A stretch of 64,000 nucleotides of DNA from positions 62,001-126,000 of the forward strand of contig JAJQBX010000032.1 in assembly GCA_021203065.1 (NCBI GenBank). The letters run 5' to 3'. Positions within the stretch are counted from its first letter, which is position 1, and each line of letters begins with the position of its first letter. The notes under the pieces are model-generated. The model was not told the origin of the DNA, made no database searches, and saw nothing but the letters and a program-made list of their open reading frames with translations. The translations under genes and the position numbers were made by a program. Below are positions 1 to 64,000 of this stretch, piece by piece. This DNA is from Oscillospiraceae bacterium (lineage in GTDB: Bacteria > Bacillota > Clostridia > Oscillospirales > Ruminococcaceae).

Positions 1-1
1 G

Positions 2-445
2 TGGGTGGTCGCATCGTATCACAAATACACTTTTGAAGAGCTTTCCGACGACCCGAAGGTTGTTTCCGACGGCTACATCAAGCTCTGTCAGAACCCGTAT
101 ATTGACGTTATCGGGCATCCGACAACCGACTTCTTCCCATTCGAGCACGAAAGAGTCCTGAAAGTCTTCAAGGAGTATGAAAAGCTCGTTGAGCTGAACG
201 AAAGTTCGCTTATGAGAAAGAAAGGCTCTCTCAAAAACTCGGTTCCGATTCTCAAGCTTTGCAAAAAGTACGAAATCCCGATAGTAGTCGATACCGATGC
301 CCATTTCTGGGACGCTGTAGGAAAGACTTCTACAGTCGAAAAAGTCCTGAAAGAAGTCGATTTTCCCGAAAAGCTTATCTTAAACAGCGACTGGGAAAAG
401 GTGAAAGAGTGGATCTTAAGAAAGCACCCACAGCTTGAGCTATAA
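2..445 (+). CDS. PHP-domain metal-dependent phosphoesterase, 3' part
   Basis: The reading frame runs open to the left edge of the window, so the N-terminus is missing. The remaining ~147 residues look like the C-terminal half of a YcdX/histidinol-phosphatase-like PHP domain. The visible motifs are DVIGHPTTDFF, VELNESS and VVDTDAHFWDAVGK, which match the late metal-binding His and Asp-x-His positions of the barrel. Such enzymes hydrolyse phosphomonoesters using a trinuclear metal site; the substrate cannot be told from this fragment. It ends 25 bp before murB and is probably co-transcribed with it. PHP genes next to murB/rapZ/whiA are common in Clostridia. Confidence 0.8.
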   Translation, partial: WVVASYHKYTFEELSDDPKVVSDGYIKLCQNPYIDVIGHPTTDFFPFEHERVLKVFKEYEKLVELNESSLMRKKGSLKNSVPILKLCKKYEIPIVVDTDAHFWDAVGKTSTVEKVLKEVDFPEKLILNSDWEKVKEWILRKHPQLEL

Positions 446-470
446 TAACTATTGAAATGGTGACAAAGTA

Positions 471-1370
471 ATGCCAAACAGCATAGAATCCCTGAAAGAA
501 ATATCCCGAAAATACGACTGCAGATTCCTGATAAACGAGCCACTCAAAGAGCATACAACCTTCAGAATCGGTGGTCCATGCGATATAATGATATTTCCGA
601 ACAGCGTTGAAGCTCTGAAAGAGCTTTTGCAGGAAGCCGACAGATATATGATTCTCGGGAATGGTTCGAATGTCCTCTTTTCGGATAACGGCTATCGTGG
701 AGCGATATTTGTTCTCGGCTCAGACATGTCGGACATTTCGGTCGATGGCGAATATATCACAGCTTATGCAGGCTCTTCTTTGGTAAGAGTATGCAAAGCG
801 GCACTTGATTCGTCCCTTACTGGTCTTGAATTTGCCTACGGAATCCCCGGAAGCGTCGGCGGAGCGGTATTCATGAATGCCGGAGCTTATGGTGGAGAAA
901 TGAAAGATGTAGTAACGGAAGTAACCTGCATAAATCAATCCGGAGAGACCATAACCTATTCAGCCGATAAGCTTGATTTCGGTTATCGCCGGTCACGCTT
1001 CACCGATTCCGGCGAAATAATAATCTCAGCGAGGTTCAAGCTCTCTCATGGCGACAAAGACGCCATCAAGTCCCGTATGGATGAACTGATTGCAAGGCGT
1101 AAATCCCGTCAGCCGCTTGAATACCCAAGCGCAGGCTCGACTTTCAAGAGACCGGAGGGCACATATGCCGGACTTGTAATTGAGGAAAGTGGCTTAAAAG
1201 GCTTCTCTGTAGGCGGTGCAAAGGTCTCCGACAAGCATGCGAATTTTGTTATCAATACAGGAGATGCAACAGCTTCGGATGTCTTGAACCTGATTTCCCA
1301 CATAAAGAAGACAGTTTCAGAAAAAACTGGATATTCGCTTGAGTGTGAAGTCAAACTGATAGAAGAATAG
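471..1370 (+). CDS. murB: UDP-N-acetylenolpyruvoylglucosamine reductase MurB
   Basis: 299 residues, a normal length for MurB. It catalyses the NADPH-dependent reduction of UDP-GlcNAc-enolpyruvate to UDP-MurNAc, the second committed step of peptidoglycan precursor synthesis, in the cytoplasm with FAD. The FAD-binding stretch LGNGSNVLFSDNGYRG lies near residues 63-78, IPGSVGGAVFMNAGAYGGE near 124-142, and the conserved YPSAGSTFKRP near 218-228 carries the catalytic serine. The short C-terminal region fits a type II (single extra-domain-free) MurB as in Firmicutes. It sits upstream of rapZ and whiA, a familiar cell-envelope and division linked cluster. Confidence 0.96.
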   Translation: MPNSIESLKEISRKYDCRFLINEPLKEHTTFRIGGPCDIMIFPNSVEALKELLQEADRYMILGNGSNVLFSDNGYRGAIFVLGSDMSDISVDGEYITAYAGSSLVRVCKAALDSSLTGLEFAYGIPGSVGGAVFMNAGAYGGEMKDVVTEVTCINQSGETITYSADKLDFGYRRSRFTDSGEIIISARFKLSHGDKDAIKSRMDELIARRKSRQPLEYPSAGSTFKRPEGTYAGLVIEESGLKGFSVGGAKVSDKHANFVINTGDATASDVLNLISHIKKTVSEKTGYSLECEVKLIEE

Positions 1371-1392
1371 GCAACAAAACGGGAGGAAGAAT

Positions 1393-2253
1393 ATGAAAAT
1401 CGTCATTGTAACAGGGATGTCGGGAGCAGGGAAGTCGAGTGCCATCAACTATCTTGAGGACATCGGCTACTACTGCATCGACAACATGCCTCCCGAAATG
1501 CTCTTAAGCCTCTCGAGATTCATTATCGGCACAGATAAGCTTGTAACAAAGCTTGCGGTCTCGGTCGACATCCGTTCAGGCGAGCTTTTCTCGAAGTTTG
1601 AGGACTGCGTCAATGCCTTAAGAGCTCCCGACGTTGAGCTTTCCGTTCTCTATCTCGATGCCGACGATGACACTCTGGTCAAAAGATACAAAGAAACAAG
1701 GCGTAAGCACCCACTTGATGCCGAAGCTTTCGGAAACCTCTATAAAGCCATTTCGCTTGAGCGTGAAGAGACTAAAATAGCCAAGGAAATGTCCGATTTC
1801 TATATAGACACAACCGATTTCGGAATGGCTGATTTCCATGCTGAAATGGCGGAGTTCTTCACCGACAAGGGCGCAAGAATGGCGATAAGCGTCATTTCAT
1901 TCGGCTTCAAATATGGAATCCCGAAGGATGCCGACTTGGTTTTTGACGTCAGATGCCTCCCGAATCCCTATTACATCCCGGAGCTCAAGAATAAAACAGG
2001 TCTTGACGAAGAGGTTTACAATTACGTAATGTGTTTCGCCGAATCAGACGAAGTCTTCAAAAAAATATACGATCTACTCAGCTATATGATCCCTATGTAC
2101 GAAAAAGAAGGCAAGCCAAGGCTTGTTATAGCGTTCGGCTGCACAGGCGGCAGACACCGTTCAGTCAGCTTTGCAAGAAGAATGTCCGAGGCTCTGACCC
2201 GGGACAAGCTGAGCGTGAGAGTAGAGCACCGGAGCTTGGAATCAGAATCATGA
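1393..2253 (+). CDS. rapZ: RNase adapter / nucleotide-binding protein RapZ (YvcJ family)
   Basis: 286 residues, full length. The Walker A motif is GMSGAGKSS at residues 8-16, and the family-typical C-terminal region contains AFGCTGGRHRSVSFARR near residue 250. In Escherichia coli RapZ guides RNase E to the GlmZ small RNA to control amino-sugar synthesis; the Firmicute orthologue YvcJ binds and hydrolyses nucleotides and its target is less clear. A GGGAGGAAG ribosome-binding site precedes the ATG. The stop codon overlaps the start of whiA (ATGA), a classic rapZ-whiA translational coupling. Confidence 0.95.
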   Translation: MKIVIVTGMSGAGKSSAINYLEDIGYYCIDNMPPEMLLSLSRFIIGTDKLVTKLAVSVDIRSGELFSKFEDCVNALRAPDVELSVLYLDADDDTLVKRYKETRRKHPLDAEAFGNLYKAISLEREETKIAKEMSDFYIDTTDFGMADFHAEMAEFFTDKGARMAISVISFGFKYGIPKDADLVFDVRCLPNPYYIPELKNKTGLDEEVYNYVMCFAESDEVFKKIYDLLSYMIPMYEKEGKPRLVIAFGCTGGRHRSVSFARRMSEALTRDKLSVRVEHRSLESES

Positions 2254-3203
2254 AAGTAAAATCAACAGAATCTTTTGTATACAAAGTAAAATCCGAAGCC
2301 GCCGGGTCGGTGACAGGAAGAAAAAAGTCTGATGCCTGCCTCCTTGGGATGCTTCTTGTAAGTGAGATTTCCTGTTCGGGAATCGTCTATAAAACCGACA
2401 ACGAAATATGCAAAGACTTATTTCTGAGAATTATTCTGCATGTTATACCCTCTGAAAATCGCTTGAGCGAAGAAATTTTCCGTCACAGAGGGCGTCTTCC
2501 TGAATATAGAATCTCAATTTCTGAGAAAAGCGACATTGATGCGATTTTGAAACGTCTCGGCATATCGTGCTTCGATTGCGATGAACTCTTATCCTGTGGG
2601 GACAAGCTTAGTGATTCCAGCTTTGGCTCATTCATGACCGGCATTTTCTTAAGCTGTGGCAGAGTGACCGACCCCGGCAGGGAATACCACCTTGAAATCG
2701 TAATCCCTGAAAATGCTGATGAGAAGCTATATGATGGAATAAGTGAGCTTTTGGAAAGGCATGTCGGGCTGATTGCCAAACGCCTCACTCGTGGAGGACA
2801 AAAGATACTTTACTTTAAGGACAGCGAAAGCATCGAGGACATGCTCACCCTCATAGGAGCAACCGGCGCAAGCCTTGAAGTGATGAACACCAAGGTCTAT
2901 AAAGACATCCGAAACCGTGCCAACCGTGCGACAAATTGCGACACTGCCAACCTTGAGCGTCAGAATGCATCTGCTTTAAGACAGCTTGAAGCAATAAAAG
3001 TTATAGAAAATTCGCCTGACGGGCTTTCTCAGCTCTCAGATGAGTTAAGGGAATTGGCACTACTTCGGCTCAAGTATCCCGAATATGCTTTAAGTGAGCT
3101 TGCGGAAGAATTCAATCCTCCTCTGTCCCGCTCAGGAGTCAATCACAGATTCAAAAGACTTATAGAAATCGCAGAGAATATAAAGAAATCAAAAGAAGGG
3201 TAA
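2250..3203 (+). CDS. whiA: DNA-binding protein WhiA
   Basis: 317 residues from the ATG that overlaps the rapZ stop codon. A longer open frame begins at 2031 inside rapZ, but WhiA homologues begin with the sequence seen here (MKVKSTESFVYKVKSEA), so 2250 is preferred. WhiA has an N-terminal LAGLIDADG-like half and a C-terminal helix-turn-helix; the conserved NRxxNCDTANLERQ stretch and the terminal SRSGVNHRFKRLIEIA HTH are both visible. In Streptomyces it is a sporulation regulator and in Bacillus it affects division and chromosome segregation. Directly followed by dnaE with a 3-bp gap. Confidence 0.94.
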   Translation: MKVKSTESFVYKVKSEAAGSVTGRKKSDACLLGMLLVSEISCSGIVYKTDNEICKDLFLRIILHVIPSENRLSEEIFRHRGRLPEYRISISEKSDIDAILKRLGISCFDCDELLSCGDKLSDSSFGSFMTGIFLSCGRVTDPGREYHLEIVIPENADEKLYDGISELLERHVGLIAKRLTRGGQKILYFKDSESIEDMLTLIGATGASLEVMNTKVYKDIRNRANRATNCDTANLERQNASALRQLEAIKVIENSPDGLSQLSDELRELALLRLKYPEYALSELAEEFNPPLSRSGVNHRFKRLIEIAENIKKSKEG

Positions 3204-3206
3204 ACT

Positions 3207-6200
3207 ATGTCAGGATTTGTCCATCTTCATGTTCATAGTGAATATTCGCTTCTTGACGGCGCATGCAGGCTTAAAAGCCTCGTAAACCGTGTCAGGGAGC
3301 TTGGGATGGACTCTGTCGCTGTGACCGACCACGGCAATGTTTTTGCGGCAGTTGAGTTCTATAAAATAGCCAAAGCCGCCGGAATCAAGCCGATAATCGG
3401 CTGTGAAATGTACGTCGCACCGAGAACGAGATTTGACAAGGCAGGGAAGATTGACAACCCTTATCACCTGATAATCCTGTGCAAGAATGAAACCGGCTAT
3501 AAAAACCTCTGCAAGCTTACTTCTCAGTCCTACACCGAGGGCTTCTACCGCAAGCCAAGAATCGACTTCGAGCTTCTTGAAAGGTATCATGAGGGTCTTG
3601 TCTGCCTTTCCGGCTGTATAGCGGGCGAAGTTCCAAGGATGCTAAGTGCCGGTGATTATGCCAACGCTAAAAAGACAGTCCTCAAATATCGTGCCCTTTT
3701 TGGCGACGACTACTATATCGAGGTTCAGAATCATAGCTTTTCCGATGAGACGGACATCCTGCCATATCTCTTCAAGCTGAGCGATGAAACCGGAGTCAGT
3801 CTTGCTGCCACAAATGATGCCCACTATATCAATCGCTCCGATGCACCGGCACAGAAAGTGCTGATGCGGATTGCCACCAATACAGCCCTTGACGACCCCG
3901 ACGGCATGAGCTTTCCTAATGATGAGTTTTATCTTAAATCGGAAGAGGAAATGCTTGCGGCATTCCCGGGACACCACGAAGCGGTGCATAATACCGTGGA
4001 AATAGCAAACAAGTGCAACGTCGAATTCGAATTCGGAGTAACAAAGCTCCCTGCTTTCTCAATAGAGGGCGTCGCCGACAATGAAGCATATCTGAGACAG
4101 ATGAGCCTTGACGGGCTTAAGAAGCGATATGGCGACAACATCACCGACGAGATAAGAGAGCGGCTTGAGTATGAGCTTTCCGTCATTTCCGGAATGGGCT
4201 ATGTCAACTATTATCTTATAGTCTGGGACTTCATCAACTACGCCAAAACCCACGGAATTCCGGTAGGACCGGGGAGAGGTTCGGGAGCAGGAAGCCTCGT
4301 TGCCTACTGCATCGGTATTACCGGAATCGACCCGATAAAATATAATCTTCTCTTCGAGAGATTTCTCAATCCCGAGCGTGTCTCGATGCCCGACTTTGAT
4401 ATTGATTTCTGCATCGAGGGCAGACAGGACGTCATCGACTATGTAAAACGCCGCTATGGTGAAGACCATGTTGCGCAGATAGTCACCTTTGGAACAATGG
4501 CGGCAAAGAACGCCATCCGTGACTGCGGCAGAGTTATGGGTATATCCTATAGTGTGACCGATAAGGTTGCAAAAGCGATTCAGTTCGGGGAGACGCTCAG
4601 TGATGTCAAAGAGAATTCACAAGAGGTCAAGGAACTGTATAACTCCTCTCCGCAGGTCAAAGAGCTTATCGACATGGCTGAGCAGGTTGAGGGAATGCCC
4701 CGACACTGTTCAACCCATGCGGCAGGAGTCGTGATAACAGCGGGACCTGTTTCCGACTATGTCCCGCTTATGACCAACGATGGTCAGCTTGTGACTCAGT
4801 ACACAATGGGAGTTCTTGAAAACCTCGGAATCTTAAAAATCGACTTCTTAGGTCTTCGGAACTTAACCGTCATCCGTGATGCAGTGAGGGAGATAAGAAA
4901 GTTCGAGCCTGATTTTGATATAGAGAAAATCCCTCTTGACGACAAAGAGGTCTATAAAATGCTCGCAGACGGCGACACCGTCGGAGTGTTTCAGTTCGAA
5001 TCTCAGGGAATGACAAGTACTATAATGAAGCTTGTTCCGGAGGACATAGAAGACCTGATAGCAGTAATTTCCCTATACCGCCCCGGACCGATGGATTCGA
5101 TTCCAACCTATATCCGAAACCGCCACAACAAGAACCTTGTAACATATAAAACTCCGCTTCTCAAGCCGATTCTGGACGTAACCTACGGCTGTATCGTCTA
5201 TCAGGAGCAGGTAATGCAGATTTTCCGCAGTCTTGCCGGCTATTCCTACGGAAGAGCGGATATAGTCCGCCGTGCGATGTCAAAAAAGAAGCACGACGTC
5301 CTTGAAAGCGAGCGAAAGGCGTTCATCTACGGCGAAAAGAATCCCGACGGCTCCGTCAACTGCTGTGGATGCATTGCAAACGGTATTTCCGAGAAGGTTG
5401 CAAACGAGCTCTTCGATGAGATGACAAGCTTCGCTTCATACGCTTTCAATAAATCTCATGCCGCCGCCTATGCAACCGTTGCATATGAAACGGCATATCT
5501 CAAGCGTCACTATTTCAAGGAATATATGGCTGCGCTTCTGACGAGTGTACTTGATAACGTTTCAAAGGTAACAGAGTATTCTTTGGAATGTGAGTCAAAG
5601 GGCGTAAAAATTCTTTCCCCCGACATCAATGAAAGCCGTGACATCTTCGTTCCGAACGAGAACGGCATACGCTATGGGCTTTTGGCTGTAAAGAGCCTCG
5701 GAAAGAGTGCAATAAGCGCAATCCTGCAGGAGCGGGAGAGAAACGGCAAATTCACATCCCTTGTCGACTTCATCCAGAGAACACGAGGCACAGAAGTAAC
5801 CGTCCGTTCAATTGAAAGCCTCATCGTGTGCGGGGCGTTTGATTGCTTCCCTACCAACCGCCGGCAGATGCTTTCAAGCTATGATACTATTCTGAATGCT
5901 GTTTCAAGCGAATCGAGAGCCGGAATTGACGGTCAGACCGATTTATTCGGAGCTTCGGAAAAGTCTTCCTCAGAGATGACTCTTCCATATGTTGAGGAAT
6001 ACTCGCTCACCGAGCTTTTGGAGATGGAAAAAGAGACAACCGGAATCTACATTTCCGGTCATCCGCTTGCAGAGTATTCGCCTTGGGCATCCGCTTCTGG
6101 AATGACCACTGCCAAGAAGATTATCGACGGCGTTTCGGACAACCCTCCTGTGTTCAAGGAAAAGCAGGAAGTCAGTATAATGGCTATCTTCCGCTCAAAG

Positions 6201-6668
6201 CGGGTTCACAATACAAAGTCGGGTGCTACTATGGCGTTCTGCGTTGTTGAGGACGCAACTTCTGAAATAGAGGCAATAGTCTTTCCGAATGTATACGAGA
6301 CAGCGAGAACTCTTCTTGTGCCCGGTGCAAGGCTCGCAATAACCGGCAAGCTATCAATCAAGGATGAGGACACCCCGAAGATTCTTGCGGACAGCATAGA
6401 GAGCATTGACGACTATGTTGATGAGCTTAAGCTCAGACCTCTTTGCCTCAAGCTTAGTTCCACCGATAAGGACAAGATTTCGGCACTCCGAAAGCTCTGC
6501 GCAGAGAATAAGGGTTCAGACAGGCTCATAGGCTACCTCTCCGATGTGAAGAAATCCACCGACATCAAGGGCGCAAATTCGTTGAGAATCAGCTCCGGCA
6601 CTATTTCCGAGCTGATTAAGATATTCGGCACTGAAAACGTCAAGTTTACCGTCAAGAAAGGACAATGA
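3207..6668 (+). CDS. dnaE: DNA polymerase III alpha subunit DnaE
   Basis: 1153 residues, typical of the DnaE1-type replicative polymerase. Residues 4-70 form the N-terminal PHP domain (FVHLHVHSEYSLLDGA, VTDHGNVF). The palm motif MPDFDIDFCIEGRQDVIDYV near residues 394-413 carries catalytic aspartates, and GPGRGSGAGSLVAYCIGIT lies before it. A helix-hairpin-helix region and an OB fold near the C-terminus (residues ~985-1075) complete the usual order. It has no 3'-5' exonuclease insert, so it is DnaE and not PolC. The C-terminal codons overlap the next gene's start region. The whiA-dnaE linkage suggests co-transcription with the envelope genes. Confidence 0.97.
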   Translation: MSGFVHLHVHSEYSLLDGACRLKSLVNRVRELGMDSVAVTDHGNVFAAVEFYKIAKAAGIKPIIGCEMYVAPRTRFDKAGKIDNPYHLIILCKNETGYKNLCKLTSQSYTEGFYRKPRIDFELLERYHEGLVCLSGCIAGEVPRMLSAGDYANAKKTVLKYRALFGDDYYIEVQNHSFSDETDILPYLFKLSDETGVSLAATNDAHYINRSDAPAQKVLMRIATNTALDDPDGMSFPNDEFYLKSEEEMLAAFPGHHEAVHNTVEIANKCNVEFEFGVTKLPAFSIEGVADNEAYLRQMSLDGLKKRYGDNITDEIRERLEYELSVISGMGYVNYYLIVWDFINYAKTHGIPVGPGRGSGAGSLVAYCIGITGIDPIKYNLLFERFLNPERVSMPDFDIDFCIEGRQDVIDYVKRRYGEDHVAQIVTFGTMAAKNAIRDCGRVMGISYSVTDKVAKAIQFGETLSDVKENSQEVKELYNSSPQVKELIDMAEQVEGMPRHCSTHAAGVVITAGPVSDYVPLMTNDGQLVTQYTMGVLENLGILKIDFLGLRNLTVIRDAVREIRKFEPDFDIEKIPLDDKEVYKMLADGDTVGVFQFESQGMTSTIMKLVPEDIEDLIAVISLYRPGPMDSIPTYIRNRHNKNLVTYKTPLLKPILDVTYGCIVYQEQVMQIFRSLAGYSYGRADIVRRAMSKKKHDVLESERKAFIYGEKNPDGSVNCCGCIANGISEKVANELFDEMTSFASYAFNKSHAAAYATVAYETAYLKRHYFKEYMAALLTSVLDNVSKVTEYSLECESKGVKILSPDINESRDIFVPNENGIRYGLLAVKSLGKSAISAILQERERNGKFTSLVDFIQRTRGTEVTVRSIESLIVCGAFDCFPTNRRQMLSSYDTILNAVSSESRAGIDGQTDLFGASEKSSSEMTLPYVEEYSLTELLEMEKETTGIYISGHPLAEYSPWASASGMTTAKKIIDGVSDNPPVFKEKQEVSIMAIFRSKRVHNTKSGATMAFCVVEDATSEIEAIVFPNVYETARTLLVPGARLAITGKLSIKDEDTPKILADSIESIDDYVDELKLRPLCLKLSSTDKDKISALRKLCAENKGSDRLIGYLSDVKKSTDIKGANSLRISSGTISELIKIFGTENVKFTVKKGQ

Positions 6669-6670
6669 CA

Positions 6671-8230
6671 ATGAAAAAATTACTTCAAGGCTTAGTCTGT
6701 ATGCTCACTATAGCGGCAATACTCTGTACCACAGCGTGTGGAACAGCCGTTATGGAGAACGCCACCTTTGGTGAGATAAGAACCGAGTATAACACCTCGC
6801 TCGACCTGAGCGAGAACACCTATACCGAGAACAATGCTCCCAGCGACTATTATCAGCTTCTTGAATTCGAGGATGCAACCCTTGGCGGAAGCTGCAAGGT
6901 GACCTCAAACGAGCTCTTCTCTGGCGGGGCCGGCGTTACCGGTCTCAATTCCGACAGCGATTCAATGGTTATAACCTTTGAGATTGAGGATTCCGGCTTC
7001 TATAATCTGACCGTTTCCTCCTATACGTCTTCCGCCGGAAGAACCAACTATGCAAATCTTGACGGCAGCTATATTGGCTCGGTTGAAAACGAAGTGGCTG
7101 ATGAAGTCTGTGATGTCACGCTCGAGTATATCTACTTAAGCGCAGGAACACACGAGTTCTCGATGACTGTAAGCTGGGGCTGGGTCGATTATGATTGCCT
7201 CACAATCACCGCCTCCGATATTGATATTGAAGAGGTCTATAACGTTACATGCTCACTCTGCAACGAAAACGCCGACGACAACACAGTAAGGCTCTACAAC
7301 TTCCTCTGCGACATCTACGGCAAGTATACCCTTACCGGTCAGTTTGCGGACGCAAGCAGGGATTCAGAAGAATACGAGTGGATAACATCTATCACAGGTG
7401 AAGAGTTCGCAGTCTTGGGTCTTGACATGATGAACTACACCCCCGTAGCTCAGGCAAATAATGCGACAACAGAAACGGTTGAACGTGCCTATGACTGGTA
7501 TGTGAACTGTGGCGGAATTGTCCAGATCTGCTGGCACTGGCAGTCGCCCGAGGACTACATTTCCGACACCGGAAGCTGGTATAACTCATTCTATACCGAG
7601 TATTCGACGATCGACCTTGACAAGGCTATGAACGGCGAGGACGACGAGCTATATAACCTTTTGGTTGAGGACATGCATGAGATAGCTTCAAAGCTTCAGA
7701 TTCTTTGCGAATATGGTGTCCCGGTTCTCTGGAGACCGCTTCATGAAGCCTCCGGAGCATGGTTCTGGTGGGGCGACTGTTCCGCTGAGAGCTATATCAA
7801 GCTCTACCGGCTCATGTATGAGATATTCACCGAGGAATATGAGCTTACAAACCTCATCTGGGTCTGGAACGGTCAGGACGCTGACTGGTATCCCGGAGAT
7901 GACGTTGTCGATATAATCGCATGGGATATTTACCCCGGTGAAAACGAATACTCATCTCAGGCGGCTACTTTCATTGAAGCCTACAGATGTGGGGGAGAAA
8001 CCAAGCTTGTAGCTCTTTCTGAAAACGGCTGCATTCCCGACCCCGACAATCTCCAGCAGGATAACATCCACTGGCTCTACTGGGGCGTATGGAGCGGCGA
8101 CTTCGTTTACACATGGAAAGGCTATAACGAATCCTACACCGAAGAAAGCATGCTTATCAAGGCGTACCAGAGCGATTACACACTGACGCTTTCCGAGCTG
8201 CCAGACCTGACAAAGTACAGGCTTGACTGA
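6671..8230 (+). CDS. GH26 beta-mannanase lipoprotein with CBM35-like domain
   Basis: 519 residues from the second ATG, chosen because an AAAGGA ribosome-binding site lies about 8 bp upstream; the first ATG (6665) is too close. A lipoprotein signal ends at Cys23 (LCTTAC). Residues ~60-195 resemble a CBM35/CBM6 beta-sandwich (FEDATLGGSC..., YLSAGTHEFSMTVSWGW). Residues ~205-515 match glycoside hydrolase family 26: the acid/base Glu359 sits in LWRPLHEASGAWFWWG and the likely nucleophile Glu451 in VALSENG. The predicted role is endo-hydrolysis of beta-1,4-mannan at the cell surface. The GDSL esterase gene follows directly, which may remove acetyl groups from the same polymer (inference). Confidence 0.88.
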   Translation: MKKLLQGLVCMLTIAAILCTTACGTAVMENATFGEIRTEYNTSLDLSENTYTENNAPSDYYQLLEFEDATLGGSCKVTSNELFSGGAGVTGLNSDSDSMVITFEIEDSGFYNLTVSSYTSSAGRTNYANLDGSYIGSVENEVADEVCDVTLEYIYLSAGTHEFSMTVSWGWVDYDCLTITASDIDIEEVYNVTCSLCNENADDNTVRLYNFLCDIYGKYTLTGQFADASRDSEEYEWITSITGEEFAVLGLDMMNYTPVAQANNATTETVERAYDWYVNCGGIVQICWHWQSPEDYISDTGSWYNSFYTEYSTIDLDKAMNGEDDELYNLLVEDMHEIASKLQILCEYGVPVLWRPLHEASGAWFWWGDCSAESYIKLYRLMYEIFTEEYELTNLIWVWNGQDADWYPGDDVVDIIAWDIYPGENEYSSQAATFIEAYRCGGETKLVALSENGCIPDPDNLQQDNIHWLYWGVWSGDFVYTWKGYNESYTEESMLIKAYQSDYTLTLSELPDLTKYRLD

Positions 8231-8257
8231 AACTAAAATATATATGGAGGGATTACA

Positions 8258-8881
8258 ATGATTAAACTATTATTTCAGGGCGACAGCATAACCGACATGG
8301 GAAGAGACCGTGAAAATATCCACGACCTCGGTTGGGGCTATCCCCGCTATGCCGCACCCGCACTCAAAGAGCTTTGCCCGGACGTAGAATTTGAGTTCGT
8401 CGACCTCGCAATCGGCGGCGACCAGACAAGTAATCTTGTCGAGCGTTTGGAGAGCGATTTTGTCGAGGTTCAGCCGGACATCTGTTCAATCCTCATCGGC
8501 ATCAACGATGTCTGGAGTCATGCCGGCGAAAGAGACTGGATGTCTGACGAGCAGTTCGAGAAGAACTATAGAACTATTCTCGATGCTCTGAAAGAAAGAA
8601 CCCATGCAAGAATCATGCTTATGGAGCCATTCCTGATTCCCGTTCCCGATAAGCTCTATTTCAGAGAGGATCTCTACAAGAAGACCGAGGTCATAAGAAA
8701 GCTTGCTCGTGAGTATGCAGATGTCTATGTTCCTCTTGACGGGCTTCTCAACTCCGCATTCATAGGCGACGAGCCTGTTTCGTTCGCCGAGGACGGCGTT
8801 CATCCGACCGAAAAGGGCGCAAGACTCATCGGTAAGATTTACGCTGAGTACATGAAGAAGATTGTAGACAAGATCAAGTAA
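8258..8881 (+). CDS. SGNH/GDSL-family hydrolase, probable carbohydrate esterase
   Basis: 207 residues with no signal peptide, so probably cytoplasmic. SGNH blocks are clear: FQGDSITDMGRDR (block I, catalytic Ser), the Gly of AIGGDQTSN (block II), LIGINDVW (block III, Asn) and AEDGVHPTEKGA (block V, Asp and His). The family includes rhamnogalacturonan and acetylxylan esterases as well as lysophospholipases; the DGVHPTxxG form is typical of the carbohydrate acetylesterase branch. Its position 27 bp after the GH26 mannanase suggests intracellular deacetylation of imported oligosaccharides. The exact substrate cannot be decided from sequence. A GGAGGG ribosome-binding site precedes the ATG. Confidence 0.85.
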   Translation: MIKLLFQGDSITDMGRDRENIHDLGWGYPRYAAPALKELCPDVEFEFVDLAIGGDQTSNLVERLESDFVEVQPDICSILIGINDVWSHAGERDWMSDEQFEKNYRTILDALKERTHARIMLMEPFLIPVPDKLYFREDLYKKTEVIRKLAREYADVYVPLDGLLNSAFIGDEPVSFAEDGVHPTEKGARLIGKIYAEYMKKIVDKIK

Positions 8882-8905
8882 TTTCGTAAAAAGGACGGTT
8901 TTGGC

Positions 8906-10945
8906 ATGAAAAAGTGGGAAATCAGAGCTATTAATACAGATGCTGTCGAGAAAACTCTAAATTCGACCGACCTTTCATGCCTTACCGCCGAAGTCATGTC
9001 CGCAAGAGGCTATAATAACCTCGAAGAAATAAAGGCTTTCTTTAATGGAACTGAGCTAAGCGACCCGTTTCTTCTTCCCGACATGGACAAGGCGGTCGAA
9101 ACGATAAATCAGGCGATCGAAAACGGCGAAACCATCTGCATTTATGGCGACTACGACTGCGACGGAGTCACATCCACTGCGATTTTGTACGACTATTTCA
9201 TGAACATGGGAATTGAAGCCCTCTGCTATATCCCTGAGCGGAGCGAGGGCTATGGTCTCAATATGCGTGCAATAGACGAAATCCGACAGAATGGAGCCAC
9301 GCTTATAGTAACCGTTGACAATGGCATAACGGCGGTCAGTGAAGCAGACTATGTTTATCAGCTCGGTATGAAGCTTGTCATAACCGACCACCATCAGCCG
9401 GCGGAAGCACTTCCGAGAGCGGAAGCGTTGGTTGATCCGTATCTTGAAAACTGCAAATCTGAATTCAAAGACTTTGCCGGAGTAGGAGTAGCTTTGAAGC
9501 TCCTCTGTGCGTTGGAAGATGGCGGAGCTGATTTCATAGTTGAGCAGTATGCCGACATCTGCGCATTAGGAACAATAGCCGACATAGTTCCACTTGTTTC
9601 CGAGAACAGAACAATAGTGAACATGGGCTTGAAGCAGCTGAAATACACCGAGCGTGAGGGTTTAACCAGCCTCATTGAGCAAAGTGGCATCAACCGTGAC
9701 ACTATAAATTCTTCGTCGGTAGCGTTTTTCTTAGCTCCAAGAATCAATGCCGCAGGGCGTTTTGGCTCTGCTATAACAGCTCTTGATATGCTCGTCACCG
9801 AGGGCGAAGAAGCTGTTGCCAAGGCGACTGAGCTGTCAACCCTCAACGACCAGAGAAAGCAGTGCGAGGCGGGAATAATCTCCGAAATCGGTGCTTATAT
9901 AGCCGAAAACCCCGATATAGTCCACGACAGAGTCATAGTTTTAAGCGGAAAAGGCTGGCATCATGGCGTAATAGGAATAGTTGCGGCAAGGCTTTTGGAA
10001 AGATATGAAAGACCTGTTCTGATTCTCTCGATAGACGACAACGGCTTCGCTGTCGGCTCTGCAAGAAGCATCGCCGGCTTCAATATCTTCAAATGCTTTG
10101 ATTCCTGCAAGGAAATCTTGGTCAAATATGGCGGTCATGAGTGCGCCGGAGGCTTAACAGTAAAGGAGTCGGACATCCAGAAGCTGAGAGAGATGATTCT
10201 TGATTATGCAAAAGAAAACTTCCCCGTAATGCCAAAGTTCACTCTCACAGCGGATAAGCTTCTGAGAGGAAAAGATATAACCGAGAAGAATATCGCTGAT
10301 TTGGCAAGAATCGAGCCATACGGAGCCGGAAATCCCGAACCGCTCTTTGCGCTTTCAGGTGCGGCAGTCCTGCAGGTAGTTCCGCTCAAAAGGGGAGAGC
10401 ACACCAAGCTCGAGATCTCCTATGACGGCGTTCACCTCAGCTGCCTTATGTTCAGAAGAAAGACCGCTTCAGTTGGCATAAAAGCAGGCGACAAGATAGA
10501 CCTGATGGGTACACTTTCGATAAACGAGTATAACGGCAAAAAGAGCTTTACTCTTACTGTGACCGACTATCGTCTCCACGGAATCAGGCAGGACAGCTAC
10601 TTTGCGGCATACGATGCCTACGAAAGCTTCCGCCGTGGCGAGGATTTGCCTCTGGAAATCCTCAGGAAAGGAAGACCGTCCCGGGAAGAGCTTGTTTCGA
10701 TATATAAGTACGCTTTCAGTTTAGCTTCGCCATTCACAGTCACGAACCTTTCGGCGAGGCTTGGAATAAACTGCTTCAAGCTGTCGGTGGCGATAGACGC
10801 TTTCTGCGAAACGGGGCTTTTCAGAAACGCTGAAAACGGCTACATAGAATTGACCAGCCCAAAAACAAGGGTAGATATAGAGAGCTCCAAGACGCTTCAC
10901 CGTCTTGACAGCCTGATTGAAAAATATGAAAATGAGAAAGAATAA
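8906..10945 (+). CDS. recJ: Single-stranded-DNA-specific exonuclease RecJ
   Basis: 679 residues. RecJ degrades single-stranded DNA 5' to 3' in recombination and mismatch repair. The DHH-superfamily motifs are present: IYGDYDCDGVTSTAIL near residues 79-94, VTVDNGITA near 135, and the diagnostic TDHHQPAEALPRA near 160. The DHHA1 part shows SGKGWHHGVIGIVAARL and GGHECAGG, and an OB-fold region follows. An extra C-terminal segment of about 110 residues after the OB fold looks like the extension seen in Firmicute RecJ. It is 16 bp upstream of relA/spoT, a gene pair often found together in Clostridia. Confidence 0.95.
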   Translation: MKKWEIRAINTDAVEKTLNSTDLSCLTAEVMSARGYNNLEEIKAFFNGTELSDPFLLPDMDKAVETINQAIENGETICIYGDYDCDGVTSTAILYDYFMNMGIEALCYIPERSEGYGLNMRAIDEIRQNGATLIVTVDNGITAVSEADYVYQLGMKLVITDHHQPAEALPRAEALVDPYLENCKSEFKDFAGVGVALKLLCALEDGGADFIVEQYADICALGTIADIVPLVSENRTIVNMGLKQLKYTEREGLTSLIEQSGINRDTINSSSVAFFLAPRINAAGRFGSAITALDMLVTEGEEAVAKATELSTLNDQRKQCEAGIISEIGAYIAENPDIVHDRVIVLSGKGWHHGVIGIVAARLLERYERPVLILSIDDNGFAVGSARSIAGFNIFKCFDSCKEILVKYGGHECAGGLTVKESDIQKLREMILDYAKENFPVMPKFTLTADKLLRGKDITEKNIADLARIEPYGAGNPEPLFALSGAAVLQVVPLKRGEHTKLEISYDGVHLSCLMFRRKTASVGIKAGDKIDLMGTLSINEYNGKKSFTLTVTDYRLHGIRQDSYFAAYDAYESFRRGEDLPLEILRKGRPSREELVSIYKYAFSLASPFTVTNLSARLGINCFKLSVAIDAFCETGLFRNAENGYIELTSPKTRVDIESSKTLHRLDSLIEKYENEKE

Positions 10946-10961
10946 GTGAGGAGGGAACAGT

Positions 10962-13175
10962 ATGACAGAAGCAGATAACGAGAGAATCGTAAACGAAGCC
11001 TATAAGGACTTTATCGACTCAATAGTATCTCTTGACAAGAACTATAATATTGAAAAGATTGAGCAGGCTTATGAGCTTGCCCGTGAAAAGCATTCGGGGC
11101 AGTTCCGTGAATCGGGCGAGCCGTATATCATTCATCCGATAGCTGTTGCAAAGATTCTGGTTGAGCTTGGAATGGATGCCGACACCATCTGTGCGGCTCT
11201 TTTGCATGATGTCATTGAGGACACCGGCACGCCATATAGCGAGCTTAAAAAGAGATTCGGTGAGGATGTTGCAAACCTCGTCGACGGAGTCACAAAGCTG
11301 AATCAGGTCGCACTCTATTCAAAAGAGGAGCAGCAGGCGGAGAACATCCGGAAGATGCTTCTCTCGATGTCAAAAGACATAAGAGTTATAATAATCAAGC
11401 TTGCCGACCGACTACACAACATGAGAACCTTGGGTTATCGTAGCGAGGAAAAGCGTAGAAGCGTTTCTCTTGAAACGATGAGTATATTCGTCCCTCTTGC
11501 CAACCGTCTTGGAATCAGGCAGATGAAAGAGGAGCTCGAGGACTTGGCGTTTTCCTACCTCGACCCGTTTGCTTATAACGAAATAGAACAGCTTCTGGAG
11601 AAATCGAAGCCTGAGCGTGAAGCCTTTATCGAGCTCATCAAAAAGCGTCTTGCAAAGCGTCTTGAGCAGGACTTCAACCCTCTTCCGACAATCGAGGGCA
11701 GAGTCAAGAGTGCCTATGGAATATATAAGAAAGTCTATGAACAGGGGAGACTGTTTGACGAAATCTACGACAAGTATGCCGTTCGTGTAATCGTCAACAC
11801 AGTAACCGAGTGCTACTATGTTCTTGGCGTTGTGCACGACATGTTCCAGCCTATCCCGAACCGCTTCAAAGACTACATTTCCACCCCGAAAGCCAATATG
11901 TATCAGAGCCTTCATACAACCGTTATGGGCAGAGAGGGCATACCGTTCGAGGTTCAGATAAGAACCTATGAAATGCATCACACCGCTGAATATGGTATCG
12001 CCGCACACTGGAAGTACAAGGAGGGCGTCAAGGGCAAATATAAGTACGATGGTCGCCTTAATTGGGTCAGACAGATATTAGACAGCCAGCAGGAGTCAAA
12101 CGACGTCGAGGATATTGTAAGAGCCATCAAGGATGACTTGGCACCCGAGGACGTATTTGCAATGACCCCCAAGGGCGATGTTATATCGCTTCCCTTGGGC
12201 GCAACAGTCATCGACTTTGCCTATGCTATTCACACTCAGGTAGGACACCGGATGACCGGTGCAAAAGCGGATAAGAAGCTTGTTCCTCTTGACTACCAGA
12301 TCAAAACCGGCGAAATAATCGAGATTATAACCACCAAAGACCCGAATCATGGTCCCAACAGGGCGTGGCTCAATATCTGTCAGACCAACGAAGCGAAGTC
12401 CAAAATCCGTTCATGGTTCAAAAAAGAACGCCGTGACGAGAATATCGCCGAGGGCAAGCAGGAGCTTGAGCGTGAATTCAAGCGCAACCTCATCCGAGTT
12501 CCCGATAACGAGCTCGAAGACTTCCTGTCGCTCGACATGAAGCGTCACAACTGCGAAACCCTTGACGACTTCTATGCCGCAATCGGCTATGGCGGAGTAA
12601 CTCTCTCAAAAATAATTCCGAGGCTCAAGGAAGAATACACAAAGAAATATATCCAGTCTGGCAACCAGAATGACAGTCAGTACGCTAATGATCAGTATTC
12701 AGGCAGAAAGAAGCCAAGCTCCGGCATAATAGTTGACGGAATGGACAACTGCGTCGTCAAGCTCTCTCAGTGCTGCTCTCCGCTTCCCGGAGACGATATT
12801 GTAGGCTTTGTAACCCGTGGTCATGGCGTTTCTGTCCACAAGTGTGACTGTGTAAACTATCTCTCACAGCGTGACAATGAGCCTGAACGCTGGATTCCCG
12901 TTCACTGGGCAGAAAAGGACGAAACCGCAAGTAACTACTATAAGGTGGTTCTCGACGTAATCGGCTACGATCGAATAGGAATTTTAGCCGACATAATGTC
13001 CTGCCTGCAGGAAACAAGAACCATGACCTATGAATCAACCGCAAGAGTCCTTAAAAACGGCAACGCAAGCATTACGCTGACAATAAGCGTTGCAGGAACT
13101 GCCGAGCTCCAGAACGTCATGACAAGGCTCAAGAAGGTCGAGGGCGTATTCTCAGTGGAAAGAAGTTCGAAGTAG
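10962..13175 (+). CDS. relA: Bifunctional (p)ppGpp synthetase/hydrolase Rel
   Basis: 737 residues with the full Rel/SpoT layout. The HD hydrolase domain (ALLHDVIEDTGTPY near residue 84), the synthetase domain (KANMYQSLHTTVMG near 305-318), a TGS domain (MTPKGDVISLPLGATVIDFAYAIH near 400), a zinc-finger/helical linker with CSPLPGDDIVGF, and a C-terminal ACT domain (~660-737) can all be seen. The hydrolase HD residues and synthetase motifs look intact, so both making and breaking (p)ppGpp are expected. It controls the stringent response to amino-acid starvation on stalled ribosomes. GAGGAGGG ribosome-binding site upstream. Confidence 0.96.
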   Translation: MTEADNERIVNEAYKDFIDSIVSLDKNYNIEKIEQAYELAREKHSGQFRESGEPYIIHPIAVAKILVELGMDADTICAALLHDVIEDTGTPYSELKKRFGEDVANLVDGVTKLNQVALYSKEEQQAENIRKMLLSMSKDIRVIIIKLADRLHNMRTLGYRSEEKRRSVSLETMSIFVPLANRLGIRQMKEELEDLAFSYLDPFAYNEIEQLLEKSKPEREAFIELIKKRLAKRLEQDFNPLPTIEGRVKSAYGIYKKVYEQGRLFDEIYDKYAVRVIVNTVTECYYVLGVVHDMFQPIPNRFKDYISTPKANMYQSLHTTVMGREGIPFEVQIRTYEMHHTAEYGIAAHWKYKEGVKGKYKYDGRLNWVRQILDSQQESNDVEDIVRAIKDDLAPEDVFAMTPKGDVISLPLGATVIDFAYAIHTQVGHRMTGAKADKKLVPLDYQIKTGEIIEIITTKDPNHGPNRAWLNICQTNEAKSKIRSWFKKERRDENIAEGKQELEREFKRNLIRVPDNELEDFLSLDMKRHNCETLDDFYAAIGYGGVTLSKIIPRLKEEYTKKYIQSGNQNDSQYANDQYSGRKKPSSGIIVDGMDNCVVKLSQCCSPLPGDDIVGFVTRGHGVSVHKCDCVNYLSQRDNEPERWIPVHWAEKDETASNYYKVVLDVIGYDRIGILADIMSCLQETRTMTYESTARVLKNGNASITLTISVAGTAELQNVMTRLKKVEGVFSVERSSK

Positions 13176-13183
13176 GTGCATTT

Positions 13184-13813
13184 ATGATAGAAATAACCAC
13201 AATTCCCAACATGGGAGATTTCGCAACAAATGCGTATATCGTCAGCTCAGGCAATACTGCTGTTCTCATTGATGCACCGTGTGACGCCGACAGAATTCTG
13301 GATAAACTTGGAAGACTGAAGCTTGAAGCTGTGCTCCTGACCCACGGTCACGTTGACCATATTTCAGCGGCAGGGGAAATCAAAGAGAAAACCGGATGTA
13401 AAGTTATGATTTCAGAGGAAGATGAGCCTATGCTCCGAAGTTCCAAGCTCTGTCGTGCCGATTACTTTTCTGTTCCGTTCTATCCGTGCGAGGGTGCAGA
13501 GTGCTTCTCTGACGGCGATGAGCTCACATTCGGCGATATGACTTTCAAGGTTGTCTCTACGAAAGGTCACACTGCCGGCTCTGTTTCGTTCGTTATCGGC
13601 GATGTCATCTTCTCCGGCGACACTCTTTTCGCCGGAAGCATCGGCAGAATAGACCTCGGCGGCAGTGGCTTCGGAGATATTATTTCGTCTATAGGAAAGC
13701 TTTACACGCTCGCGGACGGCAAAAATATGCGGGTTCTCTCTGGTCACGGACCGGAAACAGACCTATATTCCGAGCTTTTGGAAAATCCATACTTAGGTGC
13801 GCTCAGAGGATGA
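13184..13813 (+). CDS. Metallo-beta-lactamase-fold hydrolase (glyoxalase II-like)
   Basis: 209 residues. The zinc-binding motif LTHGHVDHISAAGEI (HxHxDH) lies near residues 53-67, the next ligand histidine is in TKGHTAGSVSF near 127, the bridging Asp in FSGDTLFAGSIGR near 144, and the last histidine in VLSGHGPETD near 186. This order is that of the YcbL/glyoxalase-II-like group, which hydrolyses thioesters such as S-lactoylglutathione; in organisms without glutathione the true substrate is unknown. The linkage relA-MBL-hemZ is common in Clostridia. The stop codon lies 4 bp before the hemZ start, so the two are probably coupled in translation. Confidence 0.87.
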   Translation: MIEITTIPNMGDFATNAYIVSSGNTAVLIDAPCDADRILDKLGRLKLEAVLLTHGHVDHISAAGEIKEKTGCKVMISEEDEPMLRSSKLCRADYFSVPFYPCEGAECFSDGDELTFGDMTFKVVSTKGHTAGSVSFVIGDVIFSGDTLFAGSIGRIDLGGSGFGDIISSIGKLYTLADGKNMRVLSGHGPETDLYSELLENPYLGALRG

Positions 13814-13817
13814 TTTG

Positions 13818-15293
13818 ATGTTTACACTTGTTTTTTCGGGAAATGATTTTAAGTACGAGCTCGAAGCTGTTTCGAAGCTCTTTTTCCCTGCACAGAGCTT
13901 CGGCTTTATTTTTCTTGATTCGGAAGAGAATCAGGAATCTCCCACTGAAAATTTTGCACTGATAGAAAGAACCGGCGAACTTCTGAGAGTAACCGTAACG
14001 CTTGACGGAAAAAAGGTTTCCGAAAGTCTTGAGCTTTCCAGAGATACCGAGGATTACGACAATGAATGCGAGTTTCAGCTTGGGAAGCTGCTCTTTTTGT
14101 GTATGCGAACGCTGACAGGAATCTCTCCCGAGTGGGGAATACTGACCGGTGTCCGTCCTGTCAAGCTGATAAACAAGCTGAGAGCGAAAGGCTATGATTT
14201 TGATGAGGCATCCCAGTATCTTGCCGACAGGTATCTCATGACTGACGAAAAGATAAATATTGGTTGGCAAACAGCCGTGAATCAGGACGCAGTGGTATCA
14301 GCGATGCCAGAGCGTTCGTTCAGTCTGTATGTCGACATTCCTTTCTGCCCGACAAGGTGCACATATTGCTCGTTCATTTCCCAGACAGTCGGTAGCTTCA
14401 GAAAGCTGATGCCCGAGTATGTAGAAAAGCTCTGCAAGGAAATCGCCTATACAGGAGAGCTTGTAAAGGGCAATGACTTAACACTTGATACTGTCTATTT
14501 CGGTGGTGGAACTCCCACATCAATAGAAGCTAAGGATCTGGAACGCATCATGAAAGCTATAGCTTCCTCGTTTGACCTGTCCCACATCCGTGAATACACA
14601 GTAGAGGCAGGCAGACCGGATACCATCACATCTGAAAAGTTGGACGTAATCAAATCATACGGCGGCGACAGGGTCAGCATAAATCCTCAGACTCTTAACG
14701 AAGAGGTACTGAAAACCATCGGCAGAAGCCACACAGTAAAAGATTTTATGGAAAGCTATGAGCTTGCCAGATCAAAAGGCTTCAAGGCTATTAATGTCGA
14801 TCTTATTGCCGGGCTTCCGGATGACAAGTTTGATAGCTTTACACAATCTGTCGATGGTGTTATGGCACTGAATCCGGAAAATATAACCGTCCATGCGCTC
14901 TCTATAAAGCGGGCATCAGAGCTGATGGCAAGGCGTAGCCTCGGCGACGGCGAGCTCTGTGAGAGAATGATAAAATACTCTACCGAAAGGCTCATGAACG
15001 CCGGCTACAGCCCCTATTATCTCTATCGTCAGAAAAACCAACTTGGCAATCAGGAGAACATCGGCTGGACTATCGGCGGTTGTACTGGAATCTACAATAT
15101 CAACATCATGGAGGAAGTGCAGACGATTCTTTCCGTAGGCGCAGGAGGAACAACAAAGCTTGTTCTGTCAAAAGGCGACGGAGACCGCTTGAACCGCTTC
15201 TTCAATCCGAAATATCCTCTTGAGTACATCAAGCATTTCGATACGGTTCTTTCGAGAAAACAAGATGCCTGCAAGCTTCTTGAGCTTATATGA
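13818..15293 (+). CDS. hemZ: Coproporphyrinogen dehydrogenase HemZ-like radical SAM enzyme
   Basis: 491 residues from the ATG at 13818, which has a GAGGA ribosome-binding site at 13806-13810; an upstream start at 13797 would overlap the previous gene. The radical-SAM cluster motif CPTRCTYCSF (CxxxCxxC) is near residue 173, followed by VYFGGGTPTS, typical of the HemN/HemZ/HemW group. The N-terminal ~150 residues form the extra domain found in HemZ. The annotated reaction is oxidative decarboxylation of coproporphyrinogen III, but many anaerobic Clostridia with HemZ lack a full haem pathway, so the true reaction is uncertain. It is placed between the MBL hydrolase and a TIM-barrel gene. Confidence 0.85.
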   Translation: MFTLVFSGNDFKYELEAVSKLFFPAQSFGFIFLDSEENQESPTENFALIERTGELLRVTVTLDGKKVSESLELSRDTEDYDNECEFQLGKLLFLCMRTLTGISPEWGILTGVRPVKLINKLRAKGYDFDEASQYLADRYLMTDEKINIGWQTAVNQDAVVSAMPERSFSLYVDIPFCPTRCTYCSFISQTVGSFRKLMPEYVEKLCKEIAYTGELVKGNDLTLDTVYFGGGTPTSIEAKDLERIMKAIASSFDLSHIREYTVEAGRPDTITSEKLDVIKSYGGDRVSINPQTLNEEVLKTIGRSHTVKDFMESYELARSKGFKAINVDLIAGLPDDKFDSFTQSVDGVMALNPENITVHALSIKRASELMARRSLGDGELCERMIKYSTERLMNAGYSPYYLYRQKNQLGNQENIGWTIGGCTGIYNINIMEEVQTILSVGAGGTTKLVLSKGDGDRLNRFFNPKYPLEYIKHFDTVLSRKQDACKLLELI

Positions 15294-15305
15294 CGGGGTG
15301 AAACC

Positions 15306-16145
15306 ATGCCAATACTTTGTTCCACAGGTGCCCTGATAGGGAGACCGAATAACCGTGACTACACTCTTCTTAAAGAGCTTGCCCCGAAGCTGTCATGTGA
15401 CGGCTTCGAGCTTATGATATATCCGGACTGGTATCCGATAGTCGACAAGGTTGTTGACTTTACACATGATATAGGACTCAATATCCCAGTTATCCACTGC
15501 GAAAAGAGGATAGGGGAGCTCCTCAGCAGTGGCACTGATGAAGATCTGCAAGCCGCAATGAGTGATTTCAAGCTGAACTGCGAGATTGCAATGGGAGTGG
15601 GAGCAGGAAAGCTTGTCCTGCACCTCTGGAATGGTCTTATTTCCGACAGCCATATTGAAAACAATATCAGCGGTTACAAGTACTTGAGAGAAATCTCTGA
15701 CGATTGCGGTCTTGAGCTTCTTGTCGAGAACGTCGTCTGCAACGTCGGCGATCCGATGCAGAGATGCCGTGAGCTTTATGAAGCATATCCTGATGTCAGC
15801 TTTGTCTTCGACACAAAAATGGCGGCTTTCCATTGTCAGGAGGAGCTTTTGTACGACGAGAAGAATTCTTGGCTTCAGGATAGAATCAGACACTACCACG
15901 TCAACGACTATGGCGGCGGATATAAGGACTGGAGCAATCTCAAGGTGCTCCCAATTGGAGATGGGCGCATAGATTTCGATAAATTCTTCTCATATATCAA
16001 AAGGAAGAATCATCAGGGCTTTACCTTTACAGTTGAGTCCACCGCTTTTGACAAATCGGGGGTTGTACATACCGACATCCTGAACCGGTGCTTTGACACT
16101 ATCCGGAAATATCTTTCAGAAGGGGACAGAAAGAATGCTCAGTAA
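15306..16145 (+). CDS. Sugar phosphate isomerase/epimerase family TIM-barrel protein
   Basis: 279 residues, cytoplasmic. The protein shows the xylose-isomerase-like TIM barrel pattern of the AP_endonuc_2 family: LVLHLWNGL near 102, ELLVENVVCNVGD near 138, FVFDTKMAAFHCQ near 166, and YHVNDYGGGYKDWSNLKVLPIGDGRIDF near 200-227, where acidic and histidine residues would bind a divalent metal. The family includes hexulose-phosphate epimerases, inosose dehydratases and endonuclease IV; none can be selected from sequence alone. It overlaps the start of the following methyltransferase gene by 11 bp, suggesting translational coupling. Confidence 0.78.
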   Translation: MPILCSTGALIGRPNNRDYTLLKELAPKLSCDGFELMIYPDWYPIVDKVVDFTHDIGLNIPVIHCEKRIGELLSSGTDEDLQAAMSDFKLNCEIAMGVGAGKLVLHLWNGLISDSHIENNISGYKYLREISDDCGLELLVENVVCNVGDPMQRCRELYEAYPDVSFVFDTKMAAFHCQEELLYDEKNSWLQDRIRHYHVNDYGGGYKDWSNLKVLPIGDGRIDFDKFFSYIKRKNHQGFTFTVESTAFDKSGVVHTDILNRCFDTIRKYLSEGDRKNAQ

Positions 16146-17484
16146 AAACGACATTATCGAGCTCAGCGTTGATTCGCTCAGCTCCGACGGCTCCGGGATC
16201 GGGAGACACGGAGGCATGGCAATTTTCGTCCCGAATACTGCGGTTGGCGACAGAATCAATGCCAGAATTCTGAAAGTGAACAGGACCTATGCCTACGCTA
16301 AAGTTGAGGGTATTTTAAAAGCCTCCCCGGATCGACTTGAGCCAGATTGCAGTAATCGCACTTGCGGCGGCTGTGTATACCGCCATATTTCCTATGAGTC
16401 GGAGCTCAGGGCAAAGGAGCAGTCTGTCAGAGATGCTTTCAGGAGAATCGGCGGATTCGATATTGAACCCGAGCCTATAGCAGGAAGCCCGAGCGTCAAC
16501 AGGTATCGTAACAAAGTACAGCTTCCGGTGTCCATGACCGATGGAAAAGCGTTCTGTGGTTTCTTTTCGCCGAGAACACACCGTGTTGTGCCCGTTTCAG
16601 ATTGTCTCCTGCAGCCGGAAATCTTCACCGAAATCTGCAGTGTCATTACAGATTATGTCAATCAAAATAAAATTTCTGTCTATGATGAACAGACCGGCAG
16701 GGGACTCCTCCGGCATATTTACCTAAGAAGAGGCTTCCACACCGGTGAAATAATGCTCAGTCTTGTCTGCACAAAAGAGACAAGAGCGTTTGACAGCTTG
16801 GTATCGACGTTGACTGAGAAATTTCCTGCAGTCAGGACCGTTCTTCTCAACATAAACTTCGCCAAAACGAACGTGATTCTTGGATGTAAAGATATTTGCC
16901 TTTACGGTTCTGGAACGATACATGACACTATGTGCGATGTGACAGTTGAGATTTCTCCCCACTCGTTCTATCAGGTCAACACCGAAGCTGCAGAAAATGT
17001 TTATCGCACGGCAAGAGATTTTCTGAGTCTTGACGGAAGCGAGATGCTTCTCGACCTGTACTGCGGAATCGGCACTGTCGGGCTCTCCATGGCGCAAAAT
17101 GTCAGGCATCTCATAGGAGTTGAGATTGTCCCTGCGGCAATCAAAAACGCTGAGCGGAACGCTGAAATGAACGGAATCACAAACGCTGAGTTCTTCACAG
17201 GTGATGCGGGAACAGTTGCCGAAGAACTCAGCTGTAAAGGTATAAGCCCTGACATCATCATCGTCGACCCTCCAAGAAAAGGCTGTGACAATGAAACTCT
17301 CACGGCAATTGCTAAAATGTCTCCGAGTAAGCTCATCTACATCTCCTGCAACCCCGCCACCTGTGCCAGAGACCTGAACGTTTTGGCAAAATCCGGCTAT
17401 GAGCTGAAAAAGTACAAGCCTTTCGACATGTTCCCAAGGACTGCTCATGTAGAATGCGTCTCGCTTATGGTCAGAAATGTATAA
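16135..17484 (+). CDS. rlmD: 23S rRNA (uracil-C5)-methyltransferase, RlmD/RlmCD type
   Basis: 449 residues from the ATG at 16135, which has AGGGGAC upstream; the longer frame from 16093 would place the start inside the preceding gene. An N-terminal TRAM domain (residues ~4-60) is followed by the 4Fe-4S ligands CSNRTCGGC near residue 72. The methyltransferase part has the SAM-binding LLDLYCGIGTVGLSMA near 305-320, the catalytic IVDPPRKGCD near 379 and YISCNPATCARDL near 402 with the nucleophilic Cys. TrmA-superfamily enzymes methylate U1939 (and U747 in Firmicutes) of 23S rRNA. It is the last gene of the housekeeping block; no clear terminator follows. Confidence 0.9.
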   Translation: MLSKNDIIELSVDSLSSDGSGIGRHGGMAIFVPNTAVGDRINARILKVNRTYAYAKVEGILKASPDRLEPDCSNRTCGGCVYRHISYESELRAKEQSVRDAFRRIGGFDIEPEPIAGSPSVNRYRNKVQLPVSMTDGKAFCGFFSPRTHRVVPVSDCLLQPEIFTEICSVITDYVNQNKISVYDEQTGRGLLRHIYLRRGFHTGEIMLSLVCTKETRAFDSLVSTLTEKFPAVRTVLLNINFAKTNVILGCKDICLYGSGTIHDTMCDVTVEISPHSFYQVNTEAAENVYRTARDFLSLDGSEMLLDLYCGIGTVGLSMAQNVRHLIGVEIVPAAIKNAERNAEMNGITNAEFFTGDAGTVAEELSCKGISPDIIIVDPPRKGCDNETLTAIAKMSPSKLIYISCNPATCARDLNVLAKSGYELKKYKPFDMFPRTAHVECVSLMVRNV

Positions 17485-17530
17485 GCTATGAACAATATTT
17501 GAGATTCATCGCCATTTTTGAAAAAATCCG

Positions 17531-17559
17531 TTGACAGGTTGGGAATTGTGTGATATACT
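17531..17559 (+). promoter_or_regulatory. Sigma-A promoter, near consensus
   Basis: TTGACA at 17531-17536 and TATACT at 17554-17559 are separated by exactly 17 bp. This is the first strong promoter after the housekeeping block and would start a transcript near 17566, just upstream of a structured leader. Confidence 0.85.
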
Positions 17560-17562
17560 TGT

Positions 17563-17720
17563 GACGGTTATGGGGGACGTTCTCCCGTACTGTCAAATGT
17601 GTGGGAGGGTAGTCGTTCTGCCCATTATTGAACCTCCAACACACTCAATAGGTGTTCCGGATGGTTTCGTGTGTCATGTGTGTCTTATAATCTCTTTCGG
17701 TTCGCCGAAAGAGATTTTTT
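17563..17720 (+). ncRNA. Structured leader or small RNA ahead of the VWA surface protein gene
   Basis: About 155 nt between a strong promoter and an intrinsic terminator. Hairpin 1 (17563-17594) pairs GACGGT with ACTGTC and then ATGGGGGA with TCTCCCGT around a 3-nt loop. Hairpin 2 (17599-17644) pairs GTGTG and GGAGG with CCTCC and CACAC, leaving an AA bulge and a ~24-nt loop. A terminator hairpin ends it. No open frame with a good start fits. There is no second promoter in the ~30 bp between the terminator and the next start codon, so the gene at 17751 would need read-through; a cis-acting attenuator is therefore the simplest reading. A free small RNA is the alternative. It does not match any riboswitch class I can recognise by eye. 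Confidence 0.6.
17689..17720 (+). terminator. Intrinsic terminator upstream of the surface protein gene
   Basis: A perfect 12-bp stem (17689-17700 with 17705-17716) closes a TTCG tetraloop and is followed by a run of six T at 17715-17720. It lies between the promoter at 17531 and the coding region at 17751, so it would cut off the downstream gene unless bypassed. Confidence 0.9.
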
Positions 17721-17750
17721 GTAAAAAATATTCTGGAAGGAAGAGAAGTC

Positions 17751-20700
17751 ATGAAGTTAAGAAAAATTCTGTCAACCCTGCTTGCGATTGTCCTTAGCAT
17801 CGGTATACTTACCGTCTGTATGGCAGCCGCAACAACAACTCAAGACGGGCTTGAAGTCACGTTGACTACAGACAAGACGTCTTACAACAGTGGTGAGGAG
17901 ATTGTCGTAACAATTACTGTAACTAACACCAACAGCTATGCTGTGAATAATGTTACAATTACCAGCTCAGTTCCCAGTGGCTATTCGCTCGCATCCGGAT
18001 CGAATAGTACAACAGAACTTGGAACTCTGGTAGCTGGTGAAACCTCCAGCGTTACAGTCGTTTGCACAGATCCAAGTATTGAAGCTTACAAGGGCTCAAT
18101 CAGCTATACGACTGCAGAGGATGTAGAATCTGAGGTTATAATTATCGATGAGCCTGTAGAGGGCGGCACAGGTGTATCCGAATCCGATTCGGTCAAGAAA
18201 GGAATAAATGCTGCTACAGCAATTTTTGCTATTATCGGTTTTGGGATTGCAGTTGCTATTGCTGTAAAGTATAAGTATGGAAGAAAGCTTCTGTCGCTCT
18301 TACTGTGCGTAGTCATGGTTGGAGCTATGGCAACAGAATTCCCGATAACCGTTAATGCTGCTACTACTTCTAAATCGATTTATGTTACTGAAACTGTAAC
18401 CGTGAGTGGAAGATCGGTTACGGTTACGGGTACAGTCAGTTACTCAACGGAGACTGGTAGCAGTGAGTACTATACGGTTGCATTTGAATCAAACGGTGGC
18501 AGTGAGATAGCTACACAGACTGTAGCCGCTGGTAGCTTGGCAGAAGAGCCTGATGACCCTACTAAGGATGGCTTTACTTTCATTGGCTGGTATTGTGCTG
18601 ACGGATATTCTGCAATATTTGATTTTACTTCGGCAATCAGTGACGATACAACTGTATATGCAAAATGGAACGATGATTCTGATACCATAGATTCAGATGG
18701 AGATGGTCTGAGCGATAGTTTGGAAGCGACCTTTGGCACCGACCCCACAAACAGTGACTCTGATTATGACGGTATGTCTGATTATTACGAATTGAACTGG
18801 TTGAATACCAATCCGTTGTTAGATGATTCAGACGGAAACGGCATTGACGATTGTGATGAGGACGCAGATGGAGATGGTCTGACAAATGGCGAAGAAGAAG
18901 CGTTGGGTCTTAATCCTATCTGCAGAGATTCGGATTATGATGGTCTTTCCGACTACGATGAGTTGTACGTTTATGGAACTGATCCGCTCAACGATGATAC
19001 AGATGGCGACGGTGTAAATGATGGCACCGAAGTCTCTGTGGGTTCAAATCCTCTTGTAGCAGAGGTAACTTTTACCTATACTGAATCATATGGCGAAGTA
19101 AGCGAAGATACCCCTGTTTCGCTGTCAGTATCTGTAATAACTGACTCAAATGGCGCAGGTACTTTGGAAATAGAAGAAGTAGGCGTTGCAGATAACATGC
19201 TGATTTCGACGAGTATCCCCGGATACCTTGGCTCTGCATACAACCTGACTTCTGACGGCAGTGTCATATCTGCGACATTGACTTTTGAATATGACACTTC
19301 TCTGGGAACAGTCGGGGAAGATTTCCAGCCTTGCGTTTACTACTTGAATGAAGAGTATGGAACTCTTGAGGAAGTACCATCGACTATAAATGGAGATGGA
19401 ACTGTTACGGCAGTTGTAACTCATTTTTCGACCTATATACTGCTGAACAAAATTGCATTTGACGAGGTATGGGAAAATGACATCAAGGCGTCTGATCAAT
19501 CATCATCAAATATGACTGGAATTGATGTTGTATTTGTTATAGATTCATCTGGAAGCATGAGTTCTAACGATAAGAGTGGTCTGAGAAAAGCTGCCGCAAT
19601 GGCGTTCGTAGATAAACTTGGTGAAAATGACCGTGCAGCAGTAATTGATTTTGACAGTACAGCTACCCTCTATCAAAGCTTTACATCTGACCATGATGCG
19701 TTGTATACTGCGATAAACAGAGTTAACAGCTCTGGCGGTACAAATCTGAGCAACGGTATGAAACTCGCTATTGCTCAGTTTACTTCAAGCAATTATACAA
19801 GGCAGGATGCCTATAAGTACATCATTTTCCTGACAGATGGTAATGGATCCTACAGCACAACCTACACAACTCAGGCAGCTGCAAATAATATTGTTGTCTA
19901 TACTATCGGCTTGGGTTCAGGCGTAGACGCAAGTGTCCTGACTGCTATAGCCGAGGGAACAGGTGGCAAGTACTACTTTGCGACATCTGCTGATACATTG
20001 TCCGGCATTTATGGGGACATCTCAGTTGAAACCGTAGATTACTCGACTGACTCTAATGGCGACGGAATTTCAGATTACTACACTGCGCTCATAAACAGTG
20101 GCGATTTGCTTCTGTCCTCCGGATCTTGCGAGCTATATGGCGTCACCGACATGTACGGTGAAGACTGCGACGACTGGGACGGCGATGGTCTGAAAAATGG
20201 TGAAGAAATCTATGTTGCAACCATCAATGGCAAGACATGTGTCGTCATGAAGACCAATCCGCTTCTTGTCGATACAGACGGTGATGGTTTTAGTGATGCC
20301 ATGGAAATCAGCATGGGCACTTCTCCTACTGATTATACTCAGGCAAATTCTTCTTCGTTGAAGAACTTGATGAATGGCGTCTATGTGTATGAGGAGTACG
20401 CAAAAGAAGACGGAGTGTTATCTACTGTAACCAAATGGTTCGACTGGCAGAAGACCGACGAATCTAAGGAATTGCTTATAGAATACTTCTACGATTATGC
20501 ATCTGAGGAGACGATAGCAGCGAATAGTGAGGCTATAAGCACACTTGAAAGTAGAGAAACGTTGATAGAAGCTCTTGATGTAGCGGTAAACTTCCTTAAA
20601 ACTGCGCAGAATTTACTTAGTGTAGTTGAAACTGAAGATTCGAATGCCGCAAAACAAGAGATAGCAACGGTTGCCGAAGTAAGAAAAGAAGGGCTTGCAG

Positions 20701-21728
20701 CAGTAAACTCCGGAAGCAAAGATAAAATGGACGAGCTGAACAATAAGTTAGGAGCGACAGGAAAATCTATTAGTCTTGTTTCAAAAGTAATGGAGGGAGT
20801 TTCTGAATTCTCAGAATACGTGGAGTTTGTGGAATCGCTTACGTCTGCTATGAAGGCTTTCTCAAAATTGACTGATACTAAATTGCTTTACGTCGGAGAT
20901 TCGCTGACTAAGTTCGCCAAGACATATCAGACTTTCATGGACAACAAAGCAGTACTTGGTTTGAAAAATAGCACTTCAATTGGCATAGTAGTAAGTGGAG
21001 CTGAAACTGCATTGGATATTGCGGAAGTTTGCAATACATATGGTAAAATACAAGCCAATACCGAGGCGTTTCAGGAGTACATAGATTTGTTGGAGTACAT
21101 ATACAAAAATAGTAGCACAGACTATGTTCGTACTGCTGCCGGAGACATTGCGGCAATTGTATTAGATGAATCGTGGGATACATACTACAAACAGCTTAAT
21201 GATGCTGTCGGAAAAGAAATTGGTCTTTTCGTACTTGAAACTGCACTTGACCTTGTAGGCGACGCATGTCCATACGTCAAGGCGGTGACAACATGTTATA
21301 AGATTGCTAAGGCTGCCATTAGCATCATTGGTCTGACTGCAAATGCTAAGGCTAAGGTACAAGCTGAGGTTATTTACTCTATATCTCAGGGATGTGTAAG
21401 TTACATCAATAGTCTCGTTACATTTGAGGGTCTATACTTCTCATATTCTTCCGATTCCATTGAAGATGTGGTAAAGTATATGACACAGTTGGCACAGAGC
21501 AGAATTGTTGGTGAAAACTACATGTTGAAGAGAGCAACATCTAATGATGTTGGAATTATATTGGCAAGACTGTTCGAAGGAATGGATAAGGATGAAGCTG
21601 AGGATCAATTCAAAGCCCTAATCAAGACTGCGTATGAGAGAGCATATAATCTGGGACTGACGTTATCAGATGATCTCCCATACTACAGTTCGTATGGCAA
21701 TACCACTGGTGGCGGTGGAGCGTGGTAA
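17751..21728 (+). CDS. Large secreted surface protein with InlB-like, calcium-repeat and VWA domains
   Basis: 1325 residues. A signal peptide covers ~1-26. Residues ~30-135 resemble a DUF11/CARDB beta-sandwich. Two hydrophobic segments follow (~155-173 and ~178-196). Residues ~240-306 form an InlB/Flg_new repeat (FESNGGSEIATQ, FTFIGWYC). Residues ~312-445 are thrombospondin-3-like calcium repeats (DSDGDGLSD, DADGDGLTNGEE). A VWA domain starts near 590 with the MIDAS motif DSSGSMS. More calcium repeats follow (DWDGDGLKNGEE, DTDGDGFSDAME), then ~450 mostly helical residues. It has no LPXTG motif. The likely role is adhesion or matrix binding at the cell surface. The C-terminal helical part is not recognised. 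Confidence 0.82.
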   Translation: MKLRKILSTLLAIVLSIGILTVCMAAATTTQDGLEVTLTTDKTSYNSGEEIVVTITVTNTNSYAVNNVTITSSVPSGYSLASGSNSTTELGTLVAGETSSVTVVCTDPSIEAYKGSISYTTAEDVESEVIIIDEPVEGGTGVSESDSVKKGINAATAIFAIIGFGIAVAIAVKYKYGRKLLSLLLCVVMVGAMATEFPITVNAATTSKSIYVTETVTVSGRSVTVTGTVSYSTETGSSEYYTVAFESNGGSEIATQTVAAGSLAEEPDDPTKDGFTFIGWYCADGYSAIFDFTSAISDDTTVYAKWNDDSDTIDSDGDGLSDSLEATFGTDPTNSDSDYDGMSDYYELNWLNTNPLLDDSDGNGIDDCDEDADGDGLTNGEEEALGLNPICRDSDYDGLSDYDELYVYGTDPLNDDTDGDGVNDGTEVSVGSNPLVAEVTFTYTESYGEVSEDTPVSLSVSVITDSNGAGTLEIEEVGVADNMLISTSIPGYLGSAYNLTSDGSVISATLTFEYDTSLGTVGEDFQPCVYYLNEEYGTLEEVPSTINGDGTVTAVVTHFSTYILLNKIAFDEVWENDIKASDQSSSNMTGIDVVFVIDSSGSMSSNDKSGLRKAAAMAFVDKLGENDRAAVIDFDSTATLYQSFTSDHDALYTAINRVNSSGGTNLSNGMKLAIAQFTSSNYTRQDAYKYIIFLTDGNGSYSTTYTTQAAANNIVVYTIGLGSGVDASVLTAIAEGTGGKYYFATSADTLSGIYGDISVETVDYSTDSNGDGISDYYTALINSGDLLLSSGSCELYGVTDMYGEDCDDWDGDGLKNGEEIYVATINGKTCVVMKTNPLLVDTDGDGFSDAMEISMGTSPTDYTQANSSSLKNLMNGVYVYEEYAKEDGVLSTVTKWFDWQKTDESKELLIEYFYDYASEETIAANSEAISTLESRETLIEALDVAVNFLKTAQNLLSVVETEDSNAAKQEIATVAEVRKEGLAAVNSGSKDKMDELNNKLGATGKSISLVSKVMEGVSEFSEYVEFVESLTSAMKAFSKLTDTKLLYVGDSLTKFAKTYQTFMDNKAVLGLKNSTSIGIVVSGAETALDIAEVCNTYGKIQANTEAFQEYIDLLEYIYKNSSTDYVRTAAGDIAAIVLDESWDTYYKQLNDAVGKEIGLFVLETALDLVGDACPYVKAVTTCYKIAKAAISIIGLTANAKAKVQAEVIYSISQGCVSYINSLVTFEGLYFSYSSDSIEDVVKYMTQLAQSRIVGENYMLKRATSNDVGIILARLFEGMDKDEAEDQFKALIKTAYERAYNLGLTLSDDLPYYSSYGNTTGGGGAW

Positions 21729-21783
21729 TATCAACTAGGTCCACTTCACGAACATTAACAAATTAATGACCTTTAAATACGAG

Positions 21784-21810
21784 CCCCTGCCACCCGGCAG
21801 GGGTTTTATT
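21784..21810 (+). terminator. Intrinsic terminator after the VWA surface protein gene
   Basis: CCCCTGCC (21784-21791) and GGCAGGGG (21796-21803) form an 8-bp GC-rich stem with a 4-nt loop, followed by TTTTATTTT. It sits 56 bp after the stop codon. Confidence 0.92.
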
Positions 21811-21850
21811 TTACCCCAGTCCCACCACATCCACCCCCGAAAAACCCAAA

Positions 21851-21880
21851 CTACAACCCCATCACCGACAGTGCTATGAT
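21851..21880 (+). promoter_or_regulatory. Possible extended -10 promoter for the ricin/C39 protein gene
   Basis: TGCTATGAT at 21872-21880 has the TGn extension of an extended -10 element; CTACA lies 19 bp upstream at 21851-21855. The same arrangement, CTACA-N19-TATsATAC-n-CATAGAGG, recurs at 35886-35925. There is no good -35 hexamer, so this is tentative. Confidence 0.4.
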
Positions 21881-21935
21881 ACGCATAGAGGTTAATGAAC
21901 CTGACCTCAGAACAAGAAATTGAAAGGTGATAATC

Positions 21936-23270
21936 ATGAAAACAGGAAAAAGAGTACTGGCAATCATTCTTACGTTGGTATTGTGCATCGGGATGCTCCC
22001 GACGACGGTGAGTGCGGCGAGCTACAAATCGAGCTCTTCGAGCGGGGTTTACTACTACACGTTAAAAAACGTCGGAACAGGCAAGTACCTCAATGTCAAA
22101 GGCAACAGCAGCGCAAACAACGCAAACATCACTCTCTGGCAGAAGGACGGCACATCGGGGCAGAACTTCGCACTTTACTATGATTCTGCCAACAAGGGCT
22201 ATGTTATCGTTCCCGAATGCTCGACATCGAGGGCGGTGAATATCTACGGTTCGAGTGCAGGTGCGGGAAAGAATATCTGCACATGGACAAAAACCGGGCA
22301 TTCAACTCAAGCTTGGATTCTCAAGGCTGTCTCGGGCGGATACATCATCCAGTCGGCGAACAACAAGAACTATGTCCTTACCGCCTCCGGCTCCTCCAAT
22401 GGCTCTAATATCTGCATCCAGAAGTACAGCTCCACAAACAAGAAGCAGGTCTGGTCGCTGTCATTATCCAAGTCGGTTACAGACACCGTTTCGATAAGCA
22501 GCTCCGCCGCATCGACAATTTCCAAGGGAAGCTCATACAGCATGTCCGGAACTGTCACATCTACGCTCAGCAATGTCAAGACGGTTACGGCATACGTGTA
22601 CAATTCTTCCGGAAAAGAGCTTTGCAGCTCCACCAAGAGCAACATAAGCTCAAAGAGCTTTAACCTCTCAAATCTTTCAGCCTTATCGACAGGAAGCTTG
22701 TCAACCGGTACGTACAAGCTGAAGATAGTGGCAACGAATGCAAACGGGAAGTCGGCAACAAAGACGTATAGCTTCAAGATTACTAATTCATCATCAAGTA
22801 AAACGCTCTCCATTAACTGGACGTACATAAACGGTACTGGAAGACAAACTGAGTCCGGACCTTGTCTATGCTACGCACTCGCATACTGTCGTGATATTTT
22901 GGATGGAAAAACGCACATGTGGACGGAATATCGAGAAAACAGTAATAGCGTTGCGGGACTTGCTAGTAAGGCTTCCTACACAAAGAAATATACGAAGAAT
23001 TCGAGTGATGTTTATAAGGCTATTTACGAGCAGATTGAAGCAGGAAAGCCGGTTGTAATCAGAGTAGGGTATTTAAAAGGACGTTCCACTGGCACACACT
23101 TTGTGACCGTAGTTGGGTATACGAATGTTACAGACACTTCACAGTTATCAGCCAGCAATTTCATTATCCTCGACCCATTAACCGGAACTAAAACCGAAAA
23201 TATGGGCACAGTAGGGTATCCTCTCGGCAAGGACGATAACGGGTACTACAATTATTACATAGCAACTTAA
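21936..23270 (+). CDS. Secreted ricin-type lectin and C39-like peptidase protein
   Basis: 444 residues from the ATG at 21936, preceded by GAAAGGTG. A signal peptide ends near residue 28 (TTVSAAS). Residues ~32-175 look like a ricin B-type beta-trefoil (RICIN/CBM13), with repeated QW-like and NICxW/NICIQKY motifs. Residues ~180-285 form a Ser/Thr-rich beta region with an Ig-like spacing. Residues ~295-444 resemble a Peptidase_C39_2 (papain-like) domain: ESGPCLCYALAY carries a candidate nucleophile Cys, GTHFVTVVGYTN the His, and FIILDPLTG the Asp. It may cleave or bind glycosylated surface or host substrates (inference). Terminators flank it, so it is probably monocistronic. Confidence 0.78.
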   Translation: MKTGKRVLAIILTLVLCIGMLPTTVSAASYKSSSSSGVYYYTLKNVGTGKYLNVKGNSSANNANITLWQKDGTSGQNFALYYDSANKGYVIVPECSTSRAVNIYGSSAGAGKNICTWTKTGHSTQAWILKAVSGGYIIQSANNKNYVLTASGSSNGSNICIQKYSSTNKKQVWSLSLSKSVTDTVSISSSAASTISKGSSYSMSGTVTSTLSNVKTVTAYVYNSSGKELCSSTKSNISSKSFNLSNLSALSTGSLSTGTYKLKIVATNANGKSATKTYSFKITNSSSSKTLSINWTYINGTGRQTESGPCLCYALAYCRDILDGKTHMWTEYRENSNSVAGLASKASYTKKYTKNSSDVYKAIYEQIEAGKPVVIRVGYLKGRSTGTHFVTVVGYTNVTDTSQLSASNFIILDPLTGTKTENMGTVGYPLGKDDNGYYNYYIAT

Positions 23271-23331
23271 TCGCCAGTATCATTTCAGACGGCAACGCGC
23301 TGAATGTGGAAGACCGTGTCTGCACGGTACA

Positions 23332-23368
23332 CCGGAATCCCTGACTTTGGTCGGGGATTTCGGCTTTT
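23332..23368 (+). terminator. Intrinsic terminator after the ricin/C39 gene
   Basis: A 14-bp stem (23332-23345 with 23350-23363, two G-T wobbles) closes a TTTG loop and is followed by CTTTT. A second small hairpin, ACCGTG with CACGGT, lies just upstream at about 23313-23328. Confidence 0.8.
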
Positions 23369-23425
23369 GGCTCGTAATTCCATGTAAAATAATCGAAAAA
23401 ATGCAGTTCAATTCATGCAGACTCA

Positions 23426-23454
23426 TTGCAATTTTGTGCGAATAATGATATAAT
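23426..23454 (+). promoter_or_regulatory. Sigma-A promoter, probable start of the signalling locus
   Basis: TTGCAA at 23426-23431 and a perfect TATAAT at 23449-23454 with 17 bp between them. It is the best promoter ahead of the PP2C gene and would give a transcript starting near 23461. Confidence 0.72.
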
Positions 23455-23617
23455 CAAATGTAACGAAATTTGTCGAAATGTTCATCGTTTCACATGAACA
23501 TGAACACACTTTTCAATATGAAACCAACAATTAGCGCGTAATTTAATATACTCGCAAATACCGCCCTCAGATAAGGGCTTTTGTCGTTATAATCAGAACA
23601 CGAGCGATAAAATAATT

Positions 23618-23648
23618 TTTACAGAGCTGATACTTTCAGCTTTATAAT
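23618..23648 (+). promoter_or_regulatory. Possible second promoter close to the PP2C gene
   Basis: TTTACA at 23618-23623 and TATAAT at 23643-23648, spaced 19 bp. The spacer contains a perfect AGCTGA/TCAGCT inverted repeat that could be an operator. The long spacing lowers confidence. Confidence 0.4.
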
Positions 23649-23688
23649 AGAGATATAATACTGAACTTTCTTGAACGGAGGGATGTTC

Positions 23689-24519
23689 ATGAGATATGAA
23701 ATTCAATACTTCTGCATCAGCCATCAGGGCAATCGCAGACCAAATAATCAAGACAATTTCATATGTAATAACTTATTCAAGCCTATAGACAACACCTTTG
23801 CCGAGCCATTGATCGGTAAGACAAATAATGACATGCCGAGGCTTTTTGGCGTATTTGACGGTCTGGGAGGAGAAGCCTGCGGCGAGATTGCCTCGTATAT
23901 TGCCGCAGAAACCGCCTCACAGTTTGACCTTAGCGGAGACATCCACAGCCGGCTCTATGATTTCTGCATTGTAGCAAACGACAGAATCTGCCAATATTCG
24001 GAAGAAAACGCTGTAGGCACAATGGGAACGACAGCGGCAATGCTTGCTTTTTCTCCCGACGATATATATCTTTGCAATATAGGAGACACCAAGATTTTCA
24101 GCTTTTCGGGAAAGTCGCTTGAGCAGATTTCTGTTGACCACGTTGTGACATCTGCCTATGGCATGAAGCCTCCGCTTTCTCAGGATCTCGGAATTCCGCC
24201 GACTGAGATGATAATTGATCCGTATATCGTCAAAGGAAGATATAATGACGGCGACATCTATCTGATATGCTCTGATGGGCTTACCGACATGGTCGACGTC
24301 GGTGAAATTCAAAGAGTTCTCAGAAAGAATAAGCCGGCACAAGCTTTGGACGCTCTTCTTGAGAAGGCACTTCAAAGTGGCGGAAAAGACAATATTACGA
24401 TGATAATTCTTAAGCTGAAAAGAAGAAAAGCTCCTTTCTGGAAGCGAAAAGCCTACGCAGGCGCATCTGAAGAGGATTCAACAACCGAGGAAATAATGAT
24501 ACCGGAGGGTACTGAGTAA
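23689..24519 (+). CDS. PP2C-family Ser/Thr protein phosphatase
   Basis: 276 residues from the ATG at 23689; GGAGGG at 23677-23682 is well spaced for it and too close for the ATG at 23683. PP2C enzymes remove phosphate from Ser/Thr with two Mn/Mg ions. Metal-binding motifs are intact: RPNNQDN near residue 19, FGVFDGLGGEA near 47, GTMGTTAAML near 108, CNIGDTKIF near 127, CSDGLTDMVD near 194 and GGKDNITMIIL near 234. It ends 2 bp before a Ser/Thr kinase gene, the usual bacterial phosphatase-kinase pairing, and opens the 31-kb locus. It has no membrane segment, so it acts in the cytoplasm, probably on the three kinases and FHA partners encoded downstream (inference). Confidence 0.93.
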   Translation: MRYEIQYFCISHQGNRRPNNQDNFICNNLFKPIDNTFAEPLIGKTNNDMPRLFGVFDGLGGEACGEIASYIAAETASQFDLSGDIHSRLYDFCIVANDRICQYSEENAVGTMGTTAAMLAFSPDDIYLCNIGDTKIFSFSGKSLEQISVDHVVTSAYGMKPPLSQDLGIPPTEMIIDPYIVKGRYNDGDIYLICSDGLTDMVDVGEIQRVLRKNKPAQALDALLEKALQSGGKDNITMIILKLKRRKAPFWKRKAYAGASEEDSTTEEIMIPEGTE

Positions 24520-24521
24520 TT

Positions 24522-26180
24522 ATGACAGAGAACAGATTAAACGAAGTATGGAATGACTGGAAAGTAACGGGCAATATCGGACAGGGAGCATTTGCCACGG
24601 TTTATGAAGCCACGAACAGCAAAGCTGTAAAATCCGCAATCAAAGCCATAAGTATCCCTGCTTGTGATGAAGAGGGGAATTTGTCAGTTGACCTGAGCGA
24701 CAGAAACGAAAAAATCAGACTTTCGATCGTAGTCAACGAGCTCTGTGAGGAGCTTACGCTTGCAAAAAATATTCAGCACAGTCCGAATACAGTCAGCGTT
24801 TACGACTTCCGGGTTATTGAGAACGAGAGCTCGTGCGGCTGGAATGTGTATGTACGAATGGAATTGCTGACTTCTCTTGGCTCGTATATGTTCACGCACC
24901 GTCTGACCCAGCCGGAAATCATCAAGCTTGGAATAGATATATGCAACGCTCTGATTTCCTACAATCAGACAAGTGCTGCAGTTCACGGAGACATCAAGCC
25001 GGAAAACATCTTTGTGGATGGTTACGGAAACTTCAAGCTTGGCGATTTCGGCATCTTGCGCATCCTGAAAAATCGCATTGGCGACATGCCACAAAAGGAT
25101 TCGATGAGCTATGTAGCTCCCGAAGTTCTGAGAGGCAAGCCAGCCGATTGTCGTTCTGATATATATTCTCTCGGGATAGTACTCTATAAATTACTGAACG
25201 GAAACCGTCTTCCGCTTCTTGATGTCGGAAAGCAGATTATCAGCTCCAGAGAACGACAGAATGCCGTAAACCGCAGGCTGATGGGCGAGAAGCTTCCTGC
25301 GCCGCAAGAAGCAACGCCGGAATTGTCTGAAATCATATTGCAAGCTTGTGCCTATAATCCCGAAGATCGCTTCGCAACTGCTATCGGGCTCAGAAACGCC
25401 CTTGAATCAATAAGCGGTCTTGAACAAAGGCAGGAAGCCGTTCCCGTGCCTTCTGTGACTCCGGCTGCTCCTCAGTATTCTCAGAACGGCGAAGAAACCA
25501 TGTCTGTTAGAAGACCGGGCAGTCCAGCAAACATGCCGCCAGTCAATCAGGGTGGATATACTTTTGGAGTGAGAAGCGCACAGCCCGAAGCTCCTCAAAG
25601 CTCCCCATATGACCAATACATAACCGGCAAACGCCTTTATGAAGAGCATAGTTACGCCGAAGCCCTTAAGCAGCTGCGGCTTGCGGCGGCAAACGGTGTC
25701 GACGACGCCAAATACCTCATCGGCAGGTGCTACTATCGTGGCTATGGAGTGCAGGTTGATTATTCCGATGCCATAGCTTGGTTCAAGGAAGCAGCCCTTT
25801 CCGGTCTGTCTGCGGCTCAGTATTCTGTAGGAATATGCTATTACTACGGTCAGGGTGTGGAGCAGAACAGCGCCGAAGCCATCCAGTGGTTTGCCAAAGC
25901 CGCCGCCAGCGGATATGCTCCTGCGGAGTATTCCTTGGGCGAATGCTACTACAGTGGCATCGGTGTCGAAAAGAACTACGAGAAAGCCATTGCATGGGCT
26001 CGCCGAGCCGCCGACAAAGGCTACTCCAAAGCCCAGAACGCCCTCGGCATCTGCTACTACAACGGTCAAGGCGTGGAGCAAAATCTCCCCGAAGCCGCCA
26101 AATGGTTCCGCCTCGCCGCCCAGACCGGCAACAAATACGCCCAAGCCCAGCTTGAAAAGCTAACTCAACTCGGGTATTAA
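24522..26180 (+). CDS. Hanks-type Ser/Thr kinase with C-terminal Sel1 repeats
   Basis: 552 residues, with no membrane segment, so cytoplasmic. The kinase domain spans ~14-295: glycine loop GNIGQGAFATVYEA, lysine in AIKAIS, catalytic loop HGDIKPENIF at about residue 155 (HGD instead of HRD), LGDFG, and the APE motif in VAPEVLRG. A long insert sits between the lysine strand and helix C. A Pro/Gln-rich linker (~300-360) joins it to at least four Sel1 repeats of 36 residues (for example AQYSVGICYYYGQGVEQN), which bind protein partners. The kinase fold is closest to the receptor kinase at 28873. HGD usually marks a kinase that does not need activation-loop phosphorylation for arginine docking. Confidence 0.92.
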   Translation: MTENRLNEVWNDWKVTGNIGQGAFATVYEATNSKAVKSAIKAISIPACDEEGNLSVDLSDRNEKIRLSIVVNELCEELTLAKNIQHSPNTVSVYDFRVIENESSCGWNVYVRMELLTSLGSYMFTHRLTQPEIIKLGIDICNALISYNQTSAAVHGDIKPENIFVDGYGNFKLGDFGILRILKNRIGDMPQKDSMSYVAPEVLRGKPADCRSDIYSLGIVLYKLLNGNRLPLLDVGKQIISSRERQNAVNRRLMGEKLPAPQEATPELSEIILQACAYNPEDRFATAIGLRNALESISGLEQRQEAVPVPSVTPAAPQYSQNGEETMSVRRPGSPANMPPVNQGGYTFGVRSAQPEAPQSSPYDQYITGKRLYEEHSYAEALKQLRLAAANGVDDAKYLIGRCYYRGYGVQVDYSDAIAWFKEAALSGLSAAQYSVGICYYYGQGVEQNSAEAIQWFAKAAASGYAPAEYSLGECYYSGIGVEKNYEKAIAWARRAADKGYSKAQNALGICYYNGQGVEQNLPEAAKWFRLAAQTGNKYAQAQLEKLTQLGY

Positions 26181-26213
26181 CCCAGTTTGAACAAAAATGT
26201 GGAGGAATTCAAA

Positions 26214-27620
26214 ATGAAAAAACTGTTATCTCTAATCTTAGTCATCACTTTAACTCTGACCCTCTTTGCCTCCTGCGGCAAAACAGAAAAAGCCCTGACC
26301 TCGGCAGAGCTCTTGGACCTTGGCGAGAAGTATCTTTTAGACCTTGACTACGAGCAAGCGATTGTTTACTTTAATAAGGTTATCGAGGTTGAGCCAAAGA
26401 ACAAGTCAGCCTATCTCGGCTTGGCAGAAGCCTATGTCGGCTTAGGTGACACCGAATCAGCCATCGACATCCTCGAAACTGCGCTTGATGTCTTTTCTGA
26501 CGACAACACCACCCTCCTTGAAATCTACGCCAGACTTGCCGAAATTGACTCGGGCAACTATGTCTGGTACATAGAACCGGCGCAGGTCTATATCAGCCTT
26601 GACAACACTGACAGCGCAATTATAGTTCTTGAACAAGGCTTGGAAAACGCCTCAAGGACAGAAGAAATCGAAGAACTCCTTTCCGAGCTCTTGGGAGAAA
26701 CCGAGGAGGAAACTGAGGTTGATGAGATAGAGGAAGTAGCAGAAGAAGTTGAAGATGAGCCGATTTTTGTTACTTCTGAAATATACTACTATGATTTTGA
26801 TGGTAGCATTATTGGCTGGTATGAATACGAATACGATTCAAATGGAAATCAGATAAAGGCTGCCTACTATGATTCTGATGGAAATGCTACTTGGTGGCGT
26901 GAATATGAATACGATTCGAACAGTAACTGCATAAAAGAAATCCATTACAATAATCCTGACGGAAGCGTTAGTAACTGGTGGGAAATCGAGTACGATTCAG
27001 ATGGAAACGAGATAAAATCGGTTAACTACGATGGTGATGGAAACATTACCTGTTGGCATGAATACGAATACGATTCAGATGGAAATCAAATAAAGCATGC
27101 CTACTATGATTCTGATGGAAACGTAAGCTCTTGGTCTGAATACGAATACGATTTTAACGGGAATGTGATAGAGACTATTGAATACGGTTCTGACGGCAAT
27201 AGTTACCTGACAAAATATGAATACGACTCAAGCGGTAATAAATTGAAGAGTATAAGCTATGACTCTAATGGAAATATCATCTATTGGTATGAGAGCGAGT
27301 ACGACTCATATGGCAATGAAGTAAAGTGGACCAGTTATAGTCCTGATGGGAGCGTTAGCTGTTGGGATGAATACGAATATGATTCTAACGGGAACATGAC
27401 AGTGTATGCAGAATACGATTCTGATGGGGATAGTTATTTGACAAAATATGAATACGACTCAAATGGGAATCTGACAATGGCATATTACCCTGATTGTACA
27501 TACGAGTACGAGTACGAGTACGAATATGACTCAGTGGGCAAAATAATCGGTCGCAAGATTATGCGTTACAATTCCAGCGGAGTTTTAAGCATCATTACCT
27601 ACCAAACCCGCATCAACTAA
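26214..27620 (+). CDS. TPR lipoprotein with YD-like repeat tail
   Basis: 468 residues from the ATG at 26214, set by GGAGGA at 26201-26206. The signal peptide ends in LFASC with the lipid-bearing Cys at 21. TPR units cover ~27-160 (LDLGEKYLLDLDYEQAIVYF, AYLGLAEAYVGLGD). A Glu-rich linker (~160-185) leads into PIFVTS and then about nine repeats of ~26 residues built on YEYDSNGNxIKxxxYDSDGN. These resemble the YD motif of RHS/teneurin proteins but no toxin or protease core follows. The protein ends in ITYQTRIN. It is predicted to be an outer-leaflet surface protein; its ligand is unknown. Confidence 0.82.
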   Translation: MKKLLSLILVITLTLTLFASCGKTEKALTSAELLDLGEKYLLDLDYEQAIVYFNKVIEVEPKNKSAYLGLAEAYVGLGDTESAIDILETALDVFSDDNTTLLEIYARLAEIDSGNYVWYIEPAQVYISLDNTDSAIIVLEQGLENASRTEEIEELLSELLGETEEETEVDEIEEVAEEVEDEPIFVTSEIYYYDFDGSIIGWYEYEYDSNGNQIKAAYYDSDGNATWWREYEYDSNSNCIKEIHYNNPDGSVSNWWEIEYDSDGNEIKSVNYDGDGNITCWHEYEYDSDGNQIKHAYYDSDGNVSSWSEYEYDFNGNVIETIEYGSDGNSYLTKYEYDSSGNKLKSISYDSNGNIIYWYESEYDSYGNEVKWTSYSPDGSVSCWDEYEYDSNGNMTVYAEYDSDGDSYLTKYEYDSNGNLTMAYYPDCTYEYEYEYEYDSVGKIIGRKIMRYNSSGVLSIITYQTRIN

Positions 27621-27636
27621 TCAGGAGGAACACAAA

Positions 27637-28848
27637 ATGAAAAAGCTATTATCCCTAATCCTATCCGTCACGCTGATCCTGACGACATTCACCTCCTGTG
27701 AAGCCATCGACAAAGCTTTAGCTTCGACATACCTGAACCTTGGCGAGAAGTACCTTGATGATTTTGATTATGAGAACGCCATAGTCTATTTCAACAAGCT
27801 CATTGACGTTGAGCCTGATGCCGAAGCCGCCTACCTTGGCTTGGCAGAAGCGTATATCGCATTGGATGATATTGATTCGGCGATAGATATTTTAGAGCAG
27901 GGGATAGCGGTGGTTGCTGATGCGGCTGAGCTGGAGGCAAGGCTTGAAGAATTGTCTGATGGACAGGTCGTCAGTGAGGAGCCTACGGAGTATGATGCCG
28001 ACTATAGCAGCCAGTATTCATATCTGTTCACAACCGTCGATGTCGATAATACTGATTTGGGAACGGGCAGCCTTATACTTGTCAACAGCAGCCATCCTCT
28101 TATGAATGAAGTTTCGGAGGATGACCTGATTAATATTTATGGCGAAAAAGCCAGCGATGTAATAGCCACTTTTGCTGATTATGATATTGACGTTTATGAT
28201 GGTGCATTTCTGCTCTCTGATGCTATGGAAGCTACCGAAGAAATGACGTCAGATCACTTGTATTCTGATATGATAATCAGCAAAGGCTATCAACCATATT
28301 CTCATTCAACAGAGATTAATGACGAGGATGTCGATGACTGCTATTATGAGCATCACACAGGTCTTTCAATTGATTTTCAGACCGTTACAATACAGGAGGA
28401 AACCGTAACTGTGGCAGGAATCGAGATGGAGGTTGAAACATGTACATATGGTGTATTCGATGGCACTGGCGAATACTCTTGGGTTCCGGAAAATTGCTAT
28501 AAGTTTGGGTATATACTCAGGTATCCGGAGGGCAAGGAGGAGTATACGCTCGTTGAAAGCCAGCCGTGGCATTATCGTTATGTTGGAATCCCACATGCAC
28601 AGATCATGTATGAATATGACATGTGTCTCGAGGAATATATTTCGTTCATCAAGAATTATACTATTGCTTCAGGCTTCCTGAGTGTAAGTGATGATGACGG
28701 TAATGATTATCTTATTTACTACGTCCCGATGTCAGATGGGGATACCACTACCATTTATATTCCTCTTCAGGATGATGGCGTCACCGCTTATCCTTACGAG
28801 ATTTCAGGAAACAATATTGACGGTTTTATCGTAACTGTCAAGCTCTAA
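27637..28848 (+). CDS. TPR lipoprotein with VanY-type D,D-carboxypeptidase domain
   Basis: 403 residues. Lipobox TFTSC with Cys21, then a short TPR region (~27-100) and an acidic linker. Residues ~135-345 match the M15B/VanY peptidase pattern: EHHTGLSIDF carries His239 and Asp246 in the SxHxxGxAxD position, and ESQPWHYRYVGIPHA carries the Glu and His312 of the second zinc motif. VanY-type enzymes trim the terminal D-Ala from peptidoglycan stem peptides. Here the catalytic domain is tethered to the membrane through the same head as the other lipoproteins of the locus, which ties the locus to the cell wall. The usual Ser of the first motif is replaced by Tyr-Glu, so activity should be tested. 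Confidence 0.8.
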   Translation: MKKLLSLILSVTLILTTFTSCEAIDKALASTYLNLGEKYLDDFDYENAIVYFNKLIDVEPDAEAAYLGLAEAYIALDDIDSAIDILEQGIAVVADAAELEARLEELSDGQVVSEEPTEYDADYSSQYSYLFTTVDVDNTDLGTGSLILVNSSHPLMNEVSEDDLINIYGEKASDVIATFADYDIDVYDGAFLLSDAMEATEEMTSDHLYSDMIISKGYQPYSHSTEINDEDVDDCYYEHHTGLSIDFQTVTIQEETVTVAGIEMEVETCTYGVFDGTGEYSWVPENCYKFGYILRYPEGKEEYTLVESQPWHYRYVGIPHAQIMYEYDMCLEEYISFIKNYTIASGFLSVSDDDGNDYLIYYVPMSDGDTTTIYIPLQDDGVTAYPYEISGNNIDGFIVTVKL

Positions 28849-28872
28849 AATATACAGATAGAGGTAAAAACT

Positions 28873-30957
28873 ATGGCACAGGATATTTTACAGAATGTAT
28901 GGTCCGAATGGACGGTAACAAAGGAAATCGGGCGCGGGTCGTTCGGGACGGTTTATGAGGCTGTCAGGTCTGACCACGGAGTGCAGAGCAAGGCGGCGGT
29001 TAAGGTTATAACCATTCCGTCGGACAAGTCTGAGGTGGACTCTTTGCGCTCGGAGGGGATGACCGCCGATGGCACGAGAACCTATTTTATGAACATAGTC
29101 AACGACTTCGTCAGCGAGGTTCAGCTGATGGAGACGTTCAAGGGTATGCAGAATATAGTCAGCGTCGAAGATTATCGTGTAATGGAGAAGAAAGACTCCG
29201 TCGGCTGGGACATCTTCATCAGAATGGAGCTTCTGACTCCGTTCAACACCTACATACAGGGCAAAAAGATGACCGAAAAAGAAGTCATCAAGCTTGGTGT
29301 CGACATCTGCACTGCACTTGAAATCTGTGCGCAAAGAAATATCATCCACCGTGACATCAAGCCGGAGAATATCTTCATCAACGACTTCGGTTATTTCAAG
29401 CTGGGCGATTTCGGTATTGCAAGAAAGCTCGAAAACGTCACCGGAGGTCTTTCGCAGAAAGGCACCTATAACTACATGGCTCCCGAAATAGCCACCGGCA
29501 GGTACTATGACGCCACCGTTGATATTTATTCTTTGGGAATAGTTCTCTACCGGCTTCTCAACGACAACCGTCTTCCGTTCATCACGGAGGAGCAGATGTT
29601 CAACCCAAATGAACGTCAGAAAGCAGTCGACAGACGCTTCCACGGCGAACCCTTGCCTGTTCCGAAGAACGCCTCGCCTGCTATGACGGATGTAATTCTT
29701 AGGGCGTGTGCCCATAATCCGAAAGATCGCTATGCAACCGCTACAGAATTTAAGAATGCGTTGCTTGAAGTAGAGAAGAGCTGTGAAGCAAGTCTCTTAG
29801 ACATCGATTCGAAAGCCGCTGAAGTTGCTGACACTGCACCCAGTGATATAAATACAGATAATACACCTGTTCCGGAGACAGTTGTGGAAGCTGATGATAA
29901 GACCGAACTTATAGATAAAACCGGGCTGGTTGAGCCCGTCCCGCTCCCAAAGGTAATAAACAATGCCCCCAAAAAGCGGAAAAAGAAGCCAGTGGTGATA
30001 GCGGCAGTCTGCGTTTGCCTTGTGGCAGTGATAATAGTTGGAATTGCACTTGTGGCAAGTGGTGGCTTGTCCATCTGTACTGCGTATCTTGACAATGATT
30101 GCATTCGCAACCCGGTATTTGACAAAACTGAAATTACTGAAATAGTTTTTCTTGATTCTCTTTCAACCTATCCAAGTGGTGCGTGGGACTTCTCAACAAA
30201 CAAGGATTACAGCGTCATAGGCTGGCTTGATGGCACATGTCTCTATGTTGCCGGAGATGGAGGAGTAATAGCCGGCAAAGACATGAGCAATATGTTTTCA
30301 GGCTACACGTCACTTACCAGCATCAGTTTCAAAGGCTTTGATACCTCAAATGCTACCAACATGAGTGGTTTGTTCGAGAATTGCAGTTCTCTCACATCGC
30401 TCAGTTTGGACAGCCCAAGTTCAAAGGGCTTCGTTACTTCAAAAGTAACTGATATGAGCAGCATGTTCTACAATTGCAGTTCCCTCACGTCGCTTAGCCT
30501 CAGTAGTATGAATACTTCGAAAGTTGTCAATATGAGCAACATGTTCAATAATTGTAGCTCTCTCACGTCTCTTTATATAAGTAAATTTAACACCTCAAAA
30601 GTAACTGATATGAGCTATATGTTCTGCGGCTGTAGTTCTCTCACATCTCTCTATGTTAGCTATGATACTTCAAGTGTAACTAATATGAACAGTATGTTTA
30701 GATATTGCAGTTCTCTTACATCTCTTTCTGTAAGCAGCTTTGACACTTCAAATGTTACCGATATGAGTTATATGTTTGCCGATTGTAGTTCTCTTGAGTC
30801 TCTTAATGTAAGTAATTTTAGTTTTAATTCTTCTGCAGTCACTGATATGAAATATATGTTCTACAACTGTTCGTCTCTGACAACCCTAACCATGTTCGAA
30901 TACAACACATATAGTGACAACACTAAGAACATGTTTAAAGGCACCATTTTCGAATAA
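28873..30957 (+). CDS. Receptor-like Ser/Thr kinase with BspA/DUF285-repeat ectodomain
   Basis: 694 residues. The kinase domain is ~16-300: IGRGSFGTVYEA, AAVKVI, HRDIKPENIF with His159, LGDFGIARK, and APEIATGRYYDATVD. A linker (~300-370) leads to a single membrane segment at ~373-396. The outside part begins with the module LDNDCIRNPVFDKTEITEI...GWLDGTCLYVAGDGG, then about seven repeats of the form NCSSLTSLxxSxFDTSxVTDMSxMF, ending in NMFKGTIFE. The same ectodomain occurs on lipoproteins at 41931, 45954 and 47623. All kinase catalytic residues look intact. It takes the place that PASTA kinases hold in other Firmicutes, but with a leucine-rich-like sensor. Confidence 0.92.
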   Translation: MAQDILQNVWSEWTVTKEIGRGSFGTVYEAVRSDHGVQSKAAVKVITIPSDKSEVDSLRSEGMTADGTRTYFMNIVNDFVSEVQLMETFKGMQNIVSVEDYRVMEKKDSVGWDIFIRMELLTPFNTYIQGKKMTEKEVIKLGVDICTALEICAQRNIIHRDIKPENIFINDFGYFKLGDFGIARKLENVTGGLSQKGTYNYMAPEIATGRYYDATVDIYSLGIVLYRLLNDNRLPFITEEQMFNPNERQKAVDRRFHGEPLPVPKNASPAMTDVILRACAHNPKDRYATATEFKNALLEVEKSCEASLLDIDSKAAEVADTAPSDINTDNTPVPETVVEADDKTELIDKTGLVEPVPLPKVINNAPKKRKKKPVVIAAVCVCLVAVIIVGIALVASGGLSICTAYLDNDCIRNPVFDKTEITEIVFLDSLSTYPSGAWDFSTNKDYSVIGWLDGTCLYVAGDGGVIAGKDMSNMFSGYTSLTSISFKGFDTSNATNMSGLFENCSSLTSLSLDSPSSKGFVTSKVTDMSSMFYNCSSLTSLSLSSMNTSKVVNMSNMFNNCSSLTSLYISKFNTSKVTDMSYMFCGCSSLTSLYVSYDTSSVTNMNSMFRYCSSLTSLSVSSFDTSNVTDMSYMFADCSSLESLNVSNFSFNSSAVTDMKYMFYNCSSLTTLTMFEYNTYSDNTKNMFKGTIFE

Positions 30958-30973
30958 AAAAGGAGTACATATT

Positions 30974-32215
30974 ATGAAAAAGCTATTATCCCTGATCCTA
31001 ATAATAACCCTCACCCTCACCCTCTTCGCCTCCTGCGGCAAAACCGAAGAAGCCTTGACTGCCGCTGAGCTCTTAGATCTCGGCGAGAAGTATCTTCTTG
31101 ACATGGACTATGAGCAGGCGATTGTCTACTTCAACAAGGTTATCGAAGTAGAGCCGAAGAACAAGTCAGCCTATCTCGGCTTAGCAGAAGCGTATGTAGG
31201 TGCTGGCGATACTGATAGTGCAGTTGAGGCATTACAAACAGCTTTAGAAGCATTTTCTGATGACAGTGAAGCAAGAATTGCTTTCTTGGAAAAGCTTATA
31301 GAGATTGACCCGACTAACGAAGAATGGTACATAGAACTGGCGCAGATATATGTAGATAACGGCGACACGGATAAGGCTATTGAAATACTGCAAAGTGGGG
31401 CAATAAGCGTCAGTGATGCTACCAAAATAATAGAGATGTTTTATTCTATTTTTGAGATAAATACATCAAGTTCGAATATTCAATATTTTGACGATGGCAG
31501 TTGGGTTGAGTACGAGTATGGTTCTTACGGGATGCTGAAAAAAGCAACGTACTATAAAGCTGATGGAACCCTATGGCAAATAAGCGAGTTTGACTCAAAT
31601 GGTCGGGAAGAAAAAAATACAAACTACTATTACTATACGGACAATGGTTTTTGGACTGAAACCCTGTTTGAGTATGATGAAAACGGTAATAAGATAAAAG
31701 AAATATATTACTACTACGATGAAAATGATCTTACGTCATGGAGTGAGGCGAGCTTTAATTCAAGTGGAAAGGTAATAGAGTCTATTGGCTATGATAGTGA
31801 TGGAGTAATATCAGGATGGTCAGAGTATGAGTATGATGAGGAAGGCAACAGAATTAAAGATATTACAAGAAGGTCTGATGGAAGCATATACGATGTCACA
31901 GAATTTGAATCAAATGGTCGATGGATAAAGTCGACGACCTATAATTCTGATGGTAGCGTGATGATGTGGTCTGAGTTTGAATACGAGGACGGTGTGTATA
32001 GTCATTGGAAACGATCAATTGTTTATGGTTCGTATGGTTATACTATATATGAGTACGACTCAAACTTTAATGAGACAAAAAATACCGTCTATGACAAGTA
32101 TGGGAACATAGAGGGTTGGAATGAATATGAATACGATGAAGATGGTAACCGAATAAAGTGGTTATGTTATGATTCAAATGGCAATGTAGTTAACTCTTGG
32201 GTAAAAGAAGAATAG
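30974..32215 (+). CDS. TPR lipoprotein with YD-like repeat tail
   Basis: 413 residues from the ATG at 30974 after AAAAGGAG. The signal peptide ends LFASC (Cys21). TPR units span ~27-155, nearly identical to those of the gene at 26214 for the first ~75 residues (LGEKYLLDMDYEQAIVYF). The tail (~165-413) has irregular YD-like repeats such as WSEYEYDEEGNRIKDITRRSDGS and WNEYEYDEDGNRIKWLCYDS. It lacks the Glu-rich linker and the YQxxxN ending of its relatives, finishing in VNSWVKEE, so the last capping repeat may be missing. It lies between the BspA receptor kinase and the FHA-ABC fusion gene. Confidence 0.8.
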   Translation: MKKLLSLILIITLTLTLFASCGKTEEALTAAELLDLGEKYLLDMDYEQAIVYFNKVIEVEPKNKSAYLGLAEAYVGAGDTDSAVEALQTALEAFSDDSEARIAFLEKLIEIDPTNEEWYIELAQIYVDNGDTDKAIEILQSGAISVSDATKIIEMFYSIFEINTSSSNIQYFDDGSWVEYEYGSYGMLKKATYYKADGTLWQISEFDSNGREEKNTNYYYYTDNGFWTETLFEYDENGNKIKEIYYYYDENDLTSWSEASFNSSGKVIESIGYDSDGVISGWSEYEYDEEGNRIKDITRRSDGSIYDVTEFESNGRWIKSTTYNSDGSVMMWSEFEYEDGVYSHWKRSIVYGSYGYTIYEYDSNFNETKNTVYDKYGNIEGWNEYEYDEDGNRIKWLCYDSNGNVVNSWVKEE

Positions 32216-32250
32216 ACTCTAAAATATAATTATAGACAGGACGTGAAATC

Positions 32251-34581
32251 ATGAATAATTACGACGACAGGACAACCCTTTATCGGATGGGGCGGACACC
32301 GCAGACTGGGGTGGTGGTTACTGTGTTTGATGGGCAGAGTAACCTTATCAGCTTTGAGCTGGACAGCTTTGGGAAGGACACCGTTTCCTTTGGACGAGGA
32401 GAGGGTGTGGATGTCAGGCTGACTTCTAAGCTGGTCACGCATTCGAAGCCGCATGGATTCTTTGTAAGACGGGGCGGGCAGTGGTTTGTGGAGGATAATG
32501 CCAGTACTAACGGGCTTATCTACAACAATATGTCCGTGGCTTCGATTGCTGTCAGTGATGGCGAGTTTGTGAGAATCGATGACGGAATCGAGACCATCAG
32601 CGAGGGTGTTCTGATGGTGTTCTCTGCAGGGGACTCCAATAACAAATGGCGCACATATCCGATGAGCGGAGCGAGCGAGTACACGATAGGCAGAGACCAT
32701 ACCTGTGACATTGTGCTTCCGCATATCAGTGTTTCAAAGCTCCACGCAAAGATAATCTATGAGTACGATGGTTACTACATAATGGATTGCGGCAGTACAA
32801 ACGGCGTGGTTCTGAACGGCAGACGTCTCACCGGGAAAGAAAAGCTCCACGAAAAAGACGTAATCACAATCACCAACTCAAAGCTTATCTTCACATCCTC
32901 GGCTCTTCATTACTGCTGCTATATGAGCGGCATCAATGTAGATGCTGTCAACGTGGTGATAAAGCGCAGAGACAAGAAAACCCGGAAGCTCTTTACAACC
33001 TGCAATAATGTGAGCCTGAATATAAAGCCGGGCGAGCTTGTCGCAATAATCGGCGGTTCGGGAGCGGGTAAGTCAACGGTTCTGGAAGCGATGTGCGGTT
33101 ATCTTCATCCCGCATCCGGTGAGGTCTATATAAATGGTGTTGACCTCTATAAGAATTTCGATTCCCTGAAACAGCTGATAGGCTATGTTCCCCAGTCGGA
33201 TATAGTATACGATAATCTGACTCTCAAGGATATGCTTTCCTATGCCGCAAAGCTCCGTCTTCCGAAAGATACTACCGCCGAAGAGCGTGAAAACGCCGTA
33301 GACCGGGCGATCGAGATTGTTGAACTGACCGAGAAGAGGACAAGCTATATCAAGGCTCTCAGCGGCGGTCAGAGAAAAAGGGCGAGTATAGCTGTTGAGC
33401 TTCTTTCCGACCCGAATCTTATATTCCTTGATGAACCGTCGTCGGGACTCGACCCGGGAACCGAGAGAAACCTCATGCACTCGCTTCGGGAGATGGCAGA
33501 CCGCGGCAAGACGGTAATCCTCGTCACCCACAGTACTCTGCAATTAAAGCTATGCGACAAGATAGTCTTCATGGGCAAGGGCGGTAATCTCTGCTATTTC
33601 GGAAACTATGATTCAGCACTCAACTTCTTCGGAGTCGATGATATTGTAGACATCTATAACCTCATAACTGATAATGCGCCTGCGTGGAGCAGTAAATATC
33701 AGTCTATGCAAAAATTGTCCCATCGTCGTGACGGCGAGCTCGACACATCCCGTTCAAAGAGGCGCAAGAGGGGACAGCTATTCGTCCTTAGCCGCAGATA
33801 TTTCAAACTGGTCATCAATGACCGACAGAGGCTGCTTCTGCTTCTACTGATGGCACCGCTACTGGCATATCTTATATCACTTGTAGCGGACGGAGAGCAG
33901 TTTGAGCAGTACGACATGACCCAGAGCCTACTGTTTGCCCTTTCCTGCTCTGCGTTCTGGGTGGGAATGTTCAATGCTATTCAGGAGATATGTAAAGAGC
34001 GGACGATACTGAAAAGAGAATACATGACCGGTCTTTCTCTTAATTCGTACATACTCTCCAAAGTGATAGTTTTAGGAACAATGTGCCTCGTTCAGAGCGT
34101 ATTGATTATGGCAGTATTTACGCTCACTATCGGTTTGCCGGAAGAGGGGCTCATGATGAATCCGTTCTTGGAGCTTCTGATAACAACGTTCTTAACCGCT
34201 GTATCGGCAACGGCTATGGGACTCTTTGTATCGTCTTTGTTCACAAACGCCGACAAAGCGATGATGGTTGCGCCGATACTGCTGATGCCGCAGATACTTT
34301 TCTCCGGACTTATCTTTACGCTCGATGGACCAACCGAGATAATCTCGTGGTTTGCGATCTGCCGTTGGAGCGTCGAGGGCTATGGCACAACAGCCAATCT
34401 CAATGACCTGCCGTTAAAACTACAACAGCAGGGAGTCCCGGTAACGCATGTGGCTGAGGACTTTTACGAGTACACGGTTGAGCATCTTCTGCACTCATGG
34501 GGAATACTCATCCTGTTCGGAATAGTATGTATAATTCTTGCGAGAATTGTACTGAGCTCGCTAAGAAAGGAGAAGTCATAA
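32251..34581 (+). CDS. FHA-FHA-ABC transporter fusion (ABCG-like)
   Basis: 776 residues. Two FHA domains lead: ~45-105 (SFGRGEGVDVRL, EDNASTNGLIYNN) and ~140-205 (YTIGRDHTCDIVL, SVSKLHAKI, CGSTNGVVLNGR). An ABC ATPase follows at ~240-455, with Walker A IGGSGAGKSTV, signature ALSGGQRKRASIAV and Walker B LIFLDEPSSGLDPG. An ABC2-type membrane domain with about six helices fills ~525-770. FHA domains bind phosphothreonine, so transport is expected to depend on the kinases of this locus. The order ATPase then membrane domain is that of ABCG half-transporters. The substrate is unknown. The stop codon abuts the next start. Confidence 0.93.
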   Translation: MNNYDDRTTLYRMGRTPQTGVVVTVFDGQSNLISFELDSFGKDTVSFGRGEGVDVRLTSKLVTHSKPHGFFVRRGGQWFVEDNASTNGLIYNNMSVASIAVSDGEFVRIDDGIETISEGVLMVFSAGDSNNKWRTYPMSGASEYTIGRDHTCDIVLPHISVSKLHAKIIYEYDGYYIMDCGSTNGVVLNGRRLTGKEKLHEKDVITITNSKLIFTSSALHYCCYMSGINVDAVNVVIKRRDKKTRKLFTTCNNVSLNIKPGELVAIIGGSGAGKSTVLEAMCGYLHPASGEVYINGVDLYKNFDSLKQLIGYVPQSDIVYDNLTLKDMLSYAAKLRLPKDTTAEERENAVDRAIEIVELTEKRTSYIKALSGGQRKRASIAVELLSDPNLIFLDEPSSGLDPGTERNLMHSLREMADRGKTVILVTHSTLQLKLCDKIVFMGKGGNLCYFGNYDSALNFFGVDDIVDIYNLITDNAPAWSSKYQSMQKLSHRRDGELDTSRSKRRKRGQLFVLSRRYFKLVINDRQRLLLLLLMAPLLAYLISLVADGEQFEQYDMTQSLLFALSCSAFWVGMFNAIQEICKERTILKREYMTGLSLNSYILSKVIVLGTMCLVQSVLIMAVFTLTIGLPEEGLMMNPFLELLITTFLTAVSATAMGLFVSSLFTNADKAMMVAPILLMPQILFSGLIFTLDGPTEIISWFAICRWSVEGYGTTANLNDLPLKLQQQGVPVTHVAEDFYEYTVEHLLHSWGILILFGIVCIILARIVLSSLRKEKS

Positions 34582-35868
34582 ATGCCTGATGACAGAATAG
34601 GCGGAACCGATTTCACCGAAATGGCATGGGAAAACTTCTATAATTCTGTTGATGATCCGGACTTTCAGAATGACGATGCAGGGCTGATTTTCGAATCGTT
34701 GTCAGAAAACCTTAAAGTCATCCCATTTGGTGATTACCTGAAAAGATATATTCACCGCATTTCCGGTATGACTGACGATTATCTCAGCATTCCGCTCAGT
34801 GAGTATCAGCAGATAATCAAGGATTCTTTCGAAGAAAACTGCACTCCTGTTTCGTTTGAGCCCACCACTGCACGCCTGAGTGCGCTTTCGAAAAACTGGC
34901 TTACACAGCAGACGGTGAGAAGGAACGTTGTATTCCTTCTGGGTTTCGGACTCAGAATGAGCGAAGCAGATGTAAACGATTTCTTGGAAAAGGCTTTGCA
35001 CGAGCATACATTCAACCCGAAAGATCCTTTTGAGGTCATCTGCTGGTACTGCTTCCGGAACGGCTTTTCCTATCCATCGTTCAAGTCACTGTGGGAACGC
35101 TACGAAAAGCTTGAAGTAAATGCAAAAGCCTCACAGAATGTTTTTGGTGACAGAACTACAGTTATCAGAACAGGAATGCAGAGCATTCGTGCTGAGGATG
35201 AGCTTTTTAACCATCTTGCCAAGCTCAGGAGCAGCAACGGTCTTTCAAGGATGAGTGTATCGTCTGAGCTACATTTCAGGCAGTTGTATAACGAATCCCG
35301 CATATGCGCAGCGGATATAATGAATAATCTCGAGGAAGAGCGTTTCCAGACGGAGTTTTACGAATACAGAGACACTCTTCTCAGAGACAACAGAATATCC
35401 GACGAAGAGCGTGTCCGCCGGCTGAATAAGAAGAGAGAAGAGAAAAAGCACTATTCAGCCGAAGACGTGACGGAAGCTGACTTTGAGAAAATCATCTGCT
35501 CTGCAGTTCCTGTCGGGGAGCACGGAAATCTTATGCCGGCAAAGGCGTCTTCTCTCAATCAGAGCTTCTATGGCAAACGATTCAGCCGTCAGCATATCAA
35601 CGATCTGCTGTCGAAAAAAGTCGAGGTCGACCGGTTTGACCTGATAACTCTTAACTTCTTCATCTTCTCACAGAAGCTTGACAGATATTCGAATAGTCTC
35701 AAGAGATATGATGCTTTTATCGACTCTACCAACGCAATTCTTAAGGATTGTTCCTTAGGTGAGCTCTACATAGCAAATCCCTATGAAAGCTTCATACTGA
35801 TGTGTATCCTTTCCAACGACCCACTTGGAACATATGCAGATGTTTTGGAGCTGTCATACAAGCAGTAG
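34582..35868 (+). CDS. Cytoplasmic protein of unknown function, coupled to FHA-ABC transporter
   Basis: 428 residues starting directly after the stop of the FHA-ABC gene with AAAGGAGA inside that gene as ribosome-binding site, so the two are translationally coupled. I do not recognise a domain. It has no signal peptide and no membrane segment and is rich in charged helices. Notable stretches are VVFLLGFGLRMSEADVNDFLEKAL near 115-138, PFEVICWYCFRNGF near 150, and a helical RxxRLNKKREEKK stretch near 280. The two-half arrangement around an Arg/Lys-rich helix suggests a scaffold or regulator. Its fixed place between the transporter and the zinc-ribbon genes argues that it serves the same pathway. 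Confidence 0.75.
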   Translation: MPDDRIGGTDFTEMAWENFYNSVDDPDFQNDDAGLIFESLSENLKVIPFGDYLKRYIHRISGMTDDYLSIPLSEYQQIIKDSFEENCTPVSFEPTTARLSALSKNWLTQQTVRRNVVFLLGFGLRMSEADVNDFLEKALHEHTFNPKDPFEVICWYCFRNGFSYPSFKSLWERYEKLEVNAKASQNVFGDRTTVIRTGMQSIRAEDELFNHLAKLRSSNGLSRMSVSSELHFRQLYNESRICAADIMNNLEEERFQTEFYEYRDTLLRDNRISDEERVRRLNKKREEKKHYSAEDVTEADFEKIICSAVPVGEHGNLMPAKASSLNQSFYGKRFSRQHINDLLSKKVEVDRFDLITLNFFIFSQKLDRYSNSLKRYDAFIDSTNAILKDCSLGELYIANPYESFILMCILSNDPLGTYADVLELSYKQ

Positions 35869-35885
35869 AATCCGTAAAACTCATT

Positions 35886-35965
35886 CTACAAAAGTCACAT
35901 CAACCATGGTATCATACTCATAGAGGATGATACTCAAATCAGTCCACAATCGCTCAAGAAGCGAT
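35886..35965 (+). promoter_or_regulatory. Possible internal promoter and hairpin within the locus
   Basis: This 117-bp gap is one of the two widest inside the locus. TGGTATCAT (35907-35915) is an extended -10 element with CTACA 19 bp upstream, the same layout as at 21851. Downstream, ATCGCT (35949-35954) and AGCGAT (35960-35965) form a 6-bp hairpin just before the AGGAGG ribosome-binding site. It could provide a second transcript start. Confidence 0.4.
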
Positions 35966-35985
35966 AAATATAGGAGGTAATTAAA

Positions 35986-36486
35986 ATGTCAAAAAGAAAG
36001 AATTCAGGAAAAACAATCAAGGCAGTAGCGACGATATTTCTCGTAATCGGGATCATCTTGTCGGTTCTGTTAGCTATTGTAGCAGTCATTGCAGGACTCG
36101 TAATCGGAGGCTCGTATGGTGCGGGAATAGCAATCGGAGGAGTTATTGAAGCGATTATCCTTTGCTTCATAATCTGGGCTTCAACAAGAACAACCTATGG
36201 CTTTGGTGAAGTGGTCGGATTCATGGCGGAATTAACTTCTTACGCTGAACTCATGACCAAGCAGAGTGGCGCAAAGACCGAGAGAATGCCATCGTTCCCT
36301 CAGAATCCTACTCCGGTTCCAGCTCCTGCTCCCACACCTGTTCCAACTCCCACTCCCGTACCAGCACAGACTCCGACACCCAAGGCGACTCCTGCGTCAT
36401 CTGAAGTAGTCTGCCCCAAGTGTGGTAAGCCACAGCCAGCCGGATTGAACTATTGCCGTTATTGCGGACAGTCTTTGAAAGACTAA
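35986..36486 (+). CDS. Membrane protein with C-terminal zinc ribbon
   Basis: 166 residues with an AGGAGG ribosome-binding site. Two membrane helices cover ~13-40 and ~44-62. A proline-rich spacer (~105-140, repeated PTPVPAPAP units) leads to a zinc ribbon, CPKCGKPQPAGLNYCRYCG, near the C-terminus. Four cysteines in CxxC pairs should hold one zinc ion. Because both helices are N-terminal, the ribbon may face the cytoplasm. The function is not known. Membrane zinc-ribbon proteins of this kind often accompany kinase/FHA gene clusters in Clostridia. Confidence 0.8.
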   Translation: MSKRKNSGKTIKAVATIFLVIGIILSVLLAIVAVIAGLVIGGSYGAGIAIGGVIEAIILCFIIWASTRTTYGFGEVVGFMAELTSYAELMTKQSGAKTERMPSFPQNPTPVPAPAPTPVPTPTPVPAQTPTPKATPASSEVVCPKCGKPQPAGLNYCRYCGQSLKD

Positions 36487-36506
36487 ACTAAGAAAAGGAG
36501 ATACAT

Positions 36507-37550
36507 ATGAGCGTATTTGATAATTTCGGGAAGAAGGTTTCAGGTATCGGACAGCAGACGGTTGCAAAGGCAAAAGAGTGGTCTGATGTCACCAAGCTGA
36601 ACTCACAGATTTCCGACGAGCAAAAGAAGATAGACGAGTGCTACAAGACCATAGGCAAGCTCTATGTGTCCAAGCACGCTCATGACTGCGAAAGCGAGTT
36701 TTCAGCCGCAGTCGCCGCTATTATGGAGTCAAATGCGAAGATAGACGACTACAGAAAGCAGATTCAGACTGCTAAGGGAATCAGAACCTGTCCACAGTGC
36801 GGAGCTGAGCTTCCTGCCGGAACGCTCTTCTGTAGCACCTGTGGTTGTCGCCTGCCGGAGGTAGAAGTTATCCCCGACAACATGGTCAAGTGCCAGAAAT
36901 GCGGCGCAGTGGTTTCAAAGGACATGAGATTCTGCACCAACTGCGGCAACCCGATGCCGGTTGTTGCATCAACACCTGTACCGGGATCTGTTCCACAGGC
37001 CGAGCCTCAGGGTCAGTCCTGCTCTGTATGCGGCGCAATCGTCCCCGATGGCTATGCTTTCTGCACCAACTGCGGCACGCCTGTCACTGCTCAGGCTCAA
37101 GAAGAACCAGCACCTGTTTCTGAACCTGCGCCAGAGCCCGGTATTCCGGAAGAAGAACCTCAGGCAGAAGAAGTCCCGGCTCAAGCTGAGCCAGTCTCTT
37201 TAGAGCCGACACCTGCAGAACCAGCTCAGGAAGAGCCGGCTCCAGAGGAGACAACTCCGGAAGAGCCAGTAGAGGCAGTTTCTGAGGAATCAACTCCCGC
37301 TGCAAAAATCTGCCCGGTATGTGGGGCAGTAGTAGTTGACGAGGGTTCATTCTGCACCAGCTGCGGCGCACGTTTAAGTGAAGCACCGAAGTCGGAGCCA
37401 GTAAGTGAGAAGCCGGAAGTTCATGAAGAGGAATCGCCATCAGGCAAGATTTGTCTTTACTGCGGCGCAGAAGTTCCCAGTGACTTCGCTTTCTGCACCA
37501 GCTGTGGCAGACCGATGCGTCAGAGCGCAACCAAGCCAGAACAGCAGTAA
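36507..37550 (+). CDS. Protein with coiled coil and five zinc ribbons
   Basis: 347 residues, cytoplasmic. Residues ~1-92 are helical with a coiled-coil pattern (VTKLNSQISDEQKKIDECYKTIGKL). Five zinc ribbons of the form CxxCG-x(8-9)-FCxxCG follow: CPQCGAELPAGTLFCSTCG (~95), CQKCGAVVSKDMRFCTNCG (~131), CSVCGAIVPDGYAFCTNCG (~172), CPVCGAVVVDEGSFCTSCG (~269) and CLYCGAEVPSDFAFCTSCG (~314). A Pro/Glu-rich spacer separates the third and fourth. No catalytic domain is visible; multiple ribbons suggest a protein or nucleic-acid binding scaffold. Confidence 0.85.
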   Translation: MSVFDNFGKKVSGIGQQTVAKAKEWSDVTKLNSQISDEQKKIDECYKTIGKLYVSKHAHDCESEFSAAVAAIMESNAKIDDYRKQIQTAKGIRTCPQCGAELPAGTLFCSTCGCRLPEVEVIPDNMVKCQKCGAVVSKDMRFCTNCGNPMPVVASTPVPGSVPQAEPQGQSCSVCGAIVPDGYAFCTNCGTPVTAQAQEEPAPVSEPAPEPGIPEEEPQAEEVPAQAEPVSLEPTPAEPAQEEPAPEETTPEEPVEAVSEESTPAAKICPVCGAVVVDEGSFCTSCGARLSEAPKSEPVSEKPEVHEEESPSGKICLYCGAEVPSDFAFCTSCGRPMRQSATKPEQQ

Positions 37551-37563
37551 CCGTTATAATCCA

Positions 37564-37592
37564 ATGAGAGAGGACCCCCCGTCCTCTCTCAT
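37564..37592 (+). other. Perfect 12-bp RNA hairpin without a T run
   Basis: ATGAGAGAGGAC (37564-37575) and its exact complement (37581-37592) close a CCCCC loop. No poly-T follows, so it is a poor terminator. It lies between the zinc-ribbon gene and a lipoprotein gene and may act in RNA processing, stability or pausing. Confidence 0.6.
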
Positions 37593-37618
37593 AACCCAAA
37601 ATTTGTGGAGGGAACATA

Positions 37619-39199
37619 ATGAAAAAGCTATTATCTGTCATTTTAGTCGTCACACTCAGCCTGACCTTTTTCACCTCCTGTGCGTCAGTGGACAAGGCTT
37701 TAGTCTCCACGTATCTGAACCTCGGTGAAAAGTATCTCACCGACCTCGACTATGAACAAGCCGTTGTCTATTTCAACAAGGTAATCGAGGTAGAGCCTAA
37801 AAATGAGCGAGCCTATCTCGGTGCAGCAGAAGCATACGTTGCGCTCGGCGATATTGACAGTGCCATAGCCATTCTTGAACAAGGCATAGAAGCGGTCGAC
37901 GACCCGACGGAGCTTGAGGCGATGCTTGCGGAGCTTATGGGTGAAAGTGAAATTGAAGAGAAAGATGAAGTTATAGCTGATGAGGTGTCCACGAATGAAG
38001 ATACAATTCCGGAGGAAACGATTGAAGAAGAGGCAGAAGAAGAGCCGGTGTTTGTGAGAACAGAGTATTATAGTTATAAAAGCGATGGTAGCATTAATTA
38101 TTGGAAGGAATGCGATGAAGCAGGAAATACCATTAAGTATGTAGAGTATAGTGACGGAAGCATTAGTCAATGGATAGAGTACGAATATGATTCAAATGGA
38201 AATATGATAAAGGAGTACTACTGCGATCTAAATGGTACCAGAACTAGCTGTAATGAGTATGAATATGATACAAACGGAAATTGGATAAAGACCACATGGT
38301 ATGACTCCGATGGAATTGCTTACGGCGGCGATGAACATGGATATGATTCAAACAACAACATGCTCAGTTACAAGTCTTACTTTTATGGTGATATTTGGTA
38401 TTGGATTAACTATGATTCAAATGGATTTGAAGTAGAAGGTATGAGATACGATACAGACGGCAATGTTCAATGGAAAATAGAAACGGAATATGACGTTAAT
38501 GGGGTAGATGCCGTAATTACAAGTTATGACTCGGATGGAAATGTCGAATATTGGATCGAACGTGTTTTGGATTCGGACAGAAATGTTACCATATACAATT
38601 ACTATTTGGGCGAAACTCTTAGAGCTGTATATGAGTATGATACAAATGGAAATGAAATAAAATATATAAGTTATAGCTCAGATGGGCACATTGATTATTG
38701 GTACGAATACGAATATGACTCGATGGGAAACGAAATAAAAGATGTGAAGTATGATTCCGATGGAAACATAAGCTACTGGTACGAATACGAATATGACTCG
38801 ATGGGAAACGAAATAAAAGACGTGAAGTATGATTCTGATGGAAGCATAGACTATGTATATGAGAGAGAATACGATTCATACGGAAATAAAATAAAAACAA
38901 CTCATTACAATGGCGATGGAAGCGTTATGTACTGGTGCGAGTATGAATACGATTCGACGGGCACTGAGAAGCAATGTACTTTTTACAGTCCTGATGGACG
39001 TTCTTATATTTGCTATGAATGTGATACATCGGGAAATATCATAAAATATACAAATTACAGCTATTCTGGAGAAATTGAATCATGGTCGGATTATGAGTAT
39101 GAATACAATTCTGAAGGAGGAATTATCTCTCGGAAGATTTCAAAATATAAAAAGGACGGAACATTATCTGCGGTTGAATACCAAAGCTGTATCAACTAA
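37619..39199 (+). CDS. TPR lipoprotein with long YD-like repeat tail
   Basis: 526 residues. Lipobox FFTSC with Cys21. The TPR head is short (~27-105: LNLGEKYLTDLDYEQAVVYF, AYLGAAEAYVALGDIDSAI), followed by a Glu-rich linker and the junction EEPVFVRTEYY near residue 140. The tail has at least thirteen YD-like repeats of ~26 residues. Two neighbouring units at 38701-38856 are almost identical at DNA level with a 78-bp period, which points to recent tandem duplication. The protein ends in VEYQSCIN. It shares its head more closely with the gene at 39215 than with the one at 26214. Confidence 0.82.
   Translation: MKKLLSVILVVTLSLTFFTSCASVDKALVSTYLNLGEKYLTDLDYEQAVVYFNKVIEVEPKNERAYLGAAEAYVALGDIDSAIAILEQGIEAVDDPTELEAMLAELMGESEIEEKDEVIADEVSTNEDTIPEETIEEEAEEEPVFVRTEYYSYKSDGSINYWKECDEAGNTIKYVEYSDGSISQWIEYEYDSNGNMIKEYYCDLNGTRTSCNEYEYDTNGNWIKTTWYDSDGIAYGGDEHGYDSNNNMLSYKSYFYGDIWYWINYDSNGFEVEGMRYDTDGNVQWKIETEYDVNGVDAVITSYDSDGNVEYWIERVLDSDRNVTIYNYYLGETLRAVYEYDTNGNEIKYISYSSDGHIDYWYEYEYDSMGNEIKDVKYDSDGNISYWYEYEYDSMGNEIKDVKYDSDGSIDYVYEREYDSYGNKIKTTHYNGDGSVMYWCEYEYDSTGTEKQCTFYSPDGRSYICYECDTSGNIIKYTNYSYSGEIESWSDYEYEYNSEGGIISRKISKYKKDGTLSAVEYQSCIN
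38701..38856 (+). repeat. Tandem 78-bp coding repeat (YD-like units)
   Basis: Two copies start at 38701 and 38779. Each encodes YEYEYDSMGNEIKDVKYDSDG and differs at only a few bases in the first 65 positions. The near identity means recent duplication or conversion, and copy number may vary between strains. Confidence 0.85.
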
Positions 39200-39214
39200 A
39201 TAGGAGAAATCAAA

Positions 39215-40006
39215 ATGAAGAAATTATTGTCAATAGTCTTGGTTATTGTGTTGATTATGGTATGCTTCACCTCCTGCGCATCAGTGGACAAGGCTTTAGT
39301 CTCCACATATCTGAACCTCGGCGAAAAATACCTCACCGACCTTAACTACGAAGAGGCTATCGTCTACTTCAACAAGGCAATCGAGGTTGAGCCGAGGAAT
39401 GTGCAGGCTTATCTGGGGGCGGCGGAGGCTTATGTGGCACTGGGGGATATAGATAGTGCGATAGAAATTCTTCAAAAGGGAATTGAAATGGTCGACGACC
39501 CGACGGAGCTGGAGGCTATGCTCAGGGAGCTGTTGGGTGAAGAGGAGGAAGAGGTTGAGGTTGAGCAGTACAACTTCGACTTGGTGCCGGATGATGCCGG
39601 TGAGTACAATGGGCATTACTATTATGTGTACGACGTTGAGTCGGTGACTTCTTGGGAAGAGGCTAAGACTTACTGCGAATCACTGAATGGCTATCTGGCG
39701 ACGATTACCTCAGAAGAGGAGAACAGCTTTTTGTTTAACTACATAGTGCTTTGCGGGTATAATAGTGCCTACATCGGGTTGACTGACGAAGAGGAAGAGG
39801 GAACATGGGTATGGACGAACGGGGAGAGTGTTACTTACACCAATTGGCACAGTAACGAGCCAAACAGTGAGAATACCCGTGAGGATTATGCCATGTTCTA
39901 CTATAAGTATACTGATGGCACATGGAACGACGGCGACTTCAACGGCTCGACCGTGAATGGCGGAAAAATATTCATCTGCGAATGGGGAGATTACGAAAAT
40001 GAGTGA
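39215..40006 (+). CDS. TPR lipoprotein with C-type lectin-like domain
   Basis: 263 residues. Lipobox CFTSC with Cys21, TPR head ~27-105, acidic linker (GEEEEEVEVEQ) and a C-type lectin-like domain at ~128-262. Typical lectin features are YYYVYDVESVTSWEEAKTYCESLNGYLATITS at its start, AYIGLTDEEEEGTWVWTNGE in the middle (the WVW region), and KIFICEWG at the end. Only two of the usual four cysteines are obvious (in YCE and ICEW), matching the long-range disulphide; EPN in SNEPNSEN recalls the EPN sugar motif of mannose-type lectins. A carbohydrate ligand is plausible but not proven. It is the only member of the lipoprotein set with this fold. Confidence 0.85.
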   Translation: MKKLLSIVLVIVLIMVCFTSCASVDKALVSTYLNLGEKYLTDLNYEEAIVYFNKAIEVEPRNVQAYLGAAEAYVALGDIDSAIEILQKGIEMVDDPTELEAMLRELLGEEEEEVEVEQYNFDLVPDDAGEYNGHYYYVYDVESVTSWEEAKTYCESLNGYLATITSEEENSFLFNYIVLCGYNSAYIGLTDEEEEGTWVWTNGESVTYTNWHSNEPNSENTREDYAMFYYKYTDGTWNDGDFNGSTVNGGKIFICEWGDYENE

Positions 40007-40055
40007 TACGCCCAAGTTTAACAATATCGTCTGAAATAGGAAAGGAGATCCCAAA

Positions 40056-41153
40056 ATGAAGAAACTACTATCAACAATTTTAATCATCGCTTTTACAATG
40101 ACAATGTTCACCTCTTGTAGCTTTGTCACAACAGAGGATACATCCAATGAAGAACCGGTGTTTGTGACGACGGCGAAGTATTATTATGATTCCGAAGGAA
40201 GCGTCAGTTGGGGCTATGAGTATGATTACGATTCTGAAGGCAATATGACAGAGGAATTATATTACTCCTCAGAGGGCGTTATTGATTCCGCATGTGTATA
40301 TGAATACGATTCGGACGGGAATATGACAAAGGAAGCATATTATAGCAGTGATGGCTGGAGCCTCGCTTGGTGTGAATACGAGTATGACTCGAACGGCAAC
40401 GAGATATTGGAAACGAATTATAATTCTGATGGCAGCGTCAGTTCATGGTATGAATATGAATATGATTCAAGTGGCAATCAGGTAAAGTATACCTACTATG
40501 ATTCTGATGGAGTGATCAACTTCTCAAGAGAGTACGAATACGATTCCAGTGGAAACATGATAAAGCATGTTAACTATGACTCGGATGGAGAAATCAGTAA
40601 CTGGTATGAATACGAGTATGATTCAGATGGCAACAGGACAAAACAAGTAACTTATAATTCTGACGGAAGTCGCAGTGCTTCGTATTCATATGATTATGAT
40701 TCAGATGGAAACGAGATAAGCTACACAATATATAATTCATTCGGATCAATAAGATGTTGGTATGAGTATGAATATGATTCAGACGGTAATCAGACGAAGA
40801 GCACTATTTATAGCTCTGATTCAAGCGTCAAGTCATACTATGTGAATGAATATGATTCAGCAGGAAATCAGACAAAGAGCACAGCGTATGAGGCTGATGG
40901 AAGTATTATCTGGTGGCGTGAATACGAGTACGAATATGACACAAATGGAAACATAATAAGTCGTACAAGAAGCAGCTCTGATGATTACGATTTGCAGTCT
41001 ATATCTGGATCATGGTATGGGGTTGCTTCAAGCAAGGATTATTCCTGTAAATATACTTACAATTCAAGGGGCAAAATAACCTCAAAAACAATTACAACAT
41101 ACGACGAAGACGGCAACTTATATAGTATCGAATATCAGTCCCGAAGCAACTGA
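40056..41153 (+). CDS. Lipoprotein with YD-like repeats and no TPR head
   Basis: 365 residues. Lipobox MFTSC with Cys21, then only ~14 residues before the junction EEPVFVTTAKYYYDSEGSV, which matches the post-linker junction of the genes at 26214 and 37619. The TPR part is therefore missing. About twelve YD-like repeats (EYEYDSDGNQTKSTIYSSDSS) fill the rest, and the end is IEYQSRSN. It looks like a family member that lost its TPR module by deletion or that represents the minimal form. AGGAAAGGAG provides a strong ribosome-binding site. Confidence 0.83.
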   Translation: MKKLLSTILIIAFTMTMFTSCSFVTTEDTSNEEPVFVTTAKYYYDSEGSVSWGYEYDYDSEGNMTEELYYSSEGVIDSACVYEYDSDGNMTKEAYYSSDGWSLAWCEYEYDSNGNEILETNYNSDGSVSSWYEYEYDSSGNQVKYTYYDSDGVINFSREYEYDSSGNMIKHVNYDSDGEISNWYEYEYDSDGNRTKQVTYNSDGSRSASYSYDYDSDGNEISYTIYNSFGSIRCWYEYEYDSDGNQTKSTIYSSDSSVKSYYVNEYDSAGNQTKSTAYEADGSIIWWREYEYEYDTNGNIISRTRSSSDDYDLQSISGSWYGVASSKDYSCKYTYNSRGKITSKTITTYDEDGNLYSIEYQSRSN

Positions 41154-41190
41154 TATGTTATAAAATAAAATATTTGAAAGGAAGATAATT

Positions 41191-41829
41191 ATGGCAAGAT
41201 TTTGTGGAAATTGCGGAATGCGGTTGGAGGATAATGACCGGGTCTGCGGAAATTGCGGCACACCTTGCGGGGAACTGCCTCAGGTCAAACCTGTGGTCAA
41301 GCCGGCGAAGAAGTCCAGAAAGGGCATTGTTGCGGCGATTATATGCGTGGTGATTGCGGTGGTACTGCTCATCACGGGTGTAAGCACGCTGGCGGCAAAT
41401 GCCGGGTATAAGGGTCTTCTGAAAAAGACGATAAAGGCGTATATCAACTATGACATCGACAAGATAGTAAATAACGCCAGTGAATCGTATGACTATTCCT
41501 ATTCGTCCTACGCTGAGTATTACTTCACAATGAAGATTGACGACAGCCTTGAGACCTTTGATGATTATGTCGGCTATAACTACAAGCTTACATATGAGAT
41601 TGAGGACAGCTACATTGCCTCCGAAAGATACCTGAGTGAAATCAAGTCAACTCTTGCGGCGAAGTACGGCACTTTTGACACAGACATCATCAAGAAAGTA
41701 GCCATTGCAGAAGTAACTGTCACTGCGACCTCCAAGTCAGGAAGCCAGAAGTATACCCAGACTATGCAGATAACCCTCACCAAAGAAAAGGGTTCATGGA
41801 AGGTACTCTATATAGACTTCACCAAGTAA
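41191..41829 (+). CDS. Zinc-ribbon membrane protein with extracytoplasmic tail
   Basis: 212 residues. An N-terminal zinc ribbon, FCGNCGMRLEDNDRVCGNCG (~4-23), is followed by a Lys-rich stretch and one membrane helix at ~47-70. The remaining ~140 residues have an alpha/beta pattern with two related-looking halves and would lie outside; they may be an NTF2-like or DUF4878-like domain (low confidence; ESYIASERYLSEIKS and TYEIEDSY are visible). The TM next to an inside ribbon and outside domain suggests signal relay or assembly. A short conserved hairpin follows the gene at 41844-41865. Confidence 0.78.
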   Translation: MARFCGNCGMRLEDNDRVCGNCGTPCGELPQVKPVVKPAKKSRKGIVAAIICVVIAVVLLITGVSTLAANAGYKGLLKKTIKAYINYDIDKIVNNASESYDYSYSSYAEYYFTMKIDDSLETFDDYVGYNYKLTYEIEDSYIASERYLSEIKSTLAAKYGTFDTDIIKKVAIAEVTVTATSKSGSQKYTQTMQITLTKEKGSWKVLYIDFTK

Positions 41830-41843
41830 AACTCCTATAACCC

Positions 41844-41865
41844 AAAGCCGGCTCAAACCGGCTTT
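41844..41865 (+). terminator. Hairpin after the zinc-ribbon gene, possible weak terminator
   Basis: AAAGCCGG (41844-41851) and CCGGCTTT (41858-41865) form a perfect 8-bp stem with a 6-nt loop. The sequence after it, CCGGGTTTATT, has few T residues, so termination would be partial. It is followed by a 65-bp AT-rich stretch before the next start. Confidence 0.5.
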
Positions 41866-41930
41866 CCGGGTTTATTGAAGTGTGGAATATATAAGGCGAA
41901 AAGCCAAAAAATTTATGTGGAGGAACAATT

Positions 41931-43259
41931 ATGAAAAAACTACTCTCATTCACCATAGCCATAGTGCTAATCCTAACAACTTTCGCCTCCTGCGGCGAAA
42001 CCGACAAAGCCCTGACCGCCACAGAGCTCTTAGACCTCGGCGAGAAGTATCTCCTTGACCTTGACTATGAGCAGGCGACAGTCTACTTCAACCAAGTCAT
42101 CGAGGTAGAACCTCGCAACTCCCGTGCCTATATGGGAGCCGCAGAAGCCTACGTCGGCTTAGGCGACACCGAGTCAGCAATCAACATCCTCAAGACTGCT
42201 CTTGAAGTCTTCACCGATGACGAAGAAGTCACAATAGAGCTTCTCAAAATGCTCATAGAAATCGACCCGACCACAGCAGAGTGGTATCTCGACTTGGCGC
42301 AGATTTACATAAATCAAGGGAATACGGATAAGGCAATAGAGGTTCTGCAACAGGGGTTGACCAACGCAAGCGACATCACCGAAATAGCTGCTCTGTTCGT
42401 GCAACTCATGAATGGGGAAACAGTTGAAGTTGAAACGGTTGCGGAAACACATTATGGGGTCCTCAATAACGATATGCTTCGCAATCCTACTTATTTTGAT
42501 AAGAGCACTATAACCGAAATTGACTTCCTTGATTCTCTCGATAGCGCGCCAAGCGACGCTTGGGATTTCTCACTTGATGGGGATGGAAGCGTGCTCGGAT
42601 GGCTTGACGGGACACATCTTTATGTTGCGGGAGATGGAGGAGTTATTGCGGATGAGGATGCGAGTGCTCTGTTTGGGGAGCAATATGGCAATAATTCAGG
42701 CGTTGCTTACCATATAGAACCCTATTCAGCTATACAAACTATTAATTTTAATGGCTGTTTTGATACGTCATCGGTTACTAGTATGTCCAATATGTTTTCT
42801 GTCGGCAGCTCATTGACACAGCTTGATTTGAAAAACTTCAACACTTCGAGTGTTAAGTATATGGGCGGTATGTTTAAAGACTGTAGTTCGCTTACTTCAC
42901 TTGATTTGAGTAGTTTCAACACGGCAAATGTGATTGGCATGAGCGCTATGTTTTCCGGCTGTAGTTCCCTTACTGCTCTTGACTTAAGTCTACTTAATAC
43001 ATCAAATGTTACAAATATGAGCTCTATGTTTTCCGGCTGCAGTTCCCTTACTGCTCTTGACTTGAGTACTTTTGACACCTCGAATGTGACTAATATGTAT
43101 AGTATGTTTGGTAACTGTAGTTTTCTCGTTTCTCTTAATTTAAGCAGCTTTGATACATCGAATGTCTCAGATATGAGATTTATGTTTAATGAATGCAGTT
43201 CTCTTGTCTCGCTAGATCTAAGTAGTTTTGATACTTCAAATATCACAGACATGAGATAG
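41931..43259 (+). CDS. TPR lipoprotein with BspA/DUF285 repeats, cut by an in-frame TAG
   Basis: 442 residues to the stop. Lipobox TFASC with Cys21, TPR units ~27-160, then the module NNDMLRNPTYFDKSTITEIDFLD...GWLDGTHLYVAGDGG (~179-245) shared with the receptor kinase at 28873, and about seven BspA-type repeats of 26 residues. The frame ends at TAG (43257-43259) in the middle of a repeat (TDMR-stop). The same frame continues directly with ATG and four more repeats to 43595, where the family-typical GTIFE ending occurs. The intact paralogue at 45954 has 550 residues, and the two parts here sum to 553. This is probably one gene with a nonsense mutation. Confidence 0.85.
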   Translation: MKKLLSFTIAIVLILTTFASCGETDKALTATELLDLGEKYLLDLDYEQATVYFNQVIEVEPRNSRAYMGAAEAYVGLGDTESAINILKTALEVFTDDEEVTIELLKMLIEIDPTTAEWYLDLAQIYINQGNTDKAIEVLQQGLTNASDITEIAALFVQLMNGETVEVETVAETHYGVLNNDMLRNPTYFDKSTITEIDFLDSLDSAPSDAWDFSLDGDGSVLGWLDGTHLYVAGDGGVIADEDASALFGEQYGNNSGVAYHIEPYSAIQTINFNGCFDTSSVTSMSNMFSVGSSLTQLDLKNFNTSSVKYMGGMFKDCSSLTSLDLSSFNTANVIGMSAMFSGCSSLTALDLSLLNTSNVTNMSSMFSGCSSLTALDLSTFDTSNVTNMYSMFGNCSFLVSLNLSSFDTSNVSDMRFMFNECSSLVSLDLSSFDTSNITDMR

Positions 43260-43595
43260 ATGTTTTACAATTGTTCATCGCTCACATCCCTAGACATTTC
43301 AAGCTTTGATACTTCAAATGTCACAGACATGAGTTTTATGTTTTGCGATTGTTCATCGCTCACATCCCTTGACATTTCAAGTTTTGATACCTCAAATGTC
43401 ACAGATATGAGCCTTATGTTTTGCGATTGTTCATCGCTCACATCCCTTGACATTTCAAGCTTTGATACTTCAAATGTCACAGACATGAGTTTTATGTTTA
43501 GAGGTTGTTCCTCACTTACATCTCTTGATATATCTAACTTTGACACAACCAATGCCGACACCTCATATATGTTTTCCGGCACCATCTTCGAATAA
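43227..43595 (+). repeat. Tandem 78-bp coding repeats (BspA-type units) across the stop codon
   Basis: Units begin at 43227, 43305, 43383, 43461 and 43539 in perfect 78-bp register, each starting TTTGATAC or TTTGACAC. Those at 43305, 43383 and 43461 are nearly identical. At offset 30 the codons are TAG, TTT, CTT and TTT, so the stop replaces an aromatic or aliphatic residue. Confidence 0.88.
43260..43595 (+). CDS. C-terminal remainder of the interrupted BspA-repeat lipoprotein
   Basis: 111 codons in the same frame as the gene at 41931, directly after its TAG. It begins with the Met that is the conserved MF of the repeat, has no ribosome-binding site and no signal peptide, and ends in YMFSGTIFE, matching the tails of the proteins encoded at 28873 and 45954. 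It is better seen as the lost tail of the upstream protein than as a separate gene. Translation could only come from read-through or reinitiation on the adjoining ATG. Confidence 0.7.
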   Translation: MFYNCSSLTSLDISSFDTSNVTDMSFMFCDCSSLTSLDISSFDTSNVTDMSLMFCDCSSLTSLDISSFDTSNVTDMSFMFRGCSSLTSLDISNFDTTNADTSYMFSGTIFE

Positions 43596-43610
43596 AAGGA
43601 GGACCCCAAA

Positions 43611-45761
43611 ATGCCTAATATTCAAAATATAGAAATCCCCGTAATATCTAATCGTCGTTATCGCATCACCGAACAGCTGGGGGCTGGTGGTGGTGGAGCG
43701 GTGTTTAAGGCTTGGGACTTTAACTTGCAGAAGTGGGTTGTTATCAAGACTTTGTTTAATGCCGAGGGAAGTTCGCAGGAGAGGGATGCTCTGAAGAATG
43801 TCAAGAGCGAATTCTTGCCGCAGGTTTATGACTTTCTCAATGAGAATGGGCAGTTTTATACTGTCATGGAGTTTATTGAGGGACAGAGTCTTGATAAGCT
43901 CCTACGGAACGGGGTTACATTCACTCAGGCGCAGGTGGTCAAGTGGTATGGGCAGCTGGCTTCGGCGGTGGAGGTGCTTCATAAGAACAATATCTGCCAC
44001 CGTGACATAAAGCCGGGAAATATTATGCTTCTGCCGAACGGCGATGTCTGCCTTATTGACTTCAATGCGGCTCTGGTTTCGGGAAATGATGTCCAGTTGA
44101 TCAGCCGGTCTTTGGGCTATTGCTCGCCTGAGCAGTATGCAATCTATGAGAAGTATAAGTCGCTTTTGGCGGCACCTATCCGTTATGAACATTCGGACAG
44201 GCATATAAAGGGCGTCGATCCGAACGTCACCGAGAGGGTGGATAATGAAACCACAGAGCTTGTCGATAACGGCGCGACTACTGAGTTGGTAGACGATGCA
44301 ACTTCTCCGTTCGATGATTACCGCCCGATAGACGATACCAAAATTGACTGGAGGCTTTCGGACATCTATAGCCTCGGAGCTACTATGTATCATCTTCTGA
44401 GCGGAGTCCATCCGCCGGTAGTGCCGTCAGCTATTGAGCCTCTTTCGAAGCTTGGACGCTACAGCGAGGGCATTGTCTACATAATCGAGCAGTCGCTGAA
44501 AGAGAATCCTCTTGAGAGAATTTCGAGTGCAAAGGCTTTGAAAGAAGCCGTTGCCAACATTCATAAGCACGATGTCCGCTGGCGTATTGCACGTTCAAAG
44601 AGAATAGCAGCGGCGATAATTCTGCCGGTTCTTTTCGTGATTTTCACTGCAACAACGGTCGCCGGCTATGAAGTAATGGCGCAGGAAAAGGAAGAGAAGT
44701 ATTACACCGTTGTCCGTGAGATTGCCACTGCAGAAGACCCGTATGAGCCTTATGACACGGCACTGTCTCTCTATTGGGACAGAATCGACCCATATCTTGC
44801 GATGGCAGAGAGGCTTTGGGAGGACGGCGACATCACCACCTGCCGTGAATACATCGAGGACAACCTTGGAAACATAGCTGAATTCCAGTCGGTAGAGGAA
44901 TATCAGCACAGCTTCGGAGACATCTACTACATCCTCGCCAACTGCTACTACTATCAGACCGGCGATCCTGACTATGCAACCGCAAGGGACTATTTTGCAA
45001 TAGCGACCCAGTATGTCACCGATAATGCAACCTACTACCGTGACTATGCGGTTTGTCTTGCAAGAACGGGATATGTCGAAAAGGCTGAGGAGGTTATCGG
45101 AATAGCTGAGGATCTCGGACTCGATGAGGTTTCCCTGAGCTTCACATCCGCAGAAATCGCCTTTGCAGAGCAGGATTATGACCTCGCCGTTGAGCTCTTC
45201 AAAGAAGTAATCAGCGAATCGAGCGACCAGTATCTTCTTTACAGAGCCTACAGAACCACCGATGAAATCTATAAGCTTGAGGGTAAAGCGGGATTATCCG
45301 TTGAACTTCTGACCGAATCTTTGAAGAGAATTCCGCTCAGTTGCGTAAACGAGATGAAAGAACGCTTGGCTGATGCTTATGTAAGCGTCGGGGCGTATGA
45401 GGGAGCGATCTCTGTTTTCGAAGACCTGAACGAAAGCGTATCTTCACAGTTCCATATCATGCAGAACCTTGCGATTCTCTATCAGACAGTCGGAAATTTC
45501 AACAAAGCAATGGCTATGCTCGAAGAAATGAGCGAGCTGTTCCCGACCGATTACCGTGTTCCGATGCGTATGGCATTTGTTGAGGCGGATATGCAGTCGG
45601 AGCTTGAGAACGAAGAGCGTGATTACACCAAGACAAAAGAATACTACGAACAGGCAAAAGAGCTTTACGAAGCAAATCTCACCACAGAAACGATAGACAC
45701 AGACATGCAGCAGCTTGAGTCTTTGATAGCTCAGCTTGAAGCCAATGGCTGGTTTGAATAA
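43611..45761 (+). CDS. Receptor-like Ser/Thr kinase with TPR ectodomain
   Basis: 716 residues. The kinase domain is ~17-320: QLGAGGGGAVFKAWD, VVIKTL, HRDIKPGNIMLL with His130, and IDFNAAL, where DFG is replaced by DFN. An insert rich in Thr/Glu/Asp (~195-240, repeated TTELVDN units) lies after the activation loop. A membrane helix covers ~333-353. The outer ~360 residues are TPR-like (DYAVCLARTGYVEKAEEVIG, YRAYRTTDEIYKLEGKAGLS). It differs in sequence from the other two kinases of the locus. DFN still supplies the metal-binding Asp and occurs in some active kinases. Its TPR ectodomain could pair with the TPR heads of the lipoproteins (inference). Confidence 0.9.
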   Translation: MPNIQNIEIPVISNRRYRITEQLGAGGGGAVFKAWDFNLQKWVVIKTLFNAEGSSQERDALKNVKSEFLPQVYDFLNENGQFYTVMEFIEGQSLDKLLRNGVTFTQAQVVKWYGQLASAVEVLHKNNICHRDIKPGNIMLLPNGDVCLIDFNAALVSGNDVQLISRSLGYCSPEQYAIYEKYKSLLAAPIRYEHSDRHIKGVDPNVTERVDNETTELVDNGATTELVDDATSPFDDYRPIDDTKIDWRLSDIYSLGATMYHLLSGVHPPVVPSAIEPLSKLGRYSEGIVYIIEQSLKENPLERISSAKALKEAVANIHKHDVRWRIARSKRIAAAIILPVLFVIFTATTVAGYEVMAQEKEEKYYTVVREIATAEDPYEPYDTALSLYWDRIDPYLAMAERLWEDGDITTCREYIEDNLGNIAEFQSVEEYQHSFGDIYYILANCYYYQTGDPDYATARDYFAIATQYVTDNATYYRDYAVCLARTGYVEKAEEVIGIAEDLGLDEVSLSFTSAEIAFAEQDYDLAVELFKEVISESSDQYLLYRAYRTTDEIYKLEGKAGLSVELLTESLKRIPLSCVNEMKERLADAYVSVGAYEGAISVFEDLNESVSSQFHIMQNLAILYQTVGNFNKAMAMLEEMSELFPTDYRVPMRMAFVEADMQSELENEERDYTKTKEYYEQAKELYEANLTTETIDTDMQQLESLIAQLEANGWFE

Positions 45762-45774
45762 GGAGGAACATATT

Positions 45775-45930
45775 ATGAGTTTTACACCGGGTGAACTTCT
45801 CTTTTACGGAGGACTTTTAGGCATAGCCATCACAGCAATCGCCACCATCATTGTAATAATAGTCCTTGCAGGCAGCCGCAAGCGTCTGAGAAATAAGCTC
45901 AACGACGAATACGGCGTCTCGCCGAAGTGA
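45775..45930 (+). CDS. Small single-pass membrane protein
   Basis: 51 residues from the ATG at 45775, set by AAGGAGGAA directly upstream. One helix spans ~9-33 (FYGGLLGIAITAIATIIVIIVLAG) and a basic cytoplasmic tail follows (SRKRLRNKLNDEYG). It sits 13 bp after the TPR kinase gene and may be a partner of that kinase. The layout resembles the N-terminal part of the FHA membrane protein at 52489. No known family is recognised. Confidence 0.7.
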   Translation: MSFTPGELLFYGGLLGIAITAIATIIVIIVLAGSRKRLRNKLNDEYGVSPK

Positions 45931-45953
45931 CTTGAATGAAAGGAAGGGAAAAT

Positions 45954-47606
45954 ATGAAAAAGCTCCTGTCAATCATCTTAGTGATCGTATTAACCATGAC
46001 CCTCTTCGCCTCCTGTGGCGAAACCGACAAAGCCCTGACCGCCACCGAGCTCTTAGACCTCGGCGAAAAATACCTCCTTGACCTTGATTATGAACAGGCG
46101 ATAGTCTACTTCAACCAAGTCATAGAGGTAGAGCCCCGTAACTCCCGAGCCTACATGGGAGCTGCGGAAGCGTATGTCGGGTTGGGTGACACCGAATCCG
46201 CCATCAATCTCTTGAAGACTGCTCTCGATGTCTTCACAGACGATGAAGAAGTCACAATCGAGCTTCTTGAAATGCTCATAGAAATCGACCCGACCACAGC
46301 TGAGTGGTATCTTGACTTGGCACAGATTTACATAAATCAGGGGAATACGGATAAGGCGATAGAGGTTTTGCAACAGGGGTTAGCGAATGCAAGCGATACC
46401 GAAGAGATAGAAGTGCTTCTTGTGGAATTGATTCCGGAAGAAGTGGAAGAAGAAATTGTTGAAGTTGAGCCTGCGTATGAAAGTAATTATGGAGTTCTCA
46501 ATAACGATATGCTTCGCAGTCCTACCTATTTTGACAAGAGTACTATTACTGAGATTGACTTCCTTGATTCTCTCGATAGCGCACCAAGCGACGCTTGGGA
46601 TTTCTCACTTGATGGGGATGGTAGTGTGCTTGGATGGCTTGAGGGGACACATCTTTATGTTGCGGGAGATAGTGGTGTTGTTGCGGATGAAGATGCGAGT
46701 AGTTTGTTTGGCAAAGAATATGGTTCAGTGGCTTATTCTAATGTAGTGGCTATTAATTTCAATGATTGCTTTGACACATCATCCGTTACAAGTATGTATG
46801 CTATGTTCTACGGCTGTGACTCTCTCGTTTCATTGGATTTGAGTAGCTTTGACACTTCCAATGTAACTAATATGGGTGCGATGTTTAGACAATGCTACTC
46901 TTTGCAATTACTTGATGTTAGTTCTTTTGATACTTCAAAAGTGAAAGGCATGGGAGGCATGTTTTTTGATTGTGAATCACTTATATCACTAGATTTAAGC
47001 AATTTCAACACTTCAAGAGTGACAAATATGGCGGGAATGTTTGTTGATTGCAGTTCTCTTATATCACTTAATTTGACAAGTTTCAATACAGAGAAAGTAA
47101 CAGATATGACTCAGATGTTTGTTGGCTGTGAATCGATCGTTACGCTTGATCTTAGTAGCTTTTATACGCCAAATGTCTCTAGTATGAATAGAATGTTTAA
47201 TTGCTGCTTAAATCTTGTTACTCTTGACATTAGTGGATTCGATACATCAAGCGTAGAGGACATGGAAATGATGTTCTGTCTCTGTGAATCTTTAACGTTT
47301 GTTGATTTTAGTGGCTTTGATACATCAAATGTTACAGATATGGAAGCCATGTTTGAGGGATGCAGTTCACTTACTTCCCTTGATTTGAGCAATTTTAATA
47401 CATCAAATGTAACGGATATGAGTGGCATGTTTTTTGCTTGCACTTCCCTTACAACACTCGATTTGAGTAGCTTTGACACATCAAATGTTACTGAAATGTG
47501 GGGAATGTTCTATAATTGTTCCTCTCTCACATCTCTCGACATCTCAAGCTTTGATATGAGCAATGCCGATACAACAGATATGTTCTACGGCACCATCTTC
47601 GAATAA
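45954..47606 (+). CDS. TPR lipoprotein with BspA/DUF285-repeat domain
   Basis: 550 residues from the ATG at 45954 (AAGGAAGGG upstream). Lipobox LFASC with Cys21. The TPR head is almost identical to that at 41931 (LDLGEKYLLDLDYEQAIVYFNQVIEVEPRNSRAYMG). A Glu/Val linker, then NNDMLRSPTYFDKSTITEI...GWLEGTHLYVAGDSG (~185-255), then about eleven BspA repeats with the core LxSLDLSSFDTSNVTDMxxMF, ending in DMFYGTIFE. It is the complete version of the interrupted gene at 41931. BspA-type repeats in other bacteria bind fibronectin or host receptors; here a sensor role is equally possible. Confidence 0.88.
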   Translation: MKKLLSIILVIVLTMTLFASCGETDKALTATELLDLGEKYLLDLDYEQAIVYFNQVIEVEPRNSRAYMGAAEAYVGLGDTESAINLLKTALDVFTDDEEVTIELLEMLIEIDPTTAEWYLDLAQIYINQGNTDKAIEVLQQGLANASDTEEIEVLLVELIPEEVEEEIVEVEPAYESNYGVLNNDMLRSPTYFDKSTITEIDFLDSLDSAPSDAWDFSLDGDGSVLGWLEGTHLYVAGDSGVVADEDASSLFGKEYGSVAYSNVVAINFNDCFDTSSVTSMYAMFYGCDSLVSLDLSSFDTSNVTNMGAMFRQCYSLQLLDVSSFDTSKVKGMGGMFFDCESLISLDLSNFNTSRVTNMAGMFVDCSSLISLNLTSFNTEKVTDMTQMFVGCESIVTLDLSSFYTPNVSSMNRMFNCCLNLVTLDISGFDTSSVEDMEMMFCLCESLTFVDFSGFDTSNVTDMEAMFEGCSSLTSLDLSNFNTSNVTDMSGMFFACTSLTTLDLSSFDTSNVTEMWGMFYNCSSLTSLDISSFDMSNADTTDMFYGTIFE

Positions 47607-47622
47607 AAAAGGAGCAACCATT

Positions 47623-49113
47623 ATGAAAAAGTTATTATCCCTAATCTTAGCAATCGTTCTTACTATGGCATTGTTTACGTCTTGTGCAAGGGTGGACAAG
47701 GCGTTGGTGTCGATGTATCTGGATTTTGGTGAGAAGTATCTTTCGGATATGGAGTATGAAAAGGCTATCGTCAATTTTGAGAAGGTTATTGAGGTTGATC
47801 CGAAGAATTCCCGGGCTTATATCGGAATTGCGGAGGCTTATGAGGGGTTGGGGGATACCGATTCTGCTATTGAAACGCTTGAAGATGCCCTTGATGTTTT
47901 TTGGGATGATGAATATACACAGGTTGATATACTTGAAAAGCTGATTGAAATCGATCCGACAGAAGCGGAGTGGTATCTTGAGCTTGCTCAGATATACATA
48001 AACTGGGGAGAAGAGGACAGAGCAATCGAAATACTTAAGCAGGGCGTGGAGAATGCTTCCGATAAAACCGAGCTCAGAAAGCTTCTGGCAAGCTTTACCG
48101 GCGTCAGCATAAGCGGCATCACGGCTTCAGTCAGCGGAAATGTCCTTGACAATAATATGATTCGAAACTTCGTTTATTCCACCAAGAGCGATATAACCGA
48201 GATTGACTTTCTGGATTCAACAGAAGATGCTCCCGAAGATGCTTGGGACTTCTCATTGAGCGGCGACGGCAGTGTTCTGGGATGGCTCGATGGAACACAT
48301 CTCTATGTGGCAGGCGACGGCGGCATAAAAGCGGATGAGGATGCCAGAGGAATGTTCAGATACTCTTGGATTGATGAAAATGGCGAACAGCATGGTTGCT
48401 CCTCGCTTATACAAATCAACTTCAATAATTGCTTCGATACTTCCGCTGTTACCGATATGGCTTATATGTTTGATCATTGCAGTTCTTTGACGTCGCTCGA
48501 CTTGAGCTGTTTTAACACCTCTAAGGTTGAAAACATGGCGGCGATGTTTGACTCGTGCAGTTCTCTTACTTATCTCGACATCTCAAGCTTCGACACGTCA
48601 AACGTCACAAGCATGGACTCGATGTTCGGCGCATGCAGTTCCCTGACATCACTTGACCTGAGCCATTTCAATACCTCAAATGTCATTGATATGGACTACA
48701 TGTTTGAGTTTTGTAGCCTGCTCACATCTCTTGACCTGACAAGCTTTGACACATCAAAGGTCCTCTATATGAGGGACATGTTCTTCTATTGCGAATCGCT
48801 TGAATCTCTCGATCTGAGCAGCTTCAATACTTCACGAGTTACAACGATGAGCAACATGTTCTATTGCTGTGAGTCGCTTAAATCTCTCGACCTGAGTAAC
48901 TTCAATACCCGCAATGTTACCAGCATGTATTGCATGTTCTACGGTTGTACATCTCTTGAAACCGTAGATGTGAGCAGCTTTAACACATCGGAAGTTACGA
49001 CAATGTACCGCATGTTCTGCAGATGCAGTTCCCTCACGGAGCTTGACCTGAGCAATTTCAACACCAGTAGAGCGGACACTTCCGGCATGCTTGACGGCAC
49101 TGCATGGGGATAA
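47623..49113 (+). CDS. TPR lipoprotein with BspA/DUF285-repeat domain
   Basis: 496 residues from the ATG at 47623 (AAAAAGGAGC upstream). Lipobox LFTSC with Cys21. TPR head ~27-160 with LDFGEKYLSDMEYEKAIVNF, a more diverged form. The pre-repeat module reads NNMIRNFVYSTKSDITEIDFLD...GWLDGTHLYVAGDGG. About eight BspA repeats follow (NCFDTSAVTDMAYMFDHCSSLTSLDLSCFNTSK). The end is MLDGTAWG instead of MFxGTIFE, so the last repeat has drifted. Codon use is more GC-rich through the repeats than in the genes at 41931 and 45954, suggesting an older or separately acquired copy. Confidence 0.87.
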   Translation: MKKLLSLILAIVLTMALFTSCARVDKALVSMYLDFGEKYLSDMEYEKAIVNFEKVIEVDPKNSRAYIGIAEAYEGLGDTDSAIETLEDALDVFWDDEYTQVDILEKLIEIDPTEAEWYLELAQIYINWGEEDRAIEILKQGVENASDKTELRKLLASFTGVSISGITASVSGNVLDNNMIRNFVYSTKSDITEIDFLDSTEDAPEDAWDFSLSGDGSVLGWLDGTHLYVAGDGGIKADEDARGMFRYSWIDENGEQHGCSSLIQINFNNCFDTSAVTDMAYMFDHCSSLTSLDLSCFNTSKVENMAAMFDSCSSLTYLDISSFDTSNVTSMDSMFGACSSLTSLDLSHFNTSNVIDMDYMFEFCSLLTSLDLTSFDTSKVLYMRDMFFYCESLESLDLSSFNTSRVTTMSNMFYCCESLKSLDLSNFNTRNVTSMYCMFYGCTSLETVDVSSFNTSEVTTMYRMFCRCSSLTELDLSNFNTSRADTSGMLDGTAWG

Positions 49114-49126
49114 GGAGCTAACTATA

Positions 49127-50575
49127 ATGAAAAAGTTATTATCATTCATCTTGGCAATCGTTCTTACCGTGACCCTCTTCACTTCCTGTGCCGAACCCGC
49201 CGAGGCACTTACATCTATATATCTGAATCTGGGCGAGAAATACCTCACCGACCTGAACTATGAAGAAGCCATCGTCTACTTCAATAAAGTAATCGAAGTC
49301 GAGCCGAAGAATGCCCGTGCCTATCTCGGCTCAGCGGAGGCTTATGTTGCCATGGGCGACATCGAAAGTGCAATAGCCATTCTCGAGCAAGGTATCGAGG
49401 TCGTCGACGATCCGACAGAGCTTCAGGCGATGCTTGCGGAGCTGCTTGGAGAGAACGAGGCAGAGGACGATCTGCCGGAGGATGAGGTTATTCAGGAAGA
49501 ACAAGAGGAAGAAGAAATCCCCGAAATCACCGCCGAGGACATCGGAGCAGCGATAAATGAAGCAAGCTTGTTTGCATGGAACTGGTTCTGGGACAATCAG
49601 CATACAGACAAGACTGACACGATTATAGGACCGTATGGGAATGGCTACTATACATACGAGCGTGTTTCCGAAGAGGGCATAACAACAGTTGACGATGTAT
49701 TGGCACTGACACAGCAGTATTTCACAGCAGATATTGCAGAGTATATAGTTGGTTACAAAGAGTGGATAGAGCAGGATGGTGTTCTGTATGTTTCTGCTAC
49801 AGAAGGGCTTGGAGGACCGGGCGATCCGAATTACTATGAAATTTATGCTGAGAAAACAAGCGACACATCATACAATATCACGCTATATGAGTGTTATAGC
49901 GAGGATGATAAGTATCAACGGAATTTCACCTATAGCTACGTCGACGGATATTGGATATTCGATACTATTCTGTATTGCCCACAAGAAATACCTGTATATG
50001 TGCTGACAGAGCCGCTTGACGAGGAAACAGAGGAAGAAATAGAGTCTGAGAGTGATAGCGTGCCATTCCATGTTCAGGCTTACATGCAGGATACTGTCAA
50101 TTGGTCTTGGAACTCAGTCGGAGCATTTACAAGTGGTGTTCTTGGCGATACCCTTACAATAAATTGGACTTATGATAGGAATTCATTTGATGGATATTTG
50201 ACTGTTCAAAACACTTCCAATTGGACGATGAATCCGATATTTGCGATTTCAGTTGGGGATTGTGCCTATCTTCAACTTCCAGAAGAGGCAGAAATAGGCG
50301 ACACTGGCGATTCAGCTGTATATACATTCACATATTCTGACATCACTATTACTGCTACAGGTTATGAAGATGTGGTCATTTCTGGTGGAACTGCGGAGAA
50401 AAGATTTACAGTCAAACAGGAGAATGGATATACATCCGGCACATCCGTTGCTATCGACCTTCTTTCGGAAATCCTTGAACAGACGGGAATTTCTCTTTAC
50501 CAGTTTGCAAACGAGTATCTCCCGAATTTGACAAACATTTCATTTGAAATAACATTTGTTGATTGGAAGCCTTGA
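49127..50575 (+). CDS. TPR lipoprotein with unassigned C-terminal domains, possibly IseA-like
   Basis: 482 residues from the ATG at 49127 (TAAGGAG at the stop of the previous gene). Lipobox LFTSC, Cys21. Short TPR head (~27-105) and a long acidic linker. Residues ~145-300 have an NTF2-like or IseA-like pattern: TTVDDVLALTQQYFTADIAEYIV, DGVLYVSATEGLGGPGDPNYYEI. IseA-type proteins inhibit peptidoglycan D,L-endopeptidases in Bacillus; the match here is by eye only and weak. Residues ~315-482 are a beta-rich domain I do not recognise (VNWSWNSVGAF, DTLTINWTYDR). Both parts should be outside the cell. Confidence 0.72.
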   Translation: MKKLLSFILAIVLTVTLFTSCAEPAEALTSIYLNLGEKYLTDLNYEEAIVYFNKVIEVEPKNARAYLGSAEAYVAMGDIESAIAILEQGIEVVDDPTELQAMLAELLGENEAEDDLPEDEVIQEEQEEEEIPEITAEDIGAAINEASLFAWNWFWDNQHTDKTDTIIGPYGNGYYTYERVSEEGITTVDDVLALTQQYFTADIAEYIVGYKEWIEQDGVLYVSATEGLGGPGDPNYYEIYAEKTSDTSYNITLYECYSEDDKYQRNFTYSYVDGYWIFDTILYCPQEIPVYVLTEPLDEETEEEIESESDSVPFHVQAYMQDTVNWSWNSVGAFTSGVLGDTLTINWTYDRNSFDGYLTVQNTSNWTMNPIFAISVGDCAYLQLPEEAEIGDTGDSAVYTFTYSDITITATGYEDVVISGGTAEKRFTVKQENGYTSGTSVAIDLLSEILEQTGISLYQFANEYLPNLTNISFEITFVDWKP

Positions 50576-50604
50576 GATAAATTATCGAAAGTGAGGACAT
50601 CAAA

Positions 50605-52473
50605 ATGAAAAAACTATTGGCTATAATCTTGGCAATCTTGATAACCCTGACCACGTTTACTGCGTGCGCCGCAACTGATCAGGCGTTGGTGTCGATGTAT
50701 CTGAATCTGGGAGAAAAATATCTCCTCGATCTGGATTATGAGCAGGCTATCGTCTACTTCAACAAGGTCATTGAGGTCGAGCCCCGCAATTCCCGGGCTT
50801 ATATGGGAGCGGCGGAAGCATATGTCGGCTTAGGGGACACTGAGTCTGCCATCAATCTTTTGAAGACCGCTCTTGAGGTCTTTTCAGACGATGAAGAAGT
50901 CACCATAGAGCTTCTTGAAATGCTCATCGAGATAGACCCGGAAACTTCTGAATGGTACATAACCCTTGTGGAAATTTACGAGGCAAAGGGTGATTCGGAT
51001 TCAGCCATAGCCATTCTCAGCAACGCTGTTGAGGCGGTAACTGACGGTGACAGCTTAACTGTGCTTCTTGAGAAGCTTATCGACTTAGATCCTACTAATG
51101 TTAACTGGTATCTCAAGCTGGCACAGGTTTATGTTGACAGTAGCGACAGGACTTCTGCCATCTCGATTCTTCGTCAAGGCATGGACGTTGTCGGCAACGC
51201 CAAGACCCAGCTCTATGACAAGCTCATAGAAATTGACTCCGACACCATCCAGTGGTATTTCGAGCTTGCAGGCGTCTATGAAGACCAGAGCAACATCCCA
51301 TCTGCCGTCGACACCTTAGAGCTCGGCTTGAACAACTTCGAAGATGATGATACAAAGATTGACTTCTCAGAAGAGCTCATCGAAATCGACGAAACCAACG
51401 CCGAATGGTACCTGACGATTGCATACATCTACATCGACCAGAACGATACTGATGCCGCAATTGCCATCCTCCGTGAGGGCTTGGAAAAGGCATCGGATAC
51501 GACGGAGATTGAAGCTTTGCTGAATCAACTTGCACCGGATACGTCGGGGCTTGTTACTACGAGCAGTCGTACATATAATGAAGATGGCACTTTAACTTAC
51601 TCATATGATTTCAGTGCAGATGGTGGGAATTCAACTTATACTATCAGTAGTACAGATTCTGATGGTGTAACGTATACTCAGACTTTCACATCGGAGTATG
51701 ATTCAAACGGTAATGAGGTGAAATCAACAAATAAAAGTATTAGTTCTGATGGTAATACAAATACGATTATCACAACATATGAATACGACTCTAATGGTAA
51801 CATGACAAAAGAAGAGTATAATAGTGTTTCGTCTAGCGGTGAAACATATTCGAGCACATCAACATATGAGTATGATGCGAATGGTAATAAAATCAGCGGT
51901 ACACAAGTCTTCAACAGTAGAGGTAGCACTTACGAATACGAATACGAGTATGAATATGATACTAATGGAAAGCTGACAATGGAGCTCCGAAGGGAAACAG
52001 ACGGTTCTTATTACTATAAGACTGAATATGAGTATGATTTGCATGGTAATGTCAGCCAAGAAACTGAAACTTCTGCTTACATTCATGAGGCGTATTCTAG
52101 CACTAGCATTACTTATAAAAACTATGAATATGAATATGATGCAAATGAAAATATTACAAAGATTGACGTGAGTTATTCGTACTATGATAGTTCTGAAGGT
52201 GGTAGTCATTGGGTTGGATTCTTTGATGAAAATGGCTATGACCATCCATATGGATCTTGGACACAGGAATACGAATATGATGAACAAGGTTCGACAATCA
52301 GCAGGACATATACGGATCGTTCTACTGATGGAACTGTAATCACTAATACATACATTATCGAGCGCGAATACATATATGACGATACTGGCAGGATCAGTAG
52401 GTACATTATCACTGAATATTATGCCAACAGCGGTAACGTACACAGCGTAAGAACCATGGAACGGATTGACTAA
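50605..52473 (+). CDS. Lipoprotein with extended TPR array and YD-like repeat tail
   Basis: 622 residues, the longest lipoprotein of the set. Lipobox TFTAC with Cys21. The TPR region is expanded to ~27-310, with several units ending in EIDxxxxxWY (LLEMLIEIDPETSEWYITLVEIYEAKGD), so the head has gained about four units over its relatives. The tail (~315-622) has YD-like repeats with Ser/Thr-rich variations (YEYDSNGNMTKEEYNSVSSSG) and ends in VRTMERID instead of YQxxxN. GTGAGGAC lies upstream as ribosome-binding site. Confidence 0.83.
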   Translation: MKKLLAIILAILITLTTFTACAATDQALVSMYLNLGEKYLLDLDYEQAIVYFNKVIEVEPRNSRAYMGAAEAYVGLGDTESAINLLKTALEVFSDDEEVTIELLEMLIEIDPETSEWYITLVEIYEAKGDSDSAIAILSNAVEAVTDGDSLTVLLEKLIDLDPTNVNWYLKLAQVYVDSSDRTSAISILRQGMDVVGNAKTQLYDKLIEIDSDTIQWYFELAGVYEDQSNIPSAVDTLELGLNNFEDDDTKIDFSEELIEIDETNAEWYLTIAYIYIDQNDTDAAIAILREGLEKASDTTEIEALLNQLAPDTSGLVTTSSRTYNEDGTLTYSYDFSADGGNSTYTISSTDSDGVTYTQTFTSEYDSNGNEVKSTNKSISSDGNTNTIITTYEYDSNGNMTKEEYNSVSSSGETYSSTSTYEYDANGNKISGTQVFNSRGSTYEYEYEYEYDTNGKLTMELRRETDGSYYYKTEYEYDLHGNVSQETETSAYIHEAYSSTSITYKNYEYEYDANENITKIDVSYSYYDSSEGGSHWVGFFDENGYDHPYGSWTQEYEYDEQGSTISRTYTDRSTDGTVITNTYIIEREYIYDDTGRISRYIITEYYANSGNVHSVRTMERID

Positions 52474-52488
52474 CAGGAGGTAATTGAA

Positions 52489-53073
52489 ATGGACTTAGGA
52501 TTGATTGTGGCTTTGGGATGTATTGTTCTGGCGGTAGTGTTGATCGTTGTGGCGGTGGTGATACTGGTGGTGTCGCTCAGGAAGAAGCCGGAGAAGAATG
52601 TGCAGAAGACGGTTAAGAGTGGGGGATATGTTGCTTCTAATGATGAGAGAACTGAGGTTGTGAGGCAGCCGGCTTCTAATGGGATTACTTATGAGCTCAG
52701 GCTTATCAGCCTCAATAGCCTTAACAAGACTTGGACTTTGAATGTCTCCGGAGAGATTCTTGCCGGGCGGTCGGAGTATGCTTCGCTCCGATTTGAGGAC
52801 AAGAGCGTTTCGAGGGAACAGTTCAGGATCATAAGTACTGCTTCCGGACTGGCAGTCGTCCACTGTGGGAGCACAAACAAGACGATGGTCAATGACCAGT
52901 TTGCGGAAAAACCGGTGCTTATTAATGGCGGGGATGTTATCAAGTTCGGCAGGGAAGCAGTGAGAGTTGACTATGTCCAGCCGTATAATCCACAACCGTA
53001 TCAGCAGCCAGTGTACGATTCCGGATGGCAACAGCCGACAATTACCGAAACTCAGCACTGGGTGAGACATTAA
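52489..53073 (+). CDS. Membrane-anchored FHA-domain protein
   Basis: 194 residues. One N-terminal helix spans ~3-29 (LIVALGCIVLAVVLIVVAVVI), then a basic linker and an FHA domain at ~75-165: ILAGRSEYASLRF (the GR), SVSREQFRI (the SxxH-like strand, here Ser-Arg-Glu-Gln) and HCGSTNKTMVN (the N/T loop). The C-terminus is Gln/Pro/Tyr-rich. FHA domains bind phosphothreonine, so it is a likely docking site for phosphorylated kinases or other partners at the membrane. CAGGAGG precedes the ATG. Replacement of the usual His by Gln may alter binding. Confidence 0.88.
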   Translation: MDLGLIVALGCIVLAVVLIVVAVVILVVSLRKKPEKNVQKTVKSGGYVASNDERTEVVRQPASNGITYELRLISLNSLNKTWTLNVSGEILAGRSEYASLRFEDKSVSREQFRIISTASGLAVVHCGSTNKTMVNDQFAEKPVLINGGDVIKFGREAVRVDYVQPYNPQPYQQPVYDSGWQQPTITETQHWVRH

Positions 53074-53095
53074 GACTTATAGAAAGGTTATCGTT

Positions 53096-54580
53096 ATGAA
53101 AAGAATATTTGCTGTTATTCTGTCGGTGGTTCTGATGATGACGCTCTTCACTTCCTGTGCAGAGGTCAATCAGGCTCTTTCAAAAATATATCTTAATATC
53201 GGAGAGAAGTATCTGACAGATCTTAACTATGAAGAGGCTATCGTCTACTTCAATAAGCTCATTGAAGTAGAGCCTAAAAATTCCCGTGCCTATCTGGGAT
53301 TGGCGGAGGCTTATGTCGCCACCGAAGATGTTGAAGCCGCAATAGATATTCTGGAAACTGCGCTTGATGTATTTTTGGATGATGAGGACATAAGAATAGA
53401 GATTCTCGAAAGGCTTATAGAAATTGATCCGACGGAGAGCGAGTGGTATCTCCAGTTAGCTCAGATATATCTTGACAGGGGAGATACCGACAAGGCAATC
53501 GAAATCCTTGAGCAGGGAGTCATAAGCGTCGGCGCAGACGGCAATTCCGATATACTGGAACTGCTTGAAGAGCTTGATCCGTCATACATAAACCGTTTCA
53601 CGACACTTACCGGTATGGTCTGCAAAGCCTCTGACAGAACTACACCTATCGAGGGCGCAACTATTACTATTTATAATAGTGATTCAGATGCAGTGTATGC
53701 AAGCTGTGAGTCGGATTCAGTCGGAAGCTATTCAGTCTATCTCTTGGTTGACGAATACCGGGTGGTCATTTCAGCTGATGGGTATATAGCTTTTGACGAT
53801 TATATCGAGCTATCCGAGAGTGAGGTTACATATTCAGAAACATATCTGATGGTTCAGGGAAGCGAGAGCTCCTCCGGAACTGCAACCGGCACAATCACCA
53901 GTGCCCTGACGGGGCTTGGCGTTGAGGAGGTCACCCTCACAGTCCGTTCAGGCTGGAACAACTCCGACTCCGGCGACATTATCGCCACAACTGTGACTGA
54001 TGAAAACGGCGACTACTCGCTTACTCTTCCCATAGGCAATTACACCTTGCTTGCTGAAAAGGACGATTATATTTCCGCAACCGTCAACTTGGTCGTCCAG
54101 AGCGGCACAACTTCGTCCCAGAACGGCTCGATTTCTCCTGTACTTTCCGGAGACAGCTTCAGAGTTGTTCTGACATGGGGAGAGAATCCAAGAGACCTCG
54201 ATTCTCACGTTGTGGGAACCCTGTCAAGTGGTTCTACTTTCCATGTTTACTATTCATATAAGTCCCAGTATGACGGAATTACCGAGGTCTGCAACCTTGA
54301 TGTCGACGACACTTCAAGCTACGGTCCGGAAACCATCACCCTTAATCTCACGACCTCCGACCCGTATTACTACTACGTCTATCTCTATGCCGGAGACGGC
54401 ACTCTTGCCACCTCCGAAGCAAAGGTCAGCGTCTATCAGGGCAACACTCTTGTCGCCCGGTTCAACGTCCCGACCGATCAGGGCGGCGGCAGATACTGGA
54501 ACGTTTTCGCCATCGTCGACGGTCAGATCACCGTCAGAAACACCGTTACCAGCAGTGCAGACGTCTCATACGCCGAATGA
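53096..54580 (+). CDS. TPR lipoprotein with carboxypeptidase-regulatory-like and YfaP-like domains
   Basis: 494 residues, the last gene of the locus. Lipobox LFTSC with Cys21 and TPR head ~27-165 (LNIGEKYLTDLNYEEAIVYF). Residues ~175-255 and ~260-345 are two CarboxypepD_reg/Cna-B-like beta-sandwiches (LTGMVCKASDRTTPIEGATITIY; ATGTITSALTGLGVEEVTLTV). Residues ~355-490 match the YfaP/DUF2135 pattern (FRVVLTWGENPRDLDSHVVG, YYYYVYLYAGDG, RYWNVFAIVDG). All domains would be outside the cell. The LTWxxxPxDLDSHV motif carries acidic residues that bind calcium in relatives. No terminator follows directly; an inverted repeat lies 46 bp downstream. Confidence 0.85.
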   Translation: MKRIFAVILSVVLMMTLFTSCAEVNQALSKIYLNIGEKYLTDLNYEEAIVYFNKLIEVEPKNSRAYLGLAEAYVATEDVEAAIDILETALDVFLDDEDIRIEILERLIEIDPTESEWYLQLAQIYLDRGDTDKAIEILEQGVISVGADGNSDILELLEELDPSYINRFTTLTGMVCKASDRTTPIEGATITIYNSDSDAVYASCESDSVGSYSVYLLVDEYRVVISADGYIAFDDYIELSESEVTYSETYLMVQGSESSSGTATGTITSALTGLGVEEVTLTVRSGWNNSDSGDIIATTVTDENGDYSLTLPIGNYTLLAEKDDYISATVNLVVQSGTTSSQNGSISPVLSGDSFRVVLTWGENPRDLDSHVVGTLSSGSTFHVYYSYKSQYDGITEVCNLDVDDTSSYGPETITLNLTTSDPYYYYVYLYAGDGTLATSEAKVSVYQGNTLVARFNVPTDQGGGRYWNVFAIVDGQITVRNTVTSSADVSYAE

Positions 54581-54626
54581 ACACCCGCTGACCGGCTTCC
54601 TCCTTAAAATTCCATAAAAAATTTCT

Positions 54627-54665
54627 CTCCCCCATAAAAAAACTCTTGACAAGTTTATGGGGGAG
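54627..54665. promoter_or_regulatory. Perfect 12-bp inverted repeat spanning a -35 box, operator-like
   Basis: CTCCCCCATAAA (54627-54638) and TTTATGGGGGAG (54654-54665) are exact complements separated by 15 bp. The gap contains the TTGACA -35 element, and the right arm lies in the promoter spacer. It could be an operator, or an RNA hairpin ending the upstream operon; no T run follows, which favours an operator. Confidence 0.65.
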
Positions 54666-54674
54666 TATTATAAT
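54646..54674 (+). promoter_or_regulatory. Consensus sigma-A promoter
   Basis: TTGACA (54646-54651), a 17-bp spacer and TATAAT (54669-54674): all twelve bases match consensus. It drives the large surface protein gene at 54807, with transcription starting near 54681. Confidence 0.92.
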
Positions 54675-54680
54675 ACAAAT

Positions 54681-54806
54681 ATGTGGGGGAGGGCTTGGCA
54701 TAAGCTTAACCACAAAAACTATTTGGAGACCGGAGAGTCTCCGGCAATAAAACGGTGCAGGAGGGCATCTATATTCCTCCCTGTGCTAAACTAAGGAGGA
54801 ATTTTT
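54681..54806 (+). promoter_or_regulatory. Structured 5' leader of the beta-helix surface protein gene
   Basis: About 125 nt of untranslated leader. GTGG...CCAC encloses GCTT/AAGC early on, GGAGAC and GTCTCC pair at ~54725-54742, and GGAGG and CCTCC pair at ~54762-54781. AAGGAGG at about 54794-54800 is the ribosome-binding site. Parts (ATRTGTGGGRGGG) resemble the leader at 17563. I do not recognise a riboswitch class. Confidence 0.5.
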
Positions 54807-57800
54807 ATGGCAAAACGCCTTATGTGCATCATAATAAGCGTTTTAATGATCGTCTCACTCCTGCCGACGGGGGTGGTTGCAGATGATTCATCTGGGACGA
54901 ATCCTTTTCCGGAAGGAGGTACGTTAGAGGCTAGTGCGACCTACCAATTGACTGGTGACGTGTCAATTTCAAGTCTTACTTCGTCCGCAACAGGAGTTGT
55001 GATTGATCTTAACGGTTACACATTGACTGCTAATATCACTGTTACCGGAGGTTCGTTGGAAATTAAAGATTCGACTGTATCATCAGATGCCTATAGCACC
55101 TCAAGTGGAGGAACGCTTGATGGTACTCTGAATATATCAGGTGGTACGGCAACAATTAACGGCGGCACATATACGGGCACTGTAACAGCCAATGAAAATC
55201 TAACTATTAATTATGGTATGTTCAGCAGTGCTGTAGCGGGCTTGGCTGGCTATGTTGATGAAGATTACTATAGATTCAGTAATGCTGCTGGTGGGTATTT
55301 CTACACCATGTACAACGATTATGTGGCAGATGTTGTAGTCGGTACAGTCTCGACATATTACAAATCTCTTGAGAGAGCAATAGCAGCTGCGAATAGTGCA
55401 GGTACTGCTACTGTCAAAATACTAGAATATTCAATGTTATCTCAAAGTACAATTACTTTGGATGCTGGCATTGAGATTACTGGTAATATTACGTTAATTA
55501 TGAACGGAAATGACAGAGCTATTGTTCCAAGTAGTACATGCACAACAGATTATCTCTTTAAAGTTACTTCTACAGGTAGCTTGACCATTAAAAATTGTAA
55601 CGGCTATGGCTACAGTTACATAGGCTCGCTCAGTTCTACAAAAACTGAAAATGGAGGAATAGGAGTATATGTCAATGGCGGCACACTGACAATTTCTGAG
55701 AACGGTGCGATATATGGATATTATGGCATTAAGGTCGACAGTGGTGGTACTGTTAATGTCAACAATTACACCGAGACTGTGCAAGGCGTAAATACTGCAA
55801 TTTACATAACTAATGGAACTGCAAATTTAGCGGGCACTATCTCAGGCGCTAATTGTGGCGTATATCTTACCGGTAGCAATAGCACGCTTAATGTTACAAG
55901 TGGAACTATTAATTCGACAGGCGATAATTCAGCAGCTGTTGAAGCTTATTCCGGGGGAGTTGTTAATGTAAGTGGTGGCGAGATTGCTGGTAAATATTAC
56001 GGTATATATTCCGATGGTGGTATTGTTAATGTATCTGGTGGTTCCGTTTCATCAACAAGTTCTTCCACCGGCACTGCTGGCATGATGGTTTCAGGTAGTA
56101 GCCAAGTTTCAATAACAAAGGGAACTGTAGGAGCAACTTCATCTAAAACTTCTGATGTGGCAATTCACGTTGGTGGTAGTAGCACGGTAACTATTTCCGG
56201 TACTGATACATTCATAAATGCATACTCTAGAGGCTTGTACGCAGAAGGCGGTACGGTTACAATAAGTGGTGCACTATTCTCCGTTAGTAATGGCGGAATT
56301 GACGTTTATGCGGATGGTGGTACTGTTTCGATTAGTGCTGGTGGTTACCCTCGTGGCGTAACTGCTACTGGTCTCGGAACAATCAGTATCACAGGTGGTT
56401 ACTTTAATGCGGATGTAAACGATTATGTCGCTACAGGCTATGTATGTGAATCTGGCTCGTATTACTATAGTGAAGGTGGTGAGTTCACCTACCAAGTCAC
56501 CCAAAGTTCAACTCCGACTTACGTCGCACAAATAGGCGACACTGGTTACACCACCCTTGCTGAAGCACTCAGCAATGCAAGCTCTGGCGATACAGTTGTG
56601 CTATTAGCTGATAACTCCGAAGAAGTAACAATTTCAACTTCAATCACTCTGAACCTTGGCAGTTATACATATAGTGGCTACATGACCGTTTCTAGCGGCG
56701 ATGTAACCATCAATGGCACTGTTTCTGGCAGAGTAATTGTAAGCGGTGGCAATGTTACTGTTCCTGAGGGTACGAGCATTGCAAATGTAAGTTTGAATAG
56801 CGGATCTCTTACTGTAAGTGGTGGATCAGTTACTTCTGAAATTGCTGTAAATGGCGGAACGCTTAATGTTGAGTCCGGAACTGTTTCAGGCGTTGAAGTT
56901 ACTTCCGGCGCAGTTAATATCTCCGGTGGCACGGTTACAATAAGCTCTGTTTCAGGCGGAACTGTCAATATCTCTGGTGGAACTATTTCTGGCACAGGCT
57001 TTGAGATTACCGGTGGCTCAGTAACTATTACTAATGGAACAATTACAGCAGGTATCTATGTGGGTACTGATGGAACACTTTCTATTTCAGGCGGTACGTT
57101 CTCTGATAAGGAAAATACTACTCCGTGGATTAGACAGGATACAGCAAGCACCTACTTAGCTGATGGCTATACAGCCGTTAGTAACAATGATGGCACTTGG
57201 ACAGTAGAGCTTGCAAATGCAACTGCAATCAACTCTACAACCAATGTTAAATACTCGACCCTCCAAAACGCCATCGATGGCGCATCCAGTGGCGACACGG
57301 TTGCACCGTTGGGGGCTCTTGAAGAAGACATAACCATCTCCTCCACTCAGTCCATAGTCCTCGACTTGGCAGGATGTACTTTGACTGGTGACGTAACCGT
57401 TAACGGCGGAACGTTGGAGATTAAGGATTCTGTTGGCGATGGTAAGATTGATGGCGATGTTTCGGTACAGTGGTATTATGAAACGACGATAACCGAATAT
57501 AGTATCACTTACTATTACAATGGTACAGTCATTTCTTATGATACGTACTGTGAATATCAGAAAGACGAGACTATGCAACAGTACTTGTATTTTGATGAGG
57601 TGGAGGCATCGGCAAGCTACACAACGCCAGTTCGTGGTTCATTAACGTTGACAAGCGGTACAATCACAGGGAGCGTTTTAGTCAATGCTAGTGATTTCGC
57701 CATGAATGGTGGTCAGACGGGTCATGTAGCTATTGAATATGCCACTACTGAGGCTTCAGGATATGCGTTCATTAATAACTTTACATATTACAGCACTTTT

Positions 57801-59000
57801 AATCTCACTGGTGGTACTATTACTGGTAGCACAACATCAACACATTACTTAGCTCAAGCCTACGGTGGAGCAGGAGTAGTAGTGGGTATTGGTTGCACCT
57901 TTAATATGTCAGGAGGAACGATTACCGGCAATAACTTTGCAAGTCCTGCATCCAATACGTCATATGGCGGCGGTGTATATGTTTATGGTGGCGGTGCATT
58001 CACAATGTCCGGCGGCGTAATCACTGGTAACTCTGCTACTTATGGCGGTGGTGTTGCTGTTAATGGTGGCACTTTCACCATGACTGGTGGAGCGATCTAT
58101 GGAAATACCGCTTTGTATGCAGGTGCTGATATTTATTCGAATGGCACTTCTGTAACCTTGCTTACTGCAAGTTCAATGACTGCAGAGGGTGAAAGCTTTT
58201 CTTCCTACGCATGGTACAATGATGCTGAAGACAGTAGATATGAATCGGGCAGTAGCTCTAATACAACTGTAGATGTTACAAGTGCTGCTATTACTGGAAG
58301 CTTGGCTGTTATAGCTTCGGATGGAGTTTTCTACATTGGCGTAGTTGACAGCGATGAAACAGCAGTTCCTGCTGAGATTGCTTCCGGTGAGGGCGAAGCA
58401 ACCATGTATGTCAAGGTTACTTCTGACAATATGAGTAATTACTCTACTACCGAGTATCCGACGACTGAGTTGACGTACTACTACGATGGTAGCTACAACA
58501 ACTATGTATTCGCCGGCTGGTACACAAGTGACGATGGAACAACATTCACTGCTTGCGATAGCAGTATGTGGGATGACGAGCTATCTGGTAATTACTACGC
58601 CAAGTTCGTAGATGCGAATGTTTTGACGGTAATGACACAGTTCACAGCTGGTACTACTTCTGGAACAGAGTCTACCAACCTGAGATTCGTCAGCACAGTT
58701 GATACTCTTGACTATACCAAGGTTGGCTTCAAGTTTACTATCAATAGCAAGGAAAGCGACAAGTCGACAACGACCGTTTATAAGTCGATAGCTGCCTCTA
58801 CTGAGGGTGATAGTTTCAGCTATTCACCGAGCTATTTCAGCACATCGTCTGAATATTTCTTCACCTTTACCATTACTGGCATTCCGAGCACTGCTTTTGA
58901 CACAGAGATTACCGTTATTCCTTATTGGATAACAGCAGATGGAACTACAGTTTATGGAACAACAAAGACAGTGAAGGTATCTGATGGATTTAGTGAATAA
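54807..59000 (+). CDS. Large secreted right-handed beta-helix-like surface protein
   Basis: 1397 residues with AAGGAGG upstream. A signal peptide ends near residue 25 (LLPTGVVAD). Most of the protein (~50-1180) consists of short beta-strand repeats rich in Gly, Ser, Thr and Val (GGTVNISGGTIS, GGTVTISG, NGGTFTMTGGAIYGN), the pattern of right-handed parallel beta-helix adhesins and polymorphic outer-surface proteins. Three related blocks begin with phrases like YTTLAEALSNASSGDTVVLL. Residues ~1220-1290 form an InlB-like repeat (TELTYYYDGSYNNYVFAGWYT) and the C-terminal ~110 residues a separate beta domain. No LPXTG or membrane anchor is seen. The likely role is adhesion; enzyme activity is not indicated. 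Confidence 0.82.
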   Translation: MAKRLMCIIISVLMIVSLLPTGVVADDSSGTNPFPEGGTLEASATYQLTGDVSISSLTSSATGVVIDLNGYTLTANITVTGGSLEIKDSTVSSDAYSTSSGGTLDGTLNISGGTATINGGTYTGTVTANENLTINYGMFSSAVAGLAGYVDEDYYRFSNAAGGYFYTMYNDYVADVVVGTVSTYYKSLERAIAAANSAGTATVKILEYSMLSQSTITLDAGIEITGNITLIMNGNDRAIVPSSTCTTDYLFKVTSTGSLTIKNCNGYGYSYIGSLSSTKTENGGIGVYVNGGTLTISENGAIYGYYGIKVDSGGTVNVNNYTETVQGVNTAIYITNGTANLAGTISGANCGVYLTGSNSTLNVTSGTINSTGDNSAAVEAYSGGVVNVSGGEIAGKYYGIYSDGGIVNVSGGSVSSTSSSTGTAGMMVSGSSQVSITKGTVGATSSKTSDVAIHVGGSSTVTISGTDTFINAYSRGLYAEGGTVTISGALFSVSNGGIDVYADGGTVSISAGGYPRGVTATGLGTISITGGYFNADVNDYVATGYVCESGSYYYSEGGEFTYQVTQSSTPTYVAQIGDTGYTTLAEALSNASSGDTVVLLADNSEEVTISTSITLNLGSYTYSGYMTVSSGDVTINGTVSGRVIVSGGNVTVPEGTSIANVSLNSGSLTVSGGSVTSEIAVNGGTLNVESGTVSGVEVTSGAVNISGGTVTISSVSGGTVNISGGTISGTGFEITGGSVTITNGTITAGIYVGTDGTLSISGGTFSDKENTTPWIRQDTASTYLADGYTAVSNNDGTWTVELANATAINSTTNVKYSTLQNAIDGASSGDTVAPLGALEEDITISSTQSIVLDLAGCTLTGDVTVNGGTLEIKDSVGDGKIDGDVSVQWYYETTITEYSITYYYNGTVISYDTYCEYQKDETMQQYLYFDEVEASASYTTPVRGSLTLTSGTITGSVLVNASDFAMNGGQTGHVAIEYATTEASGYAFINNFTYYSTFNLTGGTITGSTTSTHYLAQAYGGAGVVVGIGCTFNMSGGTITGNNFASPASNTSYGGGVYVYGGGAFTMSGGVITGNSATYGGGVAVNGGTFTMTGGAIYGNTALYAGADIYSNGTSVTLLTASSMTAEGESFSSYAWYNDAEDSRYESGSSSNTTVDVTSAAITGSLAVIASDGVFYIGVVDSDETAVPAEIASGEGEATMYVKVTSDNMSNYSTTEYPTTELTYYYDGSYNNYVFAGWYTSDDGTTFTACDSSMWDDELSGNYYAKFVDANVLTVMTQFTAGTTSGTESTNLRFVSTVDTLDYTKVGFKFTINSKESDKSTTTVYKSIAASTEGDSFSYSPSYFSTSSEYFFTFTITGIPSTAFDTEITVIPYWITADGTTVYGTTKTVKVSDGFSE

Positions 59001-59028
59001 GCGCTTTGACCGAAAGGAGATTCAAATC

Positions 59029-59175
59029 ATGAAATATGAAGACGCAGAGATGGAAATAGTCTACTTTAGCGGTGATACTTTTATCGTGTGCTTGAGCGGA
59101 GAAGATTCTGGCGATGGCGATTCTGGTGGTTGGGGAGACATGAGTGGCTCTAACAGCGTTAGTAATGACTATTGA
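59029..59175 (+). CDS. 48-residue peptide with Gly/Asp/Ser-rich tail
   Basis: Starts at the ATG 59029 (AAAGGAG upstream), 28 bp after the surface protein gene, and ends before a terminator, so the two share a transcript. The N-terminal half, MKYEDAEMEIVYFSGDTFIV, is followed by CLSGEDSGDGDSGGWGD and a Ser/Asn tail. It has no signal peptide. The form leader-like half plus Gly/Ser/Cys-containing tail recalls RiPP precursors, but no modifying enzyme is nearby. Similar short acidic peptides beginning MKYExPxMEI occur in many Clostridia, and their role is unknown to me. Confidence 0.65.
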   Translation: MKYEDAEMEIVYFSGDTFIVCLSGEDSGDGDSGGWGDMSGSNSVSNDY

Positions 59176-59204
59176 TTTCCAATAATCATAACCTAAGTTT
59201 GCTC

Positions 59205-59239
59205 AATCGGGGCGGGTTAATCCCCGCCCTGATTTTCTT
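59205..59239 (+). terminator. Intrinsic terminator after the 48-residue peptide gene
   Basis: A 12-bp stem pairs 59205-59216 with 59223-59234 (one G-T wobble) around a 6-nt loop and is followed by TTCTT. It ends the transcript from 54681. Confidence 0.82.
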
Positions 59240-59256
59240 GAGGAGGGAGGAACGAT

Positions 59257-59886
59257 ATGGAGAAGAGGATTGTTATTGCGGTTGCGGCGGTTGTTGCTAC
59301 TGTGATTGTGGTTGTTGGGGTTGCGGCGGTGGTTCTCAGGGTCGGCAACAGAAGTATTGACGATGAGCCGGTGACCGAGACTACCACGGCGGCTACTGAG
59401 AGTGAACCGGCTGTTACTTCGGTGACGGAGGCGTCGGAGGAGGTTACTACCACTGCAACGACAACCGTGGTTGAGGCAGAAACTTCTGAGGTCACTTCAA
59501 CTGCAGAGATCTCGGAGTCTGCAACAAGCTCATCGACAACAAAAGCGGTTACCACGACAACCACTGCTGAGGAAGCGGTCGCAGGCACAACAAGTAATGA
59601 TGATGGTCTGGACGTTGTTGACCTCGGTGAAGAGGATGAAGACAGTATTGATTTTGAGGAGCTTATCTCGGGGACTACTGCGGCGACGACACAGGCGGCA
59701 GTGACGACTACTTCGCCGGTGATCTGGTATCAGGGTGGCACGACAGCGACTACTACCACTACGACGACCAACTCTACAACCACAAGCGAGAGCACAACGG
59801 CTTCCACTACTGAGGATGCCAACACTCCCGAGCTTTCAGTCGAAACCGAATCGACCGATAGTCCTGCTTGGGGTCCGCTCTTCTGA
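59257..59886 (+). CDS. Membrane-anchored Thr/Ser-rich protein
   Basis: 209 residues with GGAGGGAGGAACG upstream. An N-terminal helix (~5-30, VIAVAAVVATVIVVVGVAAVVL) acts as signal anchor. The rest is very low in complexity: Thr, Ser, Glu and Ala repeats (ATTTTVVEAETSEVTSTAEI, TTTTTTTNSTTTSES). Such stalks are often O-glycosylated wall-spanning linkers. It has no folded domain or cell-wall sorting signal. Only 17 bp separate the terminator at 59205-59239 from its start, so its promoter would have to lie upstream of that terminator or it depends on read-through. Confidence 0.7.
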   Translation: MEKRIVIAVAAVVATVIVVVGVAAVVLRVGNRSIDDEPVTETTTAATESEPAVTSVTEASEEVTTTATTTVVEAETSEVTSTAEISESATSSSTTKAVTTTTTAEEAVAGTTSNDDGLDVVDLGEEDEDSIDFEELISGTTAATTQAAVTTTSPVIWYQGGTTATTTTTTTNSTTTSESTTASTTEDANTPELSVETESTDSPAWGPLF

Positions 59887-59905
59887 AACGAATGCAAAAT
59901 AATAA

Positions 59906-59938
59906 CCGGTCTGGGAAAATCTCAGACCGGCTTTTTTT
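59906..59938. terminator. Bidirectional intrinsic terminator
   Basis: CCGGTCTG (59906-59913) and CAGACCGG (59923-59930) form an 8-bp stem, with seven T residues at 59932-59938 on the plus side and a T-rich stretch on the minus side. It separates the convergent Thr-rich and lacZ genes. Confidence 0.92.
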
Positions 59939-59946
59939 GCAAAGAT

Positions 59947-62937
<2,991 letters not shown>

Positions 62938-62944
62938 TTAATAA

Positions 62945-63658
62945 TTACGGATGTTCCCTTATACTTACAACTTCCCAGACTCCGTTTTCGTTTTTCTCCA
63001 CCTTCCAGAGCGAGGGAACATTTGAACTGCCACAAACTGTATTTCCGTCAGTGTCGAGTGCTTCCTGAGAATAATACACCCAGATATAGCCCTCAGTGTC
63101 ACCTAAGTGAGCACTCCACAGTTCGAGCGAATATTTCACATATGATGCTGAACGCTCACTGGGCGTAGCATATCTCGAAAGAAGCCCATATAGCTCGTCG
63201 CACTCGGCATCCGTGTGCTTACAGTCCTGAAATGCCGCATCAGCTTGCCTGAGAACCGACTGTGCTTCTATTCTGTCGGACAGACTTCCGATAGATATGA
63301 GCAGTGAAACTTCGTCGCTGGTATAGTATGATGTGCCGCCGACCATCAAAAGCCTGTAAATCGGGAACTGATAAATAAGCAAGGAGATTATAAGAATACA
63401 GGCGATAATAACCGTTACAGCTGTCCACTTTCTCTTACGAATCTTCTTTTTCACGCTTGTTATCACTTCGGCATCGCTTTTTCTCTCAGTAAAAGAAGTC
63501 TCGCCGATGCTCTTATCAGCTTTCAGCTTTTCAAGCTCGGAAGCGCAATCGGGGCAGTTTTTAATGTGCTCTTCGACAAATTCAGCTGTATCCTCACTTA
63601 CCATATTTTCATAGTAAAGCGGAAGAATATCTCTGACTATACTGCACTCATTATTCAT
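62945..63658 (-). CDS. Anti-sigma factor with zinc-finger (zf-HC2) and membrane helix
   Basis: 237 residues. The N-terminal zinc-binding motif HIKNCPDC (HxxxCxxC, ~32-39) preceded by CSIVRDILPLYYENMVS is typical of ZAS-type anti-sigma factors that bind and hold ECF sigma factors. A membrane helix covers ~78-98 (AVTVIIACILIISLLIYQF). The outer domain (~100-237) is of unknown fold and would sense the signal. Its start overlaps the sigma factor stop codon by 8 bp, confirming the pair. It is likely released by regulated proteolysis, as in relatives. Confidence 0.88.
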   Translation of the reverse strand: MNNECSIVRDILPLYYENMVSEDTAEFVEEHIKNCPDCASELEKLKADKSIGETSFTERKSDAEVITSVKKKIRKRKWTAVTVIIACILIISLLIYQFPIYRLLMVGGTSYYTSDEVSLLISIGSLSDRIEAQSVLRQADAAFQDCKHTDAECDELYGLLSRYATPSERSASYVKYSLELWSAHLGDTEGYIWVYYSQEALDTDGNTVCGSSNVPSLWKVEKNENGVWEVVSIREHP

Positions 63659-63998
63659 CGCTCTGTTCCTCCATTCTAAGACGAATCATTTTTCTTGCAC
63701 GGTGGTAGGTGACGCAAGCCCAGTTGTCGGTTTTTCCGTAGAGTTCGCCTATTTCCTTGAACGAAAGCTCTCCGAATACCCGCCACATGAAGACTTCCTT
63801 GTATGGTTCTTCTATGTCGTGCAGGGCTCTTCTTATCCGTTCCGACTCATCTTTTTGGCTCATCTGCTCTTCGGGAGAGGCATCTGGGCTTGTAAAGTCA
63901 TATAGCTTGACAGCATCGAAGCTTTCAGTTCTGCTGGATTTTTTCAGATACGAAAAGTATGCGTTCTTGGCAATCTGACAGAGCCAGACCCGGATGTC
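63651..63998 (-). CDS. ECF-type RNA polymerase sigma factor, partial at the window edge
   Basis: The frame stays open to the right end of the window, so the N-terminus lies outside. The visible 115 residues begin DIRVWLCQIAKNAYFSYLKKS, the end of sigma region 2, then a linker, and region 4 from about ALHDIEEPYKEVFMWRVFGELSFKEIGELYGKTDN, where the FKEIGELYGKTDNWACVTYHRARKM stretch is the helix-turn-helix for the -35 element. A short start at 63863 would give only region 4 and is not the true start. It is paired with the overlapping anti-sigma gene. Confidence 0.88.
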   Translation of the reverse strand, partial: DIRVWLCQIAKNAYFSYLKKSSRTESFDAVKLYDFTSPDASPEEQMSQKDESERIRRALHDIEEPYKEVFMWRVFGELSFKEIGELYGKTDNWACVTYHRARKMIRLRMEEQSDE

Positions 63999-64000
63999 GC

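Follow-up and report, generated by a model that had tools for sequence, protein, structure and literature searches.

A 31-kb clostridial phosphorylation locus with a tandem-FHA ABC exporter and lipoproteins that track a single Hanks kinase

The stretch of DNA that we analysed (the window; 64,000 nucleotides of contig JAJQBX010000032.1 from an Oscillospiraceae bacterium, genome G000) contains, from position 23671 to 54580, a single run of genes on the forward strand, the strand of all features given below. The run encodes a PP2C phosphatase, three Hanks kinases (K1, K2 and K3), an FHA-FHA-ABC exporter (FHA2-ABC), a 428-residue helical protein, three zinc-ribbon proteins, a 51-residue membrane protein, a separate FHA protein and 12 lipoproteins, one of them split by an in-frame TAG. 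Open reading frames, protein families and coordinates confirm the head-to-tail gene set that an initial annotation had described in this 31-kb locus, as well as its closely spaced genes: 18 of the 22 gaps between listed ORFs are under 50 bp, and the widest, of 192 bp, contains the gene of the 51-residue protein. For several genes the start was placed 3' of that of the longest ORF. The upstream unit is closed by a terminator-like stem (14 pairs, 23332..23363), after which comes a promoter-like site, TTGCAA-17-TATAAT (23426..23454), at the position where the initial annotation begins the locus; by its match to the consensus it is a candidate operon start. Among the sites listed, likewise consensus matches only, there is no forward-strand terminator-like site of more than 6 pairs from 23426 to 54580; weaker promoter-like sites (10-11/12) occur inside the locus, and the only 12/12 site (54646-54674) lies ahead of the next gene. 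Large surface proteins border the locus on either side (17751-21728 and 54807-59000).

The first gene encodes a PP2C (PPM) Ser/Thr phosphatase (23671..24519, start uncertain) that matches PF00481 (E 7e-9) and, below that model's cut-off, NF033484 (E 2e-36). Each of the three kinases has a different C-terminal region. K1 (24522..26180; Pkinase E 3e-31) ends in Sel1 repeats; K2 (28873..30957; Pkinase E 2e-44) continues through a transmembrane segment, assigned by eye, into a PARCEL (DUF285) ectodomain (TIGR02167, E 1e-45, 152 bits against a cut-off of 30); and K3 (43611..45761; Pkinase E 1e-31), a kinase of the type VII secretion type, continues through its membrane segment into a TPR ectodomain (44676-45758). 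The 51-residue single-pass protein (45775..45930) directly follows K3, a position that its gene also holds in G001, G025, G004, G082, G103 and G301. The PASTA repeats that mark the ectodomain of PrkC/Stk1 kinases were not matched in K1–K3 at E<=0.01. In G025, K2 retains its kinase domain (91%), and its ectodomain consists of TPR and three NPCBM domains instead of PARCEL. A domain scan that took 59 of 65 listed kinase regions (70 kinase ORFs) found TPR_14 in 21/59 and NPCBM in 17/59 C-terminal regions of core kinases.

The exporter (32251..34581) is a half transporter that carries two FHA domains, an ABC ATPase and an ABC-2 membrane domain in one chain, the arrangement of Rv1747-type exporters, and the best sequence match of its FHA part is an Rv1747 FHA structure (6cah, E 2e-8). 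The gene abutting it encodes the all-helical protein of 428 residues (34582..35868), which the initial annotation had called unrecognised and which indeed has no match in Pfam (E<=0.01), NCBIfam (E<=0.001) or PADLOC (E<=1e-5); the PADLOC search, for components of anti-phage defence systems, matched only the kinases and the ATPase, and returned nothing at that threshold for PP2C, ZnR-b, the lipoprotein LPg or the FHA protein. Of the zinc-ribbon proteins, ZnR-a (35986..36486) is a membrane protein with a C-terminal zinc ribbon scoring below cut-off (E 1e-4), ZnR-b (36507..37550) has five zinc ribbons and ZnR-c (41191..41829) joins a zinc ribbon to an extracellular domain through a membrane segment assigned by eye. 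The separate FHA protein (52489..53073) has a transmembrane segment and is FhaB/FipA-like, below the cut-off of the FhaB model; its gene is also found in G001 (67% identity).

We examined FHA2-ABC in 69 loci, after ten of 79 (L134-L143) had been dropped because the match was confined to part of the transporter. In 62 sequences (the window's protein and those of the 61 loci with a full-length one), the phosphothreonine-binding core positions of both FHA domains, which we take to be the FHA signature residues, are intact in 59-62, and the ATPase residues are intact in all 62. Within 10 kb, a kinase is present in at least 51 of the 69 loci and a PP2C in at least 37, both counts being lower bounds since many contigs end inside this distance; the 18 loci with no kinase within 10 kb likewise include some cut by contig ends. 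In G002 the transporter is solitary.

Each of the 12 lipoprotein genes encodes a hydrophobic signal with F-[AT]-[SA]-C at its end. The count of twelve given in the initial annotation holds for genes; TPRs are found in eleven rather than all, and the gene that starts at 41931 is cut short by an in-frame TAG. These eleven have the signal peptide and TPR in common and differ in their outer halves. DUF2963 follows the TPR in LPb (30974..32215) and LPc (37619..39199), is joined by RHS-like repeats in LPa (26214..27620), and occurs in LPd (40056..41153), the one lipoprotein that lacks TPR; LPi (50605..52473) combines many TPRs with RHS-like repeats. PARCEL repeats form the outer half of LPe (41931..43259, with the repeat frame resumed after the TAG at 43260..43595), LPf (45954..47606), both recognised through Pfam DUF285, and LPg (47623..49113; TIGR02167, E 2e-89, 292 bits, cut-off 30). 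LPclec (39215..40006) bears a C-type lectin domain (PF00059, E 1e-18), LPh (49127..50575) a weak IseA-like domain below cut-off (E 0.005) and LPj (53096..54580) carboxypeptidase-regulatory-like domains. LPvan (27637..28848) strongly matches the VanXY/VanY D,D-peptidase family (4f78, E 6e-22), and relative to that family it does not conserve the catalytic position of what we presume to be the second active-site motif. Across the eleven TPR lipoproteins the first 105 residues are on average 64% identical, against 29% from residue 130 onward (global alignment), and from one syntenic locus to another a C-terminal type may give way to a different one. In architecture, then, the lipoproteins are exchangeable, as had been claimed.

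The locus is found again in two congeneric genomes, G001 and G025, and its joint form (exporter plus K3/lipoprotein parts) is retained at two chromosomal sites; the genes are linked in relatives, and the scattering that the initial annotation named as its refutation is not what is seen. In the genus (31 genomes), TPR lipoproteins (E<=1e-15) are co-inherited with K3, occurring in exactly the four genomes that have a K3-type kinase (ectodomain E<=1e-10) and in 0/27 others; because G000, G001 and G025 inherited a single common locus, this match amounts to about two independent events. The four genomes contribute 13 (G000), 12 (G001), 10 (G025) and 1 (G004) matches, and 34 of these 36 lie inside a locus with K3. 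The other two, on contig C14 of G000, stand away from any kinase in the 34 kb read, and we counted them, like the absence of TPR from LPd, against K3 partnership. G002 has FHA2-ABC and lacks both K3 and TPR lipoproteins, G020 likewise lacks both and has a full EssC, and G004 has K3 and one TPR lipoprotein beside EssC with no FHA2-ABC match. The lipoproteins track one kinase, K3; neither exporter nor EssC predicts them.

A uniform test, from which the loci of G000, G001 and G025 were excluded, identified an anchored TPR protein in 11/15 K3-type loci, in 2/47 loci with other kinases (both being the window's locus cut before K3) and in 0/18 loci without a kinase (Fisher 2e-7 as counted). The profile used was derived from the genus' own lipoproteins, with one kinase row included by mistake. 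Leaving out four loci found through FHA2-ABC, the proportion is 8/11. Of the four K3 loci that failed, G301 and L114 yielded a TPR-like protein only when the BLAST threshold was relaxed, and G647 and G613 have no anchored TPR protein in the K3 locus, the G613 stretch stopping at a contig end. In relatives, genes for a small membrane protein and for a TPR protein anchored in the membrane frequently come after that of K3, and K3-type kinases adjoin either type VII EssC or FHA2-ABC, the latter in four other contigs (Blautia, Egerieimonas, Lachnospiraceae and Bariatricus) that were ascertained by the FHA2-ABC search itself. Genomic support for a pairing of K3 with TPR lipoproteins is good, and the comparison with relatives suggests that the lipoproteins may be swappable outside partners of this kinase.

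The K3 neighbourhood resembles the type VII systems T7SSe and T7SSj, for which a membrane kinase TsxD (TsjD having a predicted C-terminal TPR domain), a PPM phosphatase TsxF, an FHA protein TsxJ and a small single-TM component have been described (Garrett et al. 2024, PMC11217815). K3 is likewise a membrane kinase with a C-terminal TPR domain and its homologues lie near EssC, for which matches over cut-off stand at distances from K3 of 1.8 to 6.6 kb in G004, G103, G514 and G613; the phosphatase and separate FHA component are matched at family level, and the 51-residue protein conserved after K3 is a candidate counterpart of the single-TM component (TsxH, TsxK). The window differs in that its exporter is an ABC half transporter; in its genome the best EssC/TsxC match reaches 130.8 bits against a cut-off of 778.4, and WXG100 gave no match at E<=0.001, with a positive Bacillus subtilis control. 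The word lipoprotein does not occur in the consulted portion of PMC11217815, and the initial annotation had held that known kinase, phosphatase and FHA clusters, such as those with type VII secretion or cell-wall PASTA kinases, lack a lipoprotein set like this one. For type VII secretion this needs correction: kinase/FHA clusters linked to it carry one or two such TPR proteins per locus in G004, G103 and G514, and the set in the window is therefore an expansion of an existing partner.

We propose, with a probability of about 0.5, that the locus encodes a phosphorylation system of two modules, built around a split receptor kinase, in which the lipoproteins would be exchangeable K3 co-receptors feeding an FHA-gated exporter. 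One module would comprise the exporter, a PP2C and kinases of its own, and the tightly coupled 428-residue partner; the other would be the kinase block that accompanies type VII secretion (kinase-TM-TPR, 51-residue membrane protein and FHA), present here without the type VII apparatus. Both modules recur among relatives. The TPR half of a lipoprotein may dock, TPR to TPR, on the extracellular TPR ectodomain of K3, while the variable halves (C-type lectin, VanXY-like, PARCEL and RHS-like) would bind different envelope or environmental ligands. Ligand-bound lipoproteins could then shift K3, and K2 with its own PARCEL ectodomain, towards threonine phosphorylation; docking of phosphothreonine to the tandem FHA domains would open or assemble the exporter for a putative exported substance, and PP2C would reset the system. 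The link from lipoproteins through kinases to an FHA transporter, as initially annotated, is partly supported by these results: the conserved residues of FHA2-ABC and its frequent kinase and PP2C neighbours agree with it, but the lipoproteins follow K3 and not the exporter.

The same genes could be read with the lipoproteins as outputs, an array of surface-binding proteins or adhesins displayed under kinase control, whose TPR half is a spacer or an assembly scaffold monitored by K3. The binding or adhesin-like nature of the variable halves, the surface proteins flanking the locus and the two kinase-free TPR lipoproteins of C14 all fit such an array, which by itself leaves unexplained why TPR lipoproteins in the genus are confined to genomes with K3-type kinases and why K2, K3 and other core kinases have ectodomains of similar kinds; we consider it rather unlikely. 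The family may instead have grown by duplication and PARCEL-type shuffling within a conserved operon, with incidental linkage and most copies having no signalling role. For PARCELs (TIGR02167), both horizontal spread and spread inside a genome have been reported (PMC2996958), and the same repeat occurs in K2, LPg, LPe and LPf, fused in the window to a kinase or to a TPR lipoprotein half; because these repeats shuffle between genes, their sharing by K2 and lipoproteins may not mean a common function. One copy has an in-frame stop, another in G001 appears frame-split, and between G000 and G025 LPg is 89.9% identical in DNA, compared with 84.5% for K3 and 73.9% for the 428-residue gene. Against such incidental growth, three genomes keep 10 to 13 copies, most of them open, and other taxa keep one or two anchored TPR proteins beside K3 without expansion; we consider this origin improbable.

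Nor do we think it probable that the locus consists of two unrelated neighbours without cross-talk, an exporter operon of the PknF/Rv1747 kind (23671-35868) and a block of K3 and lipoprotein genes (37619-54580). Each part can stand separately: in G055, PP2C, three kinases and FHA2-ABC occur with no TPR lipoprotein match, and in G004, K3 and a TPR lipoprotein occur beside EssC with no FHA2-ABC match; yet LPa, LPvan and LPb sit in the exporter half, so that lipoprotein genes are mixed into both, the joint locus persists at two chromosomal sites, and the four contigs from the FHA2-ABC search, ascertained as they are, again bring K3-type kinases and FHA2-ABC together.

What bacterial Hanks kinases sense is, to our knowledge, established mainly for PASTA kinases and a few others. 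On the co-receptor reading, and more tentatively than for that reading itself, we suggest that a shared TPR adaptor on interchangeable lipid-anchored co-receptors could let one kinase, K3, respond to many ligands, with recombination renewing the ligand-binding ends, and that a module found elsewhere with type VII secretion would here have come to serve a tandem-FHA ABC exporter. If true, the question of sensing would become open to direct test in a kinase whose adaptor surface is fixed and whose natural co-receptors differ in how they bind. The occurrence of one kind of phospho-module with type VII secretion as well as with an FHA-bearing ABC exporter gives a concrete lead on how such exporters may be gated.

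PknG, a kinase of actinobacteria, is soluble and has its TPR in the cytoplasm. Elements of the proposed scheme are known from other systems. In Mycobacterium tuberculosis the FHA-bearing ABC exporter Rv1747 shares an operon with the Hanks kinase PknF, as the window's exporter shares a run with Hanks kinases; in the account drawn on (PMC3908365) that operon has two genes, to which the window adds PP2C, three kinases, the 428-residue partner and twelve lipoproteins. TPR-bearing bacterial Ser/Thr kinases were listed in 2005, with Clostridium acetobutylicum among the hosts, in a paper whose consulted portion does not contain the word lipoprotein (PMC1262709). For the PknG-GlnX-GlnH-OdhI system of actinobacteria, a path from lipoprotein sensor to TPR kinase to FHA effector has been proposed (PMC8546545), the same logic as we propose for the window, although we claim no homology and, as that work describes it, the membrane link there is a separate protein, GlnX, and the lipoprotein is single.

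The genome containing the window comprises 2.36 Mb in 36 contigs, and the main genes of the locus at 23671-54580 all lie on the + strand. Assigning families by Pfam, and additionally by NCBIfam for ten proteins, gave the following order: a PP2C phosphatase; K1 (a Hanks kinase with Sel1); the lipoproteins LPa and LPvan; K2 (kinase-TM-PARCEL, PARCEL being the DUF285 repeat); LPb; a half transporter with two FHA domains and an ABC ATPase (FHA2-ABC, the exporter); a 428-aa protein; the zinc-ribbon proteins ZnR-a and ZnR-b; LPc, LPclec and LPd; ZnR-c; LPe, which is split; K3 (kinase-TM-TPR); a 51-aa membrane protein; LPf, LPg, LPh and LPi; an FHA protein; and LPj. Intergenic gaps are below 50 bp in 18 of 22 cases, and by eye most genes are preceded by ribosome-binding-like sequences. 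A promoter-like site is found at 23426, with a terminator-like stem of 14 pairs just before it, and from there to 54580 the + strand listing shows no terminator-like stem above 6 pairs. The sole 12-of-12 promoter-like site is at 54646, with weaker ones inside the locus. The gaps and these sites fit a single long candidate operon. Large surface proteins are encoded on both flanks (17751-23270 and 54807-59000; VWA/TSP3 repeats, ricin-lectin/C39-like, and a 1397-aa protein with no match in Pfam). In the congener G001 the corresponding site has other genes in place of the upstream surface-protein genes, and the downstream surface protein is 40% identical over partial length only.

All twelve lipoproteins start with related signal sequences whose last residues are F-[AT]-[SA]-C, followed in eleven by TPRs. 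The first 105 residues of these eleven share a mean identity of 64% (range 52–90%; 55 pairs), against 29% from residue 130 onward (global alignment, 55 pairs). The variable halves comprise DUF2963/RHS-like repeats, PARCEL, C-type lectin, VanXY-like, carboxypeptidase-regulatory-like and weakly IseA-like parts. That of LPvan has as its nearest solved relative the D,D-dipeptidase/carboxypeptidase 4f78 (E 6e-22), with a catalytic position of that enzyme family not conserved. Loss of that position in this family should cost catalysis, not binding, and LPvan would thus be expected to have lost the former rather than the latter. LPclec contains EPN and WND residues, as is usual in calcium-dependent mannose-type lectins. 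Homologues of the K2 ectodomain form the variable halves of LPe, LPf and LPg (44–57% identity, 272–374 aligned positions). LPe (41931-43595) is interrupted by an in-frame TAG, beyond which the PARCEL repeat frame resumes. Elsewhere in the window's genome, two more TPR lipoproteins of this family (contig C14, 18978-21185) lie in a 34-kb stretch in which no kinase, FHA or exporter was seen.

The locus is present in two congeners, G001 and G025, with the PP2C, kinases, exporter and 428-aa protein 67–93% identical to those of the window and the zinc-ribbon and FHA proteins 57–84% identical; lipoprotein number and type vary among the three. The window and G001 loci occupy the same chromosomal site, bounded by dnaE-to-TRAM genes on one side and beta-galactosidase on the other, and the G025 copy lies at a different site, downstream of a locus for the type VII secretion ATPase EssC. 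Between window and G001, K1 and PP2C (74–76% identical) are more diverged than FHA2-ABC (93%) and K3 (91%), and eleven flanking proteins are 79–99% identical. No K2 counterpart was found in the G001 locus; in G025 the K2 kinase domain is 91% identical, with TPR and three NPCBM domains in place of PARCEL, and a zinc-ribbon-TM protein with a PARCEL ectodomain is also encoded. LPg (47623-49113) shares 89.9% DNA identity with its G025 counterpart, closer than K3 or the 428-aa gene, hinting at a possible recent exchange. One TPR lipoprotein of G001 (C52, about 91263-92725) is apparently frame-split, a 246-aa ORF overlapping a 267-aa repeat-bearing one, and the G025 FHA2-ABC gene (C23, 134972-137290) has one in-frame TAG.

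Among the 31 genomes of the genus analysed, TPR lipoproteins occur in exactly four, precisely those with K3. The window's genome and G001 combine K3 and lipoproteins with FHA2-ABC and show no EssC above the cut-off; all four are present in G025; K3 occurs with one lipoprotein and EssC in G004, where FHA2-ABC gave no match. G002 carries FHA2-ABC and G020 carries EssC, each with neither K3 nor lipoproteins. The lipoproteins therefore follow K3, not the exporter. Since three of the four K3 genomes have one inherited locus, this represents about two independent events within the genus.

K3 loci across the phylum offer further support for this pairing. The K3 ectodomain is rare: 5 of 291 genomes at class level encode it, and a search with a 10-row profile found it in 7 of 398 at phylum level (own genome included in both). 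Its neighbourhoods frequently contain FHA, PP2C and zinc-ribbon proteins, along with a TPR protein whose anchor is a lipobox, a TM helix or a TM helix combined with a zinc ribbon. By a uniform test, an anchored TPR protein was present in 11/15 K3 loci, 2/47 loci with other kinases and 0/18 kinase-free loci; the two positive non-K3 loci (L065 and L121) are the G001 and G025 copies of the window's locus, cut before K3. EssC lies 1.8–6.6 kb from K3 in G004, G103, G514 and G613 (TIGR03928 bits 934, 1167, 826 and 1328, respectively; cut-off 778), and FHA2-ABC is near K3 in L109, L113, L114 and L125, loci ascertained through FHA2-ABC. Close homologues (48–52 aa) of the 51-aa membrane protein follow K3 in G001, G025, G004, G082, G103 and G301, as do short TM genes in G315, L113, L114 and L125 and a longer one in G489; no small TM gene was recognised after K3 in G514, G643, G443, G613 and G647, and the L109 sequence stops at the K3 kinase.

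Scanning genome contigs with an FHA2-ABC alignment gave 79 loci, of which 69 were kept, mostly titled as metagenome-assembled Oscillospiraceae, Lachnospiraceae or Clostridia and many named for animal gut sites. Hanks kinases occur within 10 kb in 51 of the 69, PP2C in 37, 428-aa homologues in 18 and TPR lipoprotein-like genes in 5, contig ends frequently truncating that range. The 428-aa gene directly follows the exporter gene in 17 of the 18, at a distance of -1 to 3 bp in 15 of those, and its product is therefore probably a partner of the exporter; homologues are encoded in 10 of 60 relatives searched. G055, of a different family in the same order, has a cluster of PP2C, three kinases, a 368-aa protein and FHA2-ABC, in which no TPR lipoprotein match was found. 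Core phosphothreonine-binding residues of both FHA domains are kept in 59–62 of 62 FHA2-ABC proteins, and the checked ATPase residues are invariant. A crude hydropathy test placed a TM segment C-terminal to the kinase domain in 53 of 70 kinases. The 59 C-terminal regions scanned matched TPR_14 (21), NPCBM (17), BspA-type LRR (3), PASTA (3) and DUF2963 (1), so that many core-kinase ectodomains consist of TPRs plus a variable domain, resembling the lipoproteins. In G002, G006, G020, G025 (C20), G028 and G030, a 53–55% homologue of the 428-aa protein is convergent to a second, distinct cluster with several kinases, PP2C and FHA proteins (families checked in G002, where one kinase includes a PARCEL part). 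In G032 a 27% homologue immediately precedes a 918-aa protein whose start, by the look of its sequence, resembles a kinase glycine loop.

The K3 TPR ectodomain and the lipoprotein TPRs should both lie outside the membrane, a topology that agrees with a split receptor. In this simplest reading, the lipoproteins would offer ligands to K3 via TPR contact, K3 and K2 would phosphorylate threonines on the inner side, the exporter's tandem FHA domains would read these phosphothreonines and PP2C would erase them. The order lipoprotein to kinase to FHA parallels that proposed for PknG-GlnX-GlnH (PMC8546545), and the proposed step from kinase to exporter parallels Rv1747-PknF, for which modulation of an FHA-ABC exporter by a kinase is likewise a published proposal (PMC3908365). 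K3 is a kinase of the kind found in the type VII systems T7SSe and T7SSj, which have kinase, PPM phosphatase and FHA components, as well as a TPR domain in TsjD, and some of which Garrett et al. suggest are regulated by phosphorylation (PMC11217815). The extracts of that paper available to us describe no TPR lipoprotein partner and no form of the module with an FHA-ABC, and the terms 'lipoprotein' and 'ABC transporter' occur 0 times each in its text. Our literature search found no account of the window's locus. Its parts are already known; the literature searched does not describe the way they are paired, their expansion to twelve lipoproteins or the deployment of the K3 block alongside an ABC exporter. 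Another cluster in the window's genome (C15, 350000-369990), which may be a different secretion variant, combines an FtsK_SpoIIIE ATPase (1232 aa) and a Hanks kinase (525 aa) with proteins lacking a family assignment.
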